From the NCBI RefSeq assembly GCF_009769385.1, contig NZ_VKAB01000047.1, positions 1 through 64,000 on the forward strand: 64,000 nt of DNA. The letters run 5' to 3'. Numbering within the stretch: position 1 is the stretch's first letter; each line of letters starts with the position of its first letter. The notes under the pieces were generated by a model. The model saw only the letters and a program-made list of their open reading frames with translations, had not been told where the DNA came from and did not search any database. This document shows, in pieces, positions 1 to 64,000 of this stretch. The position numbers and the translations under genes were made by a program. The DNA comes from Saccharothrix deserti (GTDB taxonomy: Bacteria; Actinomycetota; Actinomycetes; Mycobacteriales; Pseudonocardiaceae).

Positions 1-139
1 CGAACCATCATCGGCCTGGAGATCGGCGGCACTCAACGTCACAGTCCCAAAAATCCTGTCTTCGCCCTACGAATTCCACAGAAGACTCAACTGATCCTGT
101 GTCTCACACCAGTCTGACAGAGAGGGCATCGCAGACAAG

Positions 140-517
140 TTGCCATGGCCAGACAACGTGTGGATCGGCACATCAGTCGAGGATGAAGGCGCGCTTCCAC
201 GGATCGCCGACCTCGCTCAGGTCCCGGCCGCAGTCCGCTTCCTCTCCTGCGAGCCGCTGATCGGCCCCTTGCCGGACATGGATCTGGACCGCATCGATTG
301 GGTCATCGTCGGAGGCGAATCCGGCTCCAACGCACGCCCCGTCGCGGAGGCCTGGATCACCGACATTCTCGACCAGTGTCAGCGGGCTGAAGTTCCCTTC
401 TTCTTCAAGCAGTGGGGTGGCCGCACTCCCAAAGCCGGTGGACGGCTTCTTGACGGTCGAACTTGGGATCAAATGCCCGAAATCCGCAACCGGAAAGAGA
501 CTACACCTACCGGGTGA
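140..517 (+). pseudogene. DUF5131 (Gp37/Gp68-like) protein, C-terminal fragment
   Basis: The 125 residues match the C-terminal half of DUF5131 proteins: LPWPDNVWIGTSVE, then RFLSCEPLIGPL, VIVGGESG and FFFKQWGG, all typical of that family. The N-terminal half, with the cysteine cluster from which the 'three-Cys-motif' family takes its name, is missing. An in-frame stop lies at 92-94. A weak match to the upstream LTKR segment appears in another frame near 105-125, so the gene looks decayed rather than merely started late. The TTG at 140 is only the first possible start. The 3' end overlaps the convergent tcmP gene by 11 bp. DUF5131 and TcmP are known as partner families, normally adjacent and co-directional. 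Function is unknown and loss of function is inferred. Confidence 0.65.
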
Positions 518-1742
518 TCCAAAAATCTTGCACGCCGCCTATTCCGTTGCAACTCGTTCGCCCTTCAGCGTGAAGCTGCTTTACAGCTCGACGAACCAGT
601 GGCTGACCAGCGAGCCCTAGCGCGGATCCGAGTACGTCCCGATAGCGATCAGCCACCCGGAAACCGCCGAACTCGTCAAGCAGTCGCTCTATATTGCCCT
701 TGATCTCACGAACCCATTGATCCTCTCGCATTGCCTCCTCTTGCAGAAAAGGATCAGGAAGCGCAAACAGCGCACCTTCATCGACCACAGGGGGAGGCAC
801 TAACAGCCTCCTCCATTCTTTCTGAGCGCCAGCGAGCGCGTCACCGAACAACAACATACCGTCAGGATGCCGACTCAGGTAGACCAGGTGATAAACAGGT
901 TGGAGTGTAGCCCGATTCTTCACAGGGAACACCCAGCCTCCAGAGCCAGCCGCTTGCGCGGCTCGCCGCATAAACTCGTGCGCGATGGCTTCTACGCGCT
1001 CCTCGTTCGTCTCGAACCGCACGAACAAGTCACGCCACCATGATCCACCACATGCCCGATCCATGGAGTTCAGCGTGGCCTGTCGATTCTTGGCAGTGGA
1101 TGATGGATCTAGAAACGCCCCGATCCTCCTGACCGCATTTGCAGAGAAATTGAGCAGAACCTCAGTCTTGCGCATACGACCACCATGAACTCCCCCCATC
1201 GCTTTACCGGTTATGTCTTCGAAAGAGATCGCGAGCCCAAATGGATCTAGAAAAAGAAATAGCGGCGAAGCGGCAGTAAGTTGTAGCAGTCGATCAAGGT
1301 GAGCCTCAAGCCTTCCCTTATGAGCCACGCACGATACCCCGTCAGCCTGTGCCGCACCCACCAGTCCACTTAGGCGCGCAAAATCCGCGCGCCTTCTCTC
1401 AACAAAGTGACATTCGATGTTTCGATAGTCCACAGCTCGTGCGGTACTCAGCACAAGCGCAGGCGAACCGTCTGTTCCGTCAGCGTAACGCCCCGGCCCG
1501 GCATAACCGTCAACATACACCACACGTTTACCCTCAGCAGTCGATCCCACTTTACTAGCCCAGGGCTTTATGTAACGCTTGAGTATTCCATGCTTCAACA
1601 CGGCAGCAGCCTTCTTGCTGACAAAGAAGGGCTGCCCCGGCTCAACGCCAACCTCTCCCGACGCTTCCCCGCCAAGATCTTCAGGCTCCTCATCCTCAGG
1701 CAATTGGCTCGCGACGGATTCACTACGCTCCACCATCATCAC
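507..1742 (-). CDS. tcmP: Three-Cys-motif partner protein TcmP
   Basis: This is a full-length member (411 aa) of the three-Cys-motif partner family. Visible hallmarks are the FFVSKKAAAVLKHGILKRYI entry helix (residues 39-58), VYVDGYAGPGRY followed by GSPALVL (about 75-97), and LFLFLDPFGL (about 160-170), which resembles a Rossmann methyltransferase-like core with a DPFG motif. The first 40 residues are acidic and probably disordered. Starts are possible at 1742 (GTG), 1739 or 1736; a GAGG lies five bases before the ATG at 1736, which is slightly favoured. The partner DUF5131 gene survives only as a fragment on the opposite strand. The biochemical activity of the family has not been established, and this copy may be an orphan. 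Confidence 0.85.
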   Translation of the reverse strand: MMMVERSESVASQLPEDEEPEDLGGEASGEVGVEPGQPFFVSKKAAAVLKHGILKRYIKPWASKVGSTAEGKRVVYVDGYAGPGRYADGTDGSPALVLSTARAVDYRNIECHFVERRRADFARLSGLVGAAQADGVSCVAHKGRLEAHLDRLLQLTAASPLFLFLDPFGLAISFEDITGKAMGGVHGGRMRKTEVLLNFSANAVRRIGAFLDPSSTAKNRQATLNSMDRACGGSWWRDLFVRFETNEERVEAIAHEFMRRAAQAAGSGGWVFPVKNRATLQPVYHLVYLSRHPDGMLLFGDALAGAQKEWRRLLVPPPVVDEGALFALPDPFLQEEAMREDQWVREIKGNIERLLDEFGGFRVADRYRDVLGSALGLAGQPLVRRAVKQLHAEGRTSCNGIGGVQDFWITR

Positions 1743-2294
1743 CTCGAAGATCGTTTACCGAGCGACGTGTCCATGATTCAACAGACACAATCGGGTTACT
1801 ATCACCCAAAGGCCTGACGCTACGCAATGACAGCCGCACGCCCATCACCCATAACGGCCGAGTGATACCGCTGAATGGATGACGATACCGGCGAACGCCA
1901 TGTTGACAAACTGTTCGCTGGAAGCTTTCCCATGAGCCAACCTGCGGACACGACTGGTAGCGCGCAGACGTCCACCGACAGTGGACACGTTCACGAATGT
2001 GGCTCACGTCTGCCGGTGGGAGCGTTCGGCGTGGCGGGGGCTAGCGCAGTCCCTTAGTCACGATGGCAAGGGCGTCGTTGTCGTGCTCCGTGGTAGGGCC
2101 GTCGCCATGAGCGTCGCGGTTGCCGCAGTGCTGTTAGCCCTGATCCTCGACAACTACCTCAACCGACAGTCCAGTCGTTCCAAGCTGATGACACCGTGTT
2201 TCGTGGCGGGCACCGTCGACTCCATGGCGTCCACGCCCCAACTGTGCGCAGTCCGCCGCAACCCCTACACAGGCCAGGGTCGACCTGTCTTTGA
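1743..2294. other. Intergenic region, no supported gene
   Basis: About 550 bp between tcmP and a small minus-strand gene. Open frames here have no recognisable family or convincing ribosome-binding site. A short inverted repeat, GTCCAC-5-GTGGAC, lies near 1969-1985, and two similar tracts, GTGATACCGCTGAA and ACGATACCGGCGAA, lie near 1862-1895. They could be operator-like, but nothing supports a specific role. Confidence 0.4.
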
Positions 2295-2588
2295 TCAAGG
2301 ACCGGTGTGCCCCTCGATCACCTCTCGCGGCACTTCCGCCAACTTTCGACCGCGCCAGGTCAGCTGCCACCTGCCATTCCTGAACTCCAGCCGGAACGGC
2401 GTGGGGTTCTGGAACGGGTTCGGCTGATCGGGGTTGCGATCAACAGTGATCCCCTGAGCATGATCGTGCTCTAGCGCGTCACGCGTCTCCTGCGAAGCCC
2501 CGAACTCACTGCGGGCCTCGACGATGGCCTCGTTGCAGAAGTCACGCACGCGGTCCCACTCTTCGTCCGTGAAGCCTTCGATGCTCAT
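2295..2588 (-). CDS. Small acidic protein of unknown function
   Basis: Predicted 97 aa, starting MSIEGFTDEEWDRV. The frame stays open upstream to 2753, but a clear Shine-Dalgarno GGAGG lies five bases before the ATG at 2588, so that start is preferred. The N-terminal half is helical and acidic (DEEWDRVRDFCNEAI). The C-terminal half, FRLEFRNGRWQLTWRGRKLAEVP, looks like short beta strands. No family was recognised, and no signal peptide or membrane segment is present. It stands alone between tcmP and the tRNA remnant. The strong ribosome-binding site is the main evidence that it is real. Confidence 0.55.
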   Translation of the reverse strand: MSIEGFTDEEWDRVRDFCNEAIVEARSEFGASQETRDALEHDHAQGITVDRNPDQPNPFQNPTPFRLEFRNGRWQLTWRGRKLAEVPREVIEGHTGP

Positions 2589-2818
2589 GCTGGCCTCCGG
2601 TTCTTCGGACACCGAACGTCTCACGTGCTGCTCATGCAGCACGTGAGATGCCAGGTGTGCGGCTACTGAAGCCGCGTCCCAGCGCTTGGGTTCCCGCTTG
2701 GCGGGGTTCCCCATCGTGCGGCCTTTGCCACGGACGACGGCCTGCCCGGCCAAATGTCGGCCAAGGCTGGGGAAGCTACGCCGTATTTCCGCAGGTCAAG
2801 CGCCATGATGACCGACCG

Positions 2819-2861
2819 TTTCCTAAACCGTGTGTCGCAGGTTCGAATCCTGCCGGGGGCA
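2819..2861 (+). other. 3' half of tRNA-Arg (CCT): probable attachment site remnant
   Basis: From the anticodon loop (TTCCTAA, anticodon CCT) onward this reads as a tRNA 3' half. It has a perfect T-arm, GCAGG-TTCGAAT-CCTGC, and an acceptor strand CGGGGGC followed by A. The 5' half (expected to begin GCCCCCG) is absent upstream. A tRNA 3' end without its 5' half is the usual scar of integration by a site-specific integrase, so this is read as an att site. No integrase gene is visible in the window. It is not a functional tRNA as it stands. Confidence 0.7.
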
Positions 2862-2881
2862 CGCAAAACATGGGCAACATC

Positions 2882-2944
2882 AACAGGCGAGCGGCTGGTA
2901 CTCGAAGACACCATCAAGGTGTGAGTATCAGCCGCTCGCCTGTT
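2882..2944. repeat. Large hairpin with 22-bp arms and an inner stem
   Basis: Arms at 2882-2903 and 2923-2944 are complementary over 22 bp with one mismatch. Inside, ACACC (2908-2912) pairs with GGTGT (2918-2922) around an ATCAA loop, giving a nearly continuous stem. It lies 20 bp past the tRNA-Arg remnant, so it may be the tRNA transcription terminator or an element-end structure. There is no T-tract. Confidence 0.7.
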
Positions 2945-2945
2945 C

Positions 2946-3003
2946 CTGCTGGTCAGCTCGACGTCGGGCCACTTGGTACCGCCACACCCGAGCTGACCAG
3001 CAG
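2946..3003. repeat. Inverted repeat with perfect 15-bp arms
   Basis: CTGCTGGTCAGCTCG (2946-2960) is exactly mirrored by CGAGCTGACCAGCAG (2989-3003), separated by 28 bp. It follows the previous hairpin by one base, so the two form a tandem pair immediately downstream of the tRNA remnant. The role is unknown; terminator or recombination-site structure are both possible. Confidence 0.65.
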
Positions 3004-3315
3004 GTCTGCACATCACGAACTACATCTGGGGCACTAACCGCCAGCACGGCCCGACCGCAACGATGGGCGACCGTGCCGGATTCTGCTCAGAAGCTGCATC
3101 CGCTGCGGTGGTTACCGCGTGGTGCGCCAAGGCATGTCTTGCTCCTGCATTCGTGCGAGCAGTCGACATCTCTGCGTCGCGATGACGCGACCGCCGCAGC
3201 GCAAGTCGGAACTGTGGACGACGCCCGCCCGCTCCCGTGGCTGGTTGGTGGTTGTCCGCGATGACGCCTGCTGACGTGCCTCGCAGGTCAGGGCCTTTGC
3301 CGATCCGGTGCCCTC
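3004..3315. other. Intergenic region, no supported gene
   Basis: Between the tandem hairpins and the first dispersed repeat copy. Open frames are arginine-rich and shadow-like, and no family, ribosome-binding site or structure is convincing. Confidence 0.4.
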
Positions 3316-3382
3316 GGCGGGATTACCAAAGGATGGGACCTGGTCTGACCAGCGGTTTTACACCGGCAGTCTGGTGATTGAG
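3316..3382 (+). repeat. Dispersed repeat, copy 1 (3' part only)
   Basis: Carries the shared core GGCGGGATTACCAAAGGATG ... CTGACCAGCGG ... CCGGCAGTCTGGT found also near 4.6, 8.3 and 15.0 kb. This copy lacks the upstream half (GAGGCCAGTGGCGGCGGCAT...) seen in the other three. ACCAG-CGG and CCG-CTGGT within it can form a bulged stem. It sits shortly before the DinG fragment. Confidence 0.65.
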
Positions 3383-3567
3383 TCATCCTTCGGGCTGTCC
3401 ACGCGTGAGTAACGCCCACTTGGAGCGGGACCGCGCGGTTCGCTCCAGGTGGGCCCTGTGGCTGGCGGACGAGATGCACGGGCGCCTGTCACGTGTCGTG
3501 GCGGGCCGCCGCTGTGTGCGAATGGAGATCTCGTTCTCTCGATGGACGTGGGAGGCTGCCCAGGTGA

Positions 3568-3744
3568 GGACGTGTGCTGCGCTCGATGTCGGACAAGGGC
3601 GTGGTCGCGATTCTGGATCCGCGCCTCGCTACCGCCCGCTACGGCGGTTTCCTGCGGGCCTCGCTGCCGCCGTTCTGGACGACCTACGACCCCGAAGTGG
3701 TCCGCGCCGCGCTCAAGCGCCTGGACGCGGCGCAGACCCCCTGA
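3568..3744 (+). pseudogene. DinG-type ATP-dependent helicase, C-terminal fragment
   Basis: About 58 codons ending in TGA match the C-terminus of DinG-family DNA helicases: GRVLRSMSDKGVVAILDPRL (helicase motif VI region), then RYGGFLRASLPPFW. An in-frame stop at 3565-3567 marks the break, and no other part of the helicase is present. The 3' end overlaps the convergent VOC gene by 32 bp. DinG unwinds DNA with an Fe-S cluster and two RecA-like lobes, none of which remain. It is one of several truncated gene ends in this region. Confidence 0.75.
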
Positions 3745-4309
3745 CCCGTTCGACCAGCTCGTCCCGGTACTCGGTGGCCGCCTGGAACTCCGGCTCGTCG
3801 CCAACCGCTTTCTTCAGCGCGCCTTCCAGGATCTTCAACCCCTGGCGGTCGTCACCGTGCGAGTCGGCCATGCGCGCGGCGTTCTCCATGGCCTTGGCCA
3901 ACCGGGTCGTGGCCTCGGGTTCCGCCCGCGCCCTGGTGATCCGGATCCAGTTGCCACCCGGATCGATGACCGCGAATCCGGTGTAGCGGTCGTTGCGCAG
4001 CCGGGGTCGGGTCATCCGCGGGATGCCGGAGATGAGCAGCTTCCCGTGCGTCTTGCGCATGGCCGCCGCGAACTCCTCGAACAACGCGTGGATGTCCGGC
4101 ACGACGACGATGCACGTGCTGTAGGACTGCGCCGGGTCGTAGTCGTCCATGCCGAAGAAGTGCAGGTTGATGTCTTCCCGCCGCACCGCCAGGTACGGGT
4201 TCGGCCGCGTCTGCCGATAGGTCACCTCGAAGCCGAGCATCTCGTAGAACGACGCGATTTCGTCGATGGAAGGACAGGGCAGGGCCGGAATCGTCAGTTC
4301 GTTCGCCAC
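3713..4309 (-). CDS. VOC (glyoxalase/bleomycin resistance) family protein
   Basis: A 198-aa protein. The first 125 residues are a vicinal oxygen chelate domain: IPALPCPSIDEIASFYEMLGF at the start, then NPYLAVRREDINLHFFGMDD and YTGFAVIDPGGNWIRI, the usual metal-site strands. The last 70 residues are helical (LAKAMENAARMADSHGDD...) and are an extension beyond a single VOC domain. This architecture is common in actinobacterial bleomycin-binding-like proteins, but substrate and metal cannot be read from the sequence. It seems monocistronic. Its 3' end overlaps the DinG fragment tail, so its own coding sequence survived the rearrangement. Confidence 0.85.
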   Translation of the reverse strand: MANELTIPALPCPSIDEIASFYEMLGFEVTYRQTRPNPYLAVRREDINLHFFGMDDYDPAQSYSTCIVVVPDIHALFEEFAAAMRKTHGKLLISGIPRMTRPRLRNDRYTGFAVIDPGGNWIRITRARAEPEATTRLAKAMENAARMADSHGDDRQGLKILEGALKKAVGDEPEFQAATEYRDELVERVRGSAPRPGA

Positions 4310-4466
4310 CGCCCGAAGCTAAGCCCGACCCGGCCGAAACGACACGGACCTATTTGCTCACGCGAACAGCAGCGCAGCCCAACTCGGGACGCGCTTGCCC
4401 CAGAGGGTTTGGGTTGCTGGCCGACGAAGGGGCGTTGGCGTAGTAGGCGCCCCAGGTCGAGCCCTG

Positions 4467-4664
4467 TTTAGAGGCCAGTGGCGGCGGCATTTCCTTCTGT
4501 CGGTTGGCGATCTCGGTACGTGCCGCCGCCCTGGCCGGACTTCGGGGAGGGCACCAACCTGCGCGAGATCGTTCTGTGCAGGGCCGGACTTCGGGCGGGA
4601 GTACCAAAGGATGGGAACAGGGCTGACCAGCGGATTCGTACCGGCAGCCTGGTAGTTGAAGCGC
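4467..4664 (+). repeat. Dispersed repeat, copy 2, with internal duplication
   Basis: Begins GTTTAGAGGCCAGTGGCGG, continues through the 'gttggcgatctcggtacgtg' block and ends with the ACCAAAGGATG / CTGACCAGCGG core. Compared with copies 3 and 4 it is longer because the GGCCGGACTTCGGG block occurs twice (about 4534-4548 and 4581-4595), separated by unrelated sequence. GGCCAG and CTGGCC arms in the 5' half can pair. Confidence 0.75.
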
Positions 4665-4731
4665 ACCTCGCGCTGTGACGCGGCGCAGCGCGGCGCACCG
4701 TTGGATAGCAGTGGGCAGGTTCTGAGGCCGC

Positions 4732-5466
4732 ATGGCGGACCAGGGGATCACTGGTGGCCTGTCCGCCATGCCTCGAACGTCCGCTCCTGCCGAGGAGCGG
4801 TCGCCGCTGCACGCGGATCCTGCGTGCGTCGGGCAGGTGTCCGCACGGGCGCAAGACCGGTCGGAGATTGGTGGCCCGGCTGGCCGCACCTTCGCATGGG
4901 ATCTCGACGGCGCCGGCACCTTCGCCACGTCATCGCCGGGCTCGCTGGTCACGGTGACGTACGCGACCGCGGATGACCACGTCATCAAGCTGAGAGTCAC
5001 CAACGACGCCGGTCAGTCCCACATCGCTTCGACCTCCGTGCAGGTGGCTTCGCTCGGCATCTATTGGGGTCGGCCGATGGCTCCCACCAACATCACCTTC
5101 ACGCCAGCGCCGGACCACAGCTCCGGCAGGCTCAGCTGGAGTCCACCCTCCGGTCCCCTTATCGAGGGCTACGAGGTGATCTCCGTGGATGACGGCACAC
5201 CCATCGCCCTACTTGGACGACGACGTGGCCGGCCAGACACACGTCTACTTCGCCGACTGTGAGCTGCCGGAGTCGGTAATGGTCCGGGCGTTCAACCGGC
5301 GCGGGGCCAGTCCGTCGACGCCGACGATCACCATGACGCTGCCCGCGACGGCCATGATCGTGGGCGACTCGATCAGCCAGGCAGCGCGGGCGACTGCACC
5401 TGGCGTCACCGCTTCGACAAGGCCGAGACGGCCGACCTCACCCTGGTAGGCCCCCACGACGACCTG
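4732..5466 (+). pseudogene. PKD/fibronectin type III-SGNH hydrolase, frameshifted fragment
   Basis: Three successive blocks belong to one secreted multidomain protein. A PKD-like repeat (WDLDGAGTF ... VTVTYATADDHVIKLRVTND, about 4890-5040) is followed by an FnIII-like domain (LSWSPPSGPLIEGYEV) and the start of an SGNH/GDSL hydrolase (MIVGDSIS, 5352-5375, then DCTWRHRFDK and DLTLVGP). The reading frame changes near 5190-5210 and again near 5389, and the rest of the hydrolase with its catalytic His is absent. There is no signal peptide at the 5' end. It is a remnant. In the intact family such proteins are exported esterases or carbohydrate-active enzymes. Confidence 0.65.
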
Positions 5467-5685
5467 TTCGACAAACGTTGCCAACGAAGTGGAACAACAA
5501 CCACACCGACACCTACTCCCCACCCCCTCGACGGCTTCTACCGCCTGCACACCCTCGGAGCCGGCCCCATAAGGCGAGCACCGCCCCTCGGCGGCCTGCT
5601 CGGCTCCTTCGACCCCATGACCGACACCGACGGCCTTCCGGCCACTCCTCCATCCGAGCGGCCGGACATCCGATTCACCGCTCCC

Positions 5686-6486
5686 TCATTGCCGCAGACC
5701 AAGACGCCGCTCAAGGTTCTGCACGGCCCGGCGATGCGGCATGTTTCGACTCTCCATGAAGAAGAGGTCGTCGGTGAACGGCTTGAATCCCAGCGAACGC
5801 CACACGTGCCGGACTCGCTCAAGGGCAGGATCAAATATCGCCGGGTCGTCTTTCTCGGCTTGGCTCAGCTCGACCGGGAACGGCTTTAACGCGACACATG
5901 ACTGAGCGGAGCACAACCAGCGCAGCAGCCTGCCCGCCAGCAGTCTGCCCGCGCCACCAAGGCCACGCCACCCCGGTGCCAGTTCCGCGAAATCGACGAT
6001 CACTATCTCACTGCACGGCAGTTCGAGCGTGTCCTCGATCCCTGGGTCGACGTCTACGAAACCATAGGTTCTCGTGTCGGCGAAGAGCGGTATGAACTCG
6101 GCGTACTCTGCCGTACGGGCATCCAGAGCGTCGAAGGTGTCGACGACGTCCTCCAGATCCAACTTGAGACCGTTCATCCGAAAAATCGTGTACTCGATCG
6201 AATCAGGTCGTTCTTCTGCGGCCAGAAACGCGTCGGGTAACGACCTCCAGTTGCTCTGCTCGTCCTCGCCGTAGTCCTCCGGATCGAACTCGCGGATCAC
6301 AGCCGAGGCCCACCAGTCCATGCTGCCGCGGTCGCTCATGCCCGTGCCATCGAGGAACGACCGCCCGTCGAGGTGCAATTCGACGTCGGGGAGCCGGCCA
6401 AGCAGGAGGTCCCTGCCAGCGTTGTCTTCGGTCTTGCTGCCGCCAATCATGGGCAGGGACTGTAGCGCGGAACTTCTGTCGGGCAC
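5686..6486 (-). CDS. Unrecognised protein with a GNAT-like C-terminal half
   Basis: 266 aa. The first half is acidic and unrecognised. From about residue 160, IVIVDFAELAPGWRGLGGAGRLLAGRLLRWL resembles strand 4 and the acetyl-CoA-binding motif A of GNAT acetyltransferases, and VWRSLGFKPFTDDLFFM resembles the usual final '-LGF' strand. Substrate and catalysis are not inferable. The first start is GTG at 6486, with ATG at 6450 as an alternative; neither has a clear ribosome-binding site. It is flanked on both sides by gene fragments, so intactness is uncertain. Confidence 0.55.
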   Translation of the reverse strand: MPDRSSALQSLPMIGGSKTEDNAGRDLLLGRLPDVELHLDGRSFLDGTGMSDRGSMDWWASAVIREFDPEDYGEDEQSNWRSLPDAFLAAEERPDSIEYTIFRMNGLKLDLEDVVDTFDALDARTAEYAEFIPLFADTRTYGFVDVDPGIEDTLELPCSEIVIVDFAELAPGWRGLGGAGRLLAGRLLRWLCSAQSCVALKPFPVELSQAEKDDPAIFDPALERVRHVWRSLGFKPFTDDLFFMESRNMPHRRAVQNLERRLGLRQ

Positions 6487-6556
6487 GTAGTGGGCATTCG
6501 CGGCAAAAAGTCAATCGCAGGGAATCATGGTCGGTATCCGCCCGCGAACTCCAGCA

Positions 6557-6682
6557 TTACCTGACTGCGGCTGGGGTTGAGAGGGCGGTGCCTTCGACGT
6601 CGAGGGCGGGGAGCCAGCGCAGCCAACGGGGCAGCCACCATGCGCGTTCGCTGAGGAGGACGAGAGCGGCCCGGACCAACAC
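6557..6682 (-). pseudogene. MMPL family transporter, extreme C-terminus
   Basis: The minus strand reads LVRAALVLLSERAWWLPRWL then RWLPALDVEGTAL and a TAA stop at 6557-6559. The AWWLPRWL...LDVEG ending is characteristic of actinobacterial MMPL (RND-type lipid exporter) proteins just after the last membrane helix. Only about 41 codons remain. The upstream side passes directly into an IS5-type transposase fragment, so the break point is near 6682. Confidence 0.65.
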
Positions 6683-6819
6683 ATGCGGACCGCGATCGCG
6701 TACAAGATCCCACACAACGCCTGCCGGTCATCCAACCGCTTACGACCCGGATACCGACGCTGGCGCTGCACCTGCGGCAACAACGGCTCGATCCGCTCCC
6801 ACAACCCCGTCGTCGACCT
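6682..6819 (-). pseudogene. IS5-family transposase, N-terminal fragment
   Basis: LWERIEPLLPQVQ, RYPGRKRLDDRQALCGILY is the conserved N-terminal region (DUF4096-like) of IS5-family transposases. The catalytic DDE domain and the expected continuation (ILY-x-HTGIQW...) are missing, and the frame runs straight into the MMPL remnant. About 46 codons are left, so the element is dead. It may mark the insertion that truncated the transporter. Confidence 0.65.
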
Positions 6820-6838
6820 CCCTCCGGATAATGGAGCC

Positions 6839-7813
6839 ATGGAACGGCCGATCGACTTCTCGCGCGACCGCCGCATGCTGTGCGGGATCTGCGCCCACCA
6901 GTGGCTGGTCGACCTCGAGTGGATCGACCGCTGGGAGCAGAGTAGAGAGGTGTGTCCCGGGTGCGGTACGACGTGCGAGCACGAAAACGCTCCCCGGGTG
7001 ACGGTCGATCCCGACGACCTCGCGCTCGACGACGACAAGATCGCTCAGCTCGCCTGGTACCACACAAGCACGCTGCCGGACTGGCCGACGAGGGACTTCG
7101 ATCCGGCGGCCGATCTCACGCCCGAGACGCGAAGAATGATGGGCGGCTCCAAGCGGGTCGCCGCGTGGGCCGCGCGCCAGCGCGGGAAGGCCCTCCATGT
7201 CGGCACGTACGAGTCCGCGATCCACAACATGCTGAGGCGGATGCGCGATCAGGCCGACCACGGCAGCCAGTTCTACCTGTACCGCGTCTTGCTGATGCCG
7301 TCCGTCGTGGTGCGGGAGGGCTGGCTCATCGATCCCGGCAACTTTGTCGGCGACGTAGTTCTCGACGAGGTCTGCCCTCCGGGCGTGGACGTCGCCCGCT
7401 ACCTCAACTACCACGAGGACCCCGGCGGGCTCTCGCTCGCCCTGGGACGGGGCGCGGTCGCCGGCGTCCAGCAGGTCGCCGTACCCCTCCGTGACGCCTG
7501 CAACAACGACTGGGTGCGAGAGGCTGTCGCGGACCTCGATGGCGCCTCAGACGCCCTCGTCCCGGCGACCGGCAGGCTTGGCCGATTCATGCGGCCGTCG
7601 TCTCCGCGGGCTTTCCTGGGCCGCGAGCTCGGTGCGGCTCTGGCTGGCAAGCTGCCGGTCAACCTCCAGGACCAGTTCGCGTCTGCCGCTGCGTTCGACG
7701 AGGGTGACAACCCGATGCGATGGGCTCGTCGGACGAGCTGCCTGTTCGATCTGATCGTGGTTCCGCTGCGCGCGCTGGCCGAACTCGATCGGCAAGAGCG
7801 CCGCACGGTCTGA
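6839..7813 (+). CDS. Unrecognised protein with N-terminal zinc ribbon
   Basis: Predicted 324 aa starting MERPIDFSRDRRMLCGICAH. Two pairs, CGIC and CPGC separated by about 25 residues, form a likely zinc ribbon at residues 14-45. The remainder is soluble, alpha/beta in character, with no recognised catalytic motif. The frame is open upstream to 6683, but that part is antisense to the IS5 fragment, so the ATG at 6839 is chosen; only a weak GGAG precedes it. Codon use is typical of the strain. Neighbours are debris and give no clue. The function is unknown. Confidence 0.6.
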   Translation: MERPIDFSRDRRMLCGICAHQWLVDLEWIDRWEQSREVCPGCGTTCEHENAPRVTVDPDDLALDDDKIAQLAWYHTSTLPDWPTRDFDPAADLTPETRRMMGGSKRVAAWAARQRGKALHVGTYESAIHNMLRRMRDQADHGSQFYLYRVLLMPSVVVREGWLIDPGNFVGDVVLDEVCPPGVDVARYLNYHEDPGGLSLALGRGAVAGVQQVAVPLRDACNNDWVREAVADLDGASDALVPATGRLGRFMRPSSPRAFLGRELGAALAGKLPVNLQDQFASAAAFDEGDNPMRWARRTSCLFDLIVVPLRALAELDRQERRTV

Positions 7814-8235
7814 GAACCCACCGCGCGGTCGCTGCTGCCGCCCAGCACTCACTGTGTTCCCAGGCGCAGTTCGACCGCTGGCCCGCACTATCAAGATCAG
7901 CAGCCAGGTTCCGGGCCGCCTGAACATCCGCTCATCAGGAGGACGTTCCCACGTCCAGGCCAACACGCAGAACATCTGTCTATGCCGCGGAGCGAGTGTT
8001 CGAACCCTCGGGTGCTCGTGCAGTGAGAGCGGGCCTATGTGCGACCAGAGCGTCTTCACCCCCGTAGGAGATCAACGGGCTGGAACTCGCTGGCAGTGGC
8101 ATGACCGTGTCGGTGCGCACGATCGGCCGTGTCGTGGCCTGCCTCGGCTTGAATCCCGCCGGTTCCTCGGGCCCGACCGGGTGAACAGCGCAGCTCGTGA
8201 GATGCAGTTGCCGCGCCATCCAACGGAGGTCGAGG
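7814..8235. other. Intergenic region, possible transposase debris
   Basis: No supported gene. At about 8075-8180 the plus strand reads GMTVSVRTIGRVVACLGLNP, which resembles a helix-turn-helix of an IS630-like transposase, but it is cut by a stop and has no flanking match. Confidence 0.35.
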
Positions 8236-8396
8236 TTTATCGGAGGCCAGTGGCGGCGGCATTGCCTCCTGTCGGTTGGTGATCTCGGTACGTTCCGCGG
8301 AGGGCCGGACCTCGGGGAGGACTACCAAAGGATGGGAACAGGGCTGACCAGCGGATTTATAGTGGCCACCTGATGGTCGAATGCCGGTTCGGGCTC
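8236..8396 (+). repeat. Dispersed repeat, copy 3
   Basis: Matches copy 4 closely from TTTATCGGAGGCCAGTGG through CTCGGTACGT and ACCAAAGGATGGGAACAGG to CTGACCAGCGGATTT. The last 50 bp diverge (CCACCTGATGGT instead of CCGGCAGTCTGGT). It reads in the same orientation as the other copies. Confidence 0.8.
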
Positions 8397-8826
8397 CTGC
8401 CGTCGGAGTGAGTGCTAGGCGATGGGCAGAGGGTGACGGACCGTCAACCGCCTACATGCCGCTCGGCCTGCGGTGCGTCTCGCCGAGACCGGACGGGTTG
8501 TGGCACTTGGTCGGACGTCTCGCTGCAGCTGTTTGCCTCGCTGGTCGGTCATCCCACACCCTCGCCTGCGCTGACACTGGTCAGGAGGTGGGATGCGGCC
8601 GTCGGTGCGCCACTGTCGCAGCACTGTGCGGCCGTAGTTGTTAGTGCCGGCGACTCGGTCCAGTTCGGCGCCGGCACTGCACCCGACCATGAGCCTGCTC
8701 CCGCAGGAAGTGCTCCCACATGACCTCTTGAGCCGTCGGCGCGGGCGGCAGCTCGCGATGCGCCGAGAACCCGGCGGGAGTGATGACTTGCGCGGTCTCG
8801 CCACCGCTCTCGGGCCTGGTTTCGCC
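8397..8826. other. Intergenic region, no supported gene
   Basis: Open frames on both strands are arginine/serine-rich shadows. No family, ribosome-binding site or repeat was recognised before the GH31 fragment begins. Confidence 0.4.
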
Positions 8827-9141
8827 GTCTACGTGCGCGACCTGCAGTGGAAGGCGTTCACCTCGGCGCTGATGACCATGAGCGGCTGGTCGACGCCGAA
8901 GTTCAAGCAGCCCTGGGCCTACGGCGAGCCCTACACCGCGATCAACCGCGACTACCTCCAGCTCCGCGAGCGTCTGCTGCCCTACCTGTACTCCTACGCC
9001 GCCGAAGCGCACCGCACCGGCGCGCCGATCAACCGGTCGCTGATCTTGGAGTACCCGGACGACCCGAAGACCTGGGACGACACCACCAAGCACCAGTTCC
9101 TGGCGGGCGAGGAGTTCCTGGTCGCGCCCATGTGGGACACC
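8827..9141 (+). pseudogene. Glycoside hydrolase family 31, internal fragment
   Basis: About 105 codons match the end of the catalytic barrel of GH31 alpha-glucosidases/xylosidases: VYVRDLQWKAFTSALMTMSGW, KQPWAYGEPYTAINRDYLQL, RLLPYLYSYAAEAHRTG and FLVAPMW. The catalytic Asp region upstream and the C-terminal beta domains are absent. The match ends abruptly at about 9141, where a GntR fragment begins on the other strand, so the two are joined at a rearrangement point. There is no start codon or ribosome-binding site of its own. Confidence 0.75.
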
Positions 9142-9255
9142 GGCGAGGTCGGCCTCGTTGACCCGCGCGCCCGGCCGCAGCCGCCCGGTCATGATCAGCT
9201 CGCGGAGCGCGCCCGCCGTCGCCTCGGCGGCGCTCTCCCGCTCCGGCACCCGCAC
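9142..9255 (-). pseudogene. GntR-family regulator, N-terminal fragment
   Basis: VPERESAAEATAGALRELIM then TGRLRPGARVNEADLA is the start of a FadR/GntR winged helix. The recognition helix and ligand-binding domain are missing after the break near 9142. GntR regulators often sit beside sugar-hydrolase genes such as GH31, so both remnants may derive from one locus (inference). Confidence 0.6.
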
Positions 9256-9275
9256 CAGCTCCGCCAGGTGCTGGG

Positions 9276-11246
9276 CTACTCGTCTTCGTCGTCGATCGGT
9301 TCAGTGATCCACTCCGGAGGTACGAGGGCCTGGCTGTTGCTGTAGCGCCAGCGCTCGACGACGTGGTCCCGGAAGAGCGGGTCGGCCAGGTCGGCGTGCT
9401 CGACGACGATGACCTGGAGCGCGCCGTCGAGTGCCTGGACGGTGTCGTTGATGATCCGGTAGATATTCAGCAGGTGGCTGAGGTCGGTCCCCTGGGGTGT
9501 GGGCTCGCCGGTGTAGTCGGGTGGGAAGTACACCTGGGACGGCTGGTCGAGGATCAGCGTCCGAGGAACGGGTCCGCGGTGCTCGCTGAACCACTCGTGC
9601 AGGCTCAGCAGCGTGGCGACGTGGTAGCCCAGGTGGTTCTCGGCGCTGCCCATGTCGGCGAGCCGGACGGGCCCGTCGGCCGTGTCGGCGACGACAGTCA
9701 GCCGGTTGACGTCGAGGCGGATGGGCGCGTCCGAGTGGTCGAGCTCCAGTGAGGCAGCCTTGGTGCGGATGTTCTGGCTGATCAGGGACAGGTAACTGGT
9801 GAGCCGGTCGCCCTGGGTGTCGTCGCTCAGGAGCTCTTCCAGCTCAGCGATCTGTCGCTGGAGGTCGTCGCGGCGGTCTTCGACCTGCGGGGCACTCACA
9901 TGCTGGGCGGTGGTGTCGAGGTAGAGGCTGATACGACCGCGCACATGGGCGGCCCGCTGCGACTGGTCCGGCTCCTGCTGCAGCGCGCGCAGCCCGGCGC
10001 TGATCTCGTTAATCTCGTCCTGGCTGCGGGAGAGCGCCGCGCGCAGTTGCTGCAACTGCTCCTCCTCCAGGGCCATCTGGCGTTGCAGGGCGGGTGTGTC
10101 GCTGCCGATCACCTGCAGATCGCCGTCGAGGCGTTCGAGGTCTTGCATGATCGTCGCCACCGTGGTGTTGGCCGAGGCGATCTGGCTTTCGCACACCGGG
10201 CACTGGGCGGCCTGGGAGGTGTCCGGGGACAGTCGCATCAACCCGAGAGACGCGAGACGCCGGCGCTGCTCTCTTGCCTCGCCCGCGAAGTCGTCATTCT
10301 CCTCGACCGCGCGCTTGAGGTCGGCGATGCGGGCCCGGGACTGCCCGACGGCGCGCCGTAGTTGGGCGCGCCGGCCGATGGCGGCGGCCAACGGGTCGCC
10401 GCCGTTGTCCGGTCGGGACTCCAGCTCTAGCCGGATGCTGCCTTCCAAGGCCAACCGCAGAAGGCCAAGGACCTCCTCGGCCGTCGGCTCGCTGTCGCGG
10501 TGCGGTAGAAGCCCTGCCTCGACCGCCTCGGTGAGCAGTGCTCGGGCCTGGCCCGACGCTGGGCCGAGGTCGCGGGCCTGGGCGAGTTTGGCTTCAAGGT
10601 CGGAAAGGTCCCGGCGCAGGAGCCGCAGCCGGTTGCGCAACGCTGCCTGTTCGGGGTCGACGGCGCCAAGGAAGTACGGGATCACACCCCGGATGGTGTT
10701 CGGCCGCCACTCCTCACCTTGGGAGTGGAACAGCAGGTCGGGGTTGGCGACCTCGTTCTGCGCTTGGAAGCAGAAGTAGAGCGCGTGGCGGATCGACGGA
10801 GCGATCGTCTGGGCGCGGGCGACCGCAGGCACCTTGACGGTGCGGTCGATGCCGCAGAAGTCGCTGAGGATGTCCTTGGCGGTGTCCAGGGGCGTCGCGA
10901 AGGTCAGCTCTTCCAGCGGGGGAGGCGGGGTCTCCGGGGCCTGGGACAGGACACACAGCACGGTGCTCACGGCGTTCCCCGGCTCCGGGGCGCGCCGGGC
11001 GACGAAGATCTGCTGGCCGGGCTTCGCCAGGGTGACGGCGTAGGTGCCCACGTACTTGCGGACCTTGCCAGCCTTGACGGGGTAGTCGGAGCTGGCCAGA
11101 CAGTAGTCGATGATCGTCAGCAGCGCGCTCTTTCCGCGCCGGGAGTCGCCCGTGACGATGTTCAGGGTGCCGGTGCGGAACGGGACCGTACGGACCTGTC
11201 CGGGCTGCTTGCCGTAGACGGTGACCGCTTGGATCTGAAAGGTCAC
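9276..11246 (-). CDS. ABC-3C system ATPase, DUF3732 family
   Basis: 656 aa. It begins VTFQIQAVTVYGK and contains a Walker A VTGDSRRGKSALL (31-43), a Q-loop-like FQAQNE segment (about 150), long heptad-rich coiled coils, and a CPVC zinc-hook-like motif at about residue 347. Walker B, RTLILDQPSQVYFP, is near 562. This is the SMC/Rad50-like organisation of DUF3732 proteins, the NTPase of ABC three-component (ABC-3C) conflict systems. The GTG start at 11246 overlaps the previous stop by 4 bp (GTGA). Known ABC-3C systems are inferred to couple sensing by the ATPase to an effector, and the partners are the next two genes. Direct function in this strain is unproven. Confidence 0.85.
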   Translation of the reverse strand: MTFQIQAVTVYGKQPGQVRTVPFRTGTLNIVTGDSRRGKSALLTIIDYCLASSDYPVKAGKVRKYVGTYAVTLAKPGQQIFVARRAPEPGNAVSTVLCVLSQAPETPPPPLEELTFATPLDTAKDILSDFCGIDRTVKVPAVARAQTIAPSIRHALYFCFQAQNEVANPDLLFHSQGEEWRPNTIRGVIPYFLGAVDPEQAALRNRLRLLRRDLSDLEAKLAQARDLGPASGQARALLTEAVEAGLLPHRDSEPTAEEVLGLLRLALEGSIRLELESRPDNGGDPLAAAIGRRAQLRRAVGQSRARIADLKRAVEENDDFAGEAREQRRRLASLGLMRLSPDTSQAAQCPVCESQIASANTTVATIMQDLERLDGDLQVIGSDTPALQRQMALEEEQLQQLRAALSRSQDEINEISAGLRALQQEPDQSQRAAHVRGRISLYLDTTAQHVSAPQVEDRRDDLQRQIAELEELLSDDTQGDRLTSYLSLISQNIRTKAASLELDHSDAPIRLDVNRLTVVADTADGPVRLADMGSAENHLGYHVATLLSLHEWFSEHRGPVPRTLILDQPSQVYFPPDYTGEPTPQGTDLSHLLNIYRIINDTVQALDGALQVIVVEHADLADPLFRDHVVERWRYSNSQALVPPEWITEPIDDEDE

Positions 11247-11725
11247 GCTTGGACTCCCAGGAGCGTCAGGACGGTGCTGATGCTGCCGGTGCTGGGCAGC
11301 CAGCGCCCGAGTTGGTGGGCGGCTTTCTGGATCGCGGTGTTCTGCTCGGGGCCGTCCTTGAGGGCTGTCACGGACCGTGGCTTCACTGTCAGCCCGGAGC
11401 CTTGAAGCCTGAGCACATCGCTCTGAAGGGCGAAGAGCAGGCCTGGTCGCACGACGGCGGCGAGCGCGGCGGCGTTGAGACTCATGGCCACGCGCACGGC
11501 CTCGTTCTCGTCGAGCCAGCTCATCAGCCCGGTGCGGATGGTGGCGGGCAGCGCCGTCCGGATGGACGGCTGGAGGGCCATGACCGCGGCGGTCACTGCG
11601 ACTGGAAGCGGGCAAGCGGAGTGGTACCGCTTCTCGTAGCCCTGCACAGCCCGGACGCACACGAGTGCTGTGAAGGCCGGGTTGAACAGGGCGCGCTCCT
11701 CGCGGCTGAGGTCACGCTCGGCCAT
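11243..11725 (-). CDS. ABC-3C system middle component
   Basis: 160 aa beginning MAERDLSREERALFNPAFTA. It is mostly alpha-helical, with an N-terminal NPAFTALV segment and GLTVKPRSVTALKD near residue 115, as in middle components of ABC-3C systems, which link the ATPase and the effector. The frame extends further upstream, but the ATG at 11725 sits in the 3' end of the preceding gene (14-bp overlap) and gives the correct family length. It overlaps the ATPase start by 4 bp, so the three genes are translationally coupled. The subfamily number is not assigned. Confidence 0.75.
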   Translation of the reverse strand: MAERDLSREERALFNPAFTALVCVRAVQGYEKRYHSACPLPVAVTAAVMALQPSIRTALPATIRTGLMSWLDENEAVRVAMSLNAAALAAVVRPGLLFALQSDVLRLQGSGLTVKPRSVTALKDGPEQNTAIQKAAHQLGRWLPSTGSISTVLTLLGVQA

Positions 11726-12938
11726 CAGCGGCTCCCGCCGGCTCCAGCAGAGCCGCCAGCCGGGCGCTGAAGTCCGGATGCCACCCGACCCGCAGCTCGT
11801 CCGCGAGCATCTGGTATGACCCCTTGACGACGAACACCTCTTCACAGCCGGTGCGGATGCGAAGCCGGGCCTCCTGGTCGACCCACCTGTAGATCAGCTT
11901 GGCCTCACGCTTCATCTCTTCTTCGGTGGCTTCATCGCCGAGGTCTTCACGCATCTCGGCGAAGCGCGACTGCCACTCCTCCACGAGCCTGCGCTCATAC
12001 GCGCCGATCTCGCCGGCACGCAGCAGGTTCTCGTTCGCCCAGCGGGAGCGCTGAGCGAAGGCCCTCACCCAGTCGCGAACCGCGTAGCCGATCCGCTCCG
12101 CGCCCACGTCGATCAGCCGGAGCTGATGCACGAACACCTTATCGGCGGCATCGGCAGCGGCCGGGGCCGCAGCCGTGAGCGCGGCGATATCAGGGTCGAT
12201 CGGCAGATTGTGCGCACCGATCTGATTGCGTAGATCGTTGAACAGCTCGTCGAACTCGGCACCGGTCACCGGATCCGACCCCGGGAAGCTCATCTGGATG
12301 GACGCCCGCTCGAAGAACCAGCCCTCAAGACGCTGAAGAAAGGACTCGGCGTACCGGCGCTCGACGGCCAGGCTTGCGTAGCCGAGCAGGTCCTCCCTGA
12401 TGGAGTCCATCCCCGGTGCGTCACCGATGACCTCGATCCGGCTGATGAGCTCGGCCCGGCGTTGCGTCCCGAGCGCGTCGAACGCCTCGAAGGCCTTGGC
12501 CAACGTCGTACTCTTCGAGGACTGCCGCGCCTGGACGAGGAGGGCCTCGGCAGCCTGCTCGTCACGGTGTCCGCTAGCCTTGGGTTGCAGGAGGAAACCC
12601 GCGCTGTCGTCCGGCAGCTCTGCGGTGGTAATCAGGTAGAGGCTTGTCTCGGCAAGATCGATGTGCTTCTCGGTGACGGCGTGTGACCAGACCCTGATTG
12701 TCTTCCACAGGTCCGACGACAGGTCCGTCAGTCTCACGTTGTCTGCCCGCTTCTTCAGCTGGGTCAGCTCGGTGTGCGACCCGATAAGGGCCTGGACATC
12801 GTCCGTTGCCTCAATCGCCACACTCCACTCGATCCCGCCCCGTGAGAGTTCCACGCACCGCTGGAGGGCCACGCGGAGCTGGTAGAGGTATCCGAGCGCT
12901 GACGCCGATGCCTCGAAGGGATTCTCCGGGCCGGTCAT
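11712..12938 (-). CDS. ABC-3C system nuclease-like component (DUF4297/Cap4-like N-terminus)
   Basis: 408 aa, first gene of the operon. ALGYLYQLRVALQRC (14-28), then AIEATDDVQALI and TELTQLKKRAD (41-66), followed by LTDLSSDLWKTIRVWSHA, is the signature of DUF4297/Cap4-type PD-(D/E)xK nuclease domains; D46/D47 and the QLK (60-62) fit the active site. The remaining 250 residues are a helical C-terminal domain of the kind that defines ABC-3C effector proteins. A GGGAGG precedes the ATG at 12938 by 10 bases. The inferred role is a DNA-cleaving effector held in check until the ATPase is triggered. It is the best evidence that this locus is a defence system. Confidence 0.75.
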   Translation of the reverse strand: MTGPENPFEASASALGYLYQLRVALQRCVELSRGGIEWSVAIEATDDVQALIGSHTELTQLKKRADNVRLTDLSSDLWKTIRVWSHAVTEKHIDLAETSLYLITTAELPDDSAGFLLQPKASGHRDEQAAEALLVQARQSSKSTTLAKAFEAFDALGTQRRAELISRIEVIGDAPGMDSIREDLLGYASLAVERRYAESFLQRLEGWFFERASIQMSFPGSDPVTGAEFDELFNDLRNQIGAHNLPIDPDIAALTAAAPAAADAADKVFVHQLRLIDVGAERIGYAVRDWVRAFAQRSRWANENLLRAGEIGAYERRLVEEWQSRFAEMREDLGDEATEEEMKREAKLIYRWVDQEARLRIRTGCEEVFVVKGSYQMLADELRVGWHPDFSARLAALLEPAGAADGRA

Positions 12939-13290
12939 GCACCCACCGCCTCCCTCTGGTTACCGAGTGCAGCGATCATTTCATGGCTGCGCCGCAGGTA
13001 AACACGGACTGTCGAACTTGTCGAACCGTTACGAGTGCTGGCCAGCCGCCCGTAGTAGCCGCGCTGACCGTTACGGCAGCCGCGAATCAGCGTAAGGAGG
13101 GTGGCTTGATCATGTACATCCCTGCGGAGCGGGCTCCTACGGAGCGAGGGCGTCGGCCATGGCCTGGGCGAGCTCGTCGATCGTCCGCACCCACGCACCT
13201 GGGCGGCGTTATCCAGATCCGAGGCTCGGCGTCGCGGGCGTGATCGGCATCCGCCTGGCAGGGTGAGGGCGGAGCGCCGCCCGGTGCGGC
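12939..13290. other. Intergenic region with a possible gene tail
   Basis: Upstream of the ABC-3C operon and presumably holding its promoter; CCGTTACG occurs twice (about 13027 and 13066). On the minus strand VRTIDELAQAMADALAP followed by TAG (13137-13139) looks like the C-terminal tail of a lost protein of unknown type. Confidence 0.4.
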
Positions 13291-13615
13291 CTACTCGTAG
13301 GCCCAGGCCCGGCCGGTCTGGCGGCACTCCTCCACGGGGATCGGGTCGACGCCTGTCCTCATGCGGGCGGTGTACAGCAGGCCGTCGAGGTGGTCGATCT
13401 CGTGGTGGATGAGGCGGGCGAGTCCGCGCTCGTACACGGTGGTCACGGTTTCGCCGGTCAGGTTCGTGGTCTCGTCGGCGATCTTCAGGGGCGGGGGACG
13501 AGGCCGCGGACGTCGAAGAAGCTCAGGCATCCTTCGTACTGCTCGTCCGCATCGTCGGAGCGGTCAGTGATCCGCGGGTTGAGCAGGATGATCGCCGGGG
13601 CATCACCGAGCGGCT
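13291..13615 (-). pseudogene. Peptide deformylase, 5'-truncated and frameshifted
   Basis: The C-terminal two thirds of a peptide deformylase are recognisable: IILLNPRITDRSDD, EQYEGCLSFFDVRG (metal-binding Cys motif EGCLS) and LARLIHHEIDHLDGLLY (HExxH metal site). One base is missing in the C-rich run near 13490, so the EGCLS and HEIDH halves lie in different frames. The N-terminal GxGLAA motif is gone, because plus-strand glycosyltransferase sequence takes over at about 13612. A working copy must exist elsewhere if this enzyme is needed. Confidence 0.75.
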
Positions 13616-14664
13616 GGACGACGGCGGTGCTGCTGGCCGCCGCCCGGCTCGCAGCCGGCCTGTCGGCCGCCGGGCTGCGGGCCTTCCGGTCACGCCGCTG
13701 GCCCCGCCACCTGCGGCGGCTGCCGCCCCAAATCACCCTGATCGCCCGCTGCCTGACCGAGGCGTCCGCGTTGCGGTCCGCCCGCTGGCTGGAGTCCGGC
13801 GCCGACGCGGTGGTGATCCTGACCGCGAACGAGGCCCTGCACGGCGCCGCCGCCCTCCTCAGCGGCCAGCCGCACCTTCGGTTCGTCCACGAGGCCGTGA
13901 CCACCGAGGACGCCGTCGTGAGGCTGCTTGGCCAGCTCACCCGCCGGGGCGAGCAACGGGTGATCGCGGTGTACCCGACCTGGGCGGTCGGCGAACAGTT
14001 CGCCGCGGCCTTCCCCCACCTGCCCGCGGTGGTGCGGGCCTTCGCGGTCGACGACGGCCGCCGCCTGACCGACGCTGAGCGCGACGGCGGCCGGACGGCG
14101 TTCGGTATTCCCGCCGCCGAAGCCGCGGCGTGTCTGGTGGGCGACTGGTGGCCGTACAAGGACATCGACGTCATCAACGCCGCCCTGGCCCGGCTGAAGG
14201 AACCGCTGCACCTGGTGGTCGCGGGGAATCCGCTCGACGAAGCCGTACTCGAGCGGTGGCGGGCCCTGCCCCGCATCCGCCTGCACACCGTGCCCGGTCC
14301 CGTCGCGGAAAGCGTGCTGCGGCTGGTCTACGGCGCCGCCGACGCTGCCCTGGTCGCCCGCCACCCCGGGGTCGGCAAGGAATCCGGGCTCGTGATGGAC
14401 GCTGCCCGCCTCGGCGTCCCCCTCATCGTCTCCGACCACGACCCCGCCCTCACTGGCCGTCTGCACGGCCAGCCCTGTGCCCTGACGTTCATCGTCGGCG
14501 ACCTGGACGGTCTCGCCGCTGCCCTGCACGCCCTCATCCGCCAGCCGCCCAAGCCGCCCGGCTCCGAGGCACCCGGCCTGGTCGGGCTGTGGACGGCCGA
14601 AGATCAGGCCGACTTCCTCACCCGAACCTTCACCCCGCTCACGGCCAAGGAGTCCCGATCCTGA
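13612..14664 (+). pseudogene. Glycosyltransferase (GT-B/GT4-like), 5'-truncated
   Basis: About 350 codons of a GT-B-fold glycosyltransferase: a DUF-like N-terminal lobe with FVHEAVTTEDAVV and a C-terminal lobe with LVGDWWPYKDIDVINAAL, LHLVVAGNP and AADAALVARHPGVGKESGLV (donor-binding region), LGVPLIVSDHD. No start codon with a ribosome-binding site is seen, and the frame continues backward through the antisense of the deformylase remnant. The original N-terminus is therefore probably lost, although an in-frame GTG near 13630 could allow expression. The protein is cytoplasmic by composition. Acceptor and donor are unknown. Confidence 0.6.
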
Positions 14665-14945
14665 GCACGCCTCCAGCCCTGATCGCCTTCCACTTCCCCG
14701 GCCACGTCCCCGACACCCAGCGGCACGAGCTCCAGGCCGCCTGCCGGGACTCGGCATCATTCCCACCGGCACCAGCGCCGGCCCCTGGCACGAGCACACC
14801 AACACCCAGCTCCGCGACACCCTGCGACACCAGGCCGGTCCCGGCTGGTACCTGCTCGCCGACGCTGACGAGTCCAGCAGTACCCCGCCCGCTTTACGCG
14901 GTGATCGCCCAGGCCGAGAAGACCGGACACCGGGGGGTCGGCGGG
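14663..14945 (+). pseudogene. Glycosyltransferase-like gene fragment downstream of the GT gene
   Basis: The stop of the previous gene is immediately followed by TTGAGCACGCCTCCAGCC, which encodes LIAFHFPGHVPDTQRHELQ. A frame change near 14750 leads to IPTGTSAGPWHEHTNTQLRD and GWYLLADADE. The last phrase resembles the DxD-type motif of family-2-like transferases. The sequence is cut by dispersed repeat copy 4. It was probably the second gene of a small glycan operon. Confidence 0.4.
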
Positions 14946-15105
14946 GCTTATCGGAGGCCAGTGGCGGCGGCATTGCCTCCTGTCGGTTGGTGATCTCGGT
15001 ACGTGCCGCAGCCCTGGCCGGACCTCGGGCGGGATTACCAAAGGATGGGACCTGGGCTGACCAGCGGTTTTACACCGGCAGTCTGGTGGTTGAACGCCGG
15101 TTTAC
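14946..15105 (+). repeat. Dispersed repeat, copy 4 (best preserved)
   Basis: Runs from GCTTATCGGAGGCCAGTGG to GGTTGAACGCCGG. The 5' half can fold by pairing GGCCAG-GCGGC with GCCGC-CTGGCC. The 3' half can fold by pairing ACCAGCGG with CCG...CTGGT. It contains no open frame of its own and abuts the truncated glycosyltransferase-like fragment. Confidence 0.8.
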
Positions 15106-15527
15106 GCTGTCTTCGTCACGCTGACAGGTGTCCGTGGGCACGGTCATGCGGCCCCGTCCACGGACACTCCCTAAGTTGGTCTGTCGGCGTCTCTGAGATG
15201 GCGGAGGCCGGCGTTGTCCACGACGAGGAGCTGGGCACCCCGAGGTTGTGTTAACCAGTCGCCGCTCCGCAGATCCGACGCCGACGCCGAGACCATCGAA
15301 CCTCTGGTTCACCTTCCACATATTGCGAACACACTGGTCATATTGCGAACACACTGGTCCGCCTTAGCGGGGTTGTTCCAAGATCCGGCGGGCGGCGGGC
15401 GGGCCTCCGCGGGCGCCTTGGTGGACAGCGAGGTGACTTCGGCGGTGGTGTCCTCCGCAAGTGGCGGCCCCGGTAACCCGCTGTGGGTGCGTGCCGATAT
15501 TGCGGGTACCGGGAAGGAGGTGGGCGG
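15106..15527. other. Intergenic region with a 20-bp tandem duplication
   Basis: No gene is supported. CATATTGCGAACACACTGGT occurs twice back to back (15319-15338 and 15339-15358). The repeat could be a protein-binding array or a slippage product. Confidence 0.55.
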
Positions 15528-15761
15528 GTGTTGGGGCGAGGTGATGGCGGAACACCGGCGAGCCTGCTCATGGTCTTGTCGGTGGTGGGGTTGTCGGCTG
15601 CCGGTCTTGTGAACGCGTTCGTGGCGGTGACGGAGTCGGTGATGTGGGCGTGGTGGACCGCGTGGGTCTGCCTTCTGGTCGCGCCTGCCTTGGTCGTGGT
15701 GTGGTTGCGCCGTCCGAATCGGGACCGCATCGCCCGGTCGCGGCGCGGACGAGGGCTGTAG
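15528..15761 (+). CDS. Small two-helix membrane protein
   Basis: 77 aa starting at a GTG preceded by AAGGAGG seven bases upstream, a strong ribosome-binding site. Two hydrophobic segments are visible: LLMVLSVVGLSAAGLVNAFV (about 13-32) and MWAWWTAWVCLLVAPALVVV (about 38-57). They are followed by an arginine-rich tail, consistent with a cytoplasmic C-terminus. No family is recognised. It precedes the RsbW-like/STAS pair by 137 bp and may share a transcript, though that gap is long. Confidence 0.6.
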   Translation: MLGRGDGGTPASLLMVLSVVGLSAAGLVNAFVAVTESVMWAWWTAWVCLLVAPALVVVWLRRPNRDRIARSRRGRGL

Positions 15762-15898
15762 CTGTCGGGTCGCGGACGCCGCACCGGGGCGAGTGCCTCT
15801 CGGTGAATACCTCGCCCGAGCGTTTGGACCTCTGCGCGACCGGGTAATTCCAGGGCCTGTTTCTGCCTTGAAACCGCAGGGCGCTGGAGGGCTGGGCC

Positions 15899-16294
15899 GT
15901 GAGCACTGTCGATCTCCCTCGGGATGGGGTCGATCTCGACCTGCCCGATACCCCTCCCACCCCTAACGAGCTGCTGAGACTGGTTGCCGGCACTCTTCGG
16001 GGAACCGGCGACGACCGGCTCGTGGACGTCCAGGTGGTCGCCGCGCAACTGGTCGGCAACGCCTACCGCCATGCCCGCGCGCCACGACGACTGCGGCTGC
16101 GCCGGTTGTCCGACCGTGGCCTGGTCCGGGTCGAGGTCGACGACGGCAGCCCGAGTCTGCTGCCGGTCCTGGGGCGACTCGACACCCCGCAGCATGGTCG
16201 CGGCCTGCTCATGGTCAACCGGCTGTCGGTCAACTGGGGATATCGACCCCGCGGCGACCGCAAGACGGTCTGGGCCGAAGTCCAACTCGTCTGA
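15899..16294 (+). CDS. ATP-binding anti-sigma factor-like protein (RsbW family)
   Basis: 131 aa with the GHKL ATPase motifs in order: N-box VAAQLVGNAYRHA (about 47-59), G1-like VEVDDGSPSLLP (about 78-89), and G2 HGRGLLMVNRLSVNWGY (about 98-114). This is the actinobacterial stand-alone HATPase_c/RsbW type, which acts as a serine kinase and anti-sigma factor on a partner-switching STAS protein. The GTG start has GGAGG eight bases upstream. The STAS gene follows after 35 bp, so the two form an operon. No cognate sigma factor gene is in the window. Confidence 0.85.
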   Translation: MSTVDLPRDGVDLDLPDTPPTPNELLRLVAGTLRGTGDDRLVDVQVVAAQLVGNAYRHARAPRRLRLRRLSDRGLVRVEVDDGSPSLLPVLGRLDTPQHGRGLLMVNRLSVNWGYRPRGDRKTVWAEVQLV

Positions 16295-16329
16295 ATCGTT
16301 CCGGCGCAGCGGGAGACGGAAGGCGATCG

Positions 16330-16737
16330 GTGACACCCAACGCAGGTACGCCGTACTCCGGTGCGGGCTTTTCGTGCGACTGTCAGACCGGTGACGGCAC
16401 CACGGTGATCACGGTGTGCGGGGAAGTCGACATCCGCGCTGCGGAGGAGATCCAGGACCGCCTGGTGCGGGACGGGCTGGGGCCGGTCCGGGTCCGGCTC
16501 GACCTGGGCGGTGTGACGTTCATGGCGGTCGCGGGGCTGGCGGTGCTGTTGCATGCGGCGGACCTATGCCGCGATCGCGGCATGGACCTCACCCTGGTCG
16601 CCTCACCCCAGGTCATGAAGGTCATCGACCTGATCCACACCACCGCCGGACTCGCCGACCACCTGATTCCCGCAGGCGCTGGCGGATCCCCACCGACACA
16701 GGCCGCCGGAGCCGAGAACGCGTACGTCGACCGGTGA
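16330..16737 (+). CDS. STAS-domain anti-sigma factor antagonist-like protein
   Basis: 135 aa with a STAS domain: TVITVCGEVDIRAAEEIQDR (about 25-44) and VRLDLGGVTFMAVAGLAVLL (about 55-74). In phosphorylatable antagonists the loop reads F-(L/M)-D-S-(S/A)-G; here it reads FMAVAG, so the conserved Asp and Ser are both replaced. The RsbW-like gene just upstream should be its partner, but kinase control at that serine is not possible in this protein. GTG start with GGAAGG at a good distance. It may be a constitutively free antagonist or may bind another partner. Confidence 0.85.
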   Translation: MTPNAGTPYSGAGFSCDCQTGDGTTVITVCGEVDIRAAEEIQDRLVRDGLGPVRVRLDLGGVTFMAVAGLAVLLHAADLCRDRGMDLTLVASPQVMKVIDLIHTTAGLADHLIPAGAGGSPPTQAAGAENAYVDR

Positions 16738-16789
16738 CGAGTACGGGAACGCTTCGGCGGTTGCGCAGCGGCCGTGGGTCGACGTGCTG

Positions 16790-18256
16790 TTACATGTAGT
16801 GGGCGTAGCGGGTGGCAACGGCTTCGTTTGGTGGGCAGAAACGCAGTACGGCTTTTACCTGGTTGGCGGTGCGCAGAGTGACGGGCACCCTGCCGTCCAG
16901 GCGTGTCTGGTTCCAGTTCATCTTGGTCAGGGCCAGGATTTCGCTGGCTCGGTCTCGCGGGCTGCGGCTGCTGTGAACGGAGCGGATGCCGATCGGCTGT
17001 GGCACGTACATGCCGGGATACGTCGAGTAGAACTCAATACTTCCGTTGGTATAGAGGGCCACCTCGTTCTGGTCGAGGGTGAGCAACGTTCCGCGCAGCG
17101 GAGGCGCGTTGCCGGGCCGGAAGAGCCGTGCACCCTCGCTGTTGGTGATCCAGCTCATGTCGAGTTCATCGAGCGTTCGTTCGTCTGCCGCTGCCTGGAA
17201 TCCTGCGACCTCGGCGGCGGTGAACGATGAGGTCTTGTGAAGCGCCACTCTTGCGGGCATGGTCCGGTGTTCCTGCCGGTAGGCGTCCAGCGCGCGCAGG
17301 AGCAGAGCGTGAGCGTCATCCTCGGCAAGGTGTGGTTGACGGTCTTCGCGGCTTACCCTGGCAGGCCCACCGCGCACGATGACTCCGTCTCCGCGTTCGT
17401 TGAACACTTGCGCTACCGACGTGTCCAGCGTGTTGCGGTCCCCGCTGTTGTAGAAGGCGACGCCGATATAGCACGAGGTCAGATCGGTAGGGTTCCGTGG
17501 GAGCCGCCACGGAACGCCGCCCGCTTTGTAGTACAGGGCGACGTGGAGATTCCAGGCGCGGGTTGCCTCGTCTTGGCGGCTGCGGCCAGCAGGCGGCGGG
17601 GTCGCCTCGTCCCAGGTGCTTCGGCGGATGATCTGGATTGGCTGTCGCAGGTGCAGTAGCCGGGCCTTGAGCAGGTCGTGGAAGTTCGCGAAGCGCGGCA
17701 CGGCTGGCCCTTGGGCGCTCGGACCGTCAGATGCTGTCGCCGCGGCGGCCGTTGATCGAGATTGACGTCCGGTTTTACGTCGGGTGTCGGTGAGCTGTTC
17801 TGGCCGTGCCACCAGCAGGACGTCAACACGGTTCTCGTCCGCGAGTGCTCGGATCTCGTCGGCGTACGCCTCGACTGCGGTTGTCAACGACTGGGCACCC
17901 GTGGTGCTGCTGATCGCCCGCAGGGCTCGATCGCTGATCGCTCGTGTGTTGCGGTCGCTGAACACGAGTGTGGTGTGCAGGCCACAGTCAATGTCGCACC
18001 CTGGGAAGCCGGGGAACAGGTGGGGATAACGGTCGTCTTTTGCGGCGATGGGTTCGCGGCAGCGTTCGAGCCAGGTTCGTATGCCATCGAGTTGATCAGA
18101 TGGCCCGACGAGGCCGACACGGATGACGCGGGGCGCTTCCTCGGAGCCGAGGTCGGCGGGGCCGTAGTTGCTGATTCCGAACCGGGGGTCGATGTGTCGT
18201 CCCGCGCCACCGAACTCCAGCTCGGGCTCGTCGAGGACCTCAGCGCGCATCATCAC
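16790..18256 (-). CDS. Short prokaryotic Argonaute (MID-PIWI), SPARDA type
   Basis: 488 aa. The N-terminus, VLDEPELEFGGAGRHIDPRFGISNYGP, is the opening of short Argonautes. Later blocks FHDLLKARLLHLRQPIQIIR (about 205-224), NLHVALYYKAGGVPWRLP, SVAQVFNERGDGVIVRGG, ARVALHKTSSF (about 345) and ILALTKMNWNQTRLDGRVPVT match the MID and PIWI domains. The length and lack of PAZ fit the short class, which has an inactive PIWI and relies on a partner effector. The GTG start overlaps the stop of the DUF4365-APAZ gene by 4 bp, as in such pairs. Known SPARDA complexes use guide RNA to detect invading DNA and unleash the effector nuclease, killing or stopping the infected cell. Confidence 0.9.
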   Translation of the reverse strand: MMMRAEVLDEPELEFGGAGRHIDPRFGISNYGPADLGSEEAPRVIRVGLVGPSDQLDGIRTWLERCREPIAAKDDRYPHLFPGFPGCDIDCGLHTTLVFSDRNTRAISDRALRAISSTTGAQSLTTAVEAYADEIRALADENRVDVLLVARPEQLTDTRRKTGRQSRSTAAAATASDGPSAQGPAVPRFANFHDLLKARLLHLRQPIQIIRRSTWDEATPPPAGRSRQDEATRAWNLHVALYYKAGGVPWRLPRNPTDLTSCYIGVAFYNSGDRNTLDTSVAQVFNERGDGVIVRGGPARVSREDRQPHLAEDDAHALLLRALDAYRQEHRTMPARVALHKTSSFTAAEVAGFQAAADERTLDELDMSWITNSEGARLFRPGNAPPLRGTLLTLDQNEVALYTNGSIEFYSTYPGMYVPQPIGIRSVHSSRSPRDRASEILALTKMNWNQTRLDGRVPVTLRTANQVKAVLRFCPPNEAVATRYAHYM

Positions 18257-19740
18257 TCCTGTCCTCGGCGGGATGCCTGGCGTGGCCGACCGGTCCTTCG
18301 TTGGTGCTTGGCTTTCGGGTCGCCGGTGCCGTGAGACGGCGCGTCCGGCTGGGGCTGCAACTCGGGGTCGGTGAAGAGAGTGAACAGATCGTCGGTGTCG
18401 ATGCCCGCGGCGGCCAGATCGGCAGCGGCGGCCCGGTCGGACGGCGAGTCGCCCGGCTCGTCGTCAGGGGCTGCTTCGACCGGGGCTGCGCCCCACCATT
18501 TGTCATCGATGCCGCGGTCGACAGTCACGGTGAGCAGGTCCCCGAAGCGGAGCTGGCGATCCGAGTTGAATAGATCATCGTCGCCGCGCAGGTAACGAGC
18601 CCACATCTTGGTCCAACTCGCGACGGCGGCGTGTCTGTCGAGCTTCTTGATGCCCGTGAGCAGGCTGTCGGCGTAGCGCGATTCGGTGTAGCCGTCCGAG
18701 GTGAAGCAGTAGTCGGGCTCTAGTTGGCAGTACCACGTGCCGGCGATCCGCCGGATACGGGTTCGCAGTGCCGCATGGTGGTAGTAGCCCACCCGTTCGG
18801 GGTCCGACTTCAGGAAGTGCGGCCCGAAAACGGTGCGTCCGGGTGTACCTCGCGCTTTCCCGACCTTGCGCGGTTTCAGTCCTGGCGTTGCCCTGAAGTG
18901 GAGGTGCTCGCGTTCCTTGTGCCAACGCAGATCGGGATAGCAGTCCTGCATGGTCCGACTGAGGAGGTCGGCGAACCGGTTTGTGACCTCGCGTTCCTCG
19001 CTGGTCGCCCACTCACTCGTGTCGTGTTCTTCGACATCACCCTGGCACAGGACTCGTAGCGGCGCTTCACGAAGGTTCGAGAAGGAGAGCACGAGCCCGT
19101 CCCGCAGGATCCAGCCTGATCGCCGTACCGTCTGGCCTGCTAGTAGGTTGCCTGCTGTGGGGTAGTCGGTCGCTGACGTTGTTGCCAGGTAGATGTGTGA
19201 CGGGAATTCGTTGATCGGCAGCAGGTTGGTGGTGAGTGTCTCGGTGATCGGCGGTGGCCGGAGGTACAGGCCCGACTCTCGGGGGATACCGAGGCGAAGG
19301 AGCGCCGGGGCGGCGTCCGCGTCGAATCGCTGAGTGTTTTTGTTGACGATGACAGTTCGGGTGGCGCGAGCCGTCGCGTCCGGGAATGCAGCGTGTACGT
19401 CGACCCACCATGCTTGGTCCTGCTCGGGGTGAGAAAAGATCAAGATGACGGGGGCGTTCCCTGACAGCCACAGGTCCAGGTCACGCTCATCGCACAGGTA
19501 TCGAAATTCGTCGTCGGTCTCGAACGAGAACGGTCGATTTTGGGCCTTGCTTTGAACAAGCAGGACAAGGTTCAGGAGTGCGCCGCTGTCCGGGTCTACT
19601 AGGTCGATGTGACCGTCGATGCCGTGATCAACCCGCCGGGGGTGGAACAGGTAGCCCATCTCGAGGCACCGGGTGCCGATCAGGGAGATGCCCTTCTCTC
19701 CGATGATCGTTTGAGACGTGACCGTCTTACGCTGGGCCAC
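18253..19740 (-). CDS. DUF4365 (DREN)-APAZ effector nuclease of a SPARDA system
   Basis: 495 aa. The first 165 residues are a DUF4365 Mrr-like nuclease: HPRRVDHGIDGHIDLVD with D42, then NLVLLVQSKAQ with Q63 and K65 giving the D...QxK active site, and WWVDVHAAFPD. The middle and C-terminal part (about 190-420) is an APAZ-type region with DGLVLSFSNLREAPLRV and GTPGRTVFGPHFL. The last 70 residues are low-complexity and acidic, then basic. DREN-APAZ proteins form heterodimers with short Argonautes and, once activated, degrade DNA and RNA indiscriminately. It lies directly upstream of the Argonaute with a 4-bp overlap, and 131 bp after the unrecognised gene. Confidence 0.88.
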   Translation of the reverse strand: MAQRKTVTSQTIIGEKGISLIGTRCLEMGYLFHPRRVDHGIDGHIDLVDPDSGALLNLVLLVQSKAQNRPFSFETDDEFRYLCDERDLDLWLSGNAPVILIFSHPEQDQAWWVDVHAAFPDATARATRTVIVNKNTQRFDADAAPALLRLGIPRESGLYLRPPPITETLTTNLLPINEFPSHIYLATTSATDYPTAGNLLAGQTVRRSGWILRDGLVLSFSNLREAPLRVLCQGDVEEHDTSEWATSEEREVTNRFADLLSRTMQDCYPDLRWHKEREHLHFRATPGLKPRKVGKARGTPGRTVFGPHFLKSDPERVGYYHHAALRTRIRRIAGTWYCQLEPDYCFTSDGYTESRYADSLLTGIKKLDRHAAVASWTKMWARYLRGDDDLFNSDRQLRFGDLLTVTVDRGIDDKWWGAAPVEAAPDDEPGDSPSDRAAAADLAAAGIDTDDLFTLFTDPELQPQPDAPSHGTGDPKAKHQRRTGRPRQASRRGQE

Positions 19741-19871
19741 TGGACCTCCCCTGCCGTGGACGATCTGTCGAGGTTACGCGCGACCTCCGACAATCTCGGC
19801 TGACCAGCGCTTCCGGTGAGCCGACACCTGGCGTCGACCCCTCGGGTCGTCGATGGTGGCCGCTGCGGCTT

Positions 19872-20723
19872 CTACTGTCCGGCGCGTTCAGAGCGCCGGT
19901 TGAGCAGACCGGCTGTGGCGGTGACCAGTGCAAGTACGTCCTCGCGCGTCCACACGAAGTGCTCGGTGGTGCCGGGATCGTCGTGTGCGGCTCCACTGAG
20001 CAGGGAGAAGACGTCCTCGACGAGGAAGGCCCAGCGCTCGCGCTGGTCACGATCCCGACGGGCTTTCGAGCCAGCCTGACGCACAGTGTCGGATGTGCTC
20101 TCGGCGGCGCGGATCGCCTCGACGGCCTTGCGGGCTTCGCCGAGTGCCTCCTCCAGGTGGTTGTGCCGGATGAGCTCGCGCGCCTTGCGAAGCCGCCGTA
20201 CGCCGGTCGCGTGTTCATTGTCGCTGGTCAGTGGCACGAGGATCTCGATGTAGGAGCCGGCGTCAACGCGCTCCAGCTCTCGCGCCCATTCACCGCTGGG
20301 TAGGTCGAAACCGAGTTCTCCCGTTCCACCGGCCAGTTGCGCCGGGTCGCCGTCCACACAGGTCACGCTGACCTGGAGGGTGACCCAGAGGTGATCACCC
20401 CCTTCGCGCAACGCTTCCGCCACACGCAGTTGTTCGTCGGTAACGAAGCCGGTCAGCGTGAGTTCTGTGGCCACCTGGGCGGGGTTGGTCAGGTGGCCAG
20501 CCGACAGGTGGGTGAGGAGTCGTCGATCTCGGCTGGGGTCCGTGCCGATGAGCATCGCCGCGGACACCTGGTACGGCGGGGCGTCCTTGCGCTCGGAGGT
20601 CCGCCTGACGGTGACACTCAACTGGACCTGCGCACCGCCGACGGCTGGCCAGAGCCGCAAGGCGCGGCGAGCGGGCTCGAACGCCAGTGCCTCGGCAGGT
20701 GCGATGTTGATGTGAAGCGTCAT
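19872..20723 (-). CDS. Unrecognised protein between McrC and the SPARDA pair
   Basis: Predicted 283 aa starting MTLHINIAPAEALAFEP. The first half looks beta-rich (WPAVGGAQVQLSVTVRRT, SYIEILVPLTSDNEH at about 177). It is followed by a long charged helical stretch (RLRKARELIRHNHLEEALGEARKAVEAIR) and a helical C-terminus. An upstream GTG at 20789 is possible, but the ATG at 20723 fits better. No catalytic motif is evident. It is separated from McrC by 115 bp and from DREN-APAZ by 131 bp, in the same direction as all of them. Its position inside a defence gene run makes it a candidate accessory or regulatory component (inference only). Confidence 0.65.
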   Translation of the reverse strand: MTLHINIAPAEALAFEPARRALRLWPAVGGAQVQLSVTVRRTSERKDAPPYQVSAAMLIGTDPSRDRRLLTHLSAGHLTNPAQVATELTLTGFVTDEQLRVAEALREGGDHLWVTLQVSVTCVDGDPAQLAGGTGELGFDLPSGEWARELERVDAGSYIEILVPLTSDNEHATGVRRLRKARELIRHNHLEEALGEARKAVEAIRAAESTSDTVRQAGSKARRDRDQRERWAFLVEDVFSLLSGAAHDDPGTTEHFVWTREDVLALVTATAGLLNRRSERAGQ

Positions 20724-20838
20724 CGGCGGCAACCGTTCATTCCGGTGGAGGCTAACCGGACATTGTGCACCCGCGTGGCTCGTAGGCACGGATCTTGGCG
20801 GCGTGTCGGCCGCACGGGGTACCCGCGACTTCGATCAT

Positions 20839-22014
20839 TCAGACGATCGTGGCGGCTACCGCGTTCGCAATGCGGCTGGCTTGCTTAAGGATGTGGTCCG
20901 TGGGCTGAGAGAGGTCAAGTACCCAGGTACGGAGCTTGGTGCCGGCCTCGCGCACGGTGTGGGAGCTGGGTGCGTCCCCCGAGGCGTATACGAGGTGCCC
21001 TTCGGGTACGCCGAGGGCGGTGCAGTAGGCAAGCATCTGGTAGAGGTCTGCGTGGGGCCGATCGTCGTCCTTCACCCTCTTGTATTTGGCGTCAAGGACG
21101 GCGGCAGGTCGAGCGTGCCGTTCCCAGACGAGATCGGGGCGGATGCGGAGTTGCCGCATCGTGTCGAGATGACTGGGGTACTGGTCGCGCAGCCGGCCTC
21201 CGTAGGGTTCGAGTGCGCGGCGGAGCGTGATGGTGAGCCAGTCTTCGAATGCCTTGTTGAGATCGAAGAGAAATCCGCTGGCCGCGGTGGAGCCGGGTGG
21301 CTGATCGATGCTTCGTCCGGCGAGAACGACACGAGCCAGTCGGAGTGCCGGTTGGTAGTGGCGTGTCAGCCTGGTCGGCGGGGTGTCGGGCGGCGTGTCC
21401 CCGGCGACCAACGGAGTGACGTCAGCCAGGGTGGTCAGCAGTTGACGAAGACCGGCATGGGTCGCCAGCGGCAGGCCCGGAACACGGAGCAGCCGGCGAG
21501 CGGCGGTGAGCAGGACGCGGTTCTCGGGGATGTCGACGGTGTAGTCGTCGTAGCGGACTTCAAGGGGCACTGCGAGGCCGAGGCGCTGGCGGAGCTGGTC
21601 GGCTTCACGTAGGCGACCACGCAGGAGCGGGAGCGCTTCTTCGACGGTGCGGTAGCCCTGGAGCACTCCGTGGGAGAGAGCTCGACGGGTTGCGGCGTGG
21701 AAGGACACGGCTACCGCAGTGACGAGGTCGTCGACAGTGGCGAGGTCCACGATGTCGTCGTCGCGCCAGCCGTTGGGATCCTGGGCGTGGCCGAGGAGCC
21801 ACAGCAGCCGATGGATCCCGATCTTCGGGGTGACCCGGAGTTCGATCTCGCCGCATCGAAGCACGCCGACGTACGACGATGCCTTGAGTACGGTGCGGCC
21901 TTCCAGGTCTGCGCTGACTTTGACCGCTCCGGTGGCGGTGAGCCCGTCGGCTATGGGCCGGGCGATCGGGCTGAACGCTCGGGCTTGATGTTCGGGCACG
22001 GTCAGCCGCCTCAC
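20839..22014 (-). CDS. mcrC: McrC-like nuclease subunit of an McrBC system
   Basis: 391 aa. The N-terminal region contains LKASSYVGVLRCGEIELRVTPKI, typical of the McrC beta-rich domain that contacts McrB. The C-terminal PD-(D/E)xK nuclease motif is RIRPDLVW (about 290) and AAVLDAKYKRVK (about 302-313), supplying the catalytic Asp, Asp and Lys. McrC is activated by the McrB GTPase ring to cut methylated DNA. The start overlaps the McrB stop by 4 bp (ATGA). Confidence 0.93.
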   Translation of the reverse strand: MRRLTVPEHQARAFSPIARPIADGLTATGAVKVSADLEGRTVLKASSYVGVLRCGEIELRVTPKIGIHRLLWLLGHAQDPNGWRDDDIVDLATVDDLVTAVAVSFHAATRRALSHGVLQGYRTVEEALPLLRGRLREADQLRQRLGLAVPLEVRYDDYTVDIPENRVLLTAARRLLRVPGLPLATHAGLRQLLTTLADVTPLVAGDTPPDTPPTRLTRHYQPALRLARVVLAGRSIDQPPGSTAASGFLFDLNKAFEDWLTITLRRALEPYGGRLRDQYPSHLDTMRQLRIRPDLVWERHARPAAVLDAKYKRVKDDDRPHADLYQMLAYCTALGVPEGHLVYASGDAPSSHTVREAGTKLRTWVLDLSQPTDHILKQASRIANAVAATIV

Positions 22015-24248
22015 GCCGGCGGCTCGCCGATCTCCTCTGGTGCGGAATCGTCGCGCGGTCGGGTGCGCGGCGTGGTGCCGTTGCGGAGGGCGTCAAGGCC
22101 GTAGAGGGCGTGGAGGTCGACGTTGTCGCCGATGTGCCGTTCTTCCAGGAGCGGCATGATGTGGTGTTTCCAGATGCGGGCGAGTCCTGCGTCGGTGCCG
22201 ACGCGCGGGTTCATCAGGTACGAGGGGCCGATGGCGGCGTCGCGGTCGGCGACGCGGTCGTTGAGGGCGTCCAGCAGCCCGGCACGGTCGGCAGGTAGGC
22301 CGTGTGCGTGGAGCCATCGGCGCAGCATGTCGGCGACCGGGGGCTCGCCGGGGAACAGTCCCTGCCAGGAGAACCGTCGTCGCATGGCTGAGTCGACGAG
22401 GGCGATCGACCGGTCGGCAGTGTTCATGGTGCCGATGAGGTAGAGGTTCGGTGGTAGCCGGAAGTCCTCGGTCGGCGAGTACTGCAACTGCACGGAGCGG
22501 TCGCGGTACTCCAGGAGGAAGTAGAGCTCGCCGAAGACCTTGGCGAGGTTGGCGCGGTTGATCTCGTCGATGATCAGCACATAGGCGCGGGTGACGTCCT
22601 TGTTGGCTTCGTTGACGAGCAGCTTCAGCGGTCCGTCTTCCAACTCGAAGGCCACGGTGCCGGGCGTCGAGCCGCGCTGCGGGCGGAAGCCTTCGAAAAA
22701 ATCCTCGTAGGAGTAGGACGGGTGAAATTGGACGAGACGATGCTCACCACCGGTCTGCTCAGTGAGGAACTGGGCCAACTCTTGTGCCAGGTAGGTCTTG
22801 CCGGTTCCCGGTGGTCCGTACAGGATGATCTGCTTCTTCTCCCGCAGCAGGTCTACCGTCTCCGACAGCCACTCGAGGTCGACGAACAGCTCGTCGGCGA
22901 GCTCGGCAGTGGGCTCCGGCAGCACAACCGGTTCGCTGACCGGCGGTTCAGGGGTGTCCTCGGTGGGGTCGAGGTCGGGGTCAATTCCTGCCAGCGCGGC
23001 AAACTCGGCGACCTGGGCACCGAGGGTGCTGACGGTCATCTGCCCGGAGAGCCGGTCCCTAGTTTCGGCGGTGAGCTGGTCTCGGGTGAAGGGAGCGTCG
23101 ACGTTGGCCCAGCGGACCGGGCGTCGGCGGCTGTTCAGGTACTCGGGTGTTTCAGTCCAGGTCGCCGGGCCGGTGACCGTGCCGACATAGACCTTCGTCC
23201 CGTCGACGGTGGCGATGATGTCGCCGGGTTGCATCTTGTTGAGGAACCGGTCGAGCACGCCGACATGGATGGAGCGCTGCTTGCTCGTGAGGTCCGGCTG
23301 CCTTTCTGCGAGCTGAGTGTCGATCTGGGAGCGGGTACGCCCGGCTGGCAGTTCACCAAGGTCGGGGTACGCGAGCGAGCAGTAGCCCTCAGTCAGCCAC
23401 TCGGGGACCAAGTTGCGGCCGTGCACATTGGCTCCTCGCACGAGCCAGCCACGTAGTTCCGGTTCACCGTCACCGGAGGCCGCGCGTGGGCGCCAGCGCC
23501 TCTCGATGTCGCTGTCGTAGAAGTCGATATGGTCGCCACGTCGACGTTCAAGCTCGGCCCGCAGTGCGGCGAGGTCGCGGTCTTCGTCGCCGGTCGAGTC
23601 CGACAGGTCGTTGGCGAGTCCTTCGACGATCAGTTGTTTGTGACGGCGGGACACGATGCGTTCGAAGGTGTCAGGGAACGCCAGGTGCAGCAGGACGTTG
23701 CGCTGGCTGTACGCACTGTTGATGGTGATCGAGTCGGCGACATCGCGGAACGCCCAAGGGTCTTTGAGTGCGTTCTGCCGGGCATCTGGTGGGAGTGCCT
23801 TCCACGCCGCGACGAACCGAACCAGCCAGGCGAGTTGCCGATCGCGGTAAGTGCGGTACGCCGTACCAGCGCGGCCGAATCCGCTGTCCAGCGCTGCGTC
23901 GAGTTCCGTTGGTACCTGGACCGACTCGGGTGCGAGCGCCAGGACTGTCAGCAGGAGGTCGCGTTTCGCCGTGCCGCCAAAGTCATTCGGAGCGAGCAAG
24001 TGCAAGTACACCAGCTCGGCGGCAAGTTGAATCGTCTCTTGTGGAGCGTCAGCGAGCTGGCGTCCCAGCTTCTCGGTGAAGCTGGCGGCGCCGAGTTCCG
24101 GCGCGTTCACGAAACGCTGAAGGAGGTCGTCGGCAGTTGAAGCTGTCCACACTGGACGGCCCGGTGTGAAGGCGGAGTCATCGTTGGCGAGGCCAGCGTC
24201 GATGACGCGCTGAGCGGCAGCGTACAGGCGACTGTTCTGGTAAGGCAC
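22011..24248 (-). CDS. mcrB: McrB-like GTP-dependent AAA+ restriction subunit
   Basis: 745 aa from a GTG two bases after the methyltransferase stop, with GGAGG eight bases upstream. Residues 1-230 are a helical domain. About 250-400 look like an EVE/YTH-like reader (GWLVRGANVHGRNLVPEWL, MQPGDIIATVDGTKVYVGTV). The AAA+ core has Walker A YGPPGTGKTYLAQ (about 480), Walker B VLIIDEINRANLAKVFGE (about 555-572) and LIGTMNTADRS (about 605), as in McrB GTPases. The N-terminal region decides which DNA modification is recognised and differs from E. coli McrB, so specificity cannot be inferred. It works with the adjacent McrC as a modification-dependent restriction enzyme. Confidence 0.92.
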   Translation of the reverse strand: MPYQNSRLYAAAQRVIDAGLANDDSAFTPGRPVWTASTADDLLQRFVNAPELGAASFTEKLGRQLADAPQETIQLAAELVYLHLLAPNDFGGTAKRDLLLTVLALAPESVQVPTELDAALDSGFGRAGTAYRTYRDRQLAWLVRFVAAWKALPPDARQNALKDPWAFRDVADSITINSAYSQRNVLLHLAFPDTFERIVSRRHKQLIVEGLANDLSDSTGDEDRDLAALRAELERRRGDHIDFYDSDIERRWRPRAASGDGEPELRGWLVRGANVHGRNLVPEWLTEGYCSLAYPDLGELPAGRTRSQIDTQLAERQPDLTSKQRSIHVGVLDRFLNKMQPGDIIATVDGTKVYVGTVTGPATWTETPEYLNSRRRPVRWANVDAPFTRDQLTAETRDRLSGQMTVSTLGAQVAEFAALAGIDPDLDPTEDTPEPPVSEPVVLPEPTAELADELFVDLEWLSETVDLLREKKQIILYGPPGTGKTYLAQELAQFLTEQTGGEHRLVQFHPSYSYEDFFEGFRPQRGSTPGTVAFELEDGPLKLLVNEANKDVTRAYVLIIDEINRANLAKVFGELYFLLEYRDRSVQLQYSPTEDFRLPPNLYLIGTMNTADRSIALVDSAMRRRFSWQGLFPGEPPVADMLRRWLHAHGLPADRAGLLDALNDRVADRDAAIGPSYLMNPRVGTDAGLARIWKHHIMPLLEERHIGDNVDLHALYGLDALRNGTTPRTRPRDDSAPEEIGEPPA

Positions 24249-24250
24249 GG

Positions 24251-27200
24251 TTACGACCTCCGGTTCGGGTGGCGGGGCCCATGCCCAGGCGCGGTATCGA
24301 GTGGGCTGACGAACTGGCCTTCCGTCATCGAGTCGTACACCGCGAGCACCAGGCGCCTTGTACGGAACTCGCCGTACTTCCGCTCCTCGTTTTTGCGCAG
24401 CACAAAGAACGAGTCGATGACGTGCTCGGCATCGCTCCTGTCTAGCCCGTAAAGGTGCAGATAGGCGGCGTCGAGTTCGGCGCGCAGCTGCGCACGCCGT
24501 TCCTCCTCCCATCGGAATGGAGGTCCGTCGTCACCGAGATCACGGGCATACGGCTGAAGGTCCCACGCCGTGTAGGACAACTCCAACACTCGCGCCGTCA
24601 CCCAGTCGCGCAAGTTGGTTTCAGGACACCAACTTGGTTCTTCGTCGTACCGCGCTGGAGGAAGCACTGGAAGCTGCTTAACGACGTGATACTTAAGCGA
24701 CGCGCCAGAATGTTTCTGTCGGGCGCAGTAGTCAAGCACGAGCGATGATAGGTTTGACTGCAGGCATGCCGCCTGCCCACTGCTGATATGCAGTAGGAGA
24801 AACTTGTCGCCAACTGCTGCACGTGGGATTACAGTGGCGATCATTGTTCGTTCATCAGTGTCTTTTGCGACGTCTCGCCAACCCAGCAGCCAAGGGTGGC
24901 TCCATCTGTCCGCCAGGCCAGCATCCACATCGCTTTCAGGTACCCAGTACCGTGGCCACACCACGGCGTCGGGATCATCATGGATTGCGACTGGGAGCTT
25001 CGGGAGAGTGCCTTTGTTGAGTTGTGCCTGGGTCGCGCCAGCGTATGTGGCGTACCTATGGTCATAGTGATGTGTCATTTTTGCTTCATAGAGCGGCAGC
25101 ATTCGAGCGCCCTCGAGCTCGAATGCTGCCCCGGTGGCTGTCCAGCCGGCATCGCGTAGTGCGGGCTCTTCATGGAACTTGCCGGAGTCGGTGGACATGT
25201 CGAGCATCCTCTGGAAGGAAATGTTCCAGGGGTTTCCGTCGGCTGTGCCGTCGCGCCAGAGTACAGGAAGCAGGCGGTGAATGTTGACGGTTATCCGTGC
25301 GTCGCGACGGCTGCGGAAGATGGGACTCGTTCCACTGTTGGGATTGACTTGTAGGATTTCAGCCGATTGGAGCGGGAAGCGGCGCTCAGAGAGTTGATGC
25401 GCGTGCCTCGTCGAGAATGCAAACGAAGCCACTTCCACGGTTCGCCCTCCCGTGGCGACCAGGATCGCAAAGCGGAACCTGTTGGTGACACTGGGGAATA
25501 TCTTCGCTTCATTCTCGAAGTCGAGAAATGCCGAGAGGGTGTTAGTGTTGACTAGTCGACGGAAGAACGGCGCGGTTGTGTCACCCGTGGCGATGCCCGT
25601 TGGAAGCACAAGTCCAGCGAAGCCGCGCTTGACTGTCAGAGTCAGTGACGCCTCAGCGAAGAGGGCGTACGTATCGATGTCGCCGCGCCCAGTAAGTGGG
25701 TATCGGCCGGACGCTCGGGCGAACAAACTAGCCAAGTCCGCGTCTCGAACTGCTTCACGATAGAGACTCCACAGGGCCGGTCGATCAGCCTCCAGTTTGC
25801 TGATCATCTTCTTACGGGCTGCGGAGTTCGATGCCTCAGCAATCTCCGGAGCGCTGACTGCGAAGTATTGTTGCTCCTTGAGCTTCAACTTTCCCCACGG
25901 GGGGTTGCCGAGGATGCAGGTGAATCCTTCGGGGAGTACGTCGGGAAATTCGAGATGCCAGTGGAAGAAGTGGTGCTTGTCTCGAATTCGGCGCACTTCG
26001 GTCAGTTGGTCTGCTGTGATCCCGGACAGGCCTTGATTGGTGATGCGCCGGATATCGCCCACTGTGGGGGCGGGTGCCTTGCCTGGCTGGTGGTGCCAGA
26101 GGAAGGCAGCGCACCAGGCATCAGCAGCGAGTCGAGCCTGAGCCAACACCGGGTCTTCTTCCGCCGCCTGCCAGGCGGCGGCCTTGGCGTGCACATCGGT
26201 CAGGGTATTTTCCGGAGCGTCGGCGAGCTCTTGGAACGCCTTGCCAAAGTCCGGGGTCGGTGTTCCGAAGTCAAGTTCGGCTTGTTCAGAGTGGATGGTC
26301 TCATCGCGGTTGCGACGTTTGCGCTTCGACAGGGTTGCTGAGTCGTCGCCGGGGAGGGCGGTGAATGCTGCTTCGGGGAGTCCACCGTCGACGAGTTCGG
26401 GTGTCGTGCCGAGCAGTGCGTTACCGACCTTGATGTGAGCGTCTAGGAAGGACAACGGACGGCCCGGTTCGAGGGCTTCAAGCCAAAGTGCCACTTTCGC
26501 CAGCTCAGCGGCGAGCGGATTGAGGTCGACGCCGTACAGGCAATGGCTGATGACATCGCGCATGGCGTCGCGGAGCGCAGGTTCAGGGGGTTCGGCCTCG
26601 CCCGTCCGGTGGGATGCAACTCGCCGTGCGATGCGTCGGCCTGCGGCAACTAGGAAATGTCCCGAGCCACAAGCGGGATCGCAGACAGTGATGGCAAGGA
26701 GCGCAGCCTCCGGATCAGGGTCCGTCATGGCTTCGTCGAGAACAGGTTTCAGGGTCTCCTCGAGCAGGACGTCGACAAGGTCCGACGGGGTGTAGTAGGA
26801 ACCGGTCTTTTTGCGGTCGTTTCCTGCTGCGACATCGAGGGTGTAGCGGCCAGATTGGGCGTCGTAGTCCGGGACGAGTTCGAGGAGTGATTCGTAGACG
26901 CTGCCGAGTTCTTCGGCGCCGAGGTTGCGGTAGTCCACTGCGCGAGCCATTCCGGTCTCGTCCCGCGTGAGAGACAGGGCTCGAACGGCGGCAAGGAGGT
27001 CGCGGTTGGTCAGGGAGGCGTTTTCGATCGGGCCGAGCGCGCCGTTGTCATAGACGCCACCGAGGCCGGGTAGACCGAGTGCTGGCAGTCCGTCTTCGTT
27101 ACCGAGGCCTCGGGTGATCAGGCGCAGCGCGGTCCATAGGTCGATGTGACGTTCGGTGGTGTAGCGGCCTTGGGCTTTACGGCGTAGTCGATCTGTGGAG

Positions 27201-28174
27201 AAGTGCTGGGCATAGCGGCGGCGTTGTTCGGGGGTGGCTTGGTCGTGATGGAGGAGATTGCGGTCCTCAGCGACGAACAGGACCAGCAGTTGGTAGACCA
27301 CCCGGAGCACGAGCCGGTGGTACTCGCGAGCGGTGAGCGTGCCGTCTCGAAGTTGGTCCCGCAGGGGAGGTGTTGCGGTCAGGAATCCGGCACCGAGGAT
27401 GTTTAGGGCCTGCTGGACTCCGGCCGAGAGCCGTTTGAGGGCGCGAGTTCCGCGGGTGGTGGAGTCTTCTCGCCAGCGTTCCAGCCAGCAGGTGGTGGGC
27501 GCGGCTGACGGATCCGGTTGCGGTTCAACGCGGCTGGCGTGGCAGAGCTGCCACATCACGGTGAAGTCGGCGAACACCTCTCCGTCGAACATCCCGGCGA
27601 GGTCGAACTGGACGTATGCCTGGCGGACGAGTGCGGCAGAGTCCCGCAGCAGGCGCAACTCGAGGCCGTTGGTGAGGATGCCCCACAGGTGGTCTGGCGA
27701 GCGGTTGAGGAGTTCTTGCAGCATGGAGTGCGGTGCTTGTCGCGCGGCGCCGACTACACCGGGCGTGCGGTGGTCGAGGTCCACGCCGACGCCGAGCAGG
27801 TGCAGCGGGGTCCGCTGCCACAGGTGGCTCACCGGATAACTGGCATCGCCGACAGCAACGCCGCCTGCGGGAACTGCGGGAAGACGACCGTAGCCGAGTT
27901 CGTCGAACAGGACTCGCAGCCATTGGGAGCGGGTGGTTTCGATCTGGTGGCCGGTGTCCTCGCCGGGTGGCACCGTGCGCCGGAAGGCCAGCCAGGCGCC
28001 ACGCAGTCGCTCCCAGGAACGGTTGGCTGCTTCGCGCACTGTTTCGGACTCGGCGAGGCCGTAGGTGCCGGGTTTGAGTCCGTCGAGCTCACCGGTGGTG
28101 ATGGCTTCGAGGGTTTCCGGGGGCAGCAGGCCACCAACGGTCCGGATGGTGCTGACGGTGTGGGCGCGCATCAC
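24251..28174 (-). CDS. Large N6-adenine DNA methyltransferase, DrmMI/Eco57I-like
   Basis: 1307 aa. Methyltransferase motif I, ITVCDPACGSGHFLVAAGRR, is near residue 495, and the catalytic motif IV, FTCILGNPPWGKLKL (NPPW), is near 755, which together mark a gamma-class N6-adenine enzyme. An N-terminal helical domain with SQWLRVLFDELGYG and the signature KKTGSYYTPSDLVDVLLEETL just before motif I match type IIG and DISARM DrmMI-like proteins. The C-terminal part, with YDEEPSWCPETNLRDW, is probably target recognition. No nuclease motif is evident. GTG start, 4-bp overlap with the SNF2 helicase stop. Its likely role is to mark self DNA for the co-transcribed helicases. Confidence 0.88.
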   Translation of the reverse strand: MMRAHTVSTIRTVGGLLPPETLEAITTGELDGLKPGTYGLAESETVREAANRSWERLRGAWLAFRRTVPPGEDTGHQIETTRSQWLRVLFDELGYGRLPAVPAGGVAVGDASYPVSHLWQRTPLHLLGVGVDLDHRTPGVVGAARQAPHSMLQELLNRSPDHLWGILTNGLELRLLRDSAALVRQAYVQFDLAGMFDGEVFADFTVMWQLCHASRVEPQPDPSAAPTTCWLERWREDSTTRGTRALKRLSAGVQQALNILGAGFLTATPPLRDQLRDGTLTAREYHRLVLRVVYQLLVLFVAEDRNLLHHDQATPEQRRRYAQHFSTDRLRRKAQGRYTTERHIDLWTALRLITRGLGNEDGLPALGLPGLGGVYDNGALGPIENASLTNRDLLAAVRALSLTRDETGMARAVDYRNLGAEELGSVYESLLELVPDYDAQSGRYTLDVAAGNDRKKTGSYYTPSDLVDVLLEETLKPVLDEAMTDPDPEAALLAITVCDPACGSGHFLVAAGRRIARRVASHRTGEAEPPEPALRDAMRDVISHCLYGVDLNPLAAELAKVALWLEALEPGRPLSFLDAHIKVGNALLGTTPELVDGGLPEAAFTALPGDDSATLSKRKRRNRDETIHSEQAELDFGTPTPDFGKAFQELADAPENTLTDVHAKAAAWQAAEEDPVLAQARLAADAWCAAFLWHHQPGKAPAPTVGDIRRITNQGLSGITADQLTEVRRIRDKHHFFHWHLEFPDVLPEGFTCILGNPPWGKLKLKEQQYFAVSAPEIAEASNSAARKKMISKLEADRPALWSLYREAVRDADLASLFARASGRYPLTGRGDIDTYALFAEASLTLTVKRGFAGLVLPTGIATGDTTAPFFRRLVNTNTLSAFLDFENEAKIFPSVTNRFRFAILVATGGRTVEVASFAFSTRHAHQLSERRFPLQSAEILQVNPNSGTSPIFRSRRDARITVNIHRLLPVLWRDGTADGNPWNISFQRMLDMSTDSGKFHEEPALRDAGWTATGAAFELEGARMLPLYEAKMTHHYDHRYATYAGATQAQLNKGTLPKLPVAIHDDPDAVVWPRYWVPESDVDAGLADRWSHPWLLGWRDVAKDTDERTMIATVIPRAAVGDKFLLLHISSGQAACLQSNLSSLVLDYCARQKHSGASLKYHVVKQLPVLPPARYDEEPSWCPETNLRDWVTARVLELSYTAWDLQPYARDLGDDGPPFRWEEERRAQLRAELDAAYLHLYGLDRSDAEHVIDSFFVLRKNEERKYGEFRTRRLVLAVYDSMTEGQFVSPLDTAPGHGPRHPNRRS

Positions 28175-30987
28175 GTCCCCGCAGGCAGGTAGAGGTAGAC
28201 GCCGAGGATGTCGGCGGGGCGTTGGGCGGTCACGGTGAGACCTCGGCGGATGAGTTCGCCGGTGCTGCCGGCGGCTTCTCGTACTCGGCGGTGGCTGGCG
28301 AGGAGTTCGGCGGCTAGCCGGTCTCCCTCGTCATCCAGGTGGGGAGTGAGGCGGTCCAGGCGAGCCTGGACACGGCGGATGTCTTCGGCGGCGAGATCAC
28401 GGGGAATGTTGCCAGCAGGCCGGGCGTCCAGCAGGGTGGTGACCTCGTTGTCGGGCAGCCATTCAGGCGTGACGGCACTGCCGCGGTAAGCGAGTAGCCG
28501 AGCTTCTTCCACGACCATCGACCGGCGTTCGGTAGTGGTGGGCAGTGTGAGGTGCAGGCGGTAGCGCAGCAGGAGCAGGGTCGTGCGGGTGTCGACGGCC
28601 TCGGTGAGGAGTACTCCGCACCGCCTGGCCGGCCGGTCGGTGCCTGTCTCGGGGTCGAGTGCGGTGTCGAGGACGTAGCGGGCGAGGGTTTCGACGGAGG
28701 GGTCGGTGCGGGCCAAGACCGCTCCGCCGTCGGGCGCGGGTGGGGTTCGTACGAGTGGAAGATCGGTGGTGGTGCCGAGTTCTTCCCGCAGTGCGGATGG
28801 CAGTCCGTCTAGTGCGGCGACGTACCCGTCGGATGCGGTGGTCAGCGTGGCCCGCAAGGAGGTGAGCGCGTCCACGACGAAGGTCTCGGTCTCGGCCGGG
28901 CCGCCAAGCGCAGCGCGCAGGGCATCGACCTCGCGGGAGACCTCGTCGGGTTTGATCTGTTCCTGGGCGAACAGGCTGCGGGAGCGTTTCTCGCGTTGTG
29001 CTGCGTCGTCCCACCGCTGGTGCAGGTCGGTGCGGGCGGTTTCCTCGACGCCTTCCAGTTGGAGTTGGTCGCCGGTCTCGGCGCGCAGGACGCCTTCCAA
29101 CACGGCGGTGAGGACGGCGTCGCTGTCTTGGGGGACGGGAACGGCGACCCCGGTGTCGGCTTGGATGGCGCGGTGGCGGCGCAGCAGCACGTCCAGCACG
29201 AGACCGTCGATGCCGTTGTCTTCGCCGTAGTAGGTGATCGCGTACACGTCGGGGGCGCGTTGTCCGAATCGGTCGACGCGGCCTTCGCGTTGCTCCTGGC
29301 GGGTGGGGTTCCACGACAGGTCGTAGTGCAGGACCGCAGTGAAGTGGTCTTGCAGGTTGACCCCCTCGGACAGGCAGTCGGTGGCCACCAGGACGCGGCG
29401 CTCGGCTTTGCCGAGTTCGGCGACGCGGCGTTCGCGTTCCTCCGGTGGCTGGGCGCCGGTGACCCAGGCGACTTCGACGTCCGGCAGCGCCTGGCGCAGT
29501 GCGGTTCCCACGTACTCGGCGGTGGCGATGTAGCGGCAGAACACCACGATGGCGTCGCCCGCTTCCACCCGGTCGCGGACAAGCCCGATGCCCTTCTTGA
29601 GCTTCGCGTCCTTGGCGCCGCGCAGTCGATCGGCGTCCTTGGCCAGCCGCAGCAGACGAGCCCGCGGTGTGTCTTCTGCGGGTAGCGCCCCGGCGGTGGT
29701 GTCGCGGCCGTCGATGGCTTCGTCTTCGTCGGGGAGATCGAGGACGCCGGCTTGGCCGCGGATGTCGGCTTCCTCGACGGTGGTCACATCGTCCTCGCCG
29801 CTGCGGTTGCGCAGGGTCGCGGCGGCTGCGGCGGGCGAGGAGGCCATCGCCCGCAGCAGCGCGAGGATCGACCACCAGCGGACCCGCTGGTGCACCGGGC
29901 CTCCGGCCGAGTCGCGCACGGTCTCGCGGGCGTAGCGCAAGACCTGGTCGAACAGCTTGCGGTAGTCCGGTGTCAGCCGGTAAGTGGCTTCCAACGGGAT
30001 GCGGTTGGGGAATGGGGTGTCTTCGTCGAGGTAGGTCTTGATGTCGCCGCGCTGGCGTTGCACGACGTGACGGGCGATGCGTTCGCGGTCGCGGCGGCGC
30101 GCGTCGCCGGACAGGTCGTCGGGCAGCTCCGCGAGAGACTTATCCAGCAGCCCGAGCAGTGCCCGAAACGCTTCCGACTTGCCGCTGTGCGGGGTTGCGG
30201 TGACCAGCAACAGATGCCGGTCGGGGTCGGCGGCGAGGCGGGACAGCAGCGTGTAGCGCTGCTGGCTGGCGCGGGCGGTGCGGCCATCGGCGGCGCCGAC
30301 GCAGGTGTGGGCTTCGTCGACGATCACCAGGCCGGGACAGGCCCGGATGAACTCGTCCGCGCGCCGTGACGACTTGATGAAGTCGGTGGACACCACCGTG
30401 TACGGGTAGCGCTCGAACAGCGATTCTCCGGCGGGCAGGTTGCGTTCCAGGCGGCCGGCGGTGGAGGGCAGGACCAGTTCGGCGTCGAGTCCGAACTTGT
30501 CGGCCAGCTCCCGTTGCCACTGTGGTGCCAGGGCGGGGCTGCACATGACGGTGAACCGGTCGACGCTGCCCTGGGCGAGCAGTTCGGCGACGATCAGACC
30601 GGCTTCGATGGTCTTGCCGACGCCGACGGCGTCGGCGATCAGGAGCCGGACCGTGCGCATGCGCAACGCCATCAGCAGCGGGACTAGTTGGTAGGAGCGG
30701 GGGCTCACTGCGATTTGCGCCAGACTGCGGAACGGGCCGCCGCTGGACCGGAAGCCCAGTCGCAGCGCGCTGCGGAGCAGGCGCGCGCTCACCGCGTCGC
30801 CGAGGTCCTCGGGGTCCGGTGGCGCGAAGGTCGCGGACTCGACCGGTTCGAGGTCCGGGAGCACTCCGGCGATGTCGTCCACGCCGCCGCCCAGCGGGCG
30901 AAGGAGAAGCAGGTCGTGGGTGCTGTCGGGCAGCACGACCCAGTCGCGGCCACGGGCTCGCACCAGGGAACCAGCTGCCCAGCTCAC
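28171..30987 (-). CDS. SNF2-family helicase, DrmD-like
   Basis: 938 aa from a GTG that overlaps the upstream stop by 4 bp, with GGAGG nine bases before it. Superfamily 2 motifs appear in order: Walker A IADAVGVGKTIEAGLIVAEL (about 118-137), LVIVDEAHTC (about 222), LLLVTATPHSGKSEA, then in lobe 2 LVATDCLSEGVNLQDH (about 535) and REGRVDRFGQR (about 565). The QREGRVDRFGQ form of motif VI is SNF2/RapA-like. The C-terminal 350 residues are helical and probably bind partners. In DISARM, DrmD of this type acts with an adenine methyltransferase, and the gene for one follows here. Confidence 0.88.
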   Translation of the reverse strand: MSWAAGSLVRARGRDWVVLPDSTHDLLLLRPLGGGVDDIAGVLPDLEPVESATFAPPDPEDLGDAVSARLLRSALRLGFRSSGGPFRSLAQIAVSPRSYQLVPLLMALRMRTVRLLIADAVGVGKTIEAGLIVAELLAQGSVDRFTVMCSPALAPQWQRELADKFGLDAELVLPSTAGRLERNLPAGESLFERYPYTVVSTDFIKSSRRADEFIRACPGLVIVDEAHTCVGAADGRTARASQQRYTLLSRLAADPDRHLLLVTATPHSGKSEAFRALLGLLDKSLAELPDDLSGDARRRDRERIARHVVQRQRGDIKTYLDEDTPFPNRIPLEATYRLTPDYRKLFDQVLRYARETVRDSAGGPVHQRVRWWSILALLRAMASSPAAAAATLRNRSGEDDVTTVEEADIRGQAGVLDLPDEDEAIDGRDTTAGALPAEDTPRARLLRLAKDADRLRGAKDAKLKKGIGLVRDRVEAGDAIVVFCRYIATAEYVGTALRQALPDVEVAWVTGAQPPEERERRVAELGKAERRVLVATDCLSEGVNLQDHFTAVLHYDLSWNPTRQEQREGRVDRFGQRAPDVYAITYYGEDNGIDGLVLDVLLRRHRAIQADTGVAVPVPQDSDAVLTAVLEGVLRAETGDQLQLEGVEETARTDLHQRWDDAAQREKRSRSLFAQEQIKPDEVSREVDALRAALGGPAETETFVVDALTSLRATLTTASDGYVAALDGLPSALREELGTTTDLPLVRTPPAPDGGAVLARTDPSVETLARYVLDTALDPETGTDRPARRCGVLLTEAVDTRTTLLLLRYRLHLTLPTTTERRSMVVEEARLLAYRGSAVTPEWLPDNEVTTLLDARPAGNIPRDLAAEDIRRVQARLDRLTPHLDDEGDRLAAELLASHRRVREAAGSTGELIRRGLTVTAQRPADILGVYLYLPAGT

Positions 30988-33900
30988 GAACGTCCACCTC
31001 CGAAAACGGTCGGCATCCTGTCGATGACCGCGGCCCAATCCTCGCCCTCACGGAGCCGCAGCACGTGCCACCGAGGACGGGCCAGAAGCCGTTCCTCGGC
31101 GTCCTCGTCGGTGAGGGCATCGTTGTGGCCGTCGTCGATGAACACGCCGTACCGCCCGACGGCCAGGTCGTATACGAAGTGCGGGCGCGCTTGTGCTTCC
31201 TCGACGAGCACGTCGACGGCGTCCGGGAGCCGTGCGCCCTTGGCGCGCAGCAGGTCGATGAACGGGTGCTCGCTCACGACCCCATTGGAGGGAGCGTCTG
31301 GCGGGGCCGGGACGGCGCCCATCGCGGGTGCTGCCGGGACGGTGGTGGCGTCGGCGAGGTCGCGCAGCATCGTGACGATCGAGTGGCGGTCCAGCAGGAG
31401 GTGGTCGGGCTGGTTGCCGTAGGACAGCAGGCAGTCGTAGCAGGCGCGTTCGCAGCGTTCGGTGCCGGGTTGGGCGGAGCCCCGGTCGTGGCCGTCCTGG
31501 TCGAAGTGCAGGATGTCGAGCGCTTCACGGGCGACGAGGCCGAGGTCGTAGTGCTCGCCGGCGACGAGGTTGCGCAGCACGCCGGCACCGCCTTCGGCGG
31601 ACTCGTACAGCAGGATCCGGCGGCGTTCTCGGGTGTTGGGCAGTGCTTCGGCGGCGAGTTCGTTGTCTTCGAGGTCGAATGCCGCCTGGATCCCCCGTTT
31701 GAGCGCCCACTGCAAGGTCGCCAGCCGCTCCGGGGAGACCTGGTCCGACCAGTGCACGACCAGGGTGTTGCGACGGTCTTCGACGAACGGGATCACGAGC
31801 TCGGGCGGCGCACCGGCCGCCGCCGCAGCGGCGCGGCCTTGGCGGTTGCGCTGGGGGCGTGGCTCCCACCGTCCGCTGGTGGGGTTGATGAAGTAGCCGT
31901 CGGGTGTGCCGGGTGCGCGCCGTCGCAGGCCGATGTTCATCCGGCGGATGGTCGCGGTGTCGGCGTAGGTGAGCCGCGCGAGCTCGCGCCCATCCGCGGC
32001 GACGACCCGCGCCTCGCGTCGGGCGTCGGGTCCGCTGGGCGGCAGCCCGACTGCCGTGACCAGGTCGAAGCCCTGGCGGCGGCGTTCTTCCTCGTCGGAG
32101 GAGATCCGCTCGCGACGGCGGGTGGTCGCGGTGGTCATCCGCAGCAGGTTCGGGACGGACGCCCCGAGATCGACGTTGCAGATGTCGCAGTGGTCGTCGG
32201 AGTCGTTCCACAGCGTGCCGCAGTTCTCGCAGCGCTTGGCTCGTTCCAGCGCGAGCCGGCCGTCGGCCTCACCGCGGGAGGGCACTGACACCTTCACGAC
32301 CTCGTAGCGAGCGCCCTCGTGGTAGACGAAGGCACCCGGCCCGAACTCGCTGATCGCCAAGAACCGCGGACGGGACAGGTAGTCGCCGTCACGGCGGCGG
32401 CCTCCGGCTCGGGCAGGGATGAACGCCGACACCGGCAGCCGCGGGAACGAGTAGCCAGGCAGGAAACCTTCGGTGGCGAAGTAGCGGTAGCTGTAGAAGT
32501 CGCTGTAGCCCAGCTCGTCCGATTCGTTGCGCAACAGATTCAGCTTCGTCGCGGCTTCCAGATACTGCGCCCTGGCACGGTTGACAGCGTCCGCCGAGGC
32601 GGCGGCGTCGGTGAGCACTCGGTTCGCCGCAGCCATCTCGGAGCGCGCCGCCCGGAATGCTTCACGCCACCGGTCGCAGGCGCGGTCGAACTCCTCGACG
32701 GCGTCCTCGACGGTGCGCCGGATCCAGTCCTCGTCGAACCACGGCGCGTCGGCGATCTCCTCGACGGTGCCCAGCACCTGCCGCGCCCGGTGCAGCGCCC
32801 GTTCCGCCGCTGCACGGTCGGACAGGGTGTGCCGCACTGTGGGCTCGAGTTCCAGGCTCGGGTCGTCACCGCTGACATCCAGCAGCTCGACCAGGGACTT
32901 TCCGAGTGGCTGGCGTGTCTCGGCCAGCCAGATGGCGTGGATGTGGGAACGCAGGAGATCTGCGTTGGCCAGGTCAAGGCGGGGCGGGGCGACGGCGCCG
33001 GCCACCATCCGCGCGGAGCGGTGGAAGTAGTACTGGTCGTGCGCGCTGCCGGTGGTGCAGTAGGTGACCACGATCGCGGGCTGCCCGGCGCGACCGGCGC
33101 GGCCGGAGCGCTGAGCGTAGTTGGCCGGGGTGGGCGGGACGTTGCGCAGTACAACGGCGTTGAGGGTCGCGATGTCGACGCCCAGCTCCATCGTGGGAGA
33201 ACAGAACAGGGCCTGCAGGCCGGCGTGACGGAATGCTTCTTCACGCTCTTCGCGGATCGGTGCCGGGACCTGTGCGGTGTGTTCTGCCGACCGCAACCCG
33301 GTCAACCCGGCCGCGAGAGTGCGGTAGAAGTCGACGAAGTACGGGTTCGGGGCCGCGCCGGTCTCGCCAGGCGCGTTGCGCAGAGGGTCCGGTGCACGCG
33401 TGACGCCATCGCCGGCCAACCAGCACAGTGCTGCCGCGTTGAGCTGATACGCCCGCTCGCCTCGGTCCTCCTCGACGACGGTCACCAGGCCGTAGATCGC
33501 GAGTGCGTCCAACATTCCGACGATGGTCAGCTCGGTGTCGGCTGCGGTGATCCGCGGCCCGTCCCCGCGCAGCTGGCGGCGCAGGTACCGGCCATATGCC
33601 GAGAGGCCGGAAATGAACGCGTCGCCCCGGGTGTCGTCCTGCCGCCGGGACCGCGGCCAGACCCGGCCCGCGAGAAACCGCTCTTCCTCGGCGATCGTCC
33701 ACGGATCACGCAGATGCTGGTCCGAGAGGTTGCGAACGGCCTCGAACCCGTCAGCGGTCAGCGCGGCCACCCTGATCGCCAGCGCTCGGCGCATTTCGTC
33801 CAGCAACACCCGCGCCAGAGCCTCGCGCCGCTCGGCGGACACGTCGGCCAAGAGACCACTGCGCCAGATCTCGTCGTCGGCGCACGCTTCGTCCAACGCG

Positions 33901-36047
33901 ACGTAGTCGATCCTGAGCAACGCGGACTGTTCGAGGTTCGGCATCGTGATCCGCCAGCCGCGCTGCAGATCCTGGTAGAGCCGGTAGGAGACCGCTTCCC
34001 GAAGTGCCCGTTCGGCCTCCTGCCGGGCGAGGCCCCGCACGTCCGGTTGAAGCGCGTACTCCTCGCGCGGCAGCCCGAGCGCCTGGACGACCGCGCTGGC
34101 CATCGTGTCGTGCCGCAACCCGTCCGGACCCGCCTCAGCCACGGCCCGGTGCAAGGCGCTACGCAGCAGACCGACCTGGACGAAGTCGTTGAAGTGCCCT
34201 GCCTGCAGTGAGGCATCCTGCCGATTGTCGGTGAACGACAGCACCTTCCGGGCGTCGTCACGCAGGTCCTCGCCGCGCAAGGCTCGCACCAGGCTGGACG
34301 CCAACACCGTCGTCGCCGAGCTTCGGCCCTCGGAGCCGAGGCTGGACAACTTCGCGAAGTCCTGCTGGCGCGCGGATTCATACGACACGCGGCATCGCAG
34401 GCAGAACCGGAAGGGCGCGGACACGAACGCCGCCGGGATACCGCCCTGCCCGTGCACGTCTTCGTGACCGTCTGGCTGCACGACGACTCGTACAGGCACA
34501 TGGTCGGCCTTGGTCGGATCAATCTGCTCCGCTCCGGGGCGACCGACCAGCCAACCGGTGGGGAGTCGTTCCATCACGTCGGTCGGGTCGGCGGGCCACG
34601 GGGTCGTGGTGTCGACGTACAGGTAGCCGCTACGGGCATCACCAGCGGCATCGTCCGGGAGCCGCGGCCGGAACCCGTCCGATGTGCGAATGACCGAGAG
34701 GTACTCCTGGCCGCATTCGCGGCAGAACGCAAGCGGTGCGAGAACGGCGTCGGGGCGGCCTGGCACAGCCAGTTGATACCGGGTAGTGAGGTAGCGATCG
34801 GCTTCCGGCTCGATCGAGCAATAGACGGTGTCGCCCTTGCCGATGAACTGGTGCAGCCGGAACGCGAAAAGCGAACGGCCGAAATCATCGAGCTGTTCCG
34901 CGCCGGCCAGCAGCACCTGTCGAAGCGCGCCCGTGCAGGTGGCCTCATCCAGCCCCGTGCGACGCGCCAGATCTGTGGCCGCGTCGGAGAGCTTGGTGGG
35001 CGGTTGGCGAACGAGCCGTCCGTCGACCGTCGCCACGCCGAAGGTCGACTCCACCCATGCGGCCAGAGGATCATCCCGAAGATCCTCGACTGCCCCGACG
35101 TTCTGAACGGCGGCGCGCAGGGCGTCGTCGTCCGGGTCAGGGGTGCTGCGGGTGGCTCGGCGCAACGTCTCACCGATCACGTGCTGCGGCTCCACGCGCG
35201 TGCCGAACAGCCGCCCGGCTACCTCGGCGATCGCCTCACGCTGTTGCTCCAGCGTGCCCGGCCCGGCCAAGGTCGCGGAGGTGCCGACGTACTGCACCGA
35301 CGGGCTACCACACGCATCACGCACACGCCTGACCAGCATCGCAACGTCCGCGCCCTGACGGCCGCGGTAGGTGTGCAGCTCGTCCAGCACGAGAAACCGC
35401 AGCTCGCCCGCCTGATCAACAAGCCGACGCCGCTCATCGGGGCGGGTCAGCAGCAGGTCGAGCATCACGTAGTTGGTCAGCAGCACGTCCGGCGGATGCT
35501 GCAGGATCTGCTCCCGCTGCTCGTCGCTTTCCTGGCCGGTGTAGCGGGCGAAGGTCACTCGCCGATCCGTGTCGCCCAAGAACTTCGCCAGCTCCAGCTC
35601 CTGGCTGTTGGCAAGCGCGTTCATCGGATACACGACGATGGCGCGAACACCACGACCGCTACCTTCCCGCAGCACGTGGTCAACGATCGGAACGAGGTAC
35701 GACAAGCTCTTGCCCGACCCGGTACCCGTGGTCAACACGTAGCTCGCACCAACCCGGGCCGCCGCCACCGCGTCTCGCTGGTGCTGATGCAACTGCAAGC
35801 AGCGGCCACCCACCTGGAAGATCTGGGCGCACGCGGGATGCAGAACCCCCTCTGCGACGAGTTGCCGGATATCGCCCCCACCGGCGAACGCGGGGTTGAG
35901 TGAGAGCCACGGCTCCGGCCACAGCAACCCGGCGTCAAGCTCGCGGTCCACCAAGCTGCGGATCCGGTCGTCGCGTACGCGCAGGAACCCGTCGACGTAG
36001 CGGCGGTAATCATTGACCAGCCGATCACGCACCGCGAAGACATCCAC
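30984..36047 (-). CDS. Giant DEAD/DEAH helicase with DUF1998 and nuclease-like tail
   Basis: About 1687 aa. Lobe 1 has Walker A VLTTGTGSGKSLSYLVPIV (about 105-120) and FLVLDELHTYRGRQGADVAM (about 215-235). Cys pairs CRECGQEY (about 448) and CLRCRVSY (about 552) suggest a zinc site. Lobe 2 has FCSPTMELGVDIATLNAV and QRSGRAGRAGQPAIVV (about 980). The DUF1998 cysteine cluster CERACYDCLLSYGNQ is near 1535. The last 90 residues, HFVYDLAVGRYGVFIDD with a WHVLRLREGEDW strand, resemble a Vsr/DUF559-type nuclease fold. The family is YprA/MrfA and DISARM DrmA/DrmB-like. The GTG at 36047 is preferred, and the frame is open to 36167. It is first in the long defence operon. Confidence 0.87.
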   Translation of the reverse strand: MDVFAVRDRLVNDYRRYVDGFLRVRDDRIRSLVDRELDAGLLWPEPWLSLNPAFAGGGDIRQLVAEGVLHPACAQIFQVGGRCLQLHQHQRDAVAAARVGASYVLTTGTGSGKSLSYLVPIVDHVLREGSGRGVRAIVVYPMNALANSQELELAKFLGDTDRRVTFARYTGQESDEQREQILQHPPDVLLTNYVMLDLLLTRPDERRRLVDQAGELRFLVLDELHTYRGRQGADVAMLVRRVRDACGSPSVQYVGTSATLAGPGTLEQQREAIAEVAGRLFGTRVEPQHVIGETLRRATRSTPDPDDDALRAAVQNVGAVEDLRDDPLAAWVESTFGVATVDGRLVRQPPTKLSDAATDLARRTGLDEATCTGALRQVLLAGAEQLDDFGRSLFAFRLHQFIGKGDTVYCSIEPEADRYLTTRYQLAVPGRPDAVLAPLAFCRECGQEYLSVIRTSDGFRPRLPDDAAGDARSGYLYVDTTTPWPADPTDVMERLPTGWLVGRPGAEQIDPTKADHVPVRVVVQPDGHEDVHGQGGIPAAFVSAPFRFCLRCRVSYESARQQDFAKLSSLGSEGRSSATTVLASSLVRALRGEDLRDDARKVLSFTDNRQDASLQAGHFNDFVQVGLLRSALHRAVAEAGPDGLRHDTMASAVVQALGLPREEYALQPDVRGLARQEAERALREAVSYRLYQDLQRGWRITMPNLEQSALLRIDYVALDEACADDEIWRSGLLADVSAERREALARVLLDEMRRALAIRVAALTADGFEAVRNLSDQHLRDPWTIAEEERFLAGRVWPRSRRQDDTRGDAFISGLSAYGRYLRRQLRGDGPRITAADTELTIVGMLDALAIYGLVTVVEEDRGERAYQLNAAALCWLAGDGVTRAPDPLRNAPGETGAAPNPYFVDFYRTLAAGLTGLRSAEHTAQVPAPIREEREEAFRHAGLQALFCSPTMELGVDIATLNAVVLRNVPPTPANYAQRSGRAGRAGQPAIVVTYCTTGSAHDQYYFHRSARMVAGAVAPPRLDLANADLLRSHIHAIWLAETRQPLGKSLVELLDVSGDDPSLELEPTVRHTLSDRAAAERALHRARQVLGTVEEIADAPWFDEDWIRRTVEDAVEEFDRACDRWREAFRAARSEMAAANRVLTDAAASADAVNRARAQYLEAATKLNLLRNESDELGYSDFYSYRYFATEGFLPGYSFPRLPVSAFIPARAGGRRRDGDYLSRPRFLAISEFGPGAFVYHEGARYEVVKVSVPSRGEADGRLALERAKRCENCGTLWNDSDDHCDICNVDLGASVPNLLRMTTATTRRRERISSDEEERRRQGFDLVTAVGLPPSGPDARREARVVAADGRELARLTYADTATIRRMNIGLRRRAPGTPDGYFINPTSGRWEPRPQRNRQGRAAAAAAGAPPELVIPFVEDRRNTLVVHWSDQVSPERLATLQWALKRGIQAAFDLEDNELAAEALPNTRERRRILLYESAEGGAGVLRNLVAGEHYDLGLVAREALDILHFDQDGHDRGSAQPGTERCERACYDCLLSYGNQPDHLLLDRHSIVTMLRDLADATTVPAAPAMGAVPAPPDAPSNGVVSEHPFIDLLRAKGARLPDAVDVLVEEAQARPHFVYDLAVGRYGVFIDDGHNDALTDEDAEERLLARPRWHVLRLREGEDWAAVIDRMPTVFGGGRS

Positions 36048-36421
36048 CGTGTTCCCAACCCCCGTATCCCTGGTCCGACGCTGAGACTCAACAGAGAGTA
36101 GTAGCGCAGTCCGACAACCGAGCTCCCCCCGCTCCGCACCGGCATCGAACGTCGGCGCCAGGTCCACAGCGTCGAGTCGACACAGCAGATCTCACGCGTT
36201 CGTGCGACCTGTGCGATGTGAACGATGCCGAGCACACCATAGGTTCGATCAACAGCGATGCTCCGTTACGAACCGCAGTCGTGTGCGTCCGATTGGCCTA
36301 GCCACCGTTTGCTTCAGTGTGACGGTCGGCCGCGCTCGCCGCCGATGCGCCAGGGCGCGTCTGGGGCAGGTCGGTCCTGCATGTCCAGCGAACCTCGCCG
36401 AGCCGTGTCCGGCTGTCTATC
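36048..36421. promoter_or_regulatory. Divergent promoter region of the defence operon and the CHAT gene
   Basis: This 374-bp gap separates the first gene of the minus-strand defence run from the plus-strand CHAT gene, so promoters for both must lie here or inside the first codons. No strong palindrome or unambiguous -35/-10 pair is visible. Confidence 0.45.
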
Positions 36422-39337
36422 GTGCGGATGGTGGATGCCCCCGGTGCAGGTGACTCACGTGACCGCTGGTTCGACGTCCTCTGTGCAGAGGTCCTCACCC
36501 TCGCCGGGTCATCGGTCGACGTCGTCCGCCGCTACACGCCGCTCAGCTCTCGTCCTGATCTTGGAGCCAGCGCGGTTGTCGTGTCCATCTGCAACCAGGC
36601 GCGCCGAGCCGTGGCAACGGTGCGGATCGCAGAGCAGTTGATGGCCTCGGGCGCTCTATCGGGCTGCGCGTCGGCTGAAGTGACGACACTGGTACGTGAC
36701 GTGCGGCTTCGTTGGGCGACGCACGGTCTCCCGATCGCCGATTGGTGGCATGGCGACCAGTTGCTCGTAACGCTACTCAGCTACCTAACGCCGCGGGTCG
36801 CAGCCGAACAGGGCGACGCTGAGGCCCGGAGCCACCTCCGGGACGTGTTCTGCCTGACGACGGGCGCACTCATTGACGAGCTGGTCGCGTATCCGCTGTC
36901 CCCTCCGCCGCTGCCGCCGATTCCTCGCGACTTGGTGACCAGTGACGGCGCCTGGGGTGCCGACGGGAGTCGCGTTCTCACGGAGGTGGCGAGCCGAGTC
37001 GAGGTCGAAAACCAAATTGCTGAACTACGGTCGCGGTCCCTCCTCGGTGGTGGCGGTCCACGCCGGTGCGGCCATTGGGAGCGCCGAGTCAGCGACGACC
37101 TCGACGAACAGCTCAGACAGGGCCAGGACGTGGTGCTCACCTGGACAGTTCTCCGCCGTCTGATAAGACCCGCTGAAACAGAGAACGACACCGCTCAGAT
37201 CGGCGTGAACCTCACCGATTTCGAGCCGGATTCTCTCATGGAGGCCCAGGCGATCATCGATATTGCGTTGCAACAGTGTGTCGACTGGCTGAACAGCTTG
37301 ACCGCAGCGGAACATGCGCTCATTCAGGTTTACGACACCAAGGAACTTCGTCGGCGGCGGTGGCTTGACGCACACCTGTGCATCAAGCGCGCGCCGCTCT
37401 TGATGCCGGATGCCGTTCCCGATATCACGTCAACAGGTATCACGCCCCGTGTTCCTGATTGGGTCAACACCCTTGTGTTTGATCGTGGCGCCCGTTTCTT
37501 CCACAGCACCACAGGCCCGCTCGAACTATGGTTCGGAGTCGTCGAGACAGACGACGAGCAGCACCAGCTGATGTCCACCCTGGAAGAGGGCATCCGCCTG
37601 GAGGTCAGCCATGAAGGTGCCGACGTTCTGCTCCAGATCGCCGTAGAACCCCAGGCATCGGTGGATCCAGCACTCGCACCCTTCCACTTCAACCCCGACG
37701 AGCCCCGCAGCGCCATCGAGTTGCTCCTGGCCGCACTGACGACTGTACGTGTGGACTGGTACCGGCTCCATGAAGACCGGACGCTCGAACACGTACACGG
37801 AAGTGGCCTCGACATCCCGGCCGACGCGTTGACATCAATCCTTGAACGTGTCGATTCCACTCTCTCGCGAGCCGAACTCGACGCCCCTGAGTCCTCGCCA
37901 TATGAGCTGCTGACGCGGGCTTCGATGCATCCTGATTCCGAGCAGTTCATGTTCGTAGGGGCAGACAACGCCAAGTCGGAATCAATCCTCTTCGACCTCG
38001 ATCTACTCGAAACGGAATCCGACCGTGACACCGAGGCCATCGGCGAGGCCCGCGACAATCTCGCCCACGCCGAACTCGCACGAGTGTCCGCCGCGGTCGA
38101 CGGCATAGTCGACGAGGAGGTGCAGGCACAAGCCGACCTGGCACGCCGCTCATACACGATCAACCGCCAACGAGTTCAGCGCCCCACCGGCCACCGATTC
38201 GCCGACATGACAGCTCGTGTAGTCAGCGCCGAGCGCGCGTTCGTCCAGTTCACCGAGTCGGAAGGTTACCTATCGGCCGTAGTCGCCATCGAGACGGGCG
38301 ACGGTGTCGAAGCAAGATTCATCGACCTCAGCAACATCACCGTCGACCGCATCCGACTCATCTCCGATAACTGGCTCGGCCATGACCCCGATGCACCGTG
38401 GGAGGAGGTCGCCGACGCGCTCGACATCCTGCTCCGGTGGGCAGGACAGGAGATCGTCGCACCGGTCTTCGACCTGCTCGTTCAATACAGAACTCGACAC
38501 GTCGTACTCTGCCCCAGCCGTACGCTCGAACCGCTTCCGCTCCATGCCGCCCTGATCGACGGCAACGTACTCGGAGATCTCGTTGACGTGAGCTATGCAC
38601 CGAGCGCAGCAGTCCTATCACGGCTATCGACCCGAGGTGACCAGCACTACACCCTCGACCTCATTGTCTCGGCAAACGGAGCACATGCGCCCCGCAACCA
38701 CGGCCTCGACGTCCTCGAAGGACCCGACCAGGAAGCAAACGCGCTACACGAACTGGCTGCGCACGCACGGGTCCTCAGCGGCATCGACGCCACACCGGGC
38801 GCCGTCCTCGGAGCCATCGCAGATTCTCGAGTGGTCCACCTCGCGGCCCACGGCGAAGCGAGTCCGGACAAACTTGCCAGCGGCATCTGGCTATCCGGAA
38901 CGACCCCTTCACATGCGCTGCTTTCCGCCGCAGCCATCCATGCTGGCCCGGAACTCCGAAAAACATCGCTCGTCGTCCTGTCTGCCTGCGACACTGCGCA
39001 CCACCCCACCGGAGGCCGCGCCGTGCAGGCGTGGCGTGGCCTCGACAGCGCGTTCCTCTCTCGCGGCGCCCGTGCCGTCGTAGCCGGCCTCTGGGAAGTC
39101 GACGACGTAGCTGCTCTTGTTTACAGCACGGCTCTCCATGTGCGGCTCTTCCACGGCGCGACCATCGCACAAGCACATGCCAACGCAACAATGGTTCTGC
39201 GAGGGGGCGAACCCGATACACGTGCAACCGAACTGTTGGACAAGGCACGACCGTCGTGGAGAACCGATCTTCACGAACTAGAACTGGAACGCGCATACTG
39301 GTGGTCCGCCTACCGTCCTTCTGGTATCTGCTGGTAG
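36422..39337 (+). CDS. CHAT-domain (caspase-like) protein
   Basis: 971 aa. Residues 1-600 are mostly helical with no family recognised. The C-terminal 330 residues are a CHAT protease domain: HVVLCPSRTLEPLPLHAALI (about 696-715), then the catalytic His in SRVVHLAAHGEASPD (about 809) and the catalytic Cys in LVVLSACDTAHHPTGG (about 855), and GARAVVAGLWEVDDVA. CHAT proteases are caspase-like and act as effectors in several bacterial immune systems, usually cleaving a partner. GTG at 36422 and ATG at 36428 are both possible starts. It diverges from the large defence operon, which suggests shared control; its substrate is not evident. Confidence 0.87.
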   Translation: MRMVDAPGAGDSRDRWFDVLCAEVLTLAGSSVDVVRRYTPLSSRPDLGASAVVVSICNQARRAVATVRIAEQLMASGALSGCASAEVTTLVRDVRLRWATHGLPIADWWHGDQLLVTLLSYLTPRVAAEQGDAEARSHLRDVFCLTTGALIDELVAYPLSPPPLPPIPRDLVTSDGAWGADGSRVLTEVASRVEVENQIAELRSRSLLGGGGPRRCGHWERRVSDDLDEQLRQGQDVVLTWTVLRRLIRPAETENDTAQIGVNLTDFEPDSLMEAQAIIDIALQQCVDWLNSLTAAEHALIQVYDTKELRRRRWLDAHLCIKRAPLLMPDAVPDITSTGITPRVPDWVNTLVFDRGARFFHSTTGPLELWFGVVETDDEQHQLMSTLEEGIRLEVSHEGADVLLQIAVEPQASVDPALAPFHFNPDEPRSAIELLLAALTTVRVDWYRLHEDRTLEHVHGSGLDIPADALTSILERVDSTLSRAELDAPESSPYELLTRASMHPDSEQFMFVGADNAKSESILFDLDLLETESDRDTEAIGEARDNLAHAELARVSAAVDGIVDEEVQAQADLARRSYTINRQRVQRPTGHRFADMTARVVSAERAFVQFTESEGYLSAVVAIETGDGVEARFIDLSNITVDRIRLISDNWLGHDPDAPWEEVADALDILLRWAGQEIVAPVFDLLVQYRTRHVVLCPSRTLEPLPLHAALIDGNVLGDLVDVSYAPSAAVLSRLSTRGDQHYTLDLIVSANGAHAPRNHGLDVLEGPDQEANALHELAAHARVLSGIDATPGAVLGAIADSRVVHLAAHGEASPDKLASGIWLSGTTPSHALLSAAAIHAGPELRKTSLVVLSACDTAHHPTGGRAVQAWRGLDSAFLSRGARAVVAGLWEVDDVAALVYSTALHVRLFHGATIAQAHANATMVLRGGEPDTRATELLDKARPSWRTDLHELELERAYWWSAYRPSGICW

Positions 39338-39539
39338 GCCCTGCCCCTCGAGTCCTTACACGGCAGATCACGCCCAACGCACGGACCGCCCTTCTGCGAT
39401 GCCGTGCTGCAACGCCTGACAGGAGGAAGGGCCGGGCAAGGCTGTCGCGACGACACAGCCGACGATCGGACTTGACGGACTAGATCCGAGGCCACCAGCA
39501 CCAAGCTGTACGCAGGCGCTGACCAGGACGACCATTCGC

Positions 39540-39848
39540 TTACGTGCGCTTTCGCAGCGCATGGAAGGGCACGAGCTGGTCGACCAGGTGAAGCTTGTCG
39601 CGGCGGCCGTCGGCGTAGCCGATCTCGTAGTCGACGATCCCGTACCAATCGCCGTCCACGCTGGGGAAACGGCCGTGTAGTCGCCCTTGGACCACGCCCG
39701 TGAGGTCCAGGCCGGTTTCAATGACGTGTCGCGGCACGTCGGGGGGCCGAGGGAAGAGGATGTCCAGGTTGACCCAGACGGACGTGAGCACCGGTTGGCG
39801 TCCGTGGAGGTCGTCGCCTTCCCAGTGGGTGAATGGACTGTTGATCAC
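39540..39848 (-). CDS. Conserved-looking small protein of unknown function
   Basis: 102 aa starting with a GTG, reading VINSPFTHWEGDDLHGRQPV. The sequence has balanced beta-strand character (VLTSVWVNLDILFP, GDWYGIVDYEIGYADGRRDKL), and its composition is unlike the antisense frames. It starts 11 bp after the stop of the next gene upstream, so both are probably co-transcribed. No motif identifies a function and no signal peptide is present. Confidence 0.55.
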   Translation of the reverse strand: MINSPFTHWEGDDLHGRQPVLTSVWVNLDILFPRPPDVPRHVIETGLDLTGVVQGRLHGRFPSVDGDWYGIVDYEIGYADGRRDKLHLVDQLVPFHALRKRT

Positions 39849-39859
39849 AGCATCACCGC

Positions 39860-40174
39860 CTACCTCGCGCTGGCCGCCGCCCGCACGCGGTGGAGAATAA
39901 GGTCGCCGTAGGGTTCGTCGTCCAACTCCGCGAGGTCCGGGCTGGGTCGGCTGCTGATCAAGCGCCAGCTCGCATCTACTCCGGGCGTCGCCGCGCAGGC
40001 AGGGCAGATGACGTGGACTTCGCCGTCTGCAGCGATAGCCCTGCTGAGGCCGGGCACAACGCGGTGCGCGCCGCCTTTGCACGTGGCCGGGAGGACGGCG
40101 ATCGTCGTGCCGGTGGGGTCGACGCGGTAGCGCAATGCGCCGTCCGATTGGGCGGGCGGAAGCGGCGAACTCAT
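39860..40174 (-). CDS. Small protein with a CPAC zinc-type motif
   Basis: 104 aa starting MSSPLPPAQSDGALRYRVDP. TCKGGAHRVVPGLSRAIAAD is followed by VHVICPACAATPG, so a Cys plus a CPAC pair could form a small metal site. The first start in frame is at 40204, but the ATG at 40174 gives a compact protein. The family is not recognised. It forms a likely two-gene operon with the 102-aa gene downstream. Confidence 0.5.
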   Translation of the reverse strand: MSSPLPPAQSDGALRYRVDPTGTTIAVLPATCKGGAHRVVPGLSRAIAADGEVHVICPACAATPGVDASWRLISSRPSPDLAELDDEPYGDLILHRVRAAASAR

Positions 40175-40489
40175 GTCAGGCAAGCTACCACCGCGCTCGC
40201 ACATATGTTCGACTGAGGTGGAATTCGGTGAGTCGACGTGGGTGAGCGGCGACGGAATGTCACTCGGCCGAATGAATCGTGCTGCTGAAGTCGTGTTCAG
40301 GTGTGGTGCCGCCTCATGGACGCCTCACGAGCGCCGCGTGTCCGCTCTGGTTCAGATCTTGATGTCGGCGGTCTAATCGCCCGCACCAACCCGGCCAACT
40401 TCCGGTAACGCGGACGTCCCATCGGCGGGGTCGACCAGGTGCACAGCAGGTCAGGCTCGTGGTGACGGGCCGGGCGGGGGAACGTCAGG

Positions 40490-40775
40490 GTGATGGCGAC
40501 GCAAAGGGGTGCGCTGGGCCTCGACGCGCCGATCGATCTTGACGCGCCGTCGCTGGCCCGGATCTACGACTACCTGCTCGGCGGCGGGCACAACTTCGCC
40601 GCCGATCGGGTCGTGGCCGACAAGATTGCGGCTTTGGTGCCCGGCTATGGCGTGTTCGTCCGCGAGAACAGCATGTTCCGGCGCCGCGCGGTGCTCCACA
40701 TGCTCGCCGCCGGGATCGAGCAGTTCCTCGATGTGGGAACGGGCGTGTTCAGTACCCGACCCCTGCATCACCTAG
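40490..40775 (+). pseudogene. DUF574 SAM-dependent methyltransferase, 5' part (split by IS982)
   Basis: 95 codons: IDLDAPSLARIYDYLLGGGH, NFAADRVVAD, FRRRAVLHMLAAGIEQFLDV and GTG, the N-terminus and SAM-binding motif I (FLDVGTG) of the actinobacterial DUF574 (S-adenosyl methyltransferase) family. The gene breaks at LHHL, where an IS982-family element is inserted after CTAG. GTG at 40490 or ATG at 40493 could start it. The 3' part lies past the element. Confidence 0.85.
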
Positions 40776-41765
40776 ATGACTGATTCTGTGAAGTTGGTGT
40801 TAGTGATCGAATGCGGTGAGTGAGCGTTTGCTGGTCACGCCGGTCATCCAATTGTGCCAGATGCCGGCGGCCATGGCCAGCAGGCGTTGGGCGACGCGGG
40901 TGAACACTCCGGCCGGGGTGCGTCCGCCGTGCTGTTCGAGGTCGAGTTGGCCTTTGAGGGTTTGGTTGACCGACTCGATCCACTGCCGGACGCCACCGAG
41001 GTTGCCGTTGCGGTAGGTCTCGTCCTTACGGTCGGGGCGGAGCAGGTTCAACCCCATCCGCTCGGTGAGTTGTTTGAACGGTTTGCCGGAGAAACCTTTG
41101 TCGGCCAACAGGACCTGGCCGTCGCGGATGAGGTGGTGGTTGTGGTCGAGCAGCGCGGCGAGCACTTCGCGTTCGCCGATCCTCGGGTTGGCCAGGCACC
41201 ACATGACCGGCATGCCGTCACCGGTGCAGACGAGGTACAGCTTCAGTCCCCAGTACCAGCGGGAGTGTGACGCGCAGTAGCCGTAGTCGGCGTGTCCGGC
41301 CAGGTCGGAACGCTTGACCGTCTCCCGGGACATGCCGCAGGGCACCGGGGTGGCGTCGGTCATCCACAGGTCGTCGAACCACGACGGGCAGCACACGGCC
41401 AATGCGAGAATCGCCTTGCACAACAACGGTTCCGCCGTTCTGAGGCGCTTGTGGTAACCGGATTGGGTGAGCATGTCCGGGAACATCCCGAGCAGCTCGG
41501 CGTCGGCGTGGACGTGGCGGACCCAGCGGCGTTCGCTGTGGTAACCGAGCATGATCTGGGCCACGGCCAGGCAGATCAGCTCACTGTCGGTGAGATCGGG
41601 TCGGTGACCCCGACCGGTCCGGGGCGGGACCACGTGGTCGTCGACCAGCACGTAGAGTGCGGTCAGGAGGGTGTTCAGGTCTTTCGTCACACATTGATCA
41701 TGAACACCCTCCTCCCATGCCCTCACGTCGGGCCGCCTTCACACGATCTTCACGGAATCAATCAT
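40776..41765 (-). mobile_element. IS982-family insertion sequence, 990 bp
   Basis: Terminal inverted repeats ATGACTGATTCTGTGAAG at the left and ATGATTGATTCCGTGAAG (read inward) at the right differ at two of 18 positions. The target duplication is CTAG: 40772-40775 and 41766-41769. Removing the element and one CTAG restores the host reading frame as LHHLAQAGNPDAH. One transposase gene fills it. Confidence 0.93.
40800..41690 (-). CDS. IS982-family transposase
   Basis: About 296 aa from the GTG at 41690 (VTKDLNTLLTALYVLVDD); the frame extends to 41726. The DDE-type core includes FDDLWMTDATPVPCG (first Asp), LLADKGFSGKPFKQL (second Asp) and RQWIESVNQTLKGQL (catalytic Glu), all characteristic of IS982. 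Length and motifs are complete, and the inverted repeats and target duplication are intact, so the element may still be active. The start could lie a few codons further upstream inside the IS. Confidence 0.92.
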   Translation of the reverse strand: MTKDLNTLLTALYVLVDDHVVPPRTGRGHRPDLTDSELICLAVAQIMLGYHSERRWVRHVHADAELLGMFPDMLTQSGYHKRLRTAEPLLCKAILALAVCCPSWFDDLWMTDATPVPCGMSRETVKRSDLAGHADYGYCASHSRWYWGLKLYLVCTGDGMPVMWCLANPRIGEREVLAALLDHNHHLIRDGQVLLADKGFSGKPFKQLTERMGLNLLRPDRKDETYRNGNLGGVRQWIESVNQTLKGQLDLEQHGGRTPAGVFTRVAQRLLAMAAGIWHNWMTGVTSKRSLTAFDH

Positions 41766-41769
41766 CTAG

Positions 41770-42320
41770 CGCAGGCCGGAAACCCCGACGCTCACGTCGT
41801 CTACGTCGACCGTGATCCCGTGGTCGTCGCCGGTCTCAACCTCCTTGTCGGGCAGGGCGACGCGCGAACCGGGGTGGTCGAGGCAGACCTGCGGCACGTG
41901 GACGAGGTCCTCGACCACTCCGTGACCGCCCGGCTACTGGACTTGACCCGACCGGTGGGCGTTGTCGCCGGTGCAGTGCTGCATTGCCTGCCCGACGCCG
42001 ACGACCCCGCTGCGGCGTTGGCCCGGTACTACCAGCGGCTCGCGCCCGGTTCGCTGCTGGCCGCCTCGCACGCCGACGGCACGACGCTGGGGCTCGAGTC
42101 GGCCGCCGCGATCGAGGACTGCCTCGCCGAGGCCGGCATCACCCTGGTGCACCGCAGCGAGCAGCGGTTCGCCGACTTGCTCGGGCCGTGGCAGCCGCAC
42201 CCGGACGGCGTGGTGCCCGTCGGCTGGTGGCGGCTGGACAGCCTGACGGCTCCCAGACCCGAGCGTTCGTTGGGCAATGCCGTGATGGCCAGCCGCCTCC
42301 AGATCCCGGAGCAGGTGTGA
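41770..42320 (+). pseudogene. DUF574 SAM-dependent methyltransferase, 3' part
   Basis: Continues the gene broken at 40775: AQAGNPDAHVVYVDRDPVVV, then VEADLRHVDEVLDH, TRPVGVVAGAVLHCLPDADD and WQPHPDGVVPVGWWRLDS. These are motifs II-IV and the C-terminus of the DUF574 family, in the correct frame with respect to the 5' part. Apart from the insertion the gene seems intact, which suggests a recent event. It ends in a 4-bp overlap with the NB-ARC gene. Confidence 0.85.
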
Positions 42321-44447
42321 GCGGGGCCCAGCACGTCAACAGCATCGCGGGCACGGTCGTCGGGCCGGTCGTTCAGGCCCACACGGTCACCGCCGAGACG
42401 ATCGTCCTGCACGCTCACGACCGACGGATGCCGGTGCCCCGGCGGCTTCCGCCGCCCGCACGCACCCAGGTCGACCGCGCCGAGGAGCTCGACCGGCTGG
42501 ACCGTCTGCTGGCCGCGGCGGGAGCGACCCGCGTGGTCGTGGCCGGCCTGGGCGGAGTCGGCAAGATCGGCTTGGCGGTGCGCTGGCTCGACCGGCACCA
42601 CGACCGCCACCCCGACGGCGTGCTGCACGTCGACCTCAACGGCTGGAGCGGCCACCCGCCACCGACCACGGGTCAGGTCCTCGCCGGGTGGCTGCGCGCG
42701 CTCGGCGTCGCCGCCGACGACCTCCCTGCCGACGTGGCCGAGCTGACCGCGCTGTACCGGACGGTCACCTCGGACAAAGCGTTGGCCGTCCTGATCGACG
42801 ACACCCGCTCCGCCGACCAGGTGCAGCCCCTGGTGTCCGCCACGGCACGCGGCACGACCCTGGTCACCAGTCGCCACCGGCTCGCCGGCCTGGCCGTGGT
42901 CGGCTTCCGCACCCTCGACCTCGACTGCTTCCCCGCCGCCACCGGAGTCGCGCTGCTGGCCGGACTGCTCGACGAGAACCGCCGGCCCATCGGGCACGAG
43001 CTGCTGCGCGCGCTGGCCGATCGCTGCCACGGGCACCCGCTGGCTCTGACCATCGCCGGGGCCACCTCGCCGCGCATCCCCGACGCGACCCGCACGCCTG
43101 ATCACCCGCCTGAACCACCACCCCCGCCAAGGCTTCATCCGCCGCCTTGGATTCGCACGAGCTGTCCGTCGGAGGAGTGCTGCAGATGAGCTACGAGGAC
43201 CTCGACGCCACCACCGCCCGGCTGTACCGCGGCCTGGTAGAGCACCCCGGCGCCGAGTTCACCGCCGACCCGCTGGCCGCCGGCCTGGAAGTCCCGGTGA
43301 CGGAGGTCGAGCGAGCGCTCGGGCGGTTGCTGGAGGCCAACCTCGTCACCGAGAGCGGTGACGAGCGCTACCGGCTGCATGACCTGGTGCGCGACCACGT
43401 GAAGACCCTGGCCGACCAGGACGACGAGGCCACCCGCCTCGCGATACGTCGCCGGATGATCGAGTGGTACCTGCGGCGCACCGCGGCGGCCGACAAGGTC
43501 ATCAACCCGTTCCCCCGCCGGTTCAGCCCCGTCTACACCAGCCTCGACACCGGGATGCCCCCGACGCCAAGGCCGCCCTGGACTGGGTCGAGACCGAACG
43601 AGCCAACCTCCTGGCCGCGCAACAGCGTGCCGCCGACAGCGGCTGGGGTGAGCTGGTGTACGAGTTCGGCGAGGTCCTGTGGAACCCGTTGCGCCCCAAC
43701 TACACCGCCAGCGAACTGGTGCGGTCCCAGTTCCTCGGGGCCAACGCCGCCGCCGACGCCGGACACATCCTGGAGATCGTCTGCCGCACCCGGCAGGGCT
43801 TCGGCGAGACCAACCTCGGACACCACGAGGCCGCGATCGCCATCTGCACCATCGCCGTACAGCGCGCCACCGAGGTGGGCGATCCGTGGCTGGAATCCGG
43901 CGCGCTGTCCACGCGCGCCCGCGCGCACCTCAAGGCCGACGATCCCCACGCTGCCCGCCCGGATCTGGAACGGGCGCTGGAGATCGCCGAGGAGATGAAC
44001 GACGCCCGCAGCGTCGCGCTACGGCACCGCCGCCTCGGCGAAAACGCCCTGCACCCCAAGATCGCCGACGCCAAGCTCGCGGCACACCACCTGCGGCTCG
44101 CGGCGAGCATGTTCGCCGGCATCGGCGACCACATCGGCCACGCCCGCACCACCATGCATCTGGCGCGAGCCCTGCCCCTGAACGGGCAGGCCGCCGAGGC
44201 GCTGACCGCGCTGACCGCGATCGAGCAGTCCGTGCGCGACTACGGCTCGGTCGGCTACCTCGGCGACCTGTACACCGTGCTGGGCGAAGTCCACGCCGCG
44301 CTGGGCAACACCGCCGAGGCCCGCCACCACTTCGGCCAGGCCATCGACTACTACACCGCAGCCGGACCCGGCGCCGACAAGGGCAAGGCCACCGTCCTCG
44401 GCCTGCGAGACGCCCTCGACTCCGACCTCGCACACCCGAACGCCTAA
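42317..44447 (+). pseudogene. NB-ARC/TPR STAND ATPase, frameshifted
   Basis: The protein starts at a GTG overlapping the methyltransferase stop. NB-ARC hallmarks are VVVAGLGGVGKIGLAVRWLD (P-loop), LAVLIDDTRSADQV (Walker B), GTTLVTSRHRLAGL and GHPLALTIAGA. A winged-helix-like part follows (LSVGGVLQMSYEDLDATTARL, RYRLHDLVRDH), then TPR repeats to the end. The frame changes near 43098, near 43137 and near 43560, so no single full protein is made. The P-loop has GKI instead of GKT, which should cost Mg/nucleotide binding. Intact relatives are AfsR/SARP-like or signalling ATPases. Sequencing errors could explain some shifts but not the GKI. Confidence 0.8.
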
Positions 44448-44471
44448 CCGCCCGAAAGGGGAACCTCCCTC

Positions 44472-44687
44472 ATGGCAGCACCGACCACCGGCAAGGGACG
44501 CCGAATCACCGGACCCGCGCGGGACAAGATGGCCGCCGACCTGAAGAAGAAGTACGAGAAGGGTGCCAGCATCCGCGCGCTGGCCGAGTCCACCGGCCAC
44601 TCCTACGGCTTCGTGCACCGGGTCCTGTCCGAGTCCGGGGTGACACTGCGCTCGCGCGGCGGCGCTACCCGAACCAAGGCTTCCTAG
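44472..44687 (+). CDS. Small actinobacterial helix-turn-helix protein
   Basis: 71 aa. After a basic N-terminus, ARDKMAADLKKKYEKGASIR then ALAESTGHSYGFVHRVLSES is a compact helix-turn-helix seen in a widespread actinobacterial small-regulator family. The final RSRGGATRTK tail is also typical. An AAAGGGG lies ten bases upstream of the ATG. It starts 24 bp after the broken NB-ARC gene and is followed by an RbpA-like gene, so the pair may act on transcription together. No target is known. Confidence 0.8.
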   Translation: MAAPTTGKGRRITGPARDKMAADLKKKYEKGASIRALAESTGHSYGFVHRVLSESGVTLRSRGGATRTKAS

Positions 44688-44754
44688 CTCGGCGAGAGCG
44701 GGCGCGAGAACGGCTCGCGACGGCAGCACATCCACCACGCGAGCGGAGATCACG

Positions 44755-45153
44755 ATGCCCAGACGGGTCTTGAGGGGATACCGCCTGGGAACCCCGACCG
44801 GCGAACCGGACCGCGACGCCCAGCCAGCACCTCGAGCCGAGGTCCGCTTCGCCTGCCGGAAGGGACACGAGTTCACCGTGCCGTTCTCGACAGACGCCGA
44901 GGTTCCCGCCACCTGGACGTGCAGGCAACACGGCGTCGAACACTGCCCCCGCCTCGACGACGACACCGCCGGGCAGCCGCCCAAGGGCAAGCCTGCGCGC
45001 ACGCACTACGTCATGCTCCGGGAACGGCGCAGCGTCGCCGACCTGGAGGTCCTCGTCGACCAAGCCCTCGCGGGAATCCGCCGACAACACCACTCGCCGT
45101 ACGGTGGCGTGACGATCGGCGATCGGACCTACGGCTTTCGGTTTGACCCATGA
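44755..45153 (+). CDS. rbpA: RbpA-like RNA polymerase-binding protein
   Basis: 132 aa beginning MPRRVLRGYRLGTPTGEPDR. FACRKGHEFTVPF, DAEVPATWTCRQHG and RTHYVMLRERRSVADLEVLV match RbpA, including the core-domain Cys pair region, the basic linker and the sigma-interaction segment. RbpA binds the actinobacterial housekeeping sigma factor and RNA polymerase and stabilises the open complex. The length is slightly above the common 110-125 aa, owing to a longer C-terminus. GGAG seven bases upstream supports the ATG. Being in an accessory region beside HTH and STAND genes, it may be a paralogue rather than the main copy. Confidence 0.88.
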   Translation: MPRRVLRGYRLGTPTGEPDRDAQPAPRAEVRFACRKGHEFTVPFSTDAEVPATWTCRQHGVEHCPRLDDDTAGQPPKGKPARTHYVMLRERRSVADLEVLVDQALAGIRRQHHSPYGGVTIGDRTYGFRFDP

Positions 45154-45161
45154 CGTGCGCA

Positions 45162-45225
45162 CGGGCTGGCCGGCGGGAGCACCATAGGACCAGAACAGGG
45201 CTGAGCTGCGGCTTTCGACAGGGAC
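45162..45225 (+). repeat. Dispersed repeat, degenerate copy 5
   Basis: GGCTGGCCGGCGGGAGCACCATAGGACCAGAACAGGGCTGA and a later CTGCGGCTTTC resemble the 3' half of copies 1-4 (CGGGCGGGAGTACCAAAGGATG...GAACAGGGCTGACCAGCGG). Similarity is partial and could be remnant. Confidence 0.45.
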
Positions 45226-45275
45226 ATCGGTCGTGGAGGCCGAAGTCGCCACGGCGTCTGCTGGCCGATCGCGAC

Positions 45276-45470
45276 CTACGTGACGGTGCGTGGTGGATCG
45301 TCGTCGTTGCGGTCGCACGACTGCTGCGTCTGTTGCCAGGCCAGGATGTCCGGGATCGCGTTCGTCTGTTGCCGGGCGAGTCGAGTGGCATCGTCACCAT
45401 CGACAGTCTCGATCGCCACGACGATGTCCGGTCCGACGCGACGCGACCGGTGTGCGGGTCTGTGCTGACG
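45276..45470 (-). pseudogene. Possible C-terminal protein fragment
   Basis: The minus strand reads GPDIVVAIETVDGDDATRLA, RQQTNAIPDILAWQQTQQSC and a TAG at 45276-45278. The composition looks protein-like, but no start codon with a ribosome-binding site is visible and no family was recognised. It lies directly downstream of the EcsC gene and could be a leftover tail. Confidence 0.3.
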
Positions 45471-45499
45471 GAACAGGGCTCTAGCATCCAGGTCAGCCG

Positions 45500-46552
45500 T
45501 CAGTCGGCCCGTCGGATGTGCTGCTCGTCGGCGGTCTCTTCCTCGACGATCTCCGCGATGTGGACCGTGTCGTCGCCCAGGTCGAGGTCAGCACCCTTCG
45601 TGGTCACGGTGACATCGACCGTCTTCAAGTTGTGCTTCTCGCGCAGGAACCGCTCGCGGTAGAGATGCTCGGCGTCACTGGTCAGGTTGGACAGCAGCCG
45701 CGCATTGAGTCCGGCGCCGATCACGATGCCGACGACCGGCACGGCCTGTCCAAGCTTCTGCTTCGTCAGCCGCATTGCGAATCGCTCGTAGAACGCTTTG
45801 ACGATCTGCGTGACGCCGTTCTTGTTCAGCTGCGCCCACGTCGCCCTGCGGGCGAGGTCGTTCACGATCTTGTTCAACTGGACGTAGGCGATGCTCTTGC
45901 CGGTCTGCTGGGCCATCCCGAAGTTGAGGACGCCGAGCGCGAAGACCCTCTCCTGCGGCAACTCGGTGTCGTAGCCGTAGTACGCGGCGGTGTGGGCGAT
46001 CGCCCTCGTCATCGCACCCAGTACGAGCACAGCATCGGCCGCGATCGCCGCGGCGACCGTGCCCGCACCGGGCGCTGCACCGGCGCCCGCGCCGAAGATG
46101 CCGCCGGCTGTCGCGAGCAACTCGCCGCCGGAGACCGCCAGGCCGGCGCCCGCGCCCTCGATCGTACTGAAGGTCGTGTAGCTCAGCCCCAGCCGAGGCT
46201 TGGCCTTGTCGATGTCGCGCAGGTCGAGTTTGTGAATGTCGCTCAGCTCGCTGACGGCGTGCCCGCGCTTGGCATAGGCTGCGACGACCGCCTTGCGTCG
46301 AAGCGTCGCTTCGCTGGCCTTGTTCACCAAGTTCAGCAATCCGTCGATCGAGTTGTGGACGATCGCGGTCATCTGTTCCGAGCCGGGCACTTGCTCGAAC
46401 CGCCCCTTGGCGATCTCGCGACCCTTGACCAGGCGATCACGAACGCGCTGCGGCAACAGGTGACGCTCGCTGGCTGCCAACCGCTCGCCGCGCCAGCGCT
46501 CGATGTCCTCCCACTCCGCACGCTCATACGAGTTCATCTGCTCGATGCCCAC
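45500..46552 (-). CDS. EcsC family protein
   Basis: 350 aa. LVNKASEATLRRKAVVAAYA, a long glycine/alanine-rich hydrophobic stretch (GAGAGLAVSGGELLATAGGI and following, about 135-185), YYGYDTELPQERVFALGVL and KLGQAVPVVGIVIGAGLNARL are characteristic of the EcsC family. The hydrophobic segments suggest membrane association. The family's role is not well defined; in Bacillus EcsC belongs to an ABC-transport locus. A GTG at 46552 with AAGGGG six bases upstream is preferred; GTG 46558 and ATG 46537 are alternatives. It is a single gene with a convergent upstream RbpA gene. Confidence 0.85.
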   Translation of the reverse strand: MGIEQMNSYERAEWEDIERWRGERLAASERHLLPQRVRDRLVKGREIAKGRFEQVPGSEQMTAIVHNSIDGLLNLVNKASEATLRRKAVVAAYAKRGHAVSELSDIHKLDLRDIDKAKPRLGLSYTTFSTIEGAGAGLAVSGGELLATAGGIFGAGAGAAPGAGTVAAAIAADAVLVLGAMTRAIAHTAAYYGYDTELPQERVFALGVLNFGMAQQTGKSIAYVQLNKIVNDLARRATWAQLNKNGVTQIVKAFYERFAMRLTKQKLGQAVPVVGIVIGAGLNARLLSNLTSDAEHLYRERFLREKHNLKTVDVTVTTKGADLDLGDDTVHIAEIVEEETADEQHIRRAD

Positions 46553-46928
46553 GACCACCCCCTTCGACAGCGAGGACCGCTCCGCCTGTCGCTGACGAAC
46601 TCATCGGGGCATGGTAATCGGTTCCGTCGTCGACAGCGCCCGGCGTAGCAGTAGACGCTGCTTCGCGTCGGGTTCGACGCCGAGCGGGCGGCAGGAACGG
46701 GCGAGTCCAGTGTCTCCGAACCCCTGTACGACACCAACCGGAACTGAACTGACCTGCGGATTTGCGTTTCTGTACCTACGCGGCTCACAGGAGGAACAGA
46801 GCCGACCTGCGGAACGCTTGGTCCAGTTGAGTGCCTCCGGGGGACGCGCACCCACACCAGGGAAATCTACTGAGAATCCACCCGGTCAGACTCTGGTAAC
46901 GCATCGTAGCCGCCTCCAAGATCTTCAA

Positions 46929-47558
46929 GTGGCCTCCAAAACCAAGACCGGCTTGCTGCCGATCGTGCTGCTCGCCGCAGTCGTCCTCGTGGCGGTACCC
47001 GAGGCTCGAAACGAAGTACTCGGATTGATCGACGGTGCCGCAGGTGGGACCGAGCTGGTGGGCGAGGGCGAGACGCAGTTCCTGGTCGCCGCGTCGGCGG
47101 CCTCCGAAGTGCACAAATGCGCCCCGGCTCAGGGACTGGCCGACCAGCAGTGCGACGACCTCAAGTTCGTCATCCTCGACGCCGCCAAGATGCCGTTCAT
47201 CGCCCGCAACATCTCCACCGCCTGGCAGGCCGGCCACCCCGGTGTCCTGACCAAGGACAGGACCGCAGAAGCCGTCAACCGCCGCAAGGTCTGCCTGCCC
47301 AGCTTCCCCAGGAAACACGGCGGACAATGCGACGAGTTCCCCTTCGCCAGCACCCGCCAGGGTGGAGCGGGCGCCCAGGAGCAGGAGGTGCCGGCACGGG
47401 AGAACCAGTGCCAGGGCGGCACCCTCTCCCGCCGGTATGTTGCCGCCGGCATCGGAGACGGTGATGATTTCCTCGTGGTCATCACCCACCCCGACAAGAT
47501 CGCGCAAGGCCCGTTTCAGGGCGTCGACATCGCCGAGGACCAGAGTTGGTGCGGATGA
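46929..47558 (+). CDS. Secreted NucA/NucB-type deoxyribonuclease
   Basis: 209 aa from the GTG at 46929, though the frame is open to 46611. KTKTGLLPIVLLAAVVLVAV (about 4-23) is a signal peptide or N-terminal anchor. The nuclease core reads RKHGGQCDEFPFASTRQGGA (about 121-140) with the CDEFPFA active-site block, then ENQCQGGTLSRRY and VAAGIGDGDDFLV, as in NucA/NucB sporulation and DNA-entry nucleases. The enzyme should act outside the membrane on DNA. The stop overlaps the start of the next gene by 4 bp (ATGA), so production of the two proteins is coupled. Confidence 0.82.
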   Translation: MASKTKTGLLPIVLLAAVVLVAVPEARNEVLGLIDGAAGGTELVGEGETQFLVAASAASEVHKCAPAQGLADQQCDDLKFVILDAAKMPFIARNISTAWQAGHPGVLTKDRTAEAVNRRKVCLPSFPRKHGGQCDEFPFASTRQGGAGAQEQEVPARENQCQGGTLSRRYVAAGIGDGDDFLVVITHPDKIAQGPFQGVDIAEDQSWCG

Positions 47559-48076
47559 CCAGGCGACCCGACACGATCATCGACCTGCAGGTCGAGATCG
47601 ACCACGGCCAGCTCTACATCTACTCCGTCGCCCCCTGGGCCGAAAACCCCGACAACGACGCGGTACTGCGCGCCTTGGACGACGCCCGCCGCTCGGGCCG
47701 ATGGGTCGGGCTCGCCGACGGGCTTATCGACCTCGTGGTGCCGTTCGGCAAGAGCTTCGACGCCCCGATGCGCGTCGAGGTCTGGTCCGCCGAACCGCCC
47801 TCCGACGACACCGACTGGGACCACGTCGTCGACCTGGACTTCGACGTCCACGACGGCCGACTGGTGTTCGAGCCCTCCGGCGGCTTCGCCCCGATCCCGT
47901 GCGACCAGCCGTTGCCCTCGGGCAACTTCCGCGTCCGCCTGTCCGCCCGCGGCTACACCGCAGCGACCGGCGGCGCCGAGGGGATGGACCAGTACCGCAT
48001 TGCCCTATGGCCCCGCAACGAAGACACCCCGCCGACTGTCCGCCGCATTTGGCCGGGATGGGCACAGGTCACGTAG
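47555..48076 (+). CDS. Probable partner of the NucA/NucB nuclease (ComJ/Nin-like layout)
   Basis: 173 aa, ATG overlapping the nuclease stop by 4 bp. The protein is beta-rich and acidic: IDLQVEIDHGQLYIYSVAP, LIDLVVPFGKSFDAPMRVEV, VHDGRLVFEPSGG, LPSGNFRVRLSARGY and DQYRIALWPR. In Bacillus, nucA is coupled to nin (ComJ), encoding a nuclease inhibitor with a comparable strand pattern and acidity. Identification as an inhibitor is inferred from context and pattern, not from clear sequence identity. There is no signal peptide, so it could protect the cytoplasm before export of the nuclease. Confidence 0.6.
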   Translation: MTRRPDTIIDLQVEIDHGQLYIYSVAPWAENPDNDAVLRALDDARRSGRWVGLADGLIDLVVPFGKSFDAPMRVEVWSAEPPSDDTDWDHVVDLDFDVHDGRLVFEPSGGFAPIPCDQPLPSGNFRVRLSARGYTAATGGAEGMDQYRIALWPRNEDTPPTVRRIWPGWAQVT

Positions 48077-48127
48077 AAGGCGAAGCGTCGACCGGTCGTG
48101 TCATCAAGACCGGAGTGCGGCCCGCCG

Positions 48128-48952
48128 ATGGAACAAGATGTGAGGATGCCCGAAGCGGAGGGACCGAGCGGGCAACTCGTCAACGCCTCGGTCGGGGTGT
48201 ACGTGGACTTCGAGAACCTGGTGTGCGGCGCTGGCCGAGGGCTACCCGGCCGGGCGAACCCGGTGCCGTACGAGGCGATCACCCGACTGTGTCGGGACTA
48301 CGGCAACGCCGTCATCCGCCGGGCGTACGCGGACTGGGCGAACCCGCAGTTCGGCCGCTACCAGCAGGACCTCGCGATGAACGGGGTCGACCTGATCCAG
48401 GTGGTCCGCTTCGGCGCCGCCCGCAAGAACGCCGCCGACATCCGCATGGCCGTCGACGCGATGGAAACGCTGATCACCCACCCCGAGGTCAGCGTGTTCG
48501 TGCTGGTCGCGGGGGACGGCGACTACACCCCGCTGGTGCAGCGGTTGCGCGAGTTCGGCAAGCACGTCGTGGGTGTGGGCACCGAGGCCAACGCCAGCCC
48601 GCGGCTGGTGTCGGTGTGCTCGGAGTACAAGTACTGGGGCACCCTGGTCGCCCAGGTCGCACCCAACCCGGACGATCACCTCGCCGACGAGTTCGACATC
48701 GGCACCGCCGAGGTTCTGCTGGTCGCCGTGATGGAGCAGTCCACCGTCGCTACCCCGACGGCGGGCTGGGTGAAGAACAAGATGATCTCACTCGACCCGG
48801 CGTTCGACGAGCGCAACTACGGCTGTCGCAGCTTCCGTGACTTCCTCGCCCGCCTGGCGCACCGTGTCACGGTGGTCGGCACCTCGGGCGGCGATGTCAC
48901 CCTGGCCCTCACCGACGCCGCCGCCGGGGCAGACCAAGCAGAAGACCACTGA
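48128..48952 (+). CDS. NYN (LabA/DUF88-type) domain protein
   Basis: 274 aa. The NYN nuclease-like fold is shown by SVGVYVDFENLV (about 21-32), IRRAYADWANPQFGRYQQDL, NAADIRMAVDAMETL and VFVLVAGDGDYTPLVQRLRE (about 128-147), with Asp residues D27, about D106 and D135/D137 forming the PIN-like site. The last 75 residues, AEVLLVAVMEQ then GWVKNKMISLDPAFDERNYG, fit an OST-HTH/LOTUS RNA-binding domain. The function is probably RNA processing or decay. The start is chosen at 48128; GTG 48098 is possible. It follows the nuclease pair by 52 bp. Confidence 0.85.
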   Translation: MEQDVRMPEAEGPSGQLVNASVGVYVDFENLVCGAGRGLPGRANPVPYEAITRLCRDYGNAVIRRAYADWANPQFGRYQQDLAMNGVDLIQVVRFGAARKNAADIRMAVDAMETLITHPEVSVFVLVAGDGDYTPLVQRLREFGKHVVGVGTEANASPRLVSVCSEYKYWGTLVAQVAPNPDDHLADEFDIGTAEVLLVAVMEQSTVATPTAGWVKNKMISLDPAFDERNYGCRSFRDFLARLAHRVTVVGTSGGDVTLALTDAAAGADQAEDH

Positions 48953-49141
48953 CCCCGCCTCAGGGTGGCCGCCGGCCTGTCAGCGCCCGACGCCGTCGAG
49001 CCCGAAGTGCTTGTCGTCCCACCGCCGACGCAATTCGGCGAGCCCGGCCCGGTCGGTGACCACCGCCTCGGCGCGCGCCTCGCAGTTGTGGGGTCCAGTG
49101 CGGTGCGCTCGGGTCTGCGCTCCTCAGTGGCCGCTGAGGCG

Positions 49142-50113
49142 TTACCGGCGTTGGCGCCGCGCAGTTCCGCCGGTTGGGTTTGCAGTTTCATTCGGATCGG
49201 TGCCGTCCTGGTGCATCCCGTTCAGGGCGGATTCGAGTTCGGCCACCAGGTCCCGGACCCGCTGCGCCGCCGCGTCGTCGGTGCCGATGAGCAGCGCGAG
49301 CGCGCGGTTGAACCGACGGTGGGCGACGGCCCGGTCGCCGGACAGCCACAGCGCCCGGCCCAGCAGGGTCAGGCACTCGGCCCGTTCGAGGGCACGTGAT
49401 CCTGTTGGGCCCGAGCCTGTCGGGTCGGGCAGGTCGTCGAACACCTTGTCGGCGCGGGTCAGGTAGTTGACCGCCGAGTCGAACCGGCCGACCTCGATCA
49501 TCAGCGAGCCGAGGTGGACCAGTGTCCACGCGGTGCCGGGCGGGTCGCCGTGCAGGAGGTACAGCTCCAGCGCCTCGTCGGCGCATCCGACGACCTTGTG
49601 CATCCGGCCCTGGGCCCGGTAGGTCGCGGCCAGGTCGCGTAACGCGGCGGCGGCGGCGTCCGGGTCGTCGTCGCGGAGGCGGTGGATCGCGAGTTCGCGC
49701 ATGCCGGCGAGGGCGGCGAGCCGGAGCGCCCCCTGGGCGCGCAGGGATTCGGCGGCGCGGCGGAAGGCGGTGGCGAGGAGGAGGGACGTGGGCAGCGCGG
49801 CGGCGAGTCCGGCTCCGAGGTCGAGCAGGTCGTGCGACCACGTTTCGTCCACGTCGGTCGGGACCACGGGCCACACGTCGGCGAACAGCGCCACCGCCGT
49901 CTCCGGTTCGCCCGTCGCGGCGCGGAGGGTGGCCAGGATGTGGTCGCGGTGCGCGTCGAACCAGGCATGACCAGGGGTCTGCCGGGCGGCCGGCAGGTCT
50001 TGGCGCAACCGCGAGGCCGCGTGCCGTGGGTTGTCGCTCACCGGGCGCCATCCTTCCGCGGCCGGAGCAGGCCCGCCGTGCGGGTGGCTCGGGATGTCGG
50101 GGTGGGCATTCAC
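49142..50113 (-). CDS. TPR-repeat protein of a regulatory gene group
   Basis: 323 aa from a GTG overlapping the upstream stop by 4 bp. TPR-like helical pairs run through most of the protein: AFRRAAESLRAQGALRLAAL, ALRDLAATYRAQGRMHKVVG, CADEALELYLLHGDPPGTAW, SLMIEVGRFDSAVNYLTRAD and LLGRALWLSGDRAVAHRRFN. No output domain is seen. Such stand-alone TPR proteins accompany HTH regulators in actinomycetes and probably mediate protein contact. It is the last of three minus-strand genes with the Scr1-like regulator. Confidence 0.75.
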   Translation of the reverse strand: MNAHPDIPSHPHGGPAPAAEGWRPVSDNPRHAASRLRQDLPAARQTPGHAWFDAHRDHILATLRAATGEPETAVALFADVWPVVPTDVDETWSHDLLDLGAGLAAALPTSLLLATAFRRAAESLRAQGALRLAALAGMRELAIHRLRDDDPDAAAAALRDLAATYRAQGRMHKVVGCADEALELYLLHGDPPGTAWTLVHLGSLMIEVGRFDSAVNYLTRADKVFDDLPDPTGSGPTGSRALERAECLTLLGRALWLSGDRAVAHRRFNRALALLIGTDDAAAQRVRDLVAELESALNGMHQDGTDPNETANPTGGTARRQRR

Positions 50114-50670
50114 GTCGGCGTCTCCCAGCCCGTGTCGGACCGGCCCGGGTTTCGGTCCCGGCGGGCGCGGCCACGGCGACGGAGCCAGATCCGGACGATG
50201 TCCCAGGGGGTGCGGCGATTGCGCCGGATCAGGGCGGTGAGACGGTCCGCCTCGGCGGCGCCGAGCCTCTCCAGCACCAGGTCCGTCGCCTCGGTGTGGA
50301 GGTTCGAGGGCAGCCCTCCCCGGGCGATGCCCATGACCAGCGCACCGAGGCGGCGCATGTCGTAGAGGTCGGCTCGGCGCATGTCCGATGCCATCGCTTC
50401 GGCGGCGGCGGTCTCGGCGACCTGGTGGTTGCCCCGGCGCCTGGCGGCGATGTGCCCGAGGAACAGCGCAAGGCCTTCCAGCACCCGCCGATCCTGCTCG
50501 GGTGCCCCGTGGTGCAGCGCACGCAGTTCGATCGTGATCGTGTAGCCGTCCAGCGTCGCCAGGGCGGCTCGCAGCGCGTCGGACTGGGTGATCAGGCCGC
50601 TGTCGGGTGCGAGCAGTCTGGACCAGGTCGCGCGTGGGATGGTGGTGCAACCGTCCCGATCGGTGGTCAA
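50110..50670 (-). CDS. Unrecognised protein between a Scr1-like regulator and a TPR protein
   Basis: 186 aa starting MTTDRDGCTTIPRATWSRLL. It is largely helical (GNHQVAETAAAEAMASDMRR, LTALIRRNRRTPWDIVRIWL) with a basic C-terminal tail. No catalytic or metal motif is seen. It starts 87 bp after the regulator and overlaps the TPR gene by 4 bp, so the three are one unit. The HTH regulator suggests this protein or the TPR protein is its controlled partner. Confidence 0.6.
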   Translation of the reverse strand: MTTDRDGCTTIPRATWSRLLAPDSGLITQSDALRAALATLDGYTITIELRALHHGAPEQDRRVLEGLALFLGHIAARRRGNHQVAETAAAEAMASDMRRADLYDMRRLGALVMGIARGGLPSNLHTEATDLVLERLGAAEADRLTALIRRNRRTPWDIVRIWLRRRGRARRDRNPGRSDTGWETPT

Positions 50671-50757
50671 TTCTCGTCCTTTCCGTGGTGGGGAGCCGAG
50701 TCCGGTGGTCCGGTGCGGACGTGCTGCCTTCGCGGCGAGGGACGCGCCGCGACCGCC

Positions 50758-51676
50758 TTACCGGTTCGGGATGCGGGAGGCCGGATCGACCCGTCGGTGC
50801 AGTTCCGTCGCGGTCTCGGCCGGGGTGAGCGCGATCCGGTCCAGGTGCTCCAGCAGTGGCTGGTACGTGGCGTGATCGGCCCCGGTGCTCACGCCGGCGT
50901 CGGTGAACACGGTGGAGTCGGTGGTCTCGGTGTAGGACAGGGGGGCGATCGGGCGCGTGAAGGTCATGACCGTGACGGGCTGCCGCAGCGGCGGGTGTCC
51001 CAGGATGCCGCTGGAGTTTGCGGGCACGAGTCGTACCTGGTGTCCGGGAATGTCGGCCACGATCGCCAACGCCATCACCTGCTCGTGCATGACCTGGTCG
51101 TCCTCGGTGAAGGCGACGGCGTTCTCGTGGATGAAGAAGGTCATGCGGCACCGGGGCCGAAATCGGAGATCGAACCGGCGTTGTCGTCGCATCCGGAGCC
51201 GTACCGCGTGGTCGACGTCCGTGGTGTGGGCGAGCGCGGCGCGTGCGTAGTCCTCGGTTTGCCGTAGCGCGGGCACCATCAGCGGGTCGTAGGAGGTGAT
51301 CGTCTCGGCGATCCGCTCGTGCGCGGCGAGCATGGGCAGGTCGTCGGGTGCCTGCCGGGGGTGGGGGCGGACGTACCAGCCGGCGGCAGGTTCGCGCACC
51401 AGCCGGTTGATGCGGGCGCTGGTCTCGGGGTCGCAGTTCAGGGCGCCGAGGGCCACGCCGATGTCCCAGGCGGTCGTACCGCGTGTTCCCCCCCTCCAGC
51501 TTGGACAGCCTGCCCAACGTCCAGCCGACCAGATTCGCGGTCTCGGCGCTGTTCAGACCGCGCTGCGTCCGGAGACGGCGCAGCTCCTCGCCGAGTTCCC
51601 GGCCCTTGGCGGTCCCGGCCGCGCGGGTCTTGGGGGTTCCGGTGTGGGACGGTCGCGGTGGGGTGGTGCTCTGCAC
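50758..51676 (-). pseudogene. Scr1/DUF5753-type HTH regulator with a frameshift in a poly-G run
   Basis: The first 65 codons contain an HTH: GRELGEELRRLRTQRGLNSA then ETANLVGWTLGRLSKLEGG. The following part, in another frame, is a DUF5753 sensor/antitoxin-like domain: INRLVREPAAGWYVRPHPRQ, LRQTEDYARAAL, RMTFFIHENAVAFTEDDQVM, PPLRQPVTVMTF. The shift falls in a run of seven Gs on the coding strand (51485-51491); six Gs would give one protein of about 305 aa with the usual layout. GGAAGG lies nine bases before the GTG at 51676. It could be phase variation, a mutation or an assembly error. Confidence 0.75.
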
Positions 51677-51735
51677 GGTGGAAGCCCTTCCATGCCAATC
51701 GGATCGGATCGTGGCGGAGCGCCGCCGGAGCGGGT

Positions 51736-51802
51736 TGTCCGACCGCACACGACCCCGGCCGAACTTGTGCGGGGTTCGGCCGGGGTCGTGTGCGGTCGGA
51801 CA
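51736..51802. terminator. Perfect 29-bp inverted repeat (strong hairpin)
   Basis: Arms 51736-51764 and 51774-51802 are exact reverse complements around a nine-base loop, and GC-rich (TGTCCGACCGCACACGACCC...). It lies upstream of the Scr1-like regulator start and downstream of the small genes of the same strand, so it would act as a terminator or attenuator between them. No T-run follows on either side. Confidence 0.7.
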
Positions 51803-51859
51803 GCAGGGGGAGGCGCTGCCGACCTGGGTGGGCCTCCGTTGGGGGCCCTTCGGGGATGG

Positions 51860-52068
51860 TCAGGTGGCTTTCCAGCCCTTCGGGGGATCGAACGTGGGCC
51901 TCGTGCCGGCGGCGGCCCACCGCTGCTCCAACTGGTCGCGCTGCTTGTCCGGCTCGGCGCGGATCTCGTCGGGTGAGGCGGTGACGAACCATTCGCCGAT
52001 CGCTGCCGCCGCCTCGGCAGTCGTGGCAATCACAGGTTTCGGGGATCTGCGGGAAGGTTCTCCGTCAT
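51860..52068 (-). pseudogene. Small protein gene with a one-base frameshift
   Basis: ATG at 52068 has a perfect GGAGG five bases upstream and begins MTENLPAD, but reaches a stop after 12 codons. A shift of one base in the CCCC run near 52043 joins it to PVIATTAEAAAAIGEWFVTA, SPDEIRAEPDKQRDQLEQRW and FDPPKGWKAT, ending at 51860. The full product would be about 69 aa. A GTG at 52033 could also start the second half. The very good ribosome-binding site suggests the gene was recently functional. No family recognised. Confidence 0.5.
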
Positions 52069-52202
52069 CACGCCCTCCGATCGGGCTGGGGGTCGTCGAG
52101 GGCGCTGTATTCGAGGCAGCCCTCGGCGGTCAGTGCCTCGCGAAGATCCAGGCGGACGCCGTCCGCGGGCCGGGCTGCGGTGAGGCTGGGTGCCGACAGC
52201 AT
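52068..52202 (-). CDS. Small 44-aa open frame, unrecognised
   Basis: MLSAPSLTAARPADGVRLDL then REALTAEGCLEYSALDDPQP. One Cys is present. Its TGA overlaps the ATG of the next small gene by one base, and its last codons carry that gene's GGAGG, which favours translation. It starts 83 bp after the NUDIX gene; only a weak GGAAG precedes it. A peptide-precursor role is imaginable but has no support from neighbouring enzymes. Confidence 0.4.
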   Translation of the reverse strand: MLSAPSLTAARPADGVRLDLREALTAEGCLEYSALDDPQPDRRA

Positions 52203-52285
52203 CGTTGTCTCGGTTCTTCCGGGAAGGTCGAATCGCGCGAGCGGCGAGCCTGTGGACTGTCGGGCGTTTGCGTGTGCGCCCGTCG

Positions 52286-52738
52286 TCAGGACCTGGACGG
52301 CCACCACGGGGTCTCGGCGGTCAGGGTGCCGCTGCGCAGTCGTTCCGCGATCACCGCCGGGCGCACGTCGATCTGGTGGAGGTCCGTGTCGGCGACCCAC
52401 CGCACTTCGCCCTCGTTCCACTGCACGGCCTCGGGGTCGGTGATGGTCACGTCGAACAGCAGCGCCAGCTCGTAGACCGGCGGCCCGTTCGGGTCGGTGT
52501 GTCCGTGAAGTTCCACGGTGGCGCAGAAGTCGAGGTGCGCGATGTCGGCGTCGACCTGCTCCCGTAGGACGCGACGCAGCCCGTCCTCGACGGATTCCCC
52601 AGGCCGTACGAGCCCGCCGGGCAGGCGGTAGGCGGGGGCGTGCCGGTCCCGCAGGATCAGGATGCGCTCGTCGTGTCCGACGAGGCCGTACACCGCGACA
52701 AGCGGACCGAGAGCGGAGGTGGTCGGGGAGTTCATCAT
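52286..52738 (-). CDS. NUDIX hydrolase
   Basis: 150 aa. The NUDIX box reads GGLVRPGESVEDGLRRVLREQVDA (about residues 40-63): G-x5-E-x7-R-E is present, but the terminal E-x-x-E-x-G element reads REQVDAD, so the second Glu pair is altered. LVAVYGLVGHDERILILRDR precedes it and VRWVADTDLHQIDVRP follows. The substrate cannot be inferred, and weakened metal ligands may reduce activity. Start ATG at 52738. It lies 100 bp downstream of the QueE remnant. Confidence 0.8.
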   Translation of the reverse strand: MMNSPTTSALGPLVAVYGLVGHDERILILRDRHAPAYRLPGGLVRPGESVEDGLRRVLREQVDADIAHLDFCATVELHGHTDPNGPPVYELALLFDVTITDPEAVQWNEGEVRWVADTDLHQIDVRPAVIAERLRSGTLTAETPWWPSRS

Positions 52739-52838
52739 GGAGCTCTCAAGTTCAGTGGGCAGGGCGTTGTCGAGGCGGCGCCCGGAGCCGGGTTGCGGAC
52801 TCTCGTGACGTGGGCCGCCTGCTTGTGGTGGACCGGTA

Positions 52839-53132
52839 TCAGAGGGCACGGGCGTTCTCCCACAACAGGATGTGCAGTCGCGAGGTCAGATTCCAACCTC
52901 GGGCAAGCACCGGGTCGGCCAGCAGCCGCATCCGGTCCAGCACCGTGGTGCTGTCGGTACCTTCGGGCATCGGCGGGGTGTCGCAATACATAAAGGACAG
53001 GTGGCAGCGGAACAGACGCAGGAATCGCGCGAGCCAGCCCTGGCTGGCCCCTTCTCCCTTTCGGAAGGTCGGGCCGAACAGCTCGTTCACCGCCAAGGTC
53101 GCTGCGGCCTCCGGCATGGCGGACGTCGTCAC
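52839..53132 (-). pseudogene. queE: QueE (7-carboxy-7-deazaguanine synthase), internally deleted
   Basis: 97 codons join the two ends of QueE. The N-terminal LAVNELFGPTFRKGEGASQG, LARFLRLFRCHLS and CDTP block holds the radical-SAM loop, and the C-terminal TTVLDRMRLLADPVLARGWN then LTSRLHILLW block is the usual end. About 130 residues between them are missing. The CxxxCxxC loop reads CHLSFMYC, so the middle cysteine is Phe and the [4Fe-4S] cluster cannot form. The GTG start overlaps the QueD-like stop by 4 bp, preserving the ancestral operon. The product, if made, should be inactive. Confidence 0.75.
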
Positions 53133-53611
53133 GACGCCGTGGGCTCGTAGACGGCGGTGTTCAACTTGGTCTCGCGGACCACGACCCGTTCGACCTGCGC
53201 CCCCTCGGCGCGGGGAAGCCCCGCCAGCACGCTCTCGGCCACCCGGCCCAGCAGCACCGCGACAGCCTCCACCGTGGGCCACGTCAAGCCGTAGCCGAAC
53301 CTCTCGGCATCGTCGGCCGGGTGCTCGACGCCGAAGCGGAACACCCTGTTGCCCTCGGCGATCAACGGCGCGATCAGCCGGTCCTGGACACCGAGCATCG
53401 TGGCGTGGTCGAGGTGCTCGTCGATCCACCGCCGGAGCCCGACCTTGAGCGCCCCGAACTCGACCACGGTCACCTCGGGACTCAACTCCGGCGCGCTCAC
53501 GGTCACCGCGACCGACCAGGAGTGGCCGTGCAGACTCACGCACTTGCCACCCAGGTGCGGCAGGCGATGCCCGGACTCGAACGAGTGCTCGACAGTGATC
53601 TTGTGCGGCAT
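53129..53611 (-). CDS. queD: 6-pyruvoyl-tetrahydropterin synthase/QueD family protein
   Basis: 160 aa. ITVEHSFESGHRLPHLGGKC then VSLHGHSW gives the zinc ligands (His in HSFESGH, and the HGH pair) and the catalytic Cys (KC). DEHLDHATML and ERVVVRETKLNTAVYEP are the later active-site strands with the substrate-binding Glu. QueD converts dihydroneopterin triphosphate to carboxytetrahydropterin in the preQ0/queuosine pathway; PTPS enzymes are related. The adjacent QueE is defective, so this pathway is not complete at this locus. The ATG at 53611 is chosen for family length. Confidence 0.85.
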   Translation of the reverse strand: MPHKITVEHSFESGHRLPHLGGKCVSLHGHSWSVAVTVSAPELSPEVTVVEFGALKVGLRRWIDEHLDHATMLGVQDRLIAPLIAEGNRVFRFGVEHPADDAERFGYGLTWPTVEAVAVLLGRVAESVLAGLPRAEGAQVERVVVRETKLNTAVYEPTAS

Positions 53612-54007
53612 CAGCGGACCACCGTGTTCGACCAGCCGGTCGACGCGGACGATCGCGCCGGTTCCGCCTCGCGCATCTCCACTGAAACGAACTCGCTTTC
53701 CGCAGCGGCAGGGACGGCCGGGACCGGGTATGGCCTGCAGTGACCGGTCGGGGGGCGGCCACCGCAGGCCGAAGCAAGTCAACGCCGACGCCATTACCGA
53801 TCACCAGAGCGGCCGTGCGGCGAGGACGAGGCGTCCACGGGGCGCCGTAGGCGTTGACCAGCGCCTTTGACTCATCGGAGCGAGCGGATGGGATTGCAGT
53901 CCCGCTGACCTCGCATCTGCGGAAGCCGGTCAGACCGCCGCGTGGTTGCCACGCGGGACACGCAGCCTGAACCGACGTGTGCAGATCGGGGCTGCCATCC
54001 TGAACCG
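53612..54007. other. Intergenic region, no supported gene
   Basis: Separates QueD from the next plus-strand gene. Open frames on both strands have no recognised family. It presumably contains the divergent promoters. Confidence 0.4.
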
Positions 54008-54871
54008 ATGAGCACCTCCGGTCCGGGCCGCGGTCGTGACGACTTGGGACGCGCGCTGTTGGCCCAGCACCCACGTGGCGAGCAATGGCGACAGCTTGAT
54101 GTGACCATCGCGAACCTGACCTTCGAGCAGATCACTCGCATGGGCTCGCTTGGCGAGGAGCGCGCCTCCGATCGCCAGGCCGTCCGGGACAGGATCATCG
54201 CGCGGATCACCGATCCCGAATTGGCCGGACGGCTCGCCTCCCGATGGATCCGATGGAAAGACACCTTCGGCCTGCCGATGCCCGCCGAACTCGACGACCC
54301 GATCGCAGTGCTGCACCACCCCTACCTGCTGGCCCAGCAGGCTTCACCGGAACACTCCGGCTGGCACAAGGTGGTCCTGCCCGTGTTCGACGCCGGGCTG
54401 GCGATCGCAGCGGCAGGCCACGACGACGCGGGAATCGCCGACTACGAATTGCTCACCGCTCCTTGGCGGCAGACCTGTCTGCCCTCGCGATACACCGCGA
54501 CTGACGCCTACGGCCCGCACACCCAAGCCGCGCTGCGAGTCCTGCGCCATGCCGAAGCCGCGCAGGCAGGGGTTGTGCGCCGGATGGGTCGGGTGTGTGC
54601 GGAAATCGACGAGCAACGCTGGGAAGCGGCTTGTGCTGCGGTCACCGAGGCGTCGATCGCGTGGGGGTTCCCGCTCCGGGCGCGCTCCCTGTACTGGGAG
54701 ACCGTTCCAGCCGCCGAGGACGCCGTCGGCGAGTCACCCACAGACACGTCGGTCGTCAACGCACTGTGGGGCGCGGCGATCTCGCAGTCGTTCGCCGGAC
54801 GACTCGACTCCGACACCAGCGCGCTGTTGACCAGCCCTTGGCGGACGGCGGGACTTTCACTCCCTGGATGA
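54008..54871 (+). CDS. Unrecognised soluble protein
   Basis: 287 aa starting MSTSGPGRGRDDLGRALLAQ. Helical throughout, with ANLTFEQITRMG, LASRWIRWKDTFGLPMPAEL and VVNALWGAAISQSFAGRLDS. No signal peptide, membrane segment or active-site motif was found. A start at 53942 is possible in the same frame but adds unlikely sequence. Codon use fits the strain. The gene is monocistronic and lies between the QueD group and the left inverted repeat of the next locus. Confidence 0.6.
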   Translation: MSTSGPGRGRDDLGRALLAQHPRGEQWRQLDVTIANLTFEQITRMGSLGEERASDRQAVRDRIIARITDPELAGRLASRWIRWKDTFGLPMPAELDDPIAVLHHPYLLAQQASPEHSGWHKVVLPVFDAGLAIAAAGHDDAGIADYELLTAPWRQTCLPSRYTATDAYGPHTQAALRVLRHAEAAQAGVVRRMGRVCAEIDEQRWEAACAAVTEASIAWGFPLRARSLYWETVPAAEDAVGESPTDTSVVNALWGAAISQSFAGRLDSDTSALLTSPWRTAGLSLPG

Positions 54872-54928
54872 CCCACCTCGCCGCGCTCCACGGCAACGGT
54901 CAGGTCCAGCCTCTGCTGACACTGAGGT

Positions 54929-54985
54929 GTGACTTAGCGCTCCAGTTGGCCAGTTGAGCATGGTTGTTGGCCAGCCTGCCGCTCA
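54929..54985 (+). repeat. Left inverted repeat of a 5-kb segment
   Basis: GACTTAGCGCTCCAGTTGGC, CAGTTGAGCATGGTTGTTGG, CCAGCCTG matches the reverse complement of 59930-59985 at about 42 of 48 positions. It lies 200 bp before the 1421-aa gene. Confidence 0.7.
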
Positions 54986-55189
54986 AGCTGGCCCGGACGT
55001 CCCGCAATCCAGCGCACTGTCATGCCGATGGGCGGTAGGCAGTAGCCGCGTCATCCCGCTCGGATTGGCGGGCCCGAAGAAACATCGAGGGTGTCGCCGG
55101 GCTGGCGGCACCCTCGCCGGTCGGAGTCGTGTCGGTGGTGCGCGTCAGACTGGTGGTGTCGGTGGTGACCCACGAACGGGAGCGGACGG

Positions 55190-58100
55190 TTGGACGAGGC
55201 AGAGTTCGCCAGGTATCTCGAGCTGGGTCACGAGAACGCTCGGATCATGGGGCTGGCTGCGAATCACTGCCAGCACATGCGGTTCGTGGAGTCCGGCGGC
55301 CGCGGGATGCTAGAGGAAACGACCGGGCTGCCGTTGAACTCGCGGCGGGTGGAGTGTCCAGTCGCCATCGGGAACACATCCGGGATGCGGTTGGACCATG
55401 TGACGTTCGGGTTCTACGCCGAGCACTGCGTGGGCTGTGACATGCGGAACCCGACAGGGCGACTTCCAAACCTAGAGACCGAGGCTCTAACCCGCCGGCA
55501 GGAGGCCGAGGCCCAGGAAGCCGAGCGGGCTGAGAAGCTGCGGGTCCGGGCTGTTGCGCGTGCTGGGCGGGTGGAGCGACGGCGGAGCCTGCGGGCGTCC
55601 GCGGACCCGGCGACCGTTGGCATCCTGGACGACCTCGATGTTCTCGATCCGGACCCGGCGGTTGACGTCGACGCCGACGCGACGGCTGCGGCGCGGCGCC
55701 GGTTGACGACGGTTGCTGGTCGTGCGGCGGACCGGTTCGATGAACGCATCATCGACGAGCTGTTCGATGCGGTGGAGAGCGTCGGGCTTGCCGAGCTGCT
55801 GGAGCCGTTGCGGCATCTGACGTCGCGGCGACCGGAGCTCGCGGAGCGCCTGGTGGCGACTGCGCTGGCGGCGTTGCGGACGGTCTCGACGTTGGAGGCG
55901 GGCCGCTGCGTGACCGACCACCCGGACTTGGTGGACGCGGCGGCGGTCGATGATGCGGTCATCTGGGCGGTCGTGGTGTTGGCGGGGTCGAAGACACCCG
56001 GTGACCATCATTTCTCCGGTCCGACGCCGGTGGTGCAGGCGAACGATCCGGGCCCGTTGCGGGTCCTCGCAGACCTGTGTCCGGACAAGCTGGTCGCCCG
56101 CCTGGGTGGGATGCTGCCGCGGCCCGCGGTGACGGGCATCATCGTGAACCCAGCGCACCAGCCGCAGCTGGTCTCCGATTTCGACCGGCGGGCCGCCGCC
56201 GGCGCTGTTGAGCATCTCGCGAGCACCCATCTCGAGCTGGCTGTCCAGCTGTTGCCGAATTTGGCCGTTTCCATGTGCGTTCCACCGCAGGACAGTTACG
56301 ACCCAGGCACGGTCGGGACCGCCGAGAGGGCAGTCGCCCGGATGTTCATCGCCGCGCCCGTCCGGATTGCCGGGCTGCTGGAGGAGGCGGGCCGGCACGC
56401 GGCCGAAAAGATTCGGGACGGCCTTGTCGGCTCGGTCCGACATGCCCTGGACATGATCGACACCGAGTACGTCCACCGTCGCGCTCATGACCCGGTGGCG
56501 ACGCCTGAGGAGGCGGCGGCGGTCACCGACGCGGCGTTCGTGTTCCTCCTCACCCGTACGGATGAGTCGTGGGGGCACGAAGTGACGTTCTCCGCAGCCG
56601 AAGCCATCGAGCGGATGGGCCACTGGCGCAGCGACACCCTCGCCGGACGCTTGGACGCGACCCTGGGTGCGTTCGTGACGCTGACCCGGCACCGGCTCAC
56701 CGAGCAGAAGAGCGTGCTCATCTCTACCGCTGCGCCGGACCCGCTCGCGTGGATGGAGGCGGGGTCGCGCAAGAACAGCCTGTACCAGTCCGCCCGACGC
56801 CTGCTGAGGGCGGTGGAGTCCGCATCATCGACTGACCCGTTGGCGGTGTGCGAAACCATCACGACGCTCATCACGAGCGAACGCGACAGCGACCTGGGTT
56901 CCGAGGTGGTGTACCCGCTCTTGGCCACCCTCGGCGAGGTCGGCCGCCGCCACGGGAACCAGCCCGGAGTGCTCCAGGCCATCCTGCCGACCCTCCACAC
57001 CTACCTGGTCGATGCCGACCCCGGACCACGCGCCGCAGCGCTCGATGCCTGGACGACCATCGGCAGAACCCACGCCCTCCCGTCGACGGTCGCGGACCTA
57101 CTCCCGGCACTCGTCTCGGACGCATACATCGTGATGATCGACGCCGTCCTCGAGGCCGCGTACAGGCTTCCTTGGCCGGACCAGGAGTCCCGGATTCGGC
57201 TGGCTCTTCACGCTGCGACGGTGATGGAGGGCATCAACGTCTCCAGGCACCTGGACACGTTCCTGACCTCGCTCGCAGCGCTGCGGCGCCACGTGCCGGA
57301 CATAGCTGCGCTCGCTGAGCTGGAGAAGAAGGCCCTGGCACGGGTTCCGGAACTCGAGTGGCATCAGGCGACCAAGGTGACCGAGCAGCCGTGGCAGCCG
57401 GATGCACGAGTTGCACCGGAGCTCGCGGTGTTGTGGTTGACGCTGGCACCCCGGAGGACTTACGGGCTCCGGCAGCACGACGAGGCCGAGGAGGCGTTGA
57501 ACGGGCTTCTCGACTGCGGCGCTGGTCTCCTCGGTCTCCAAGCGGCCGACATCATCAAGGTCGGCGCGGCACACTCTCCGGAGTCGCACTACGGATCCAT
57601 GGAGTACGCCGAGGTCCTCGCCCGAGCAGAGCGCCGGACCGATGTCCTGGCGCTGCTCGAGAGCGCGCTGACTCGTATCCCGAACGAGCCGGCGCGCAGC
57701 TCACAACGCGCCCTGGTCACGCTCGCGGGCGCGGTCGGACGCCTGCAGGTGAACCTAGAGCCGGACTTGCCAAACAACGCGAACGTCCGAGAGGCGGTCG
57801 ACGAGGTCGGGGCAGCGATCGGCATCTGCCTGGGTCACTCCGAGGACAACCTTCGGTGGCTGCGGCCGTTCGCGAAGGCCGCCGCAGTCCGGGCAGCGAT
57901 CGCCTGCACCTTGCTCGACGTTCCGATCCCGGCGGAGGTCACCACCGGGCTCGCGGACACTCCGGCCGACCAGGCGGCGGCCGACTCTGCCGACCCGGCC
58001 GAACAGTTCAAAGCACGCGCGCAGCGGCTGCGCGACCTAGCGACCGCCCTTCAGCGCGGCGGGAGATCCACCGGGACAGCGACACACGACGGTGTCGTCA

Positions 58101-59455
58101 TCACCGGTCGGCTGCTCGGCGCTGTCGCACACCTGCTCGACGCCGAGGGCGCCGACCTGAACGCCGACCTCATTCAGGCCCGAGCGCACCGGACCGCAGC
58201 AGCACGCCGCGCCGCCGCCATCGACCTAAACGCATACCGGGACGACGACCCGCTCCTTCCGCGCGCCCGAGCCCTCCGGGCCGCCCTCGCGGCAGATCCC
58301 GACCCGGCCGCACCCATCGACCTGGGCACGGTTCTCACCGCTACGGCCGGTCTCCCGGCGCCGTTGCTGTTCATCCGCTCACCCGAACGTCAACACAGCT
58401 TCAGGCCGTGGACGCCGCCCGCCGACCCTGAGCCGGACAGCCCGACGGTCGCGGTTGCCCTGGTGTCGATCGACGACACGCTCCTCACCGGTCCCGCCAT
58501 CGTCAACCCGGCCCTCACTCACACCCTGACCCTGCAATTGCAGACCGACCCGTGGCCAGCGTGGGTCGAACGGCTGGACGCCGAACTGGTCAGCACCCTG
58601 AACGAAACCGAACTCCAGCGGCCCGCGCTCACCTGGCAGCGCCACCAGCACACCGGTGATCCGGACACCTACGAAGGGACTGGCAGCCTCCACGTGCGGT
58701 ACGCCGTCCCTACCACCCAGCACGCACCCCCGGTCCTGGTGCGCCTCACCTGGCGCGGCACCGACGAGGACGGCAACCCTAAGAGCCAACCCCTCGACGT
58801 CGCCGGCCACCGCGAGTTCCGTGTCCGCCCCTACGACCCAGCCCGCGACGCCACCACCCAGTACGAGGTGTTCGACGAGCACCTCCTCGGCATCTACGAG
58901 AAGCTCGCCACCGCCGGCTATCCGCACAACCAACTCCAGCCATTCGCCCGACTCCTCAACGCCATCTCCCGCGCCGGGCTCGCCATGACCTGGAACAAGA
59001 AATACCGCCGGGGCCAGTACGTGAGCGAACGCCAGTTCCACAACGATCTCCACGCCGCCCTCCTCGCCGACCCCGCCCTCGAAGGCCGAGTCGAACGCGG
59101 CACCGCCCTCGGACACGGGTACCTCGACACCCGACACGACGGCATCACCGCTGAACTCAAGGTCGCGCGCGACCAGCCCGTCACCCCCGAGTCCGCCACC
59201 AAGTACATCGGCCAGCCCACCCAGTACGCCGCCGCCGACGGCGCCCGCCTCTCAATCCTCGTCGTCCTCGACATGAGCCGAAAGGTGCTGCCCATCGGCA
59301 CCCCCGAGAACTACCTATTCGTCCTCGGCCCCAAGCAGCACGGGATGACCGCCCCACACTCCCCCAGCGTCGTCGTCACCCTCGTCATCAACGGCAACCT
59401 GCCCGTGCCCAGCAGCTGGTCCCGCCGCAGGACCCCGACCACCGACACCCCGTGA
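55190..59455 (+). CDS. Giant protein with zinc-like N-terminus and PD-(D/E)xK-like C-terminus
   Basis: 1421 aa. The TTG start has GGGAG seven bases upstream. CQHM, RVECPVAIG and HCVGCDMRNP (about residues 24-87) supply several Cys/His that could bind zinc. A long HEAT/ARM-like helical region fills about 150-900 (for example AELLEPLRHLTSRRPELAER, LVATALAALRTV). The C-terminal 150 residues look like a restriction-endonuclease fold: SERQFHNDLHAAL, then GYLDTRHDGITAELKVARD (D near 1313, ELK near 1321) and ILVVLDMSRKV. It is a single gene between inverted repeats, so it may be a self-contained defence gene. The family was not recognised and its activity is inferred. Confidence 0.8.
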   Translation: MDEAEFARYLELGHENARIMGLAANHCQHMRFVESGGRGMLEETTGLPLNSRRVECPVAIGNTSGMRLDHVTFGFYAEHCVGCDMRNPTGRLPNLETEALTRRQEAEAQEAERAEKLRVRAVARAGRVERRRSLRASADPATVGILDDLDVLDPDPAVDVDADATAAARRRLTTVAGRAADRFDERIIDELFDAVESVGLAELLEPLRHLTSRRPELAERLVATALAALRTVSTLEAGRCVTDHPDLVDAAAVDDAVIWAVVVLAGSKTPGDHHFSGPTPVVQANDPGPLRVLADLCPDKLVARLGGMLPRPAVTGIIVNPAHQPQLVSDFDRRAAAGAVEHLASTHLELAVQLLPNLAVSMCVPPQDSYDPGTVGTAERAVARMFIAAPVRIAGLLEEAGRHAAEKIRDGLVGSVRHALDMIDTEYVHRRAHDPVATPEEAAAVTDAAFVFLLTRTDESWGHEVTFSAAEAIERMGHWRSDTLAGRLDATLGAFVTLTRHRLTEQKSVLISTAAPDPLAWMEAGSRKNSLYQSARRLLRAVESASSTDPLAVCETITTLITSERDSDLGSEVVYPLLATLGEVGRRHGNQPGVLQAILPTLHTYLVDADPGPRAAALDAWTTIGRTHALPSTVADLLPALVSDAYIVMIDAVLEAAYRLPWPDQESRIRLALHAATVMEGINVSRHLDTFLTSLAALRRHVPDIAALAELEKKALARVPELEWHQATKVTEQPWQPDARVAPELAVLWLTLAPRRTYGLRQHDEAEEALNGLLDCGAGLLGLQAADIIKVGAAHSPESHYGSMEYAEVLARAERRTDVLALLESALTRIPNEPARSSQRALVTLAGAVGRLQVNLEPDLPNNANVREAVDEVGAAIGICLGHSEDNLRWLRPFAKAAAVRAAIACTLLDVPIPAEVTTGLADTPADQAAADSADPAEQFKARAQRLRDLATALQRGGRSTGTATHDGVVITGRLLGAVAHLLDAEGADLNADLIQARAHRTAAARRAAAIDLNAYRDDDPLLPRARALRAALAADPDPAAPIDLGTVLTATAGLPAPLLFIRSPERQHSFRPWTPPADPEPDSPTVAVALVSIDDTLLTGPAIVNPALTHTLTLQLQTDPWPAWVERLDAELVSTLNETELQRPALTWQRHQHTGDPDTYEGTGSLHVRYAVPTTQHAPPVLVRLTWRGTDEDGNPKSQPLDVAGHREFRVRPYDPARDATTQYEVFDEHLLGIYEKLATAGYPHNQLQPFARLLNAISRAGLAMTWNKKYRRGQYVSERQFHNDLHAALLADPALEGRVERGTALGHGYLDTRHDGITAELKVARDQPVTPESATKYIGQPTQYAAADGARLSILVVLDMSRKVLPIGTPENYLFVLGPKQHGMTAPHSPSVVVTLVINGNLPVPSSWSRRRTPTTDTP

Positions 59456-59933
59456 CCCGAGGCGCCACCGGCGAACCACGCCCCCGCCGCATCGACCACA
59501 GGACCTGTCACCAGGACCTCGAATCCTGCGGCGCCGCGATCCCGTCGAAACGGCGCAACGTAGCTCAGCCACCCGCCCTTGCGGACGCACCTTCCGCTCA
59601 TAACGCGTTGAGTGCGTTTCGGCCGTTCTCCCCGCGAGACGGCACCGTGCGACTTTTCGCGGTAGGTGGCACCAGGACAGGGTTGCGGCCTGCGCAAGCG
59701 AGGCCGGCTGTTCGCGCTAGTTGGCACTGGATGGTCAGTCTTGTTGTCACCTGCTCAAGCAGATCCCGAACGCCTACCCCGACAACCTTGCCGCCGACAC
59801 TGACTACCAGCGCTGATAGACGAACAGTGACCCGCCCATCCGATCGCAACGCTGGACGATCGACGCGAGTGCCAACCATCGCGTCCAGGTGTCATCTATC
59901 GAGAAAAGTCGCACACCGACGGCAGCCGAGCGT
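59456..59933. other. Intergenic region with inverted and direct partial repeats
   Basis: No gene supported. GTGCGACTTTTCGCGGTAGG followed by TGGCACCAGGAC (59648-59680) resembles the reverse complement of 59882-59915 (GTGCGACTTTTCTCGATAGA, then TGACACCTGGAC). A weaker direct copy, TAGTTGGCACTGGATGG, lies near 59719. Confidence 0.6.
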
Positions 59934-59985
59934 CACGCTGGCCAACTACCACGCTCAACTGGCCAACTCGGGCGCTCAGTCTCAT
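59934..59985 (-). repeat. Right inverted repeat of a 5-kb segment
   Basis: Read on the minus strand it is GACTGAGCGCCCGAGTTGGC, CAGTTGAGCGTGGTAGTTGG, CCAGCGTG, nearly identical to the left repeat at 54929-54985. It lies 480 bp after the 1421-aa gene and 24 bp before the stop of the convergent methyltransferase. Confidence 0.7.
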
Positions 59986-60008
59986 GAGGTCGCAGACCGG
60001 CGACGAGA

Positions 60009-61232
60009 TCATCCGGCCGGGTTGTAGGTGAGGACGAACCTGCTGTGGGTCTTGTCGATGGCGGGGCCCGCCAGTTCGCTGTCGGGGGTATCGGCCGGGT
60101 AGACGATGAGCGATGGCGTGTGCTGGTTCCGCTCGGGCGCCCAGGATCGGATCTCGTCACAGAGGTACTCGGTCAGATCGTCGGCGGCCGGGCCGTGACC
60201 GATCGCGCCCAACTCCCATCGCACCTCGTCGTCGGATTCCAGGCGGCGGGCGGTGAGGTAGACCAGCGTGTCGCCGTTGACCAGCGCCATGCGCCACCAC
60301 CCTGCGACCGGATCGCACACCTCGGGTGGGACGTCGGCGTGGACCTTGATTCGGCACACGCGCGGGTCGGTCACGGTCAGGCGGAGCCAGAGCCCGTCGT
60401 GCGACTCGTTCCTGGCGATCGTGGTCCCGGACCAGGCGGTGACACGCGGCTGGTCGAGCACCCCGTGCAGCGCTTTGGGGTCCACGGCCTGGTCGCGGTC
60501 CCAGTGGAGCGTGACAAGTTCATCGGCAGTGATTGAGCCGCTGAGTTCGCCCTCGCCGTCACCAACCAGGTACACGAAGCCGCACAGGTGAAGCGAATCG
60601 GCCACCAGACGGCCGTCGGTGTAGGTGAAGGCGACGCTACGTCCCTGGCCGCGCCAGCGCAGCGGGGCGACCAGCCGACCTCCGGGCGCGAGCTGCTTCC
60701 ACCACTGGGCGGGGATGTCCCACGGTGAGACGGTGGCGATCATGCGGTCGTACGGCGCGTGGGCGGCATAGCCGAGCCCACCGTCGCCGGTAACGACGTG
60801 CACGTCGCCGTAGCCGGTCGCGGTCAGCGCTTGTGAGGCTTTCGCGGTCACGTCCGGGTCGATGTCGATCGTGGTCACCAGGTCCCCCCGGCCGGTCAAC
60901 TGGGCGAGCAGGCAGGCGTTGTACCCGGTGCCGGCGCCGATTTCCAGGATGCGGTCGCCGGGTTGGACGTGAAGCTGGTCGAGCATCGCCGCGACCAACC
61001 AAGGCGCCGACGCGCAGGACAACGACCGGCCGTCTTCGAAGCGATGAGTGATCACCGCTTGCCATGGGTCGTAGGCGACCACCAGATCAGCTTCCGGCAC
61101 GAACTCATGGCGTGGTGTGTCCAGCAGAACCCTCTCGACCTCTTTGAGCTCCGCGTACCCCACCTTGCGGACCTTGGCGACCATCTCCGCGCGCAGCGTC
61201 TCCGGCGACGAGGTGGTGGTATCGGTATCCAT
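60009..61232 (-). CDS. FxLD-system methyltransferase (PCMT-like)
   Basis: 407 aa. LLDTPRHEFVPEADLVVAYD and SAPWLVAAMLDQLHV precede SAM motif I, ILEIGAGTGYNACLLAQL (about 94-111), followed by VTTIDIDPDV and VVTGDGGLGY, as in protein-L-isoaspartate methyltransferases. The C-terminal 200 residues, with GQGRSVAFTYTDGRLVADSL and SWAPERNQHTPSLIVYPAD, mark the longer actinobacterial enzymes annotated 'methyltransferase, FxLD system', usually linked with FxLD lanthipeptides. No lanthipeptide dehydratase or cyclase is seen nearby. AAGGAG lies nine bases upstream of the ATG at 61232. Confidence 0.85.
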   Translation of the reverse strand: MDTDTTTSSPETLRAEMVAKVRKVGYAELKEVERVLLDTPRHEFVPEADLVVAYDPWQAVITHRFEDGRSLSCASAPWLVAAMLDQLHVQPGDRILEIGAGTGYNACLLAQLTGRGDLVTTIDIDPDVTAKASQALTATGYGDVHVVTGDGGLGYAAHAPYDRMIATVSPWDIPAQWWKQLAPGGRLVAPLRWRGQGRSVAFTYTDGRLVADSLHLCGFVYLVGDGEGELSGSITADELVTLHWDRDQAVDPKALHGVLDQPRVTAWSGTTIARNESHDGLWLRLTVTDPRVCRIKVHADVPPEVCDPVAGWWRMALVNGDTLVYLTARRLESDDEVRWELGAIGHGPAADDLTEYLCDEIRSWAPERNQHTPSLIVYPADTPDSELAGPAIDKTHSRFVLTYNPAG

Positions 61233-61262
61233 CGCTTCCCTACTCCTTTATGGATCTTGGCG

Positions 61263-61274
61263 GCTGTATACAGC
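61263..61274. promoter_or_regulatory. 12-bp palindrome in a divergent promoter region
   Basis: GCTGTATACAGC is a perfect palindrome in the 90-bp gap between the FxLD-system methyltransferase and a NUDIX gene. A central TGTATACA is common in GntR-type operators, so it may be a regulator-binding site. No cognate regulator gene is in the window. Confidence 0.5.
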
Positions 61275-61322
61275 TCGGCCGAGCACACAGGCCGTGCCCG
61301 TTGGACCTGGCAAACTCATGGA

Positions 61323-61856
61323 GTGATCAAGCACTTCACATCGAGCGTGTTCGTCTTCGGGCTGGTCGGTGGAATGTGGAAGCTGGGTGTGATCGAGCAT
61401 CCTCGGCTGCGGCGTTGGATGATCGCCGGTGGTCACGTCGAACCGGGCGAGTCGCAGGTTGATGCCGCACTTCGCGAGGTCGAAGAGGAAACTGGCCGAC
61501 AGGTTCGGTTGGTGCGGCCCCCTGGTCCAGCTGTCCCGCCCAAGTTTCCGCGCACGGTGCTGACGATGCCGTGGTGGATCACCGAGCAGCCGGTGCCGCC
61601 GGATGCGCACTGCGGGGATCGTCACGTGCATGTCGATCACCAGTACGTCGGCCTTGTCGCCGACCCTGATGAGGTGACCCGGAAGCCGGAGCACCTGTTC
61701 CGCTGGGCAGGGCTGGAGGAACTCGACGGCCTCGCGATGTTTGCCGACACACGGCTACTCGTGGGTGGCTTGTTCGCGGTCGTGCCAATGCTCGGCGCTG
61801 GTGACCTCGACGCGGTTTCCATGCTGACGTCGCTGGCGGGCGATGTGCAGTCGTGA
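61323..61856 (+). CDS. NUDIX hydrolase, divergent from the FxLD methyltransferase
   Basis: 177 aa from a GTG. SSVFVFGLVGGMWKLGVIEH leads to the complete NUDIX box GGHVEPGESQVDAALREVEEETG (about 38-60), meeting G-x5-E-x7-R-E-x-x-E-E-x-G. A later HVDHQYVGLVADPDEV strand and FRWAGLEELDGLAMF helix are typical. It probably hydrolyses a nucleoside diphosphate derivative. The stop lies only one base before the stop of the convergent kinase/phosphotransferase gene. Confidence 0.88.
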   Translation: MIKHFTSSVFVFGLVGGMWKLGVIEHPRLRRWMIAGGHVEPGESQVDAALREVEEETGRQVRLVRPPGPAVPPKFPRTVLTMPWWITEQPVPPDAHCGDRHVHVDHQYVGLVADPDEVTRKPEHLFRWAGLEELDGLAMFADTRLLVGGLFAVVPMLGAGDLDAVSMLTSLAGDVQS

Positions 61857-61857
61857 T

Positions 61858-63567
61858 TCAGCCTTGGAGGGCGCGGACCCGCTCGTGCAGAGCGGTGAAC
61901 TCGTCGACCCGCTTGGTGCGCTGCTTCCACAGCACGGCGAGCCACCGCAGCGCGATGGTGCGCCGCGCGGCGTCGAATCGGGCGCGGTTGGCCGGTGTGA
62001 CGCCGAGATCGGCTTCGGCGCTGGTCCAGACGTCGTCGGGAATGGCGCGGGCGCTGATGTGCTCGATGTGGTCGGCAGCGTCGACGGCGACGTCGGAGAA
62101 GCCGCTGAATTCGAAGTCCGCGACGTAGGTGGTCTCGCCGTCGTGGAGCCAGTTGAGCAGGTTCGCGTCGCCGCGGGAGTAGACGCGGGTGGCGGGCTGC
62201 GCGAGCAGTTCTGCGTCGCCGCTGTTCTCCCATCGGTGTAGGAGAGCGAGCATGTCCGGGGTCTGGGGATCGTCGGCGGCGTCGGCGAGCTGGCCGGGCC
62301 AGACGTCGGTGAGCCGGGCGATGTAGTGGCCGATGGAGTCGACGCGCTCCAGGCTGGCCAGCGGCTCGCTCAGCGGGACGTTCTGCAGAGCGCGGGTGGT
62401 CTTGGCCAGCGACTTGATGGCCGACGCCGGGTCGAGGACATCGAGGATCGGGGAGCCGGGCAGCAGCGTCATGCCGATGGCCGGCTGTTCGGTGTCCTCG
62501 TCGAGCCACAGCGGTTTCGGTGCGCTGCCCAGGCTGCTGGCGTGGGTGAGGCCGTGCCATTCGCGCTCGACGCGCTGTCGGTCGGTCTTCTTGTAGAGCT
62601 TGATGCACATCGGCGTGGGGGCCGCAGGCCAGGCGAAGACATCGTTGTTGCGGCCACCGTCGAGTGCGTGCAATCCGTGTTCGTCGAGCGTGGCGGCCAG
62701 TGCGTCGGCTCCGGCCGCACGCGCGGTGCGCAGGGCGTTGAGCAGGTCGGTGGGAGCGGTGTGCTCGCGGTGGCTGGCCAACGTGGTCATCGTTTCGGAC
62801 TCTCGGTTTCGACTCGGCACGGATGGACGGGGTCTGGCGGGGCCAGCGTAGGAGACGGGCCCGGCGGTTTCGTGGTGCCCCGCACACGGGCTCAGGTCGA
62901 TGTCGCCCGTCTGGCTGATCTGACGCAGGGTGGCGTGAATGGCGAGGTGAGTGTCGACCGGGTCGAGTTCGGTGACGTCGAGGACGGTGAGCTGGGGGTC
63001 TCGTTCGGCAAGCAGTGCGTAGGCGTGGTCGACCCAGGTGAGGTGAGCGCGCTGCTCGCCGGTGAATGCGGAGCGGCGGTTTCCGCCGCGTTCGTCAGCG
63101 CGGCGGGCGGCGACGTCCGGGGGCACCCGCAACCACAGCGCTCGGGTGGGGCGCGGCCCGGCCAGGGCTGTGAGGGTGTTCAGCCAGTCGAGAGCGACGT
63201 CGGCGGGGGCGCGGTGCTCGCGGAGGAGGCTGGCGATCGCGTAGGAGGCCATCGTGTGGATGCCGCGGTCCTCGATGACGATCGTGCCGGGTGCGGCTGC
63301 CAGCGCCGGGTCGAGGACGGTGGCGACGAGGTCGGCCCGGATGGCGGCGGTGATCAGGGTGTCGGTGATCGCGTCGCCGGTGCGCAGGAAGGGGTCGCCG
63401 CTGGTGCGCAGCAGGTCGACGAGGGTGGCTGCGACGGGATCGGTGCCCAGGGTGGCCAGGTCGGGCAGGGCGGTCACGGAGTGACCGCTGGCGTGCAGGC
63501 ACCGGGCGAGCATGCGAGCCTGGGTACTTTTGCCCGCTCCGGGCAGGCCCTCGAAGGTGATCAGCAC
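61858..63567 (-). CDS. Thymidylate kinase-phosphotransferase (APH-like) fusion
   Basis: 569 aa. Residues 1-215 are dTMP-kinase-like: P-loop MLITFEGLPGAGKSTQARML, IEDRGIHTMASYAIASLL (DR(Y/G)-type motif) and GNRRSAFTGEQRAHLTWVD. A proline/arginine-rich linker (about 215-265) joins an APH/choline-kinase-like domain with GGRNNDVFAWPAAPTPMCIK, YSRGDANLLNWLHDGETTYV and ADFEFSGFSDVAVD. The Brenner motif HGDxxxxN reads RGDANLLN, so the His is Arg. No stop separates the halves, although an internal ATG at about 62790 exists. The substrate is unknown. It overlaps the monophosphatase gene by 7 bp. Confidence 0.82.
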   Translation of the reverse strand: MLITFEGLPGAGKSTQARMLARCLHASGHSVTALPDLATLGTDPVAATLVDLLRTSGDPFLRTGDAITDTLITAAIRADLVATVLDPALAAAPGTIVIEDRGIHTMASYAIASLLREHRAPADVALDWLNTLTALAGPRPTRALWLRVPPDVAARRADERGGNRRSAFTGEQRAHLTWVDHAYALLAERDPQLTVLDVTELDPVDTHLAIHATLRQISQTGDIDLSPCAGHHETAGPVSYAGPARPRPSVPSRNRESETMTTLASHREHTAPTDLLNALRTARAAGADALAATLDEHGLHALDGGRNNDVFAWPAAPTPMCIKLYKKTDRQRVEREWHGLTHASSLGSAPKPLWLDEDTEQPAIGMTLLPGSPILDVLDPASAIKSLAKTTRALQNVPLSEPLASLERVDSIGHYIARLTDVWPGQLADAADDPQTPDMLALLHRWENSGDAELLAQPATRVYSRGDANLLNWLHDGETTYVADFEFSGFSDVAVDAADHIEHISARAIPDDVWTSAEADLGVTPANRARFDAARRTIALRWLAVLWKQRTKRVDEFTALHERVRALQG

Positions 63568-64000
63568 GCCACGACCTCCTCGCCGGTGAAGCCGTTGATC
63601 GCGCTCGCACGCTGGACGATGTCGAGGATGTCCTCGATCAGGGCGGGTGCGGCGGCGATTGTGCAGCGCGAGGTGGTGGTGTGGTCGGTGCCGTCGAGAT
63701 CGGTCACGTGGGCGCCGGCTTCGCGGGCGATGACGGCTCCGGCGGCCATGTCCCAGGTGCGGTTGCCGAGGGTGATCGACGCGCCGAGGGCGGAGTCGGC
63801 CAGCAGCGCGAGGTCGGCCGCGGCGGATCCGAGCATCCGGATGCGTTGCGCGCGGGGCGCGAGGGCGGCGTGGATCGCCAGCATGGTCGCGTTGCGGGTG
63901 GCGGCGCCGGGCCCGGTGCCGTAGTCGCCGATCGCGACGATCGCCTCGGCGAGCCGGGCGGAGCCGGTGACGCGGATCGGGTGTCCGTCTCGGCAGGCTC
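63561..64000 (-). CDS. Inositol monophosphatase family protein, partial (5' end outside the window)
   Basis: About 146 C-terminal codons are present and the frame runs to the window edge: DGHPIRVTGSARLAEAIVAI, GDYGTGPG, MLGSAAADLALLADSALGAS and TWDMAAGAVIAREAGAHVTD with the metal-binding WDxAAG motif followed by LDG. This identifies the inositol monophosphatase/FBPase-like fold; the N-terminal metal residues are outside the window. It overlaps the kinase/phosphotransferase fusion by 7 bp on its 3' side, so both are in one operon. The substrate is unknown; IMPase-like phosphatases act on sugar or nucleotide phosphates. Confidence 0.85.
   Translation of the reverse strand, partial: ACRDGHPIRVTGSARLAEAIVAIGDYGTGPGAATRNATMLAIHAALAPRAQRIRMLGSAAADLALLADSALGASITLGNRTWDMAAGAVIAREAGAHVTDLDGTDHTTTSRCTIAAAPALIEDILDIVQRASAINGFTGEEVVAC

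Follow-up and report, generated by a model that had tools for sequence, protein, structure and literature searches.

ARMADA type I systems are generally composed of a YprA-family helicase gene, followed by a BrxHII-like helicase gene and a PglX-like methyltransferase gene, and their protection is described as direct and non-abortive in the available text of PMC12458937. According to the same source, ARMADA type I has its DUF1998 domain fused to the helicase, while DISARM encodes this domain in a gene of its own, with a PLD nuclease gene behind it. An association of McrBC with a DISARM-like cassette or system was described twice by Bell et al., in bioRxiv in 2025 (PMC12458937) and in eLife in 2024 (PMC11090510). 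In SPARDA, RNA-guided recognition of DNA leads to collateral nuclease activity and then to cell death or dormancy (PMC12205087). PafBC is activated by ssDNA and directs the housekeeping RNA polymerase to PafBC-dependent promoters (PMC11804915).

During the analysis of a 64,000-nucleotide stretch of Saccharothrix deserti DNA (hereafter the window), taken from contig 39 (66,962 bp) of a 10.8-Mb genome, genes of both kinds of systems were recognized in one run. This run is probably a composite anti-phage cassette of ARMADA type I with McrBC, a gene X, and SPARDA, which would carry two PafBC-type promoters and be induced by ssDNA.

Gene Content and Layout of the Cassette

The cassette consists of eight minus-strand ORFs (36047-16790), as called within the window (Table 1). 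The initial annotation had described eight co-directional genes over 19 kb, with gaps of 115 bp and 131 bp around a gene of unrecognized product, here designated gene X. All eight ORFs are present and both gap lengths are exact, but its count of six tight junctions among seven is wrong: five are tight and two are gaps. Four junctions are 4-bp overlaps (YprA/SNF2, SNF2/methyltransferase, McrB/McrC, and DREN/Argonaute), the methyltransferase/McrB junction is the sole 2-bp gap, and the 115-bp and 131-bp gaps follow McrC and gene X, respectively. The SNF2/methyltransferase overlap is probably 1 bp rather than 4 bp, because the ATG at 28171 is the only start kept in the Crossiella relative described below. 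A check for terminators between the modules, suggested by the initial annotation, found no terminator-like site in the 115-bp or the 131-bp gap. A scan for sigma-70 consensus promoters returned 0 sites against 1.1 expected, and is uninformative at the G+C content of this DNA.

Table 1. Genes and promoter-like motifs of the cassette, in window positions.
Feature	Position	Strand	Evidence
P1: RecA-NDp/PafBC-type promoter motif TTGTCGG-N10-TACTCT, ARMADA head	36095..36117	(-)	exact match
YprA-family helicase (ARMADA type I helicase), 1687 aa	30984..36047	(-)	DEAD, Helicase_C, MZB
SNF2/BrxHII-like helicase (DrmD/DpdE-like), 938 aa	28171..30987	(-)	profile matches
PglX/DrmMI-like adenine DNA methyltransferase	24251..28171	(-)	Eco57I, N6_Mtase; DrmMI, type IIG (PADLOC)
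McrB GTPase, 745 aa	22011..24248	(-)	AAA_5; NxxD signature GTMNTADRS by eye
McrC nuclease subunit, 391 aa	20839..22014	(-)	PF10117, E 7e-54
Gene X, 283 aa, actinobacterial family	19872..20723	(-)	homologues; without Pfam, NCBIfam or PADLOC family
P2: RecA-NDp/PafBC-type promoter motif TTGTCGG-N10-TAACCT, SPARDA head	19771..19793	(-)	exact match
DREN-APAZ (DUF4365 nuclease fused to APAZ), 495 aa	18253..19740	(-)	DUF4365; PADLOC Aga_REase, 460 bits
Short prokaryotic Argonaute (MID-PIWI), 488 aa	16790..18256	(-)	PADLOC pAgo_I, 558 bits

By their profiles and order, the first five genes match ARMADA type I and McrBC. The YprA helicase gives its best PADLOC scores with models of DruE, above those of DpdJ and DrmA, as expected for ARMADA, and carries a fused MZB/DUF1998 domain (PF09369 at residues 1486-1580 of a 1727-aa frame). 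Its C-terminal part has no Pfam match, and a Vsr-like stretch (VYDLAVGRYGVFIDDGH) was recognized there by eye only. For the SNF2 protein, the top PADLOC score is that of one DpdE model and the top NCBIfam model is DrmD, below its cut-off. McrB matches AAA_5 (PF07728) and, below the cut-off, the NCBIfam McrB model NF008457; this AAA+ GTPase adjoins the McrC nuclease (PF07728, PF10117), and the two make up a McrBC type IV restriction pair. The initial label "DISARM-like" is replaced by ARMADA type I. DISARM itself was rejected, since a separate DUF1998 gene drmB and a PLD nuclease gene drmC are absent from the eight genes.

The last two genes are, by profile and structure matches, a SPARDA system composed of DREN-APAZ and an adjacent class I short pAgo, and the SPARDA-type label of the initial annotation is thus borne out. 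The Argonaute matches the solved SPARDA Argonaute chains 9qbp_B and 9jsb_A over nearly its full length, and DREN matches the solved DREN-APAZ chains 9jsb_D and 9qbp_A over about residues 4-420 of 495. Alignment by eye indicates that DREN retains the catalytic D...Q-x-K nuclease residues, as given for the DREN family in PMC12205087. These modules had been regarded as known separately; the link of ARMADA and McrBC is already in print (PMC12458937, PMC11090510), and therefore only the addition of SPARDA looks new. The words Argonaute, pAgo, and SPARDA are absent from the main text of PMC12458937, and no mention of a union of ARMADA, McrBC, and SPARDA was found in the accessible parts of the surveyed literature on these systems.

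Gene X is a real gene, as a codon model trained on the other seven genes scores it as coding. It has no Pfam, NCBIfam, or PADLOC family, and its comparison with PDB and Pfam profiles returned chance-level matches only. A low-confidence AlphaFold model from two gene X sequences (mean pLDDT 41.9), too poor for a fold search, suggests a beta-rich N-terminal part and a helical C-terminal part with S-x-A-x-H-x-D. Gene X belongs to a small actinobacterial family whose members stand alone in the other loci seen, and on the five plasmids examined neither SPARDA nor McrBC adjoins it. Four homologues (L015, L019, H32, and H34) are found no more than about 6 kb from an end of a linear or long Streptomyces plasmid record, two of them (L015 and L019) near a terminal gene annotated as a helicase. 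Neither gene X nor DREN matched any viral contigs.

Conservation and Occurrence of the Composite

The initial annotation had proposed a search for the same gene order elsewhere, and the same eight genes in the same order were found in Crossiella sp. S99.2, from another genus of the same family. Positions 16791-36117 of the window align with positions 797664-778309 of Crossiella with 85.4% identity across 19.4 kb. Protein identities are 93, 95, 85, 88, 92, 87, 93, and 93% in gene order from YprA to Argonaute, and the intergenic identity is lower, 77% and 81%. The dN/dS values of the eight genes are 0.05-0.19; the value of 0.19 for gene X indicates purifying selection. Both gaps and both motifs are kept in Crossiella. 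Conservation begins at the first base of P1, about 70 bp upstream of YprA, with an identical 31-nt stretch, and at the other end identity is down at background level no more than a few bases from the stop codon of Argonaute; the DNA directly outside the cassette is not alignable. Given this recurrence in another genus, the eight-gene grouping is more than chance.

Unrelated flanks on both sides were considered and rejected, as protein comparison revealed shared 5' neighbours. They are diverged (30-79% identity) and rearranged in order, and include PTPS/QueD-like, radical-SAM/QueE-like, NYN, NucA/B, and TPR proteins, among others. On the 3' side, Crossiella has an IS21 element and the window has unrelated genes followed by a Lamassu system. 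Because of the common 5' neighbours, a shared island history of the two genomes is possible, and because the neighbourhood is similar in both, no claim is made that the cassette moved as a mobile element. Cassette proteins are 84.6-95.4% identical between window and Crossiella, against 69-79% for three aminoacyl-tRNA-synthetase-family proteins, which would suggest exchange of the cassette between lineages after their split. The dS values do not show it: those of the cassette (0.28-0.95) are not below those of the three synthetase-family genes (0.37-0.41), and dS was rejected as a transfer clock.

Three further features of the surroundings were observed. PTPS/QueD-like and radical-SAM/QueE-like genes and a possible NUDIX gene, possibly 7-deazaguanine genes, lie at 52286-53611 of the window and at 768558-770362 of Crossiella. 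A CHAT-domain protein is encoded divergently from the cassette (36422-39337 (+)), without a match in a 54-kb Crossiella stretch. The Lamassu system (9276-12938 (-)), 3.9 kb beyond the Argonaute gene, is composed of LmuB (DUF3732) and LmuA with a Cap4-type nuclease and CTD7, and has no exact PafBC-type motif.

Within the cassette, divergence is uneven. The methyltransferase is 86-96% identical to that of Crossiella at residues 1-700, 74% at 901-1000, and 67% and 63% at 1001-1200; the diverged residues 900-1200 are the probable target-recognition part. In McrB, the N-terminal 400 residues are 82-84% identical, against 92-99% for residues 401-700 with the AAA+ part. Both patterns would be expected if target specificity were changing. 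The region for the methyltransferase C-terminus (24300-26300 (-)) shows a G+C dip, to 0.595 in 24001-26000. The low identity together with this dip suggests a change of specificity by recombination.

The joined order is rare. One genome per species was scanned for Argonaute relatives in 84,980 species with short exact patterns, which miss distant relatives, and 28 loci were found, with DREN preceding Argonaute in 23. At least 4.9 kb upstream of DREN is covered in 20 of these 23 loci, the other three being cut close upstream by contig ends. The composite was recognized in one of the 28, that of Crossiella sp. S99.2 (L021), where McrC, McrB, the methyltransferase, and gene X lie upstream. A Streptomyces locus (L036) has weakly similar SNF2 and methyltransferase genes downstream, and locus L024 has a weakly similar YprA gene. 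DREN was found in 0 of 24 other genomes of the own genus, and a close Argonaute in 6 of 390 genomes of the own family, including the own genome and Crossiella; the stretches fetched from the other four contain no composite (in one, G627, the contig ends only about 1 kb before DREN on the upstream side). Because the joined order is found in Crossiella, the composite is not private to this genome.

From the ARMADA side, a close SNF2 relative was found in 22 of 298 genomes of the own order, the own genome included. The YprA-SNF2-methyltransferase order is present at all 21 ARMADA-relative loci (L086 is cut inside the methyltransferase gene), and McrBC follows downstream on the same strand at 10 of them. 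Gene X, DREN, and Argonaute were found at none of the 21 in the stretches fetched, of which 19 extend at least 2.2 kb beyond McrC or the methyltransferase gene; L084 and L086 do not.

An alternative is that ARMADA-McrBC, gene X, and SPARDA are separate systems of one defence island, which lie in tandem by happenstance and share their orientation without any functional meaning. It would fit the separate occurrence of the modules: subject to the short stretches noted above, ARMADA-McrBC was not seen at 27 of the 28 Argonaute-relative loci or SPARDA at any of the 21 ARMADA loci, and gene X is alone on the five plasmids examined. The nearby Lamassu system and the promoter-like site of SPARDA itself also agree with it. 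Against it, a second genus has preserved all eight genes along with the two gaps and the two motifs, beside sequence that cannot be aligned. This alternative is rather unlikely.

PafBC-Type Motifs at the Module Heads

The alignment of window and Crossiella revealed TTGTCGG-N10-TAnnnT before YprA and again before DREN, where P2 sits 30 nt upstream and is conserved in Crossiella. We take this to be the RecA-NDp motif of PafBC, its letters being calibrated here on the genome matches, the genes downstream of them, and the recA site. Gamulin et al. 2004 reportedly gave the RecA-NDp motif as TTGTCRGTG-N8-TAnnnT. The pattern TTGTCRG-N10-TANNNT has two exact matches in the window against 0.06 expected, both directly upstream of module heads, and 0 of 100 shuffles of the window gave two matches. 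P2 was also considered as a hairpin or operator, which was rejected, as most of the other SPARDA loci, inspected by eye, do not preserve its inverted repeat.

Across the whole genome the pattern occurs 39 times and its reversed form 3 times. Of the 30 matches fetched, at least 8 stand at the beginning of a dispersed repeat roughly 60 bp long, and two others (L163 and L164) are identical copies over 1523 bp; the independent sites are therefore fewer than 39, and the raw 39 versus 3 overstates the number of promoters. P1 and P2 are both without the 23-mer of the repeat. The repeat copies (L139, L144, L148, L151, L154, L158, L161, and L165) begin with the PafBC-type pattern (TTGTCGGACCCCGTCGGTAAGAT-like); blastn shows the repeat to be shared by seven of the eight, and a search for a gene that regularly follows it gave none.

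Ten recognizable-looking downstream genes, hand-picked from the 30 fetched matches, were scanned with Pfam. Five of them encode a PD-(D/E)XK nuclease, a proteasomal ATPase, a beta-clamp paralogue, a RadA-like ATPase (labelled so from its domains), and a WGR protein, and are likely to have DNA-maintenance or proteasome roles. For the other five, which encode SWIM, mycothiol-S-transferase, DUF4240, BNR-repeat, and glyoxalase proteins, no clear part in repair is evident. A one-mismatch site lies upstream of recA. Two adjacent WYL genes are located 4.2 kb beyond a Pup-ligase-family gene in this genome, the place expected for pafBC.

The motif was searched for at other SPARDA heads, independently of the genome count, in 280 bp around the DREN start of 22 actinobacterial loci out of the 23 DREN loci, with Crossiella included and the window excluded. 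It is exact in 9 of 22 and present with 0-1 mismatch in 20 of 22; the two failing heads have two (L042) and three (L044) mismatches. Among the heads of other genes at the same loci, 3 of 177 have it with one mismatch and none exactly (Fisher p 3e-22 for 20/22 versus 3/177, a value that ignores relatedness; three Streptomyces loci share one identical site), and 0.5% of 4430 random stretches reach one mismatch. Outside Actinobacteria, where PafBC is not expected in SPARDA hosts, 0-1 mismatch was reached in 1 of 12 loci: 1 of 11 plasmid loci picked from 99 matching records (Haematobacter, one mismatch), and 0 of 1 from Chloroflexota (L041). In 18 sites chosen by the pattern (0-1 mismatch only, near-duplicates dropped), in which only the outside columns are free evidence, the flanking bases carry little more information than background (0.15 and 0.21 bits per column), and therefore the site is kept while its surroundings vary. 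By these pattern matches, SPARDA heads in actinobacteria generally carry the motif.

The same does not hold for ARMADA. Among 21 other ARMADA heads, the motif is exact in none, has one mismatch in one, and up to two mismatches in four, and its generality for ARMADA was rejected. Because the other ARMADA heads are mostly without it, P1 looks special to the composite.

Similar sites were observed elsewhere. An operon of a SIR2-like protein (GAGAS by eye) and a short Argonaute (G058; L014, oriented position 6950) has an exact motif about 100 nt upstream, and a second such actinobacterial operon (L012) has none. On plasmid pETH1 of Streptomyces sp. ETH9427 (L016, 6163-6185), an exact motif starts 160 nt upstream of the gene annotated as Cas3'' in a type I-C CRISPR locus.

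A single transcription unit, as the initial annotation proposed, is doubtful, because DREN-Argonaute has its own conserved promoter-like site; the conserved cassette and the gaps without a terminator-like site are the part of that proposal that stands. In its strict form the proposal is an obligate operon of all eight genes, read from one promoter and encoding one machine. This would explain the five tight junctions, the gaps without a terminator-like site, and the end-to-end conservation in Crossiella, but it is improbable given the motif conserved across actinobacterial SPARDA and the occurrence of each module alone elsewhere.

Proposed Working and Comparison with Known Systems

If the cassette is a composite defence with two promoters, transcription from P1, before YprA, would be able to read through as many as eight genes, and P2, before DREN, would be SPARDA's own promoter. 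Phage replication or cleaved phage DNA would give rise to ssDNA, and it is most likely that both modules are induced when PafBC senses it. The YprA helicase is related to DruE, which engages replication intermediates containing ssDNA (PMC13192584). ARMADA and McrBC would act on the DNA itself, depending on how it is methylated, and SPARDA, guided by RNA to invader DNA, would kill or silence the cell if they fail. Gene order, conservation, and the presence and enrichment of the motif are observed; transcription, induction, layered action, and any role of gene X are inferred.

Several observations weigh against this proposal. The motif is not general at ARMADA heads (0/21 exact), only two genomes are known to have the composite, the letters of the motif are calibrated only on this genome and the repeat feeds part of the genome count, five of the ten scanned downstream genes are without a clear repair role, intergenic identity (77% and 81%) is under that of the genes, and diverged 5' neighbours are common to both genomes. 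Taken more broadly, it is about an even chance that actinobacterial SPARDA generally belongs to the PafBC regulon and that here ARMADA-McrBC has come under the same switch, with restriction first and death afterwards.

To our knowledge, how Argonaute-based abortive systems are silenced and switched on is largely open. If the proposal is true, a DNA-damage activator would be the switch of Argonaute-based abortive defence, and an ssDNA signal of infection would be linked to Argonaute defence across many actinobacteria; the cassette would be one example of two defence modules sharing one kind of switch. In the full texts covered, PafBC and Argonaute occur together in one paper, on EVE domains (PMC7641849), and no damage-regulated short Argonaute is among the literature matches listed, a set with most subscription papers outside its scope.

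The PafBC/RecA-NDp regulon (PMC6789036, PMC8223512, PMC11804915) is resembled in the motif, in the pafBC-like gene pair, and in the sites at recA and maintenance genes. In their available text, these papers do not print the motif letters and name no Argonaute or phage-defence operon as a member. The WYL family, as far as described in PMC9122601, PMC9122588, and PMC10693628, is already tied to the control of phage defence, but those regulators are encoded with or adjacent to their systems, whereas the regulator proposed here would be the host PafBC, encoded elsewhere in the genome.

The published ARMADA type I with McrBC (PMC12458937, PMC11090510) shares YprA, a BrxHII-like helicase, and a PglX-like methyltransferase followed by McrBC; here gene X and SPARDA come after. 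The cassette head also differs in its PafBC-type motif, which is missing, with 0-1 mismatch allowed, from 20 of the other 21 ARMADA heads. CoCoNuT superoperons likewise combine several co-directional defence systems for which a shared signal is proposed, but that signal is thought to be cyclic nucleotides and the genes are others (PMC11090510). The Novosphingopyxis SPARDA (PMC12205087) shares DREN-APAZ, the short pAgo, and the Q-x-K residues. It differs from the system here, which is joined to ARMADA-McrBC, and from actinobacterial SPARDA, which carries a promoter motif of DNA-damage type.
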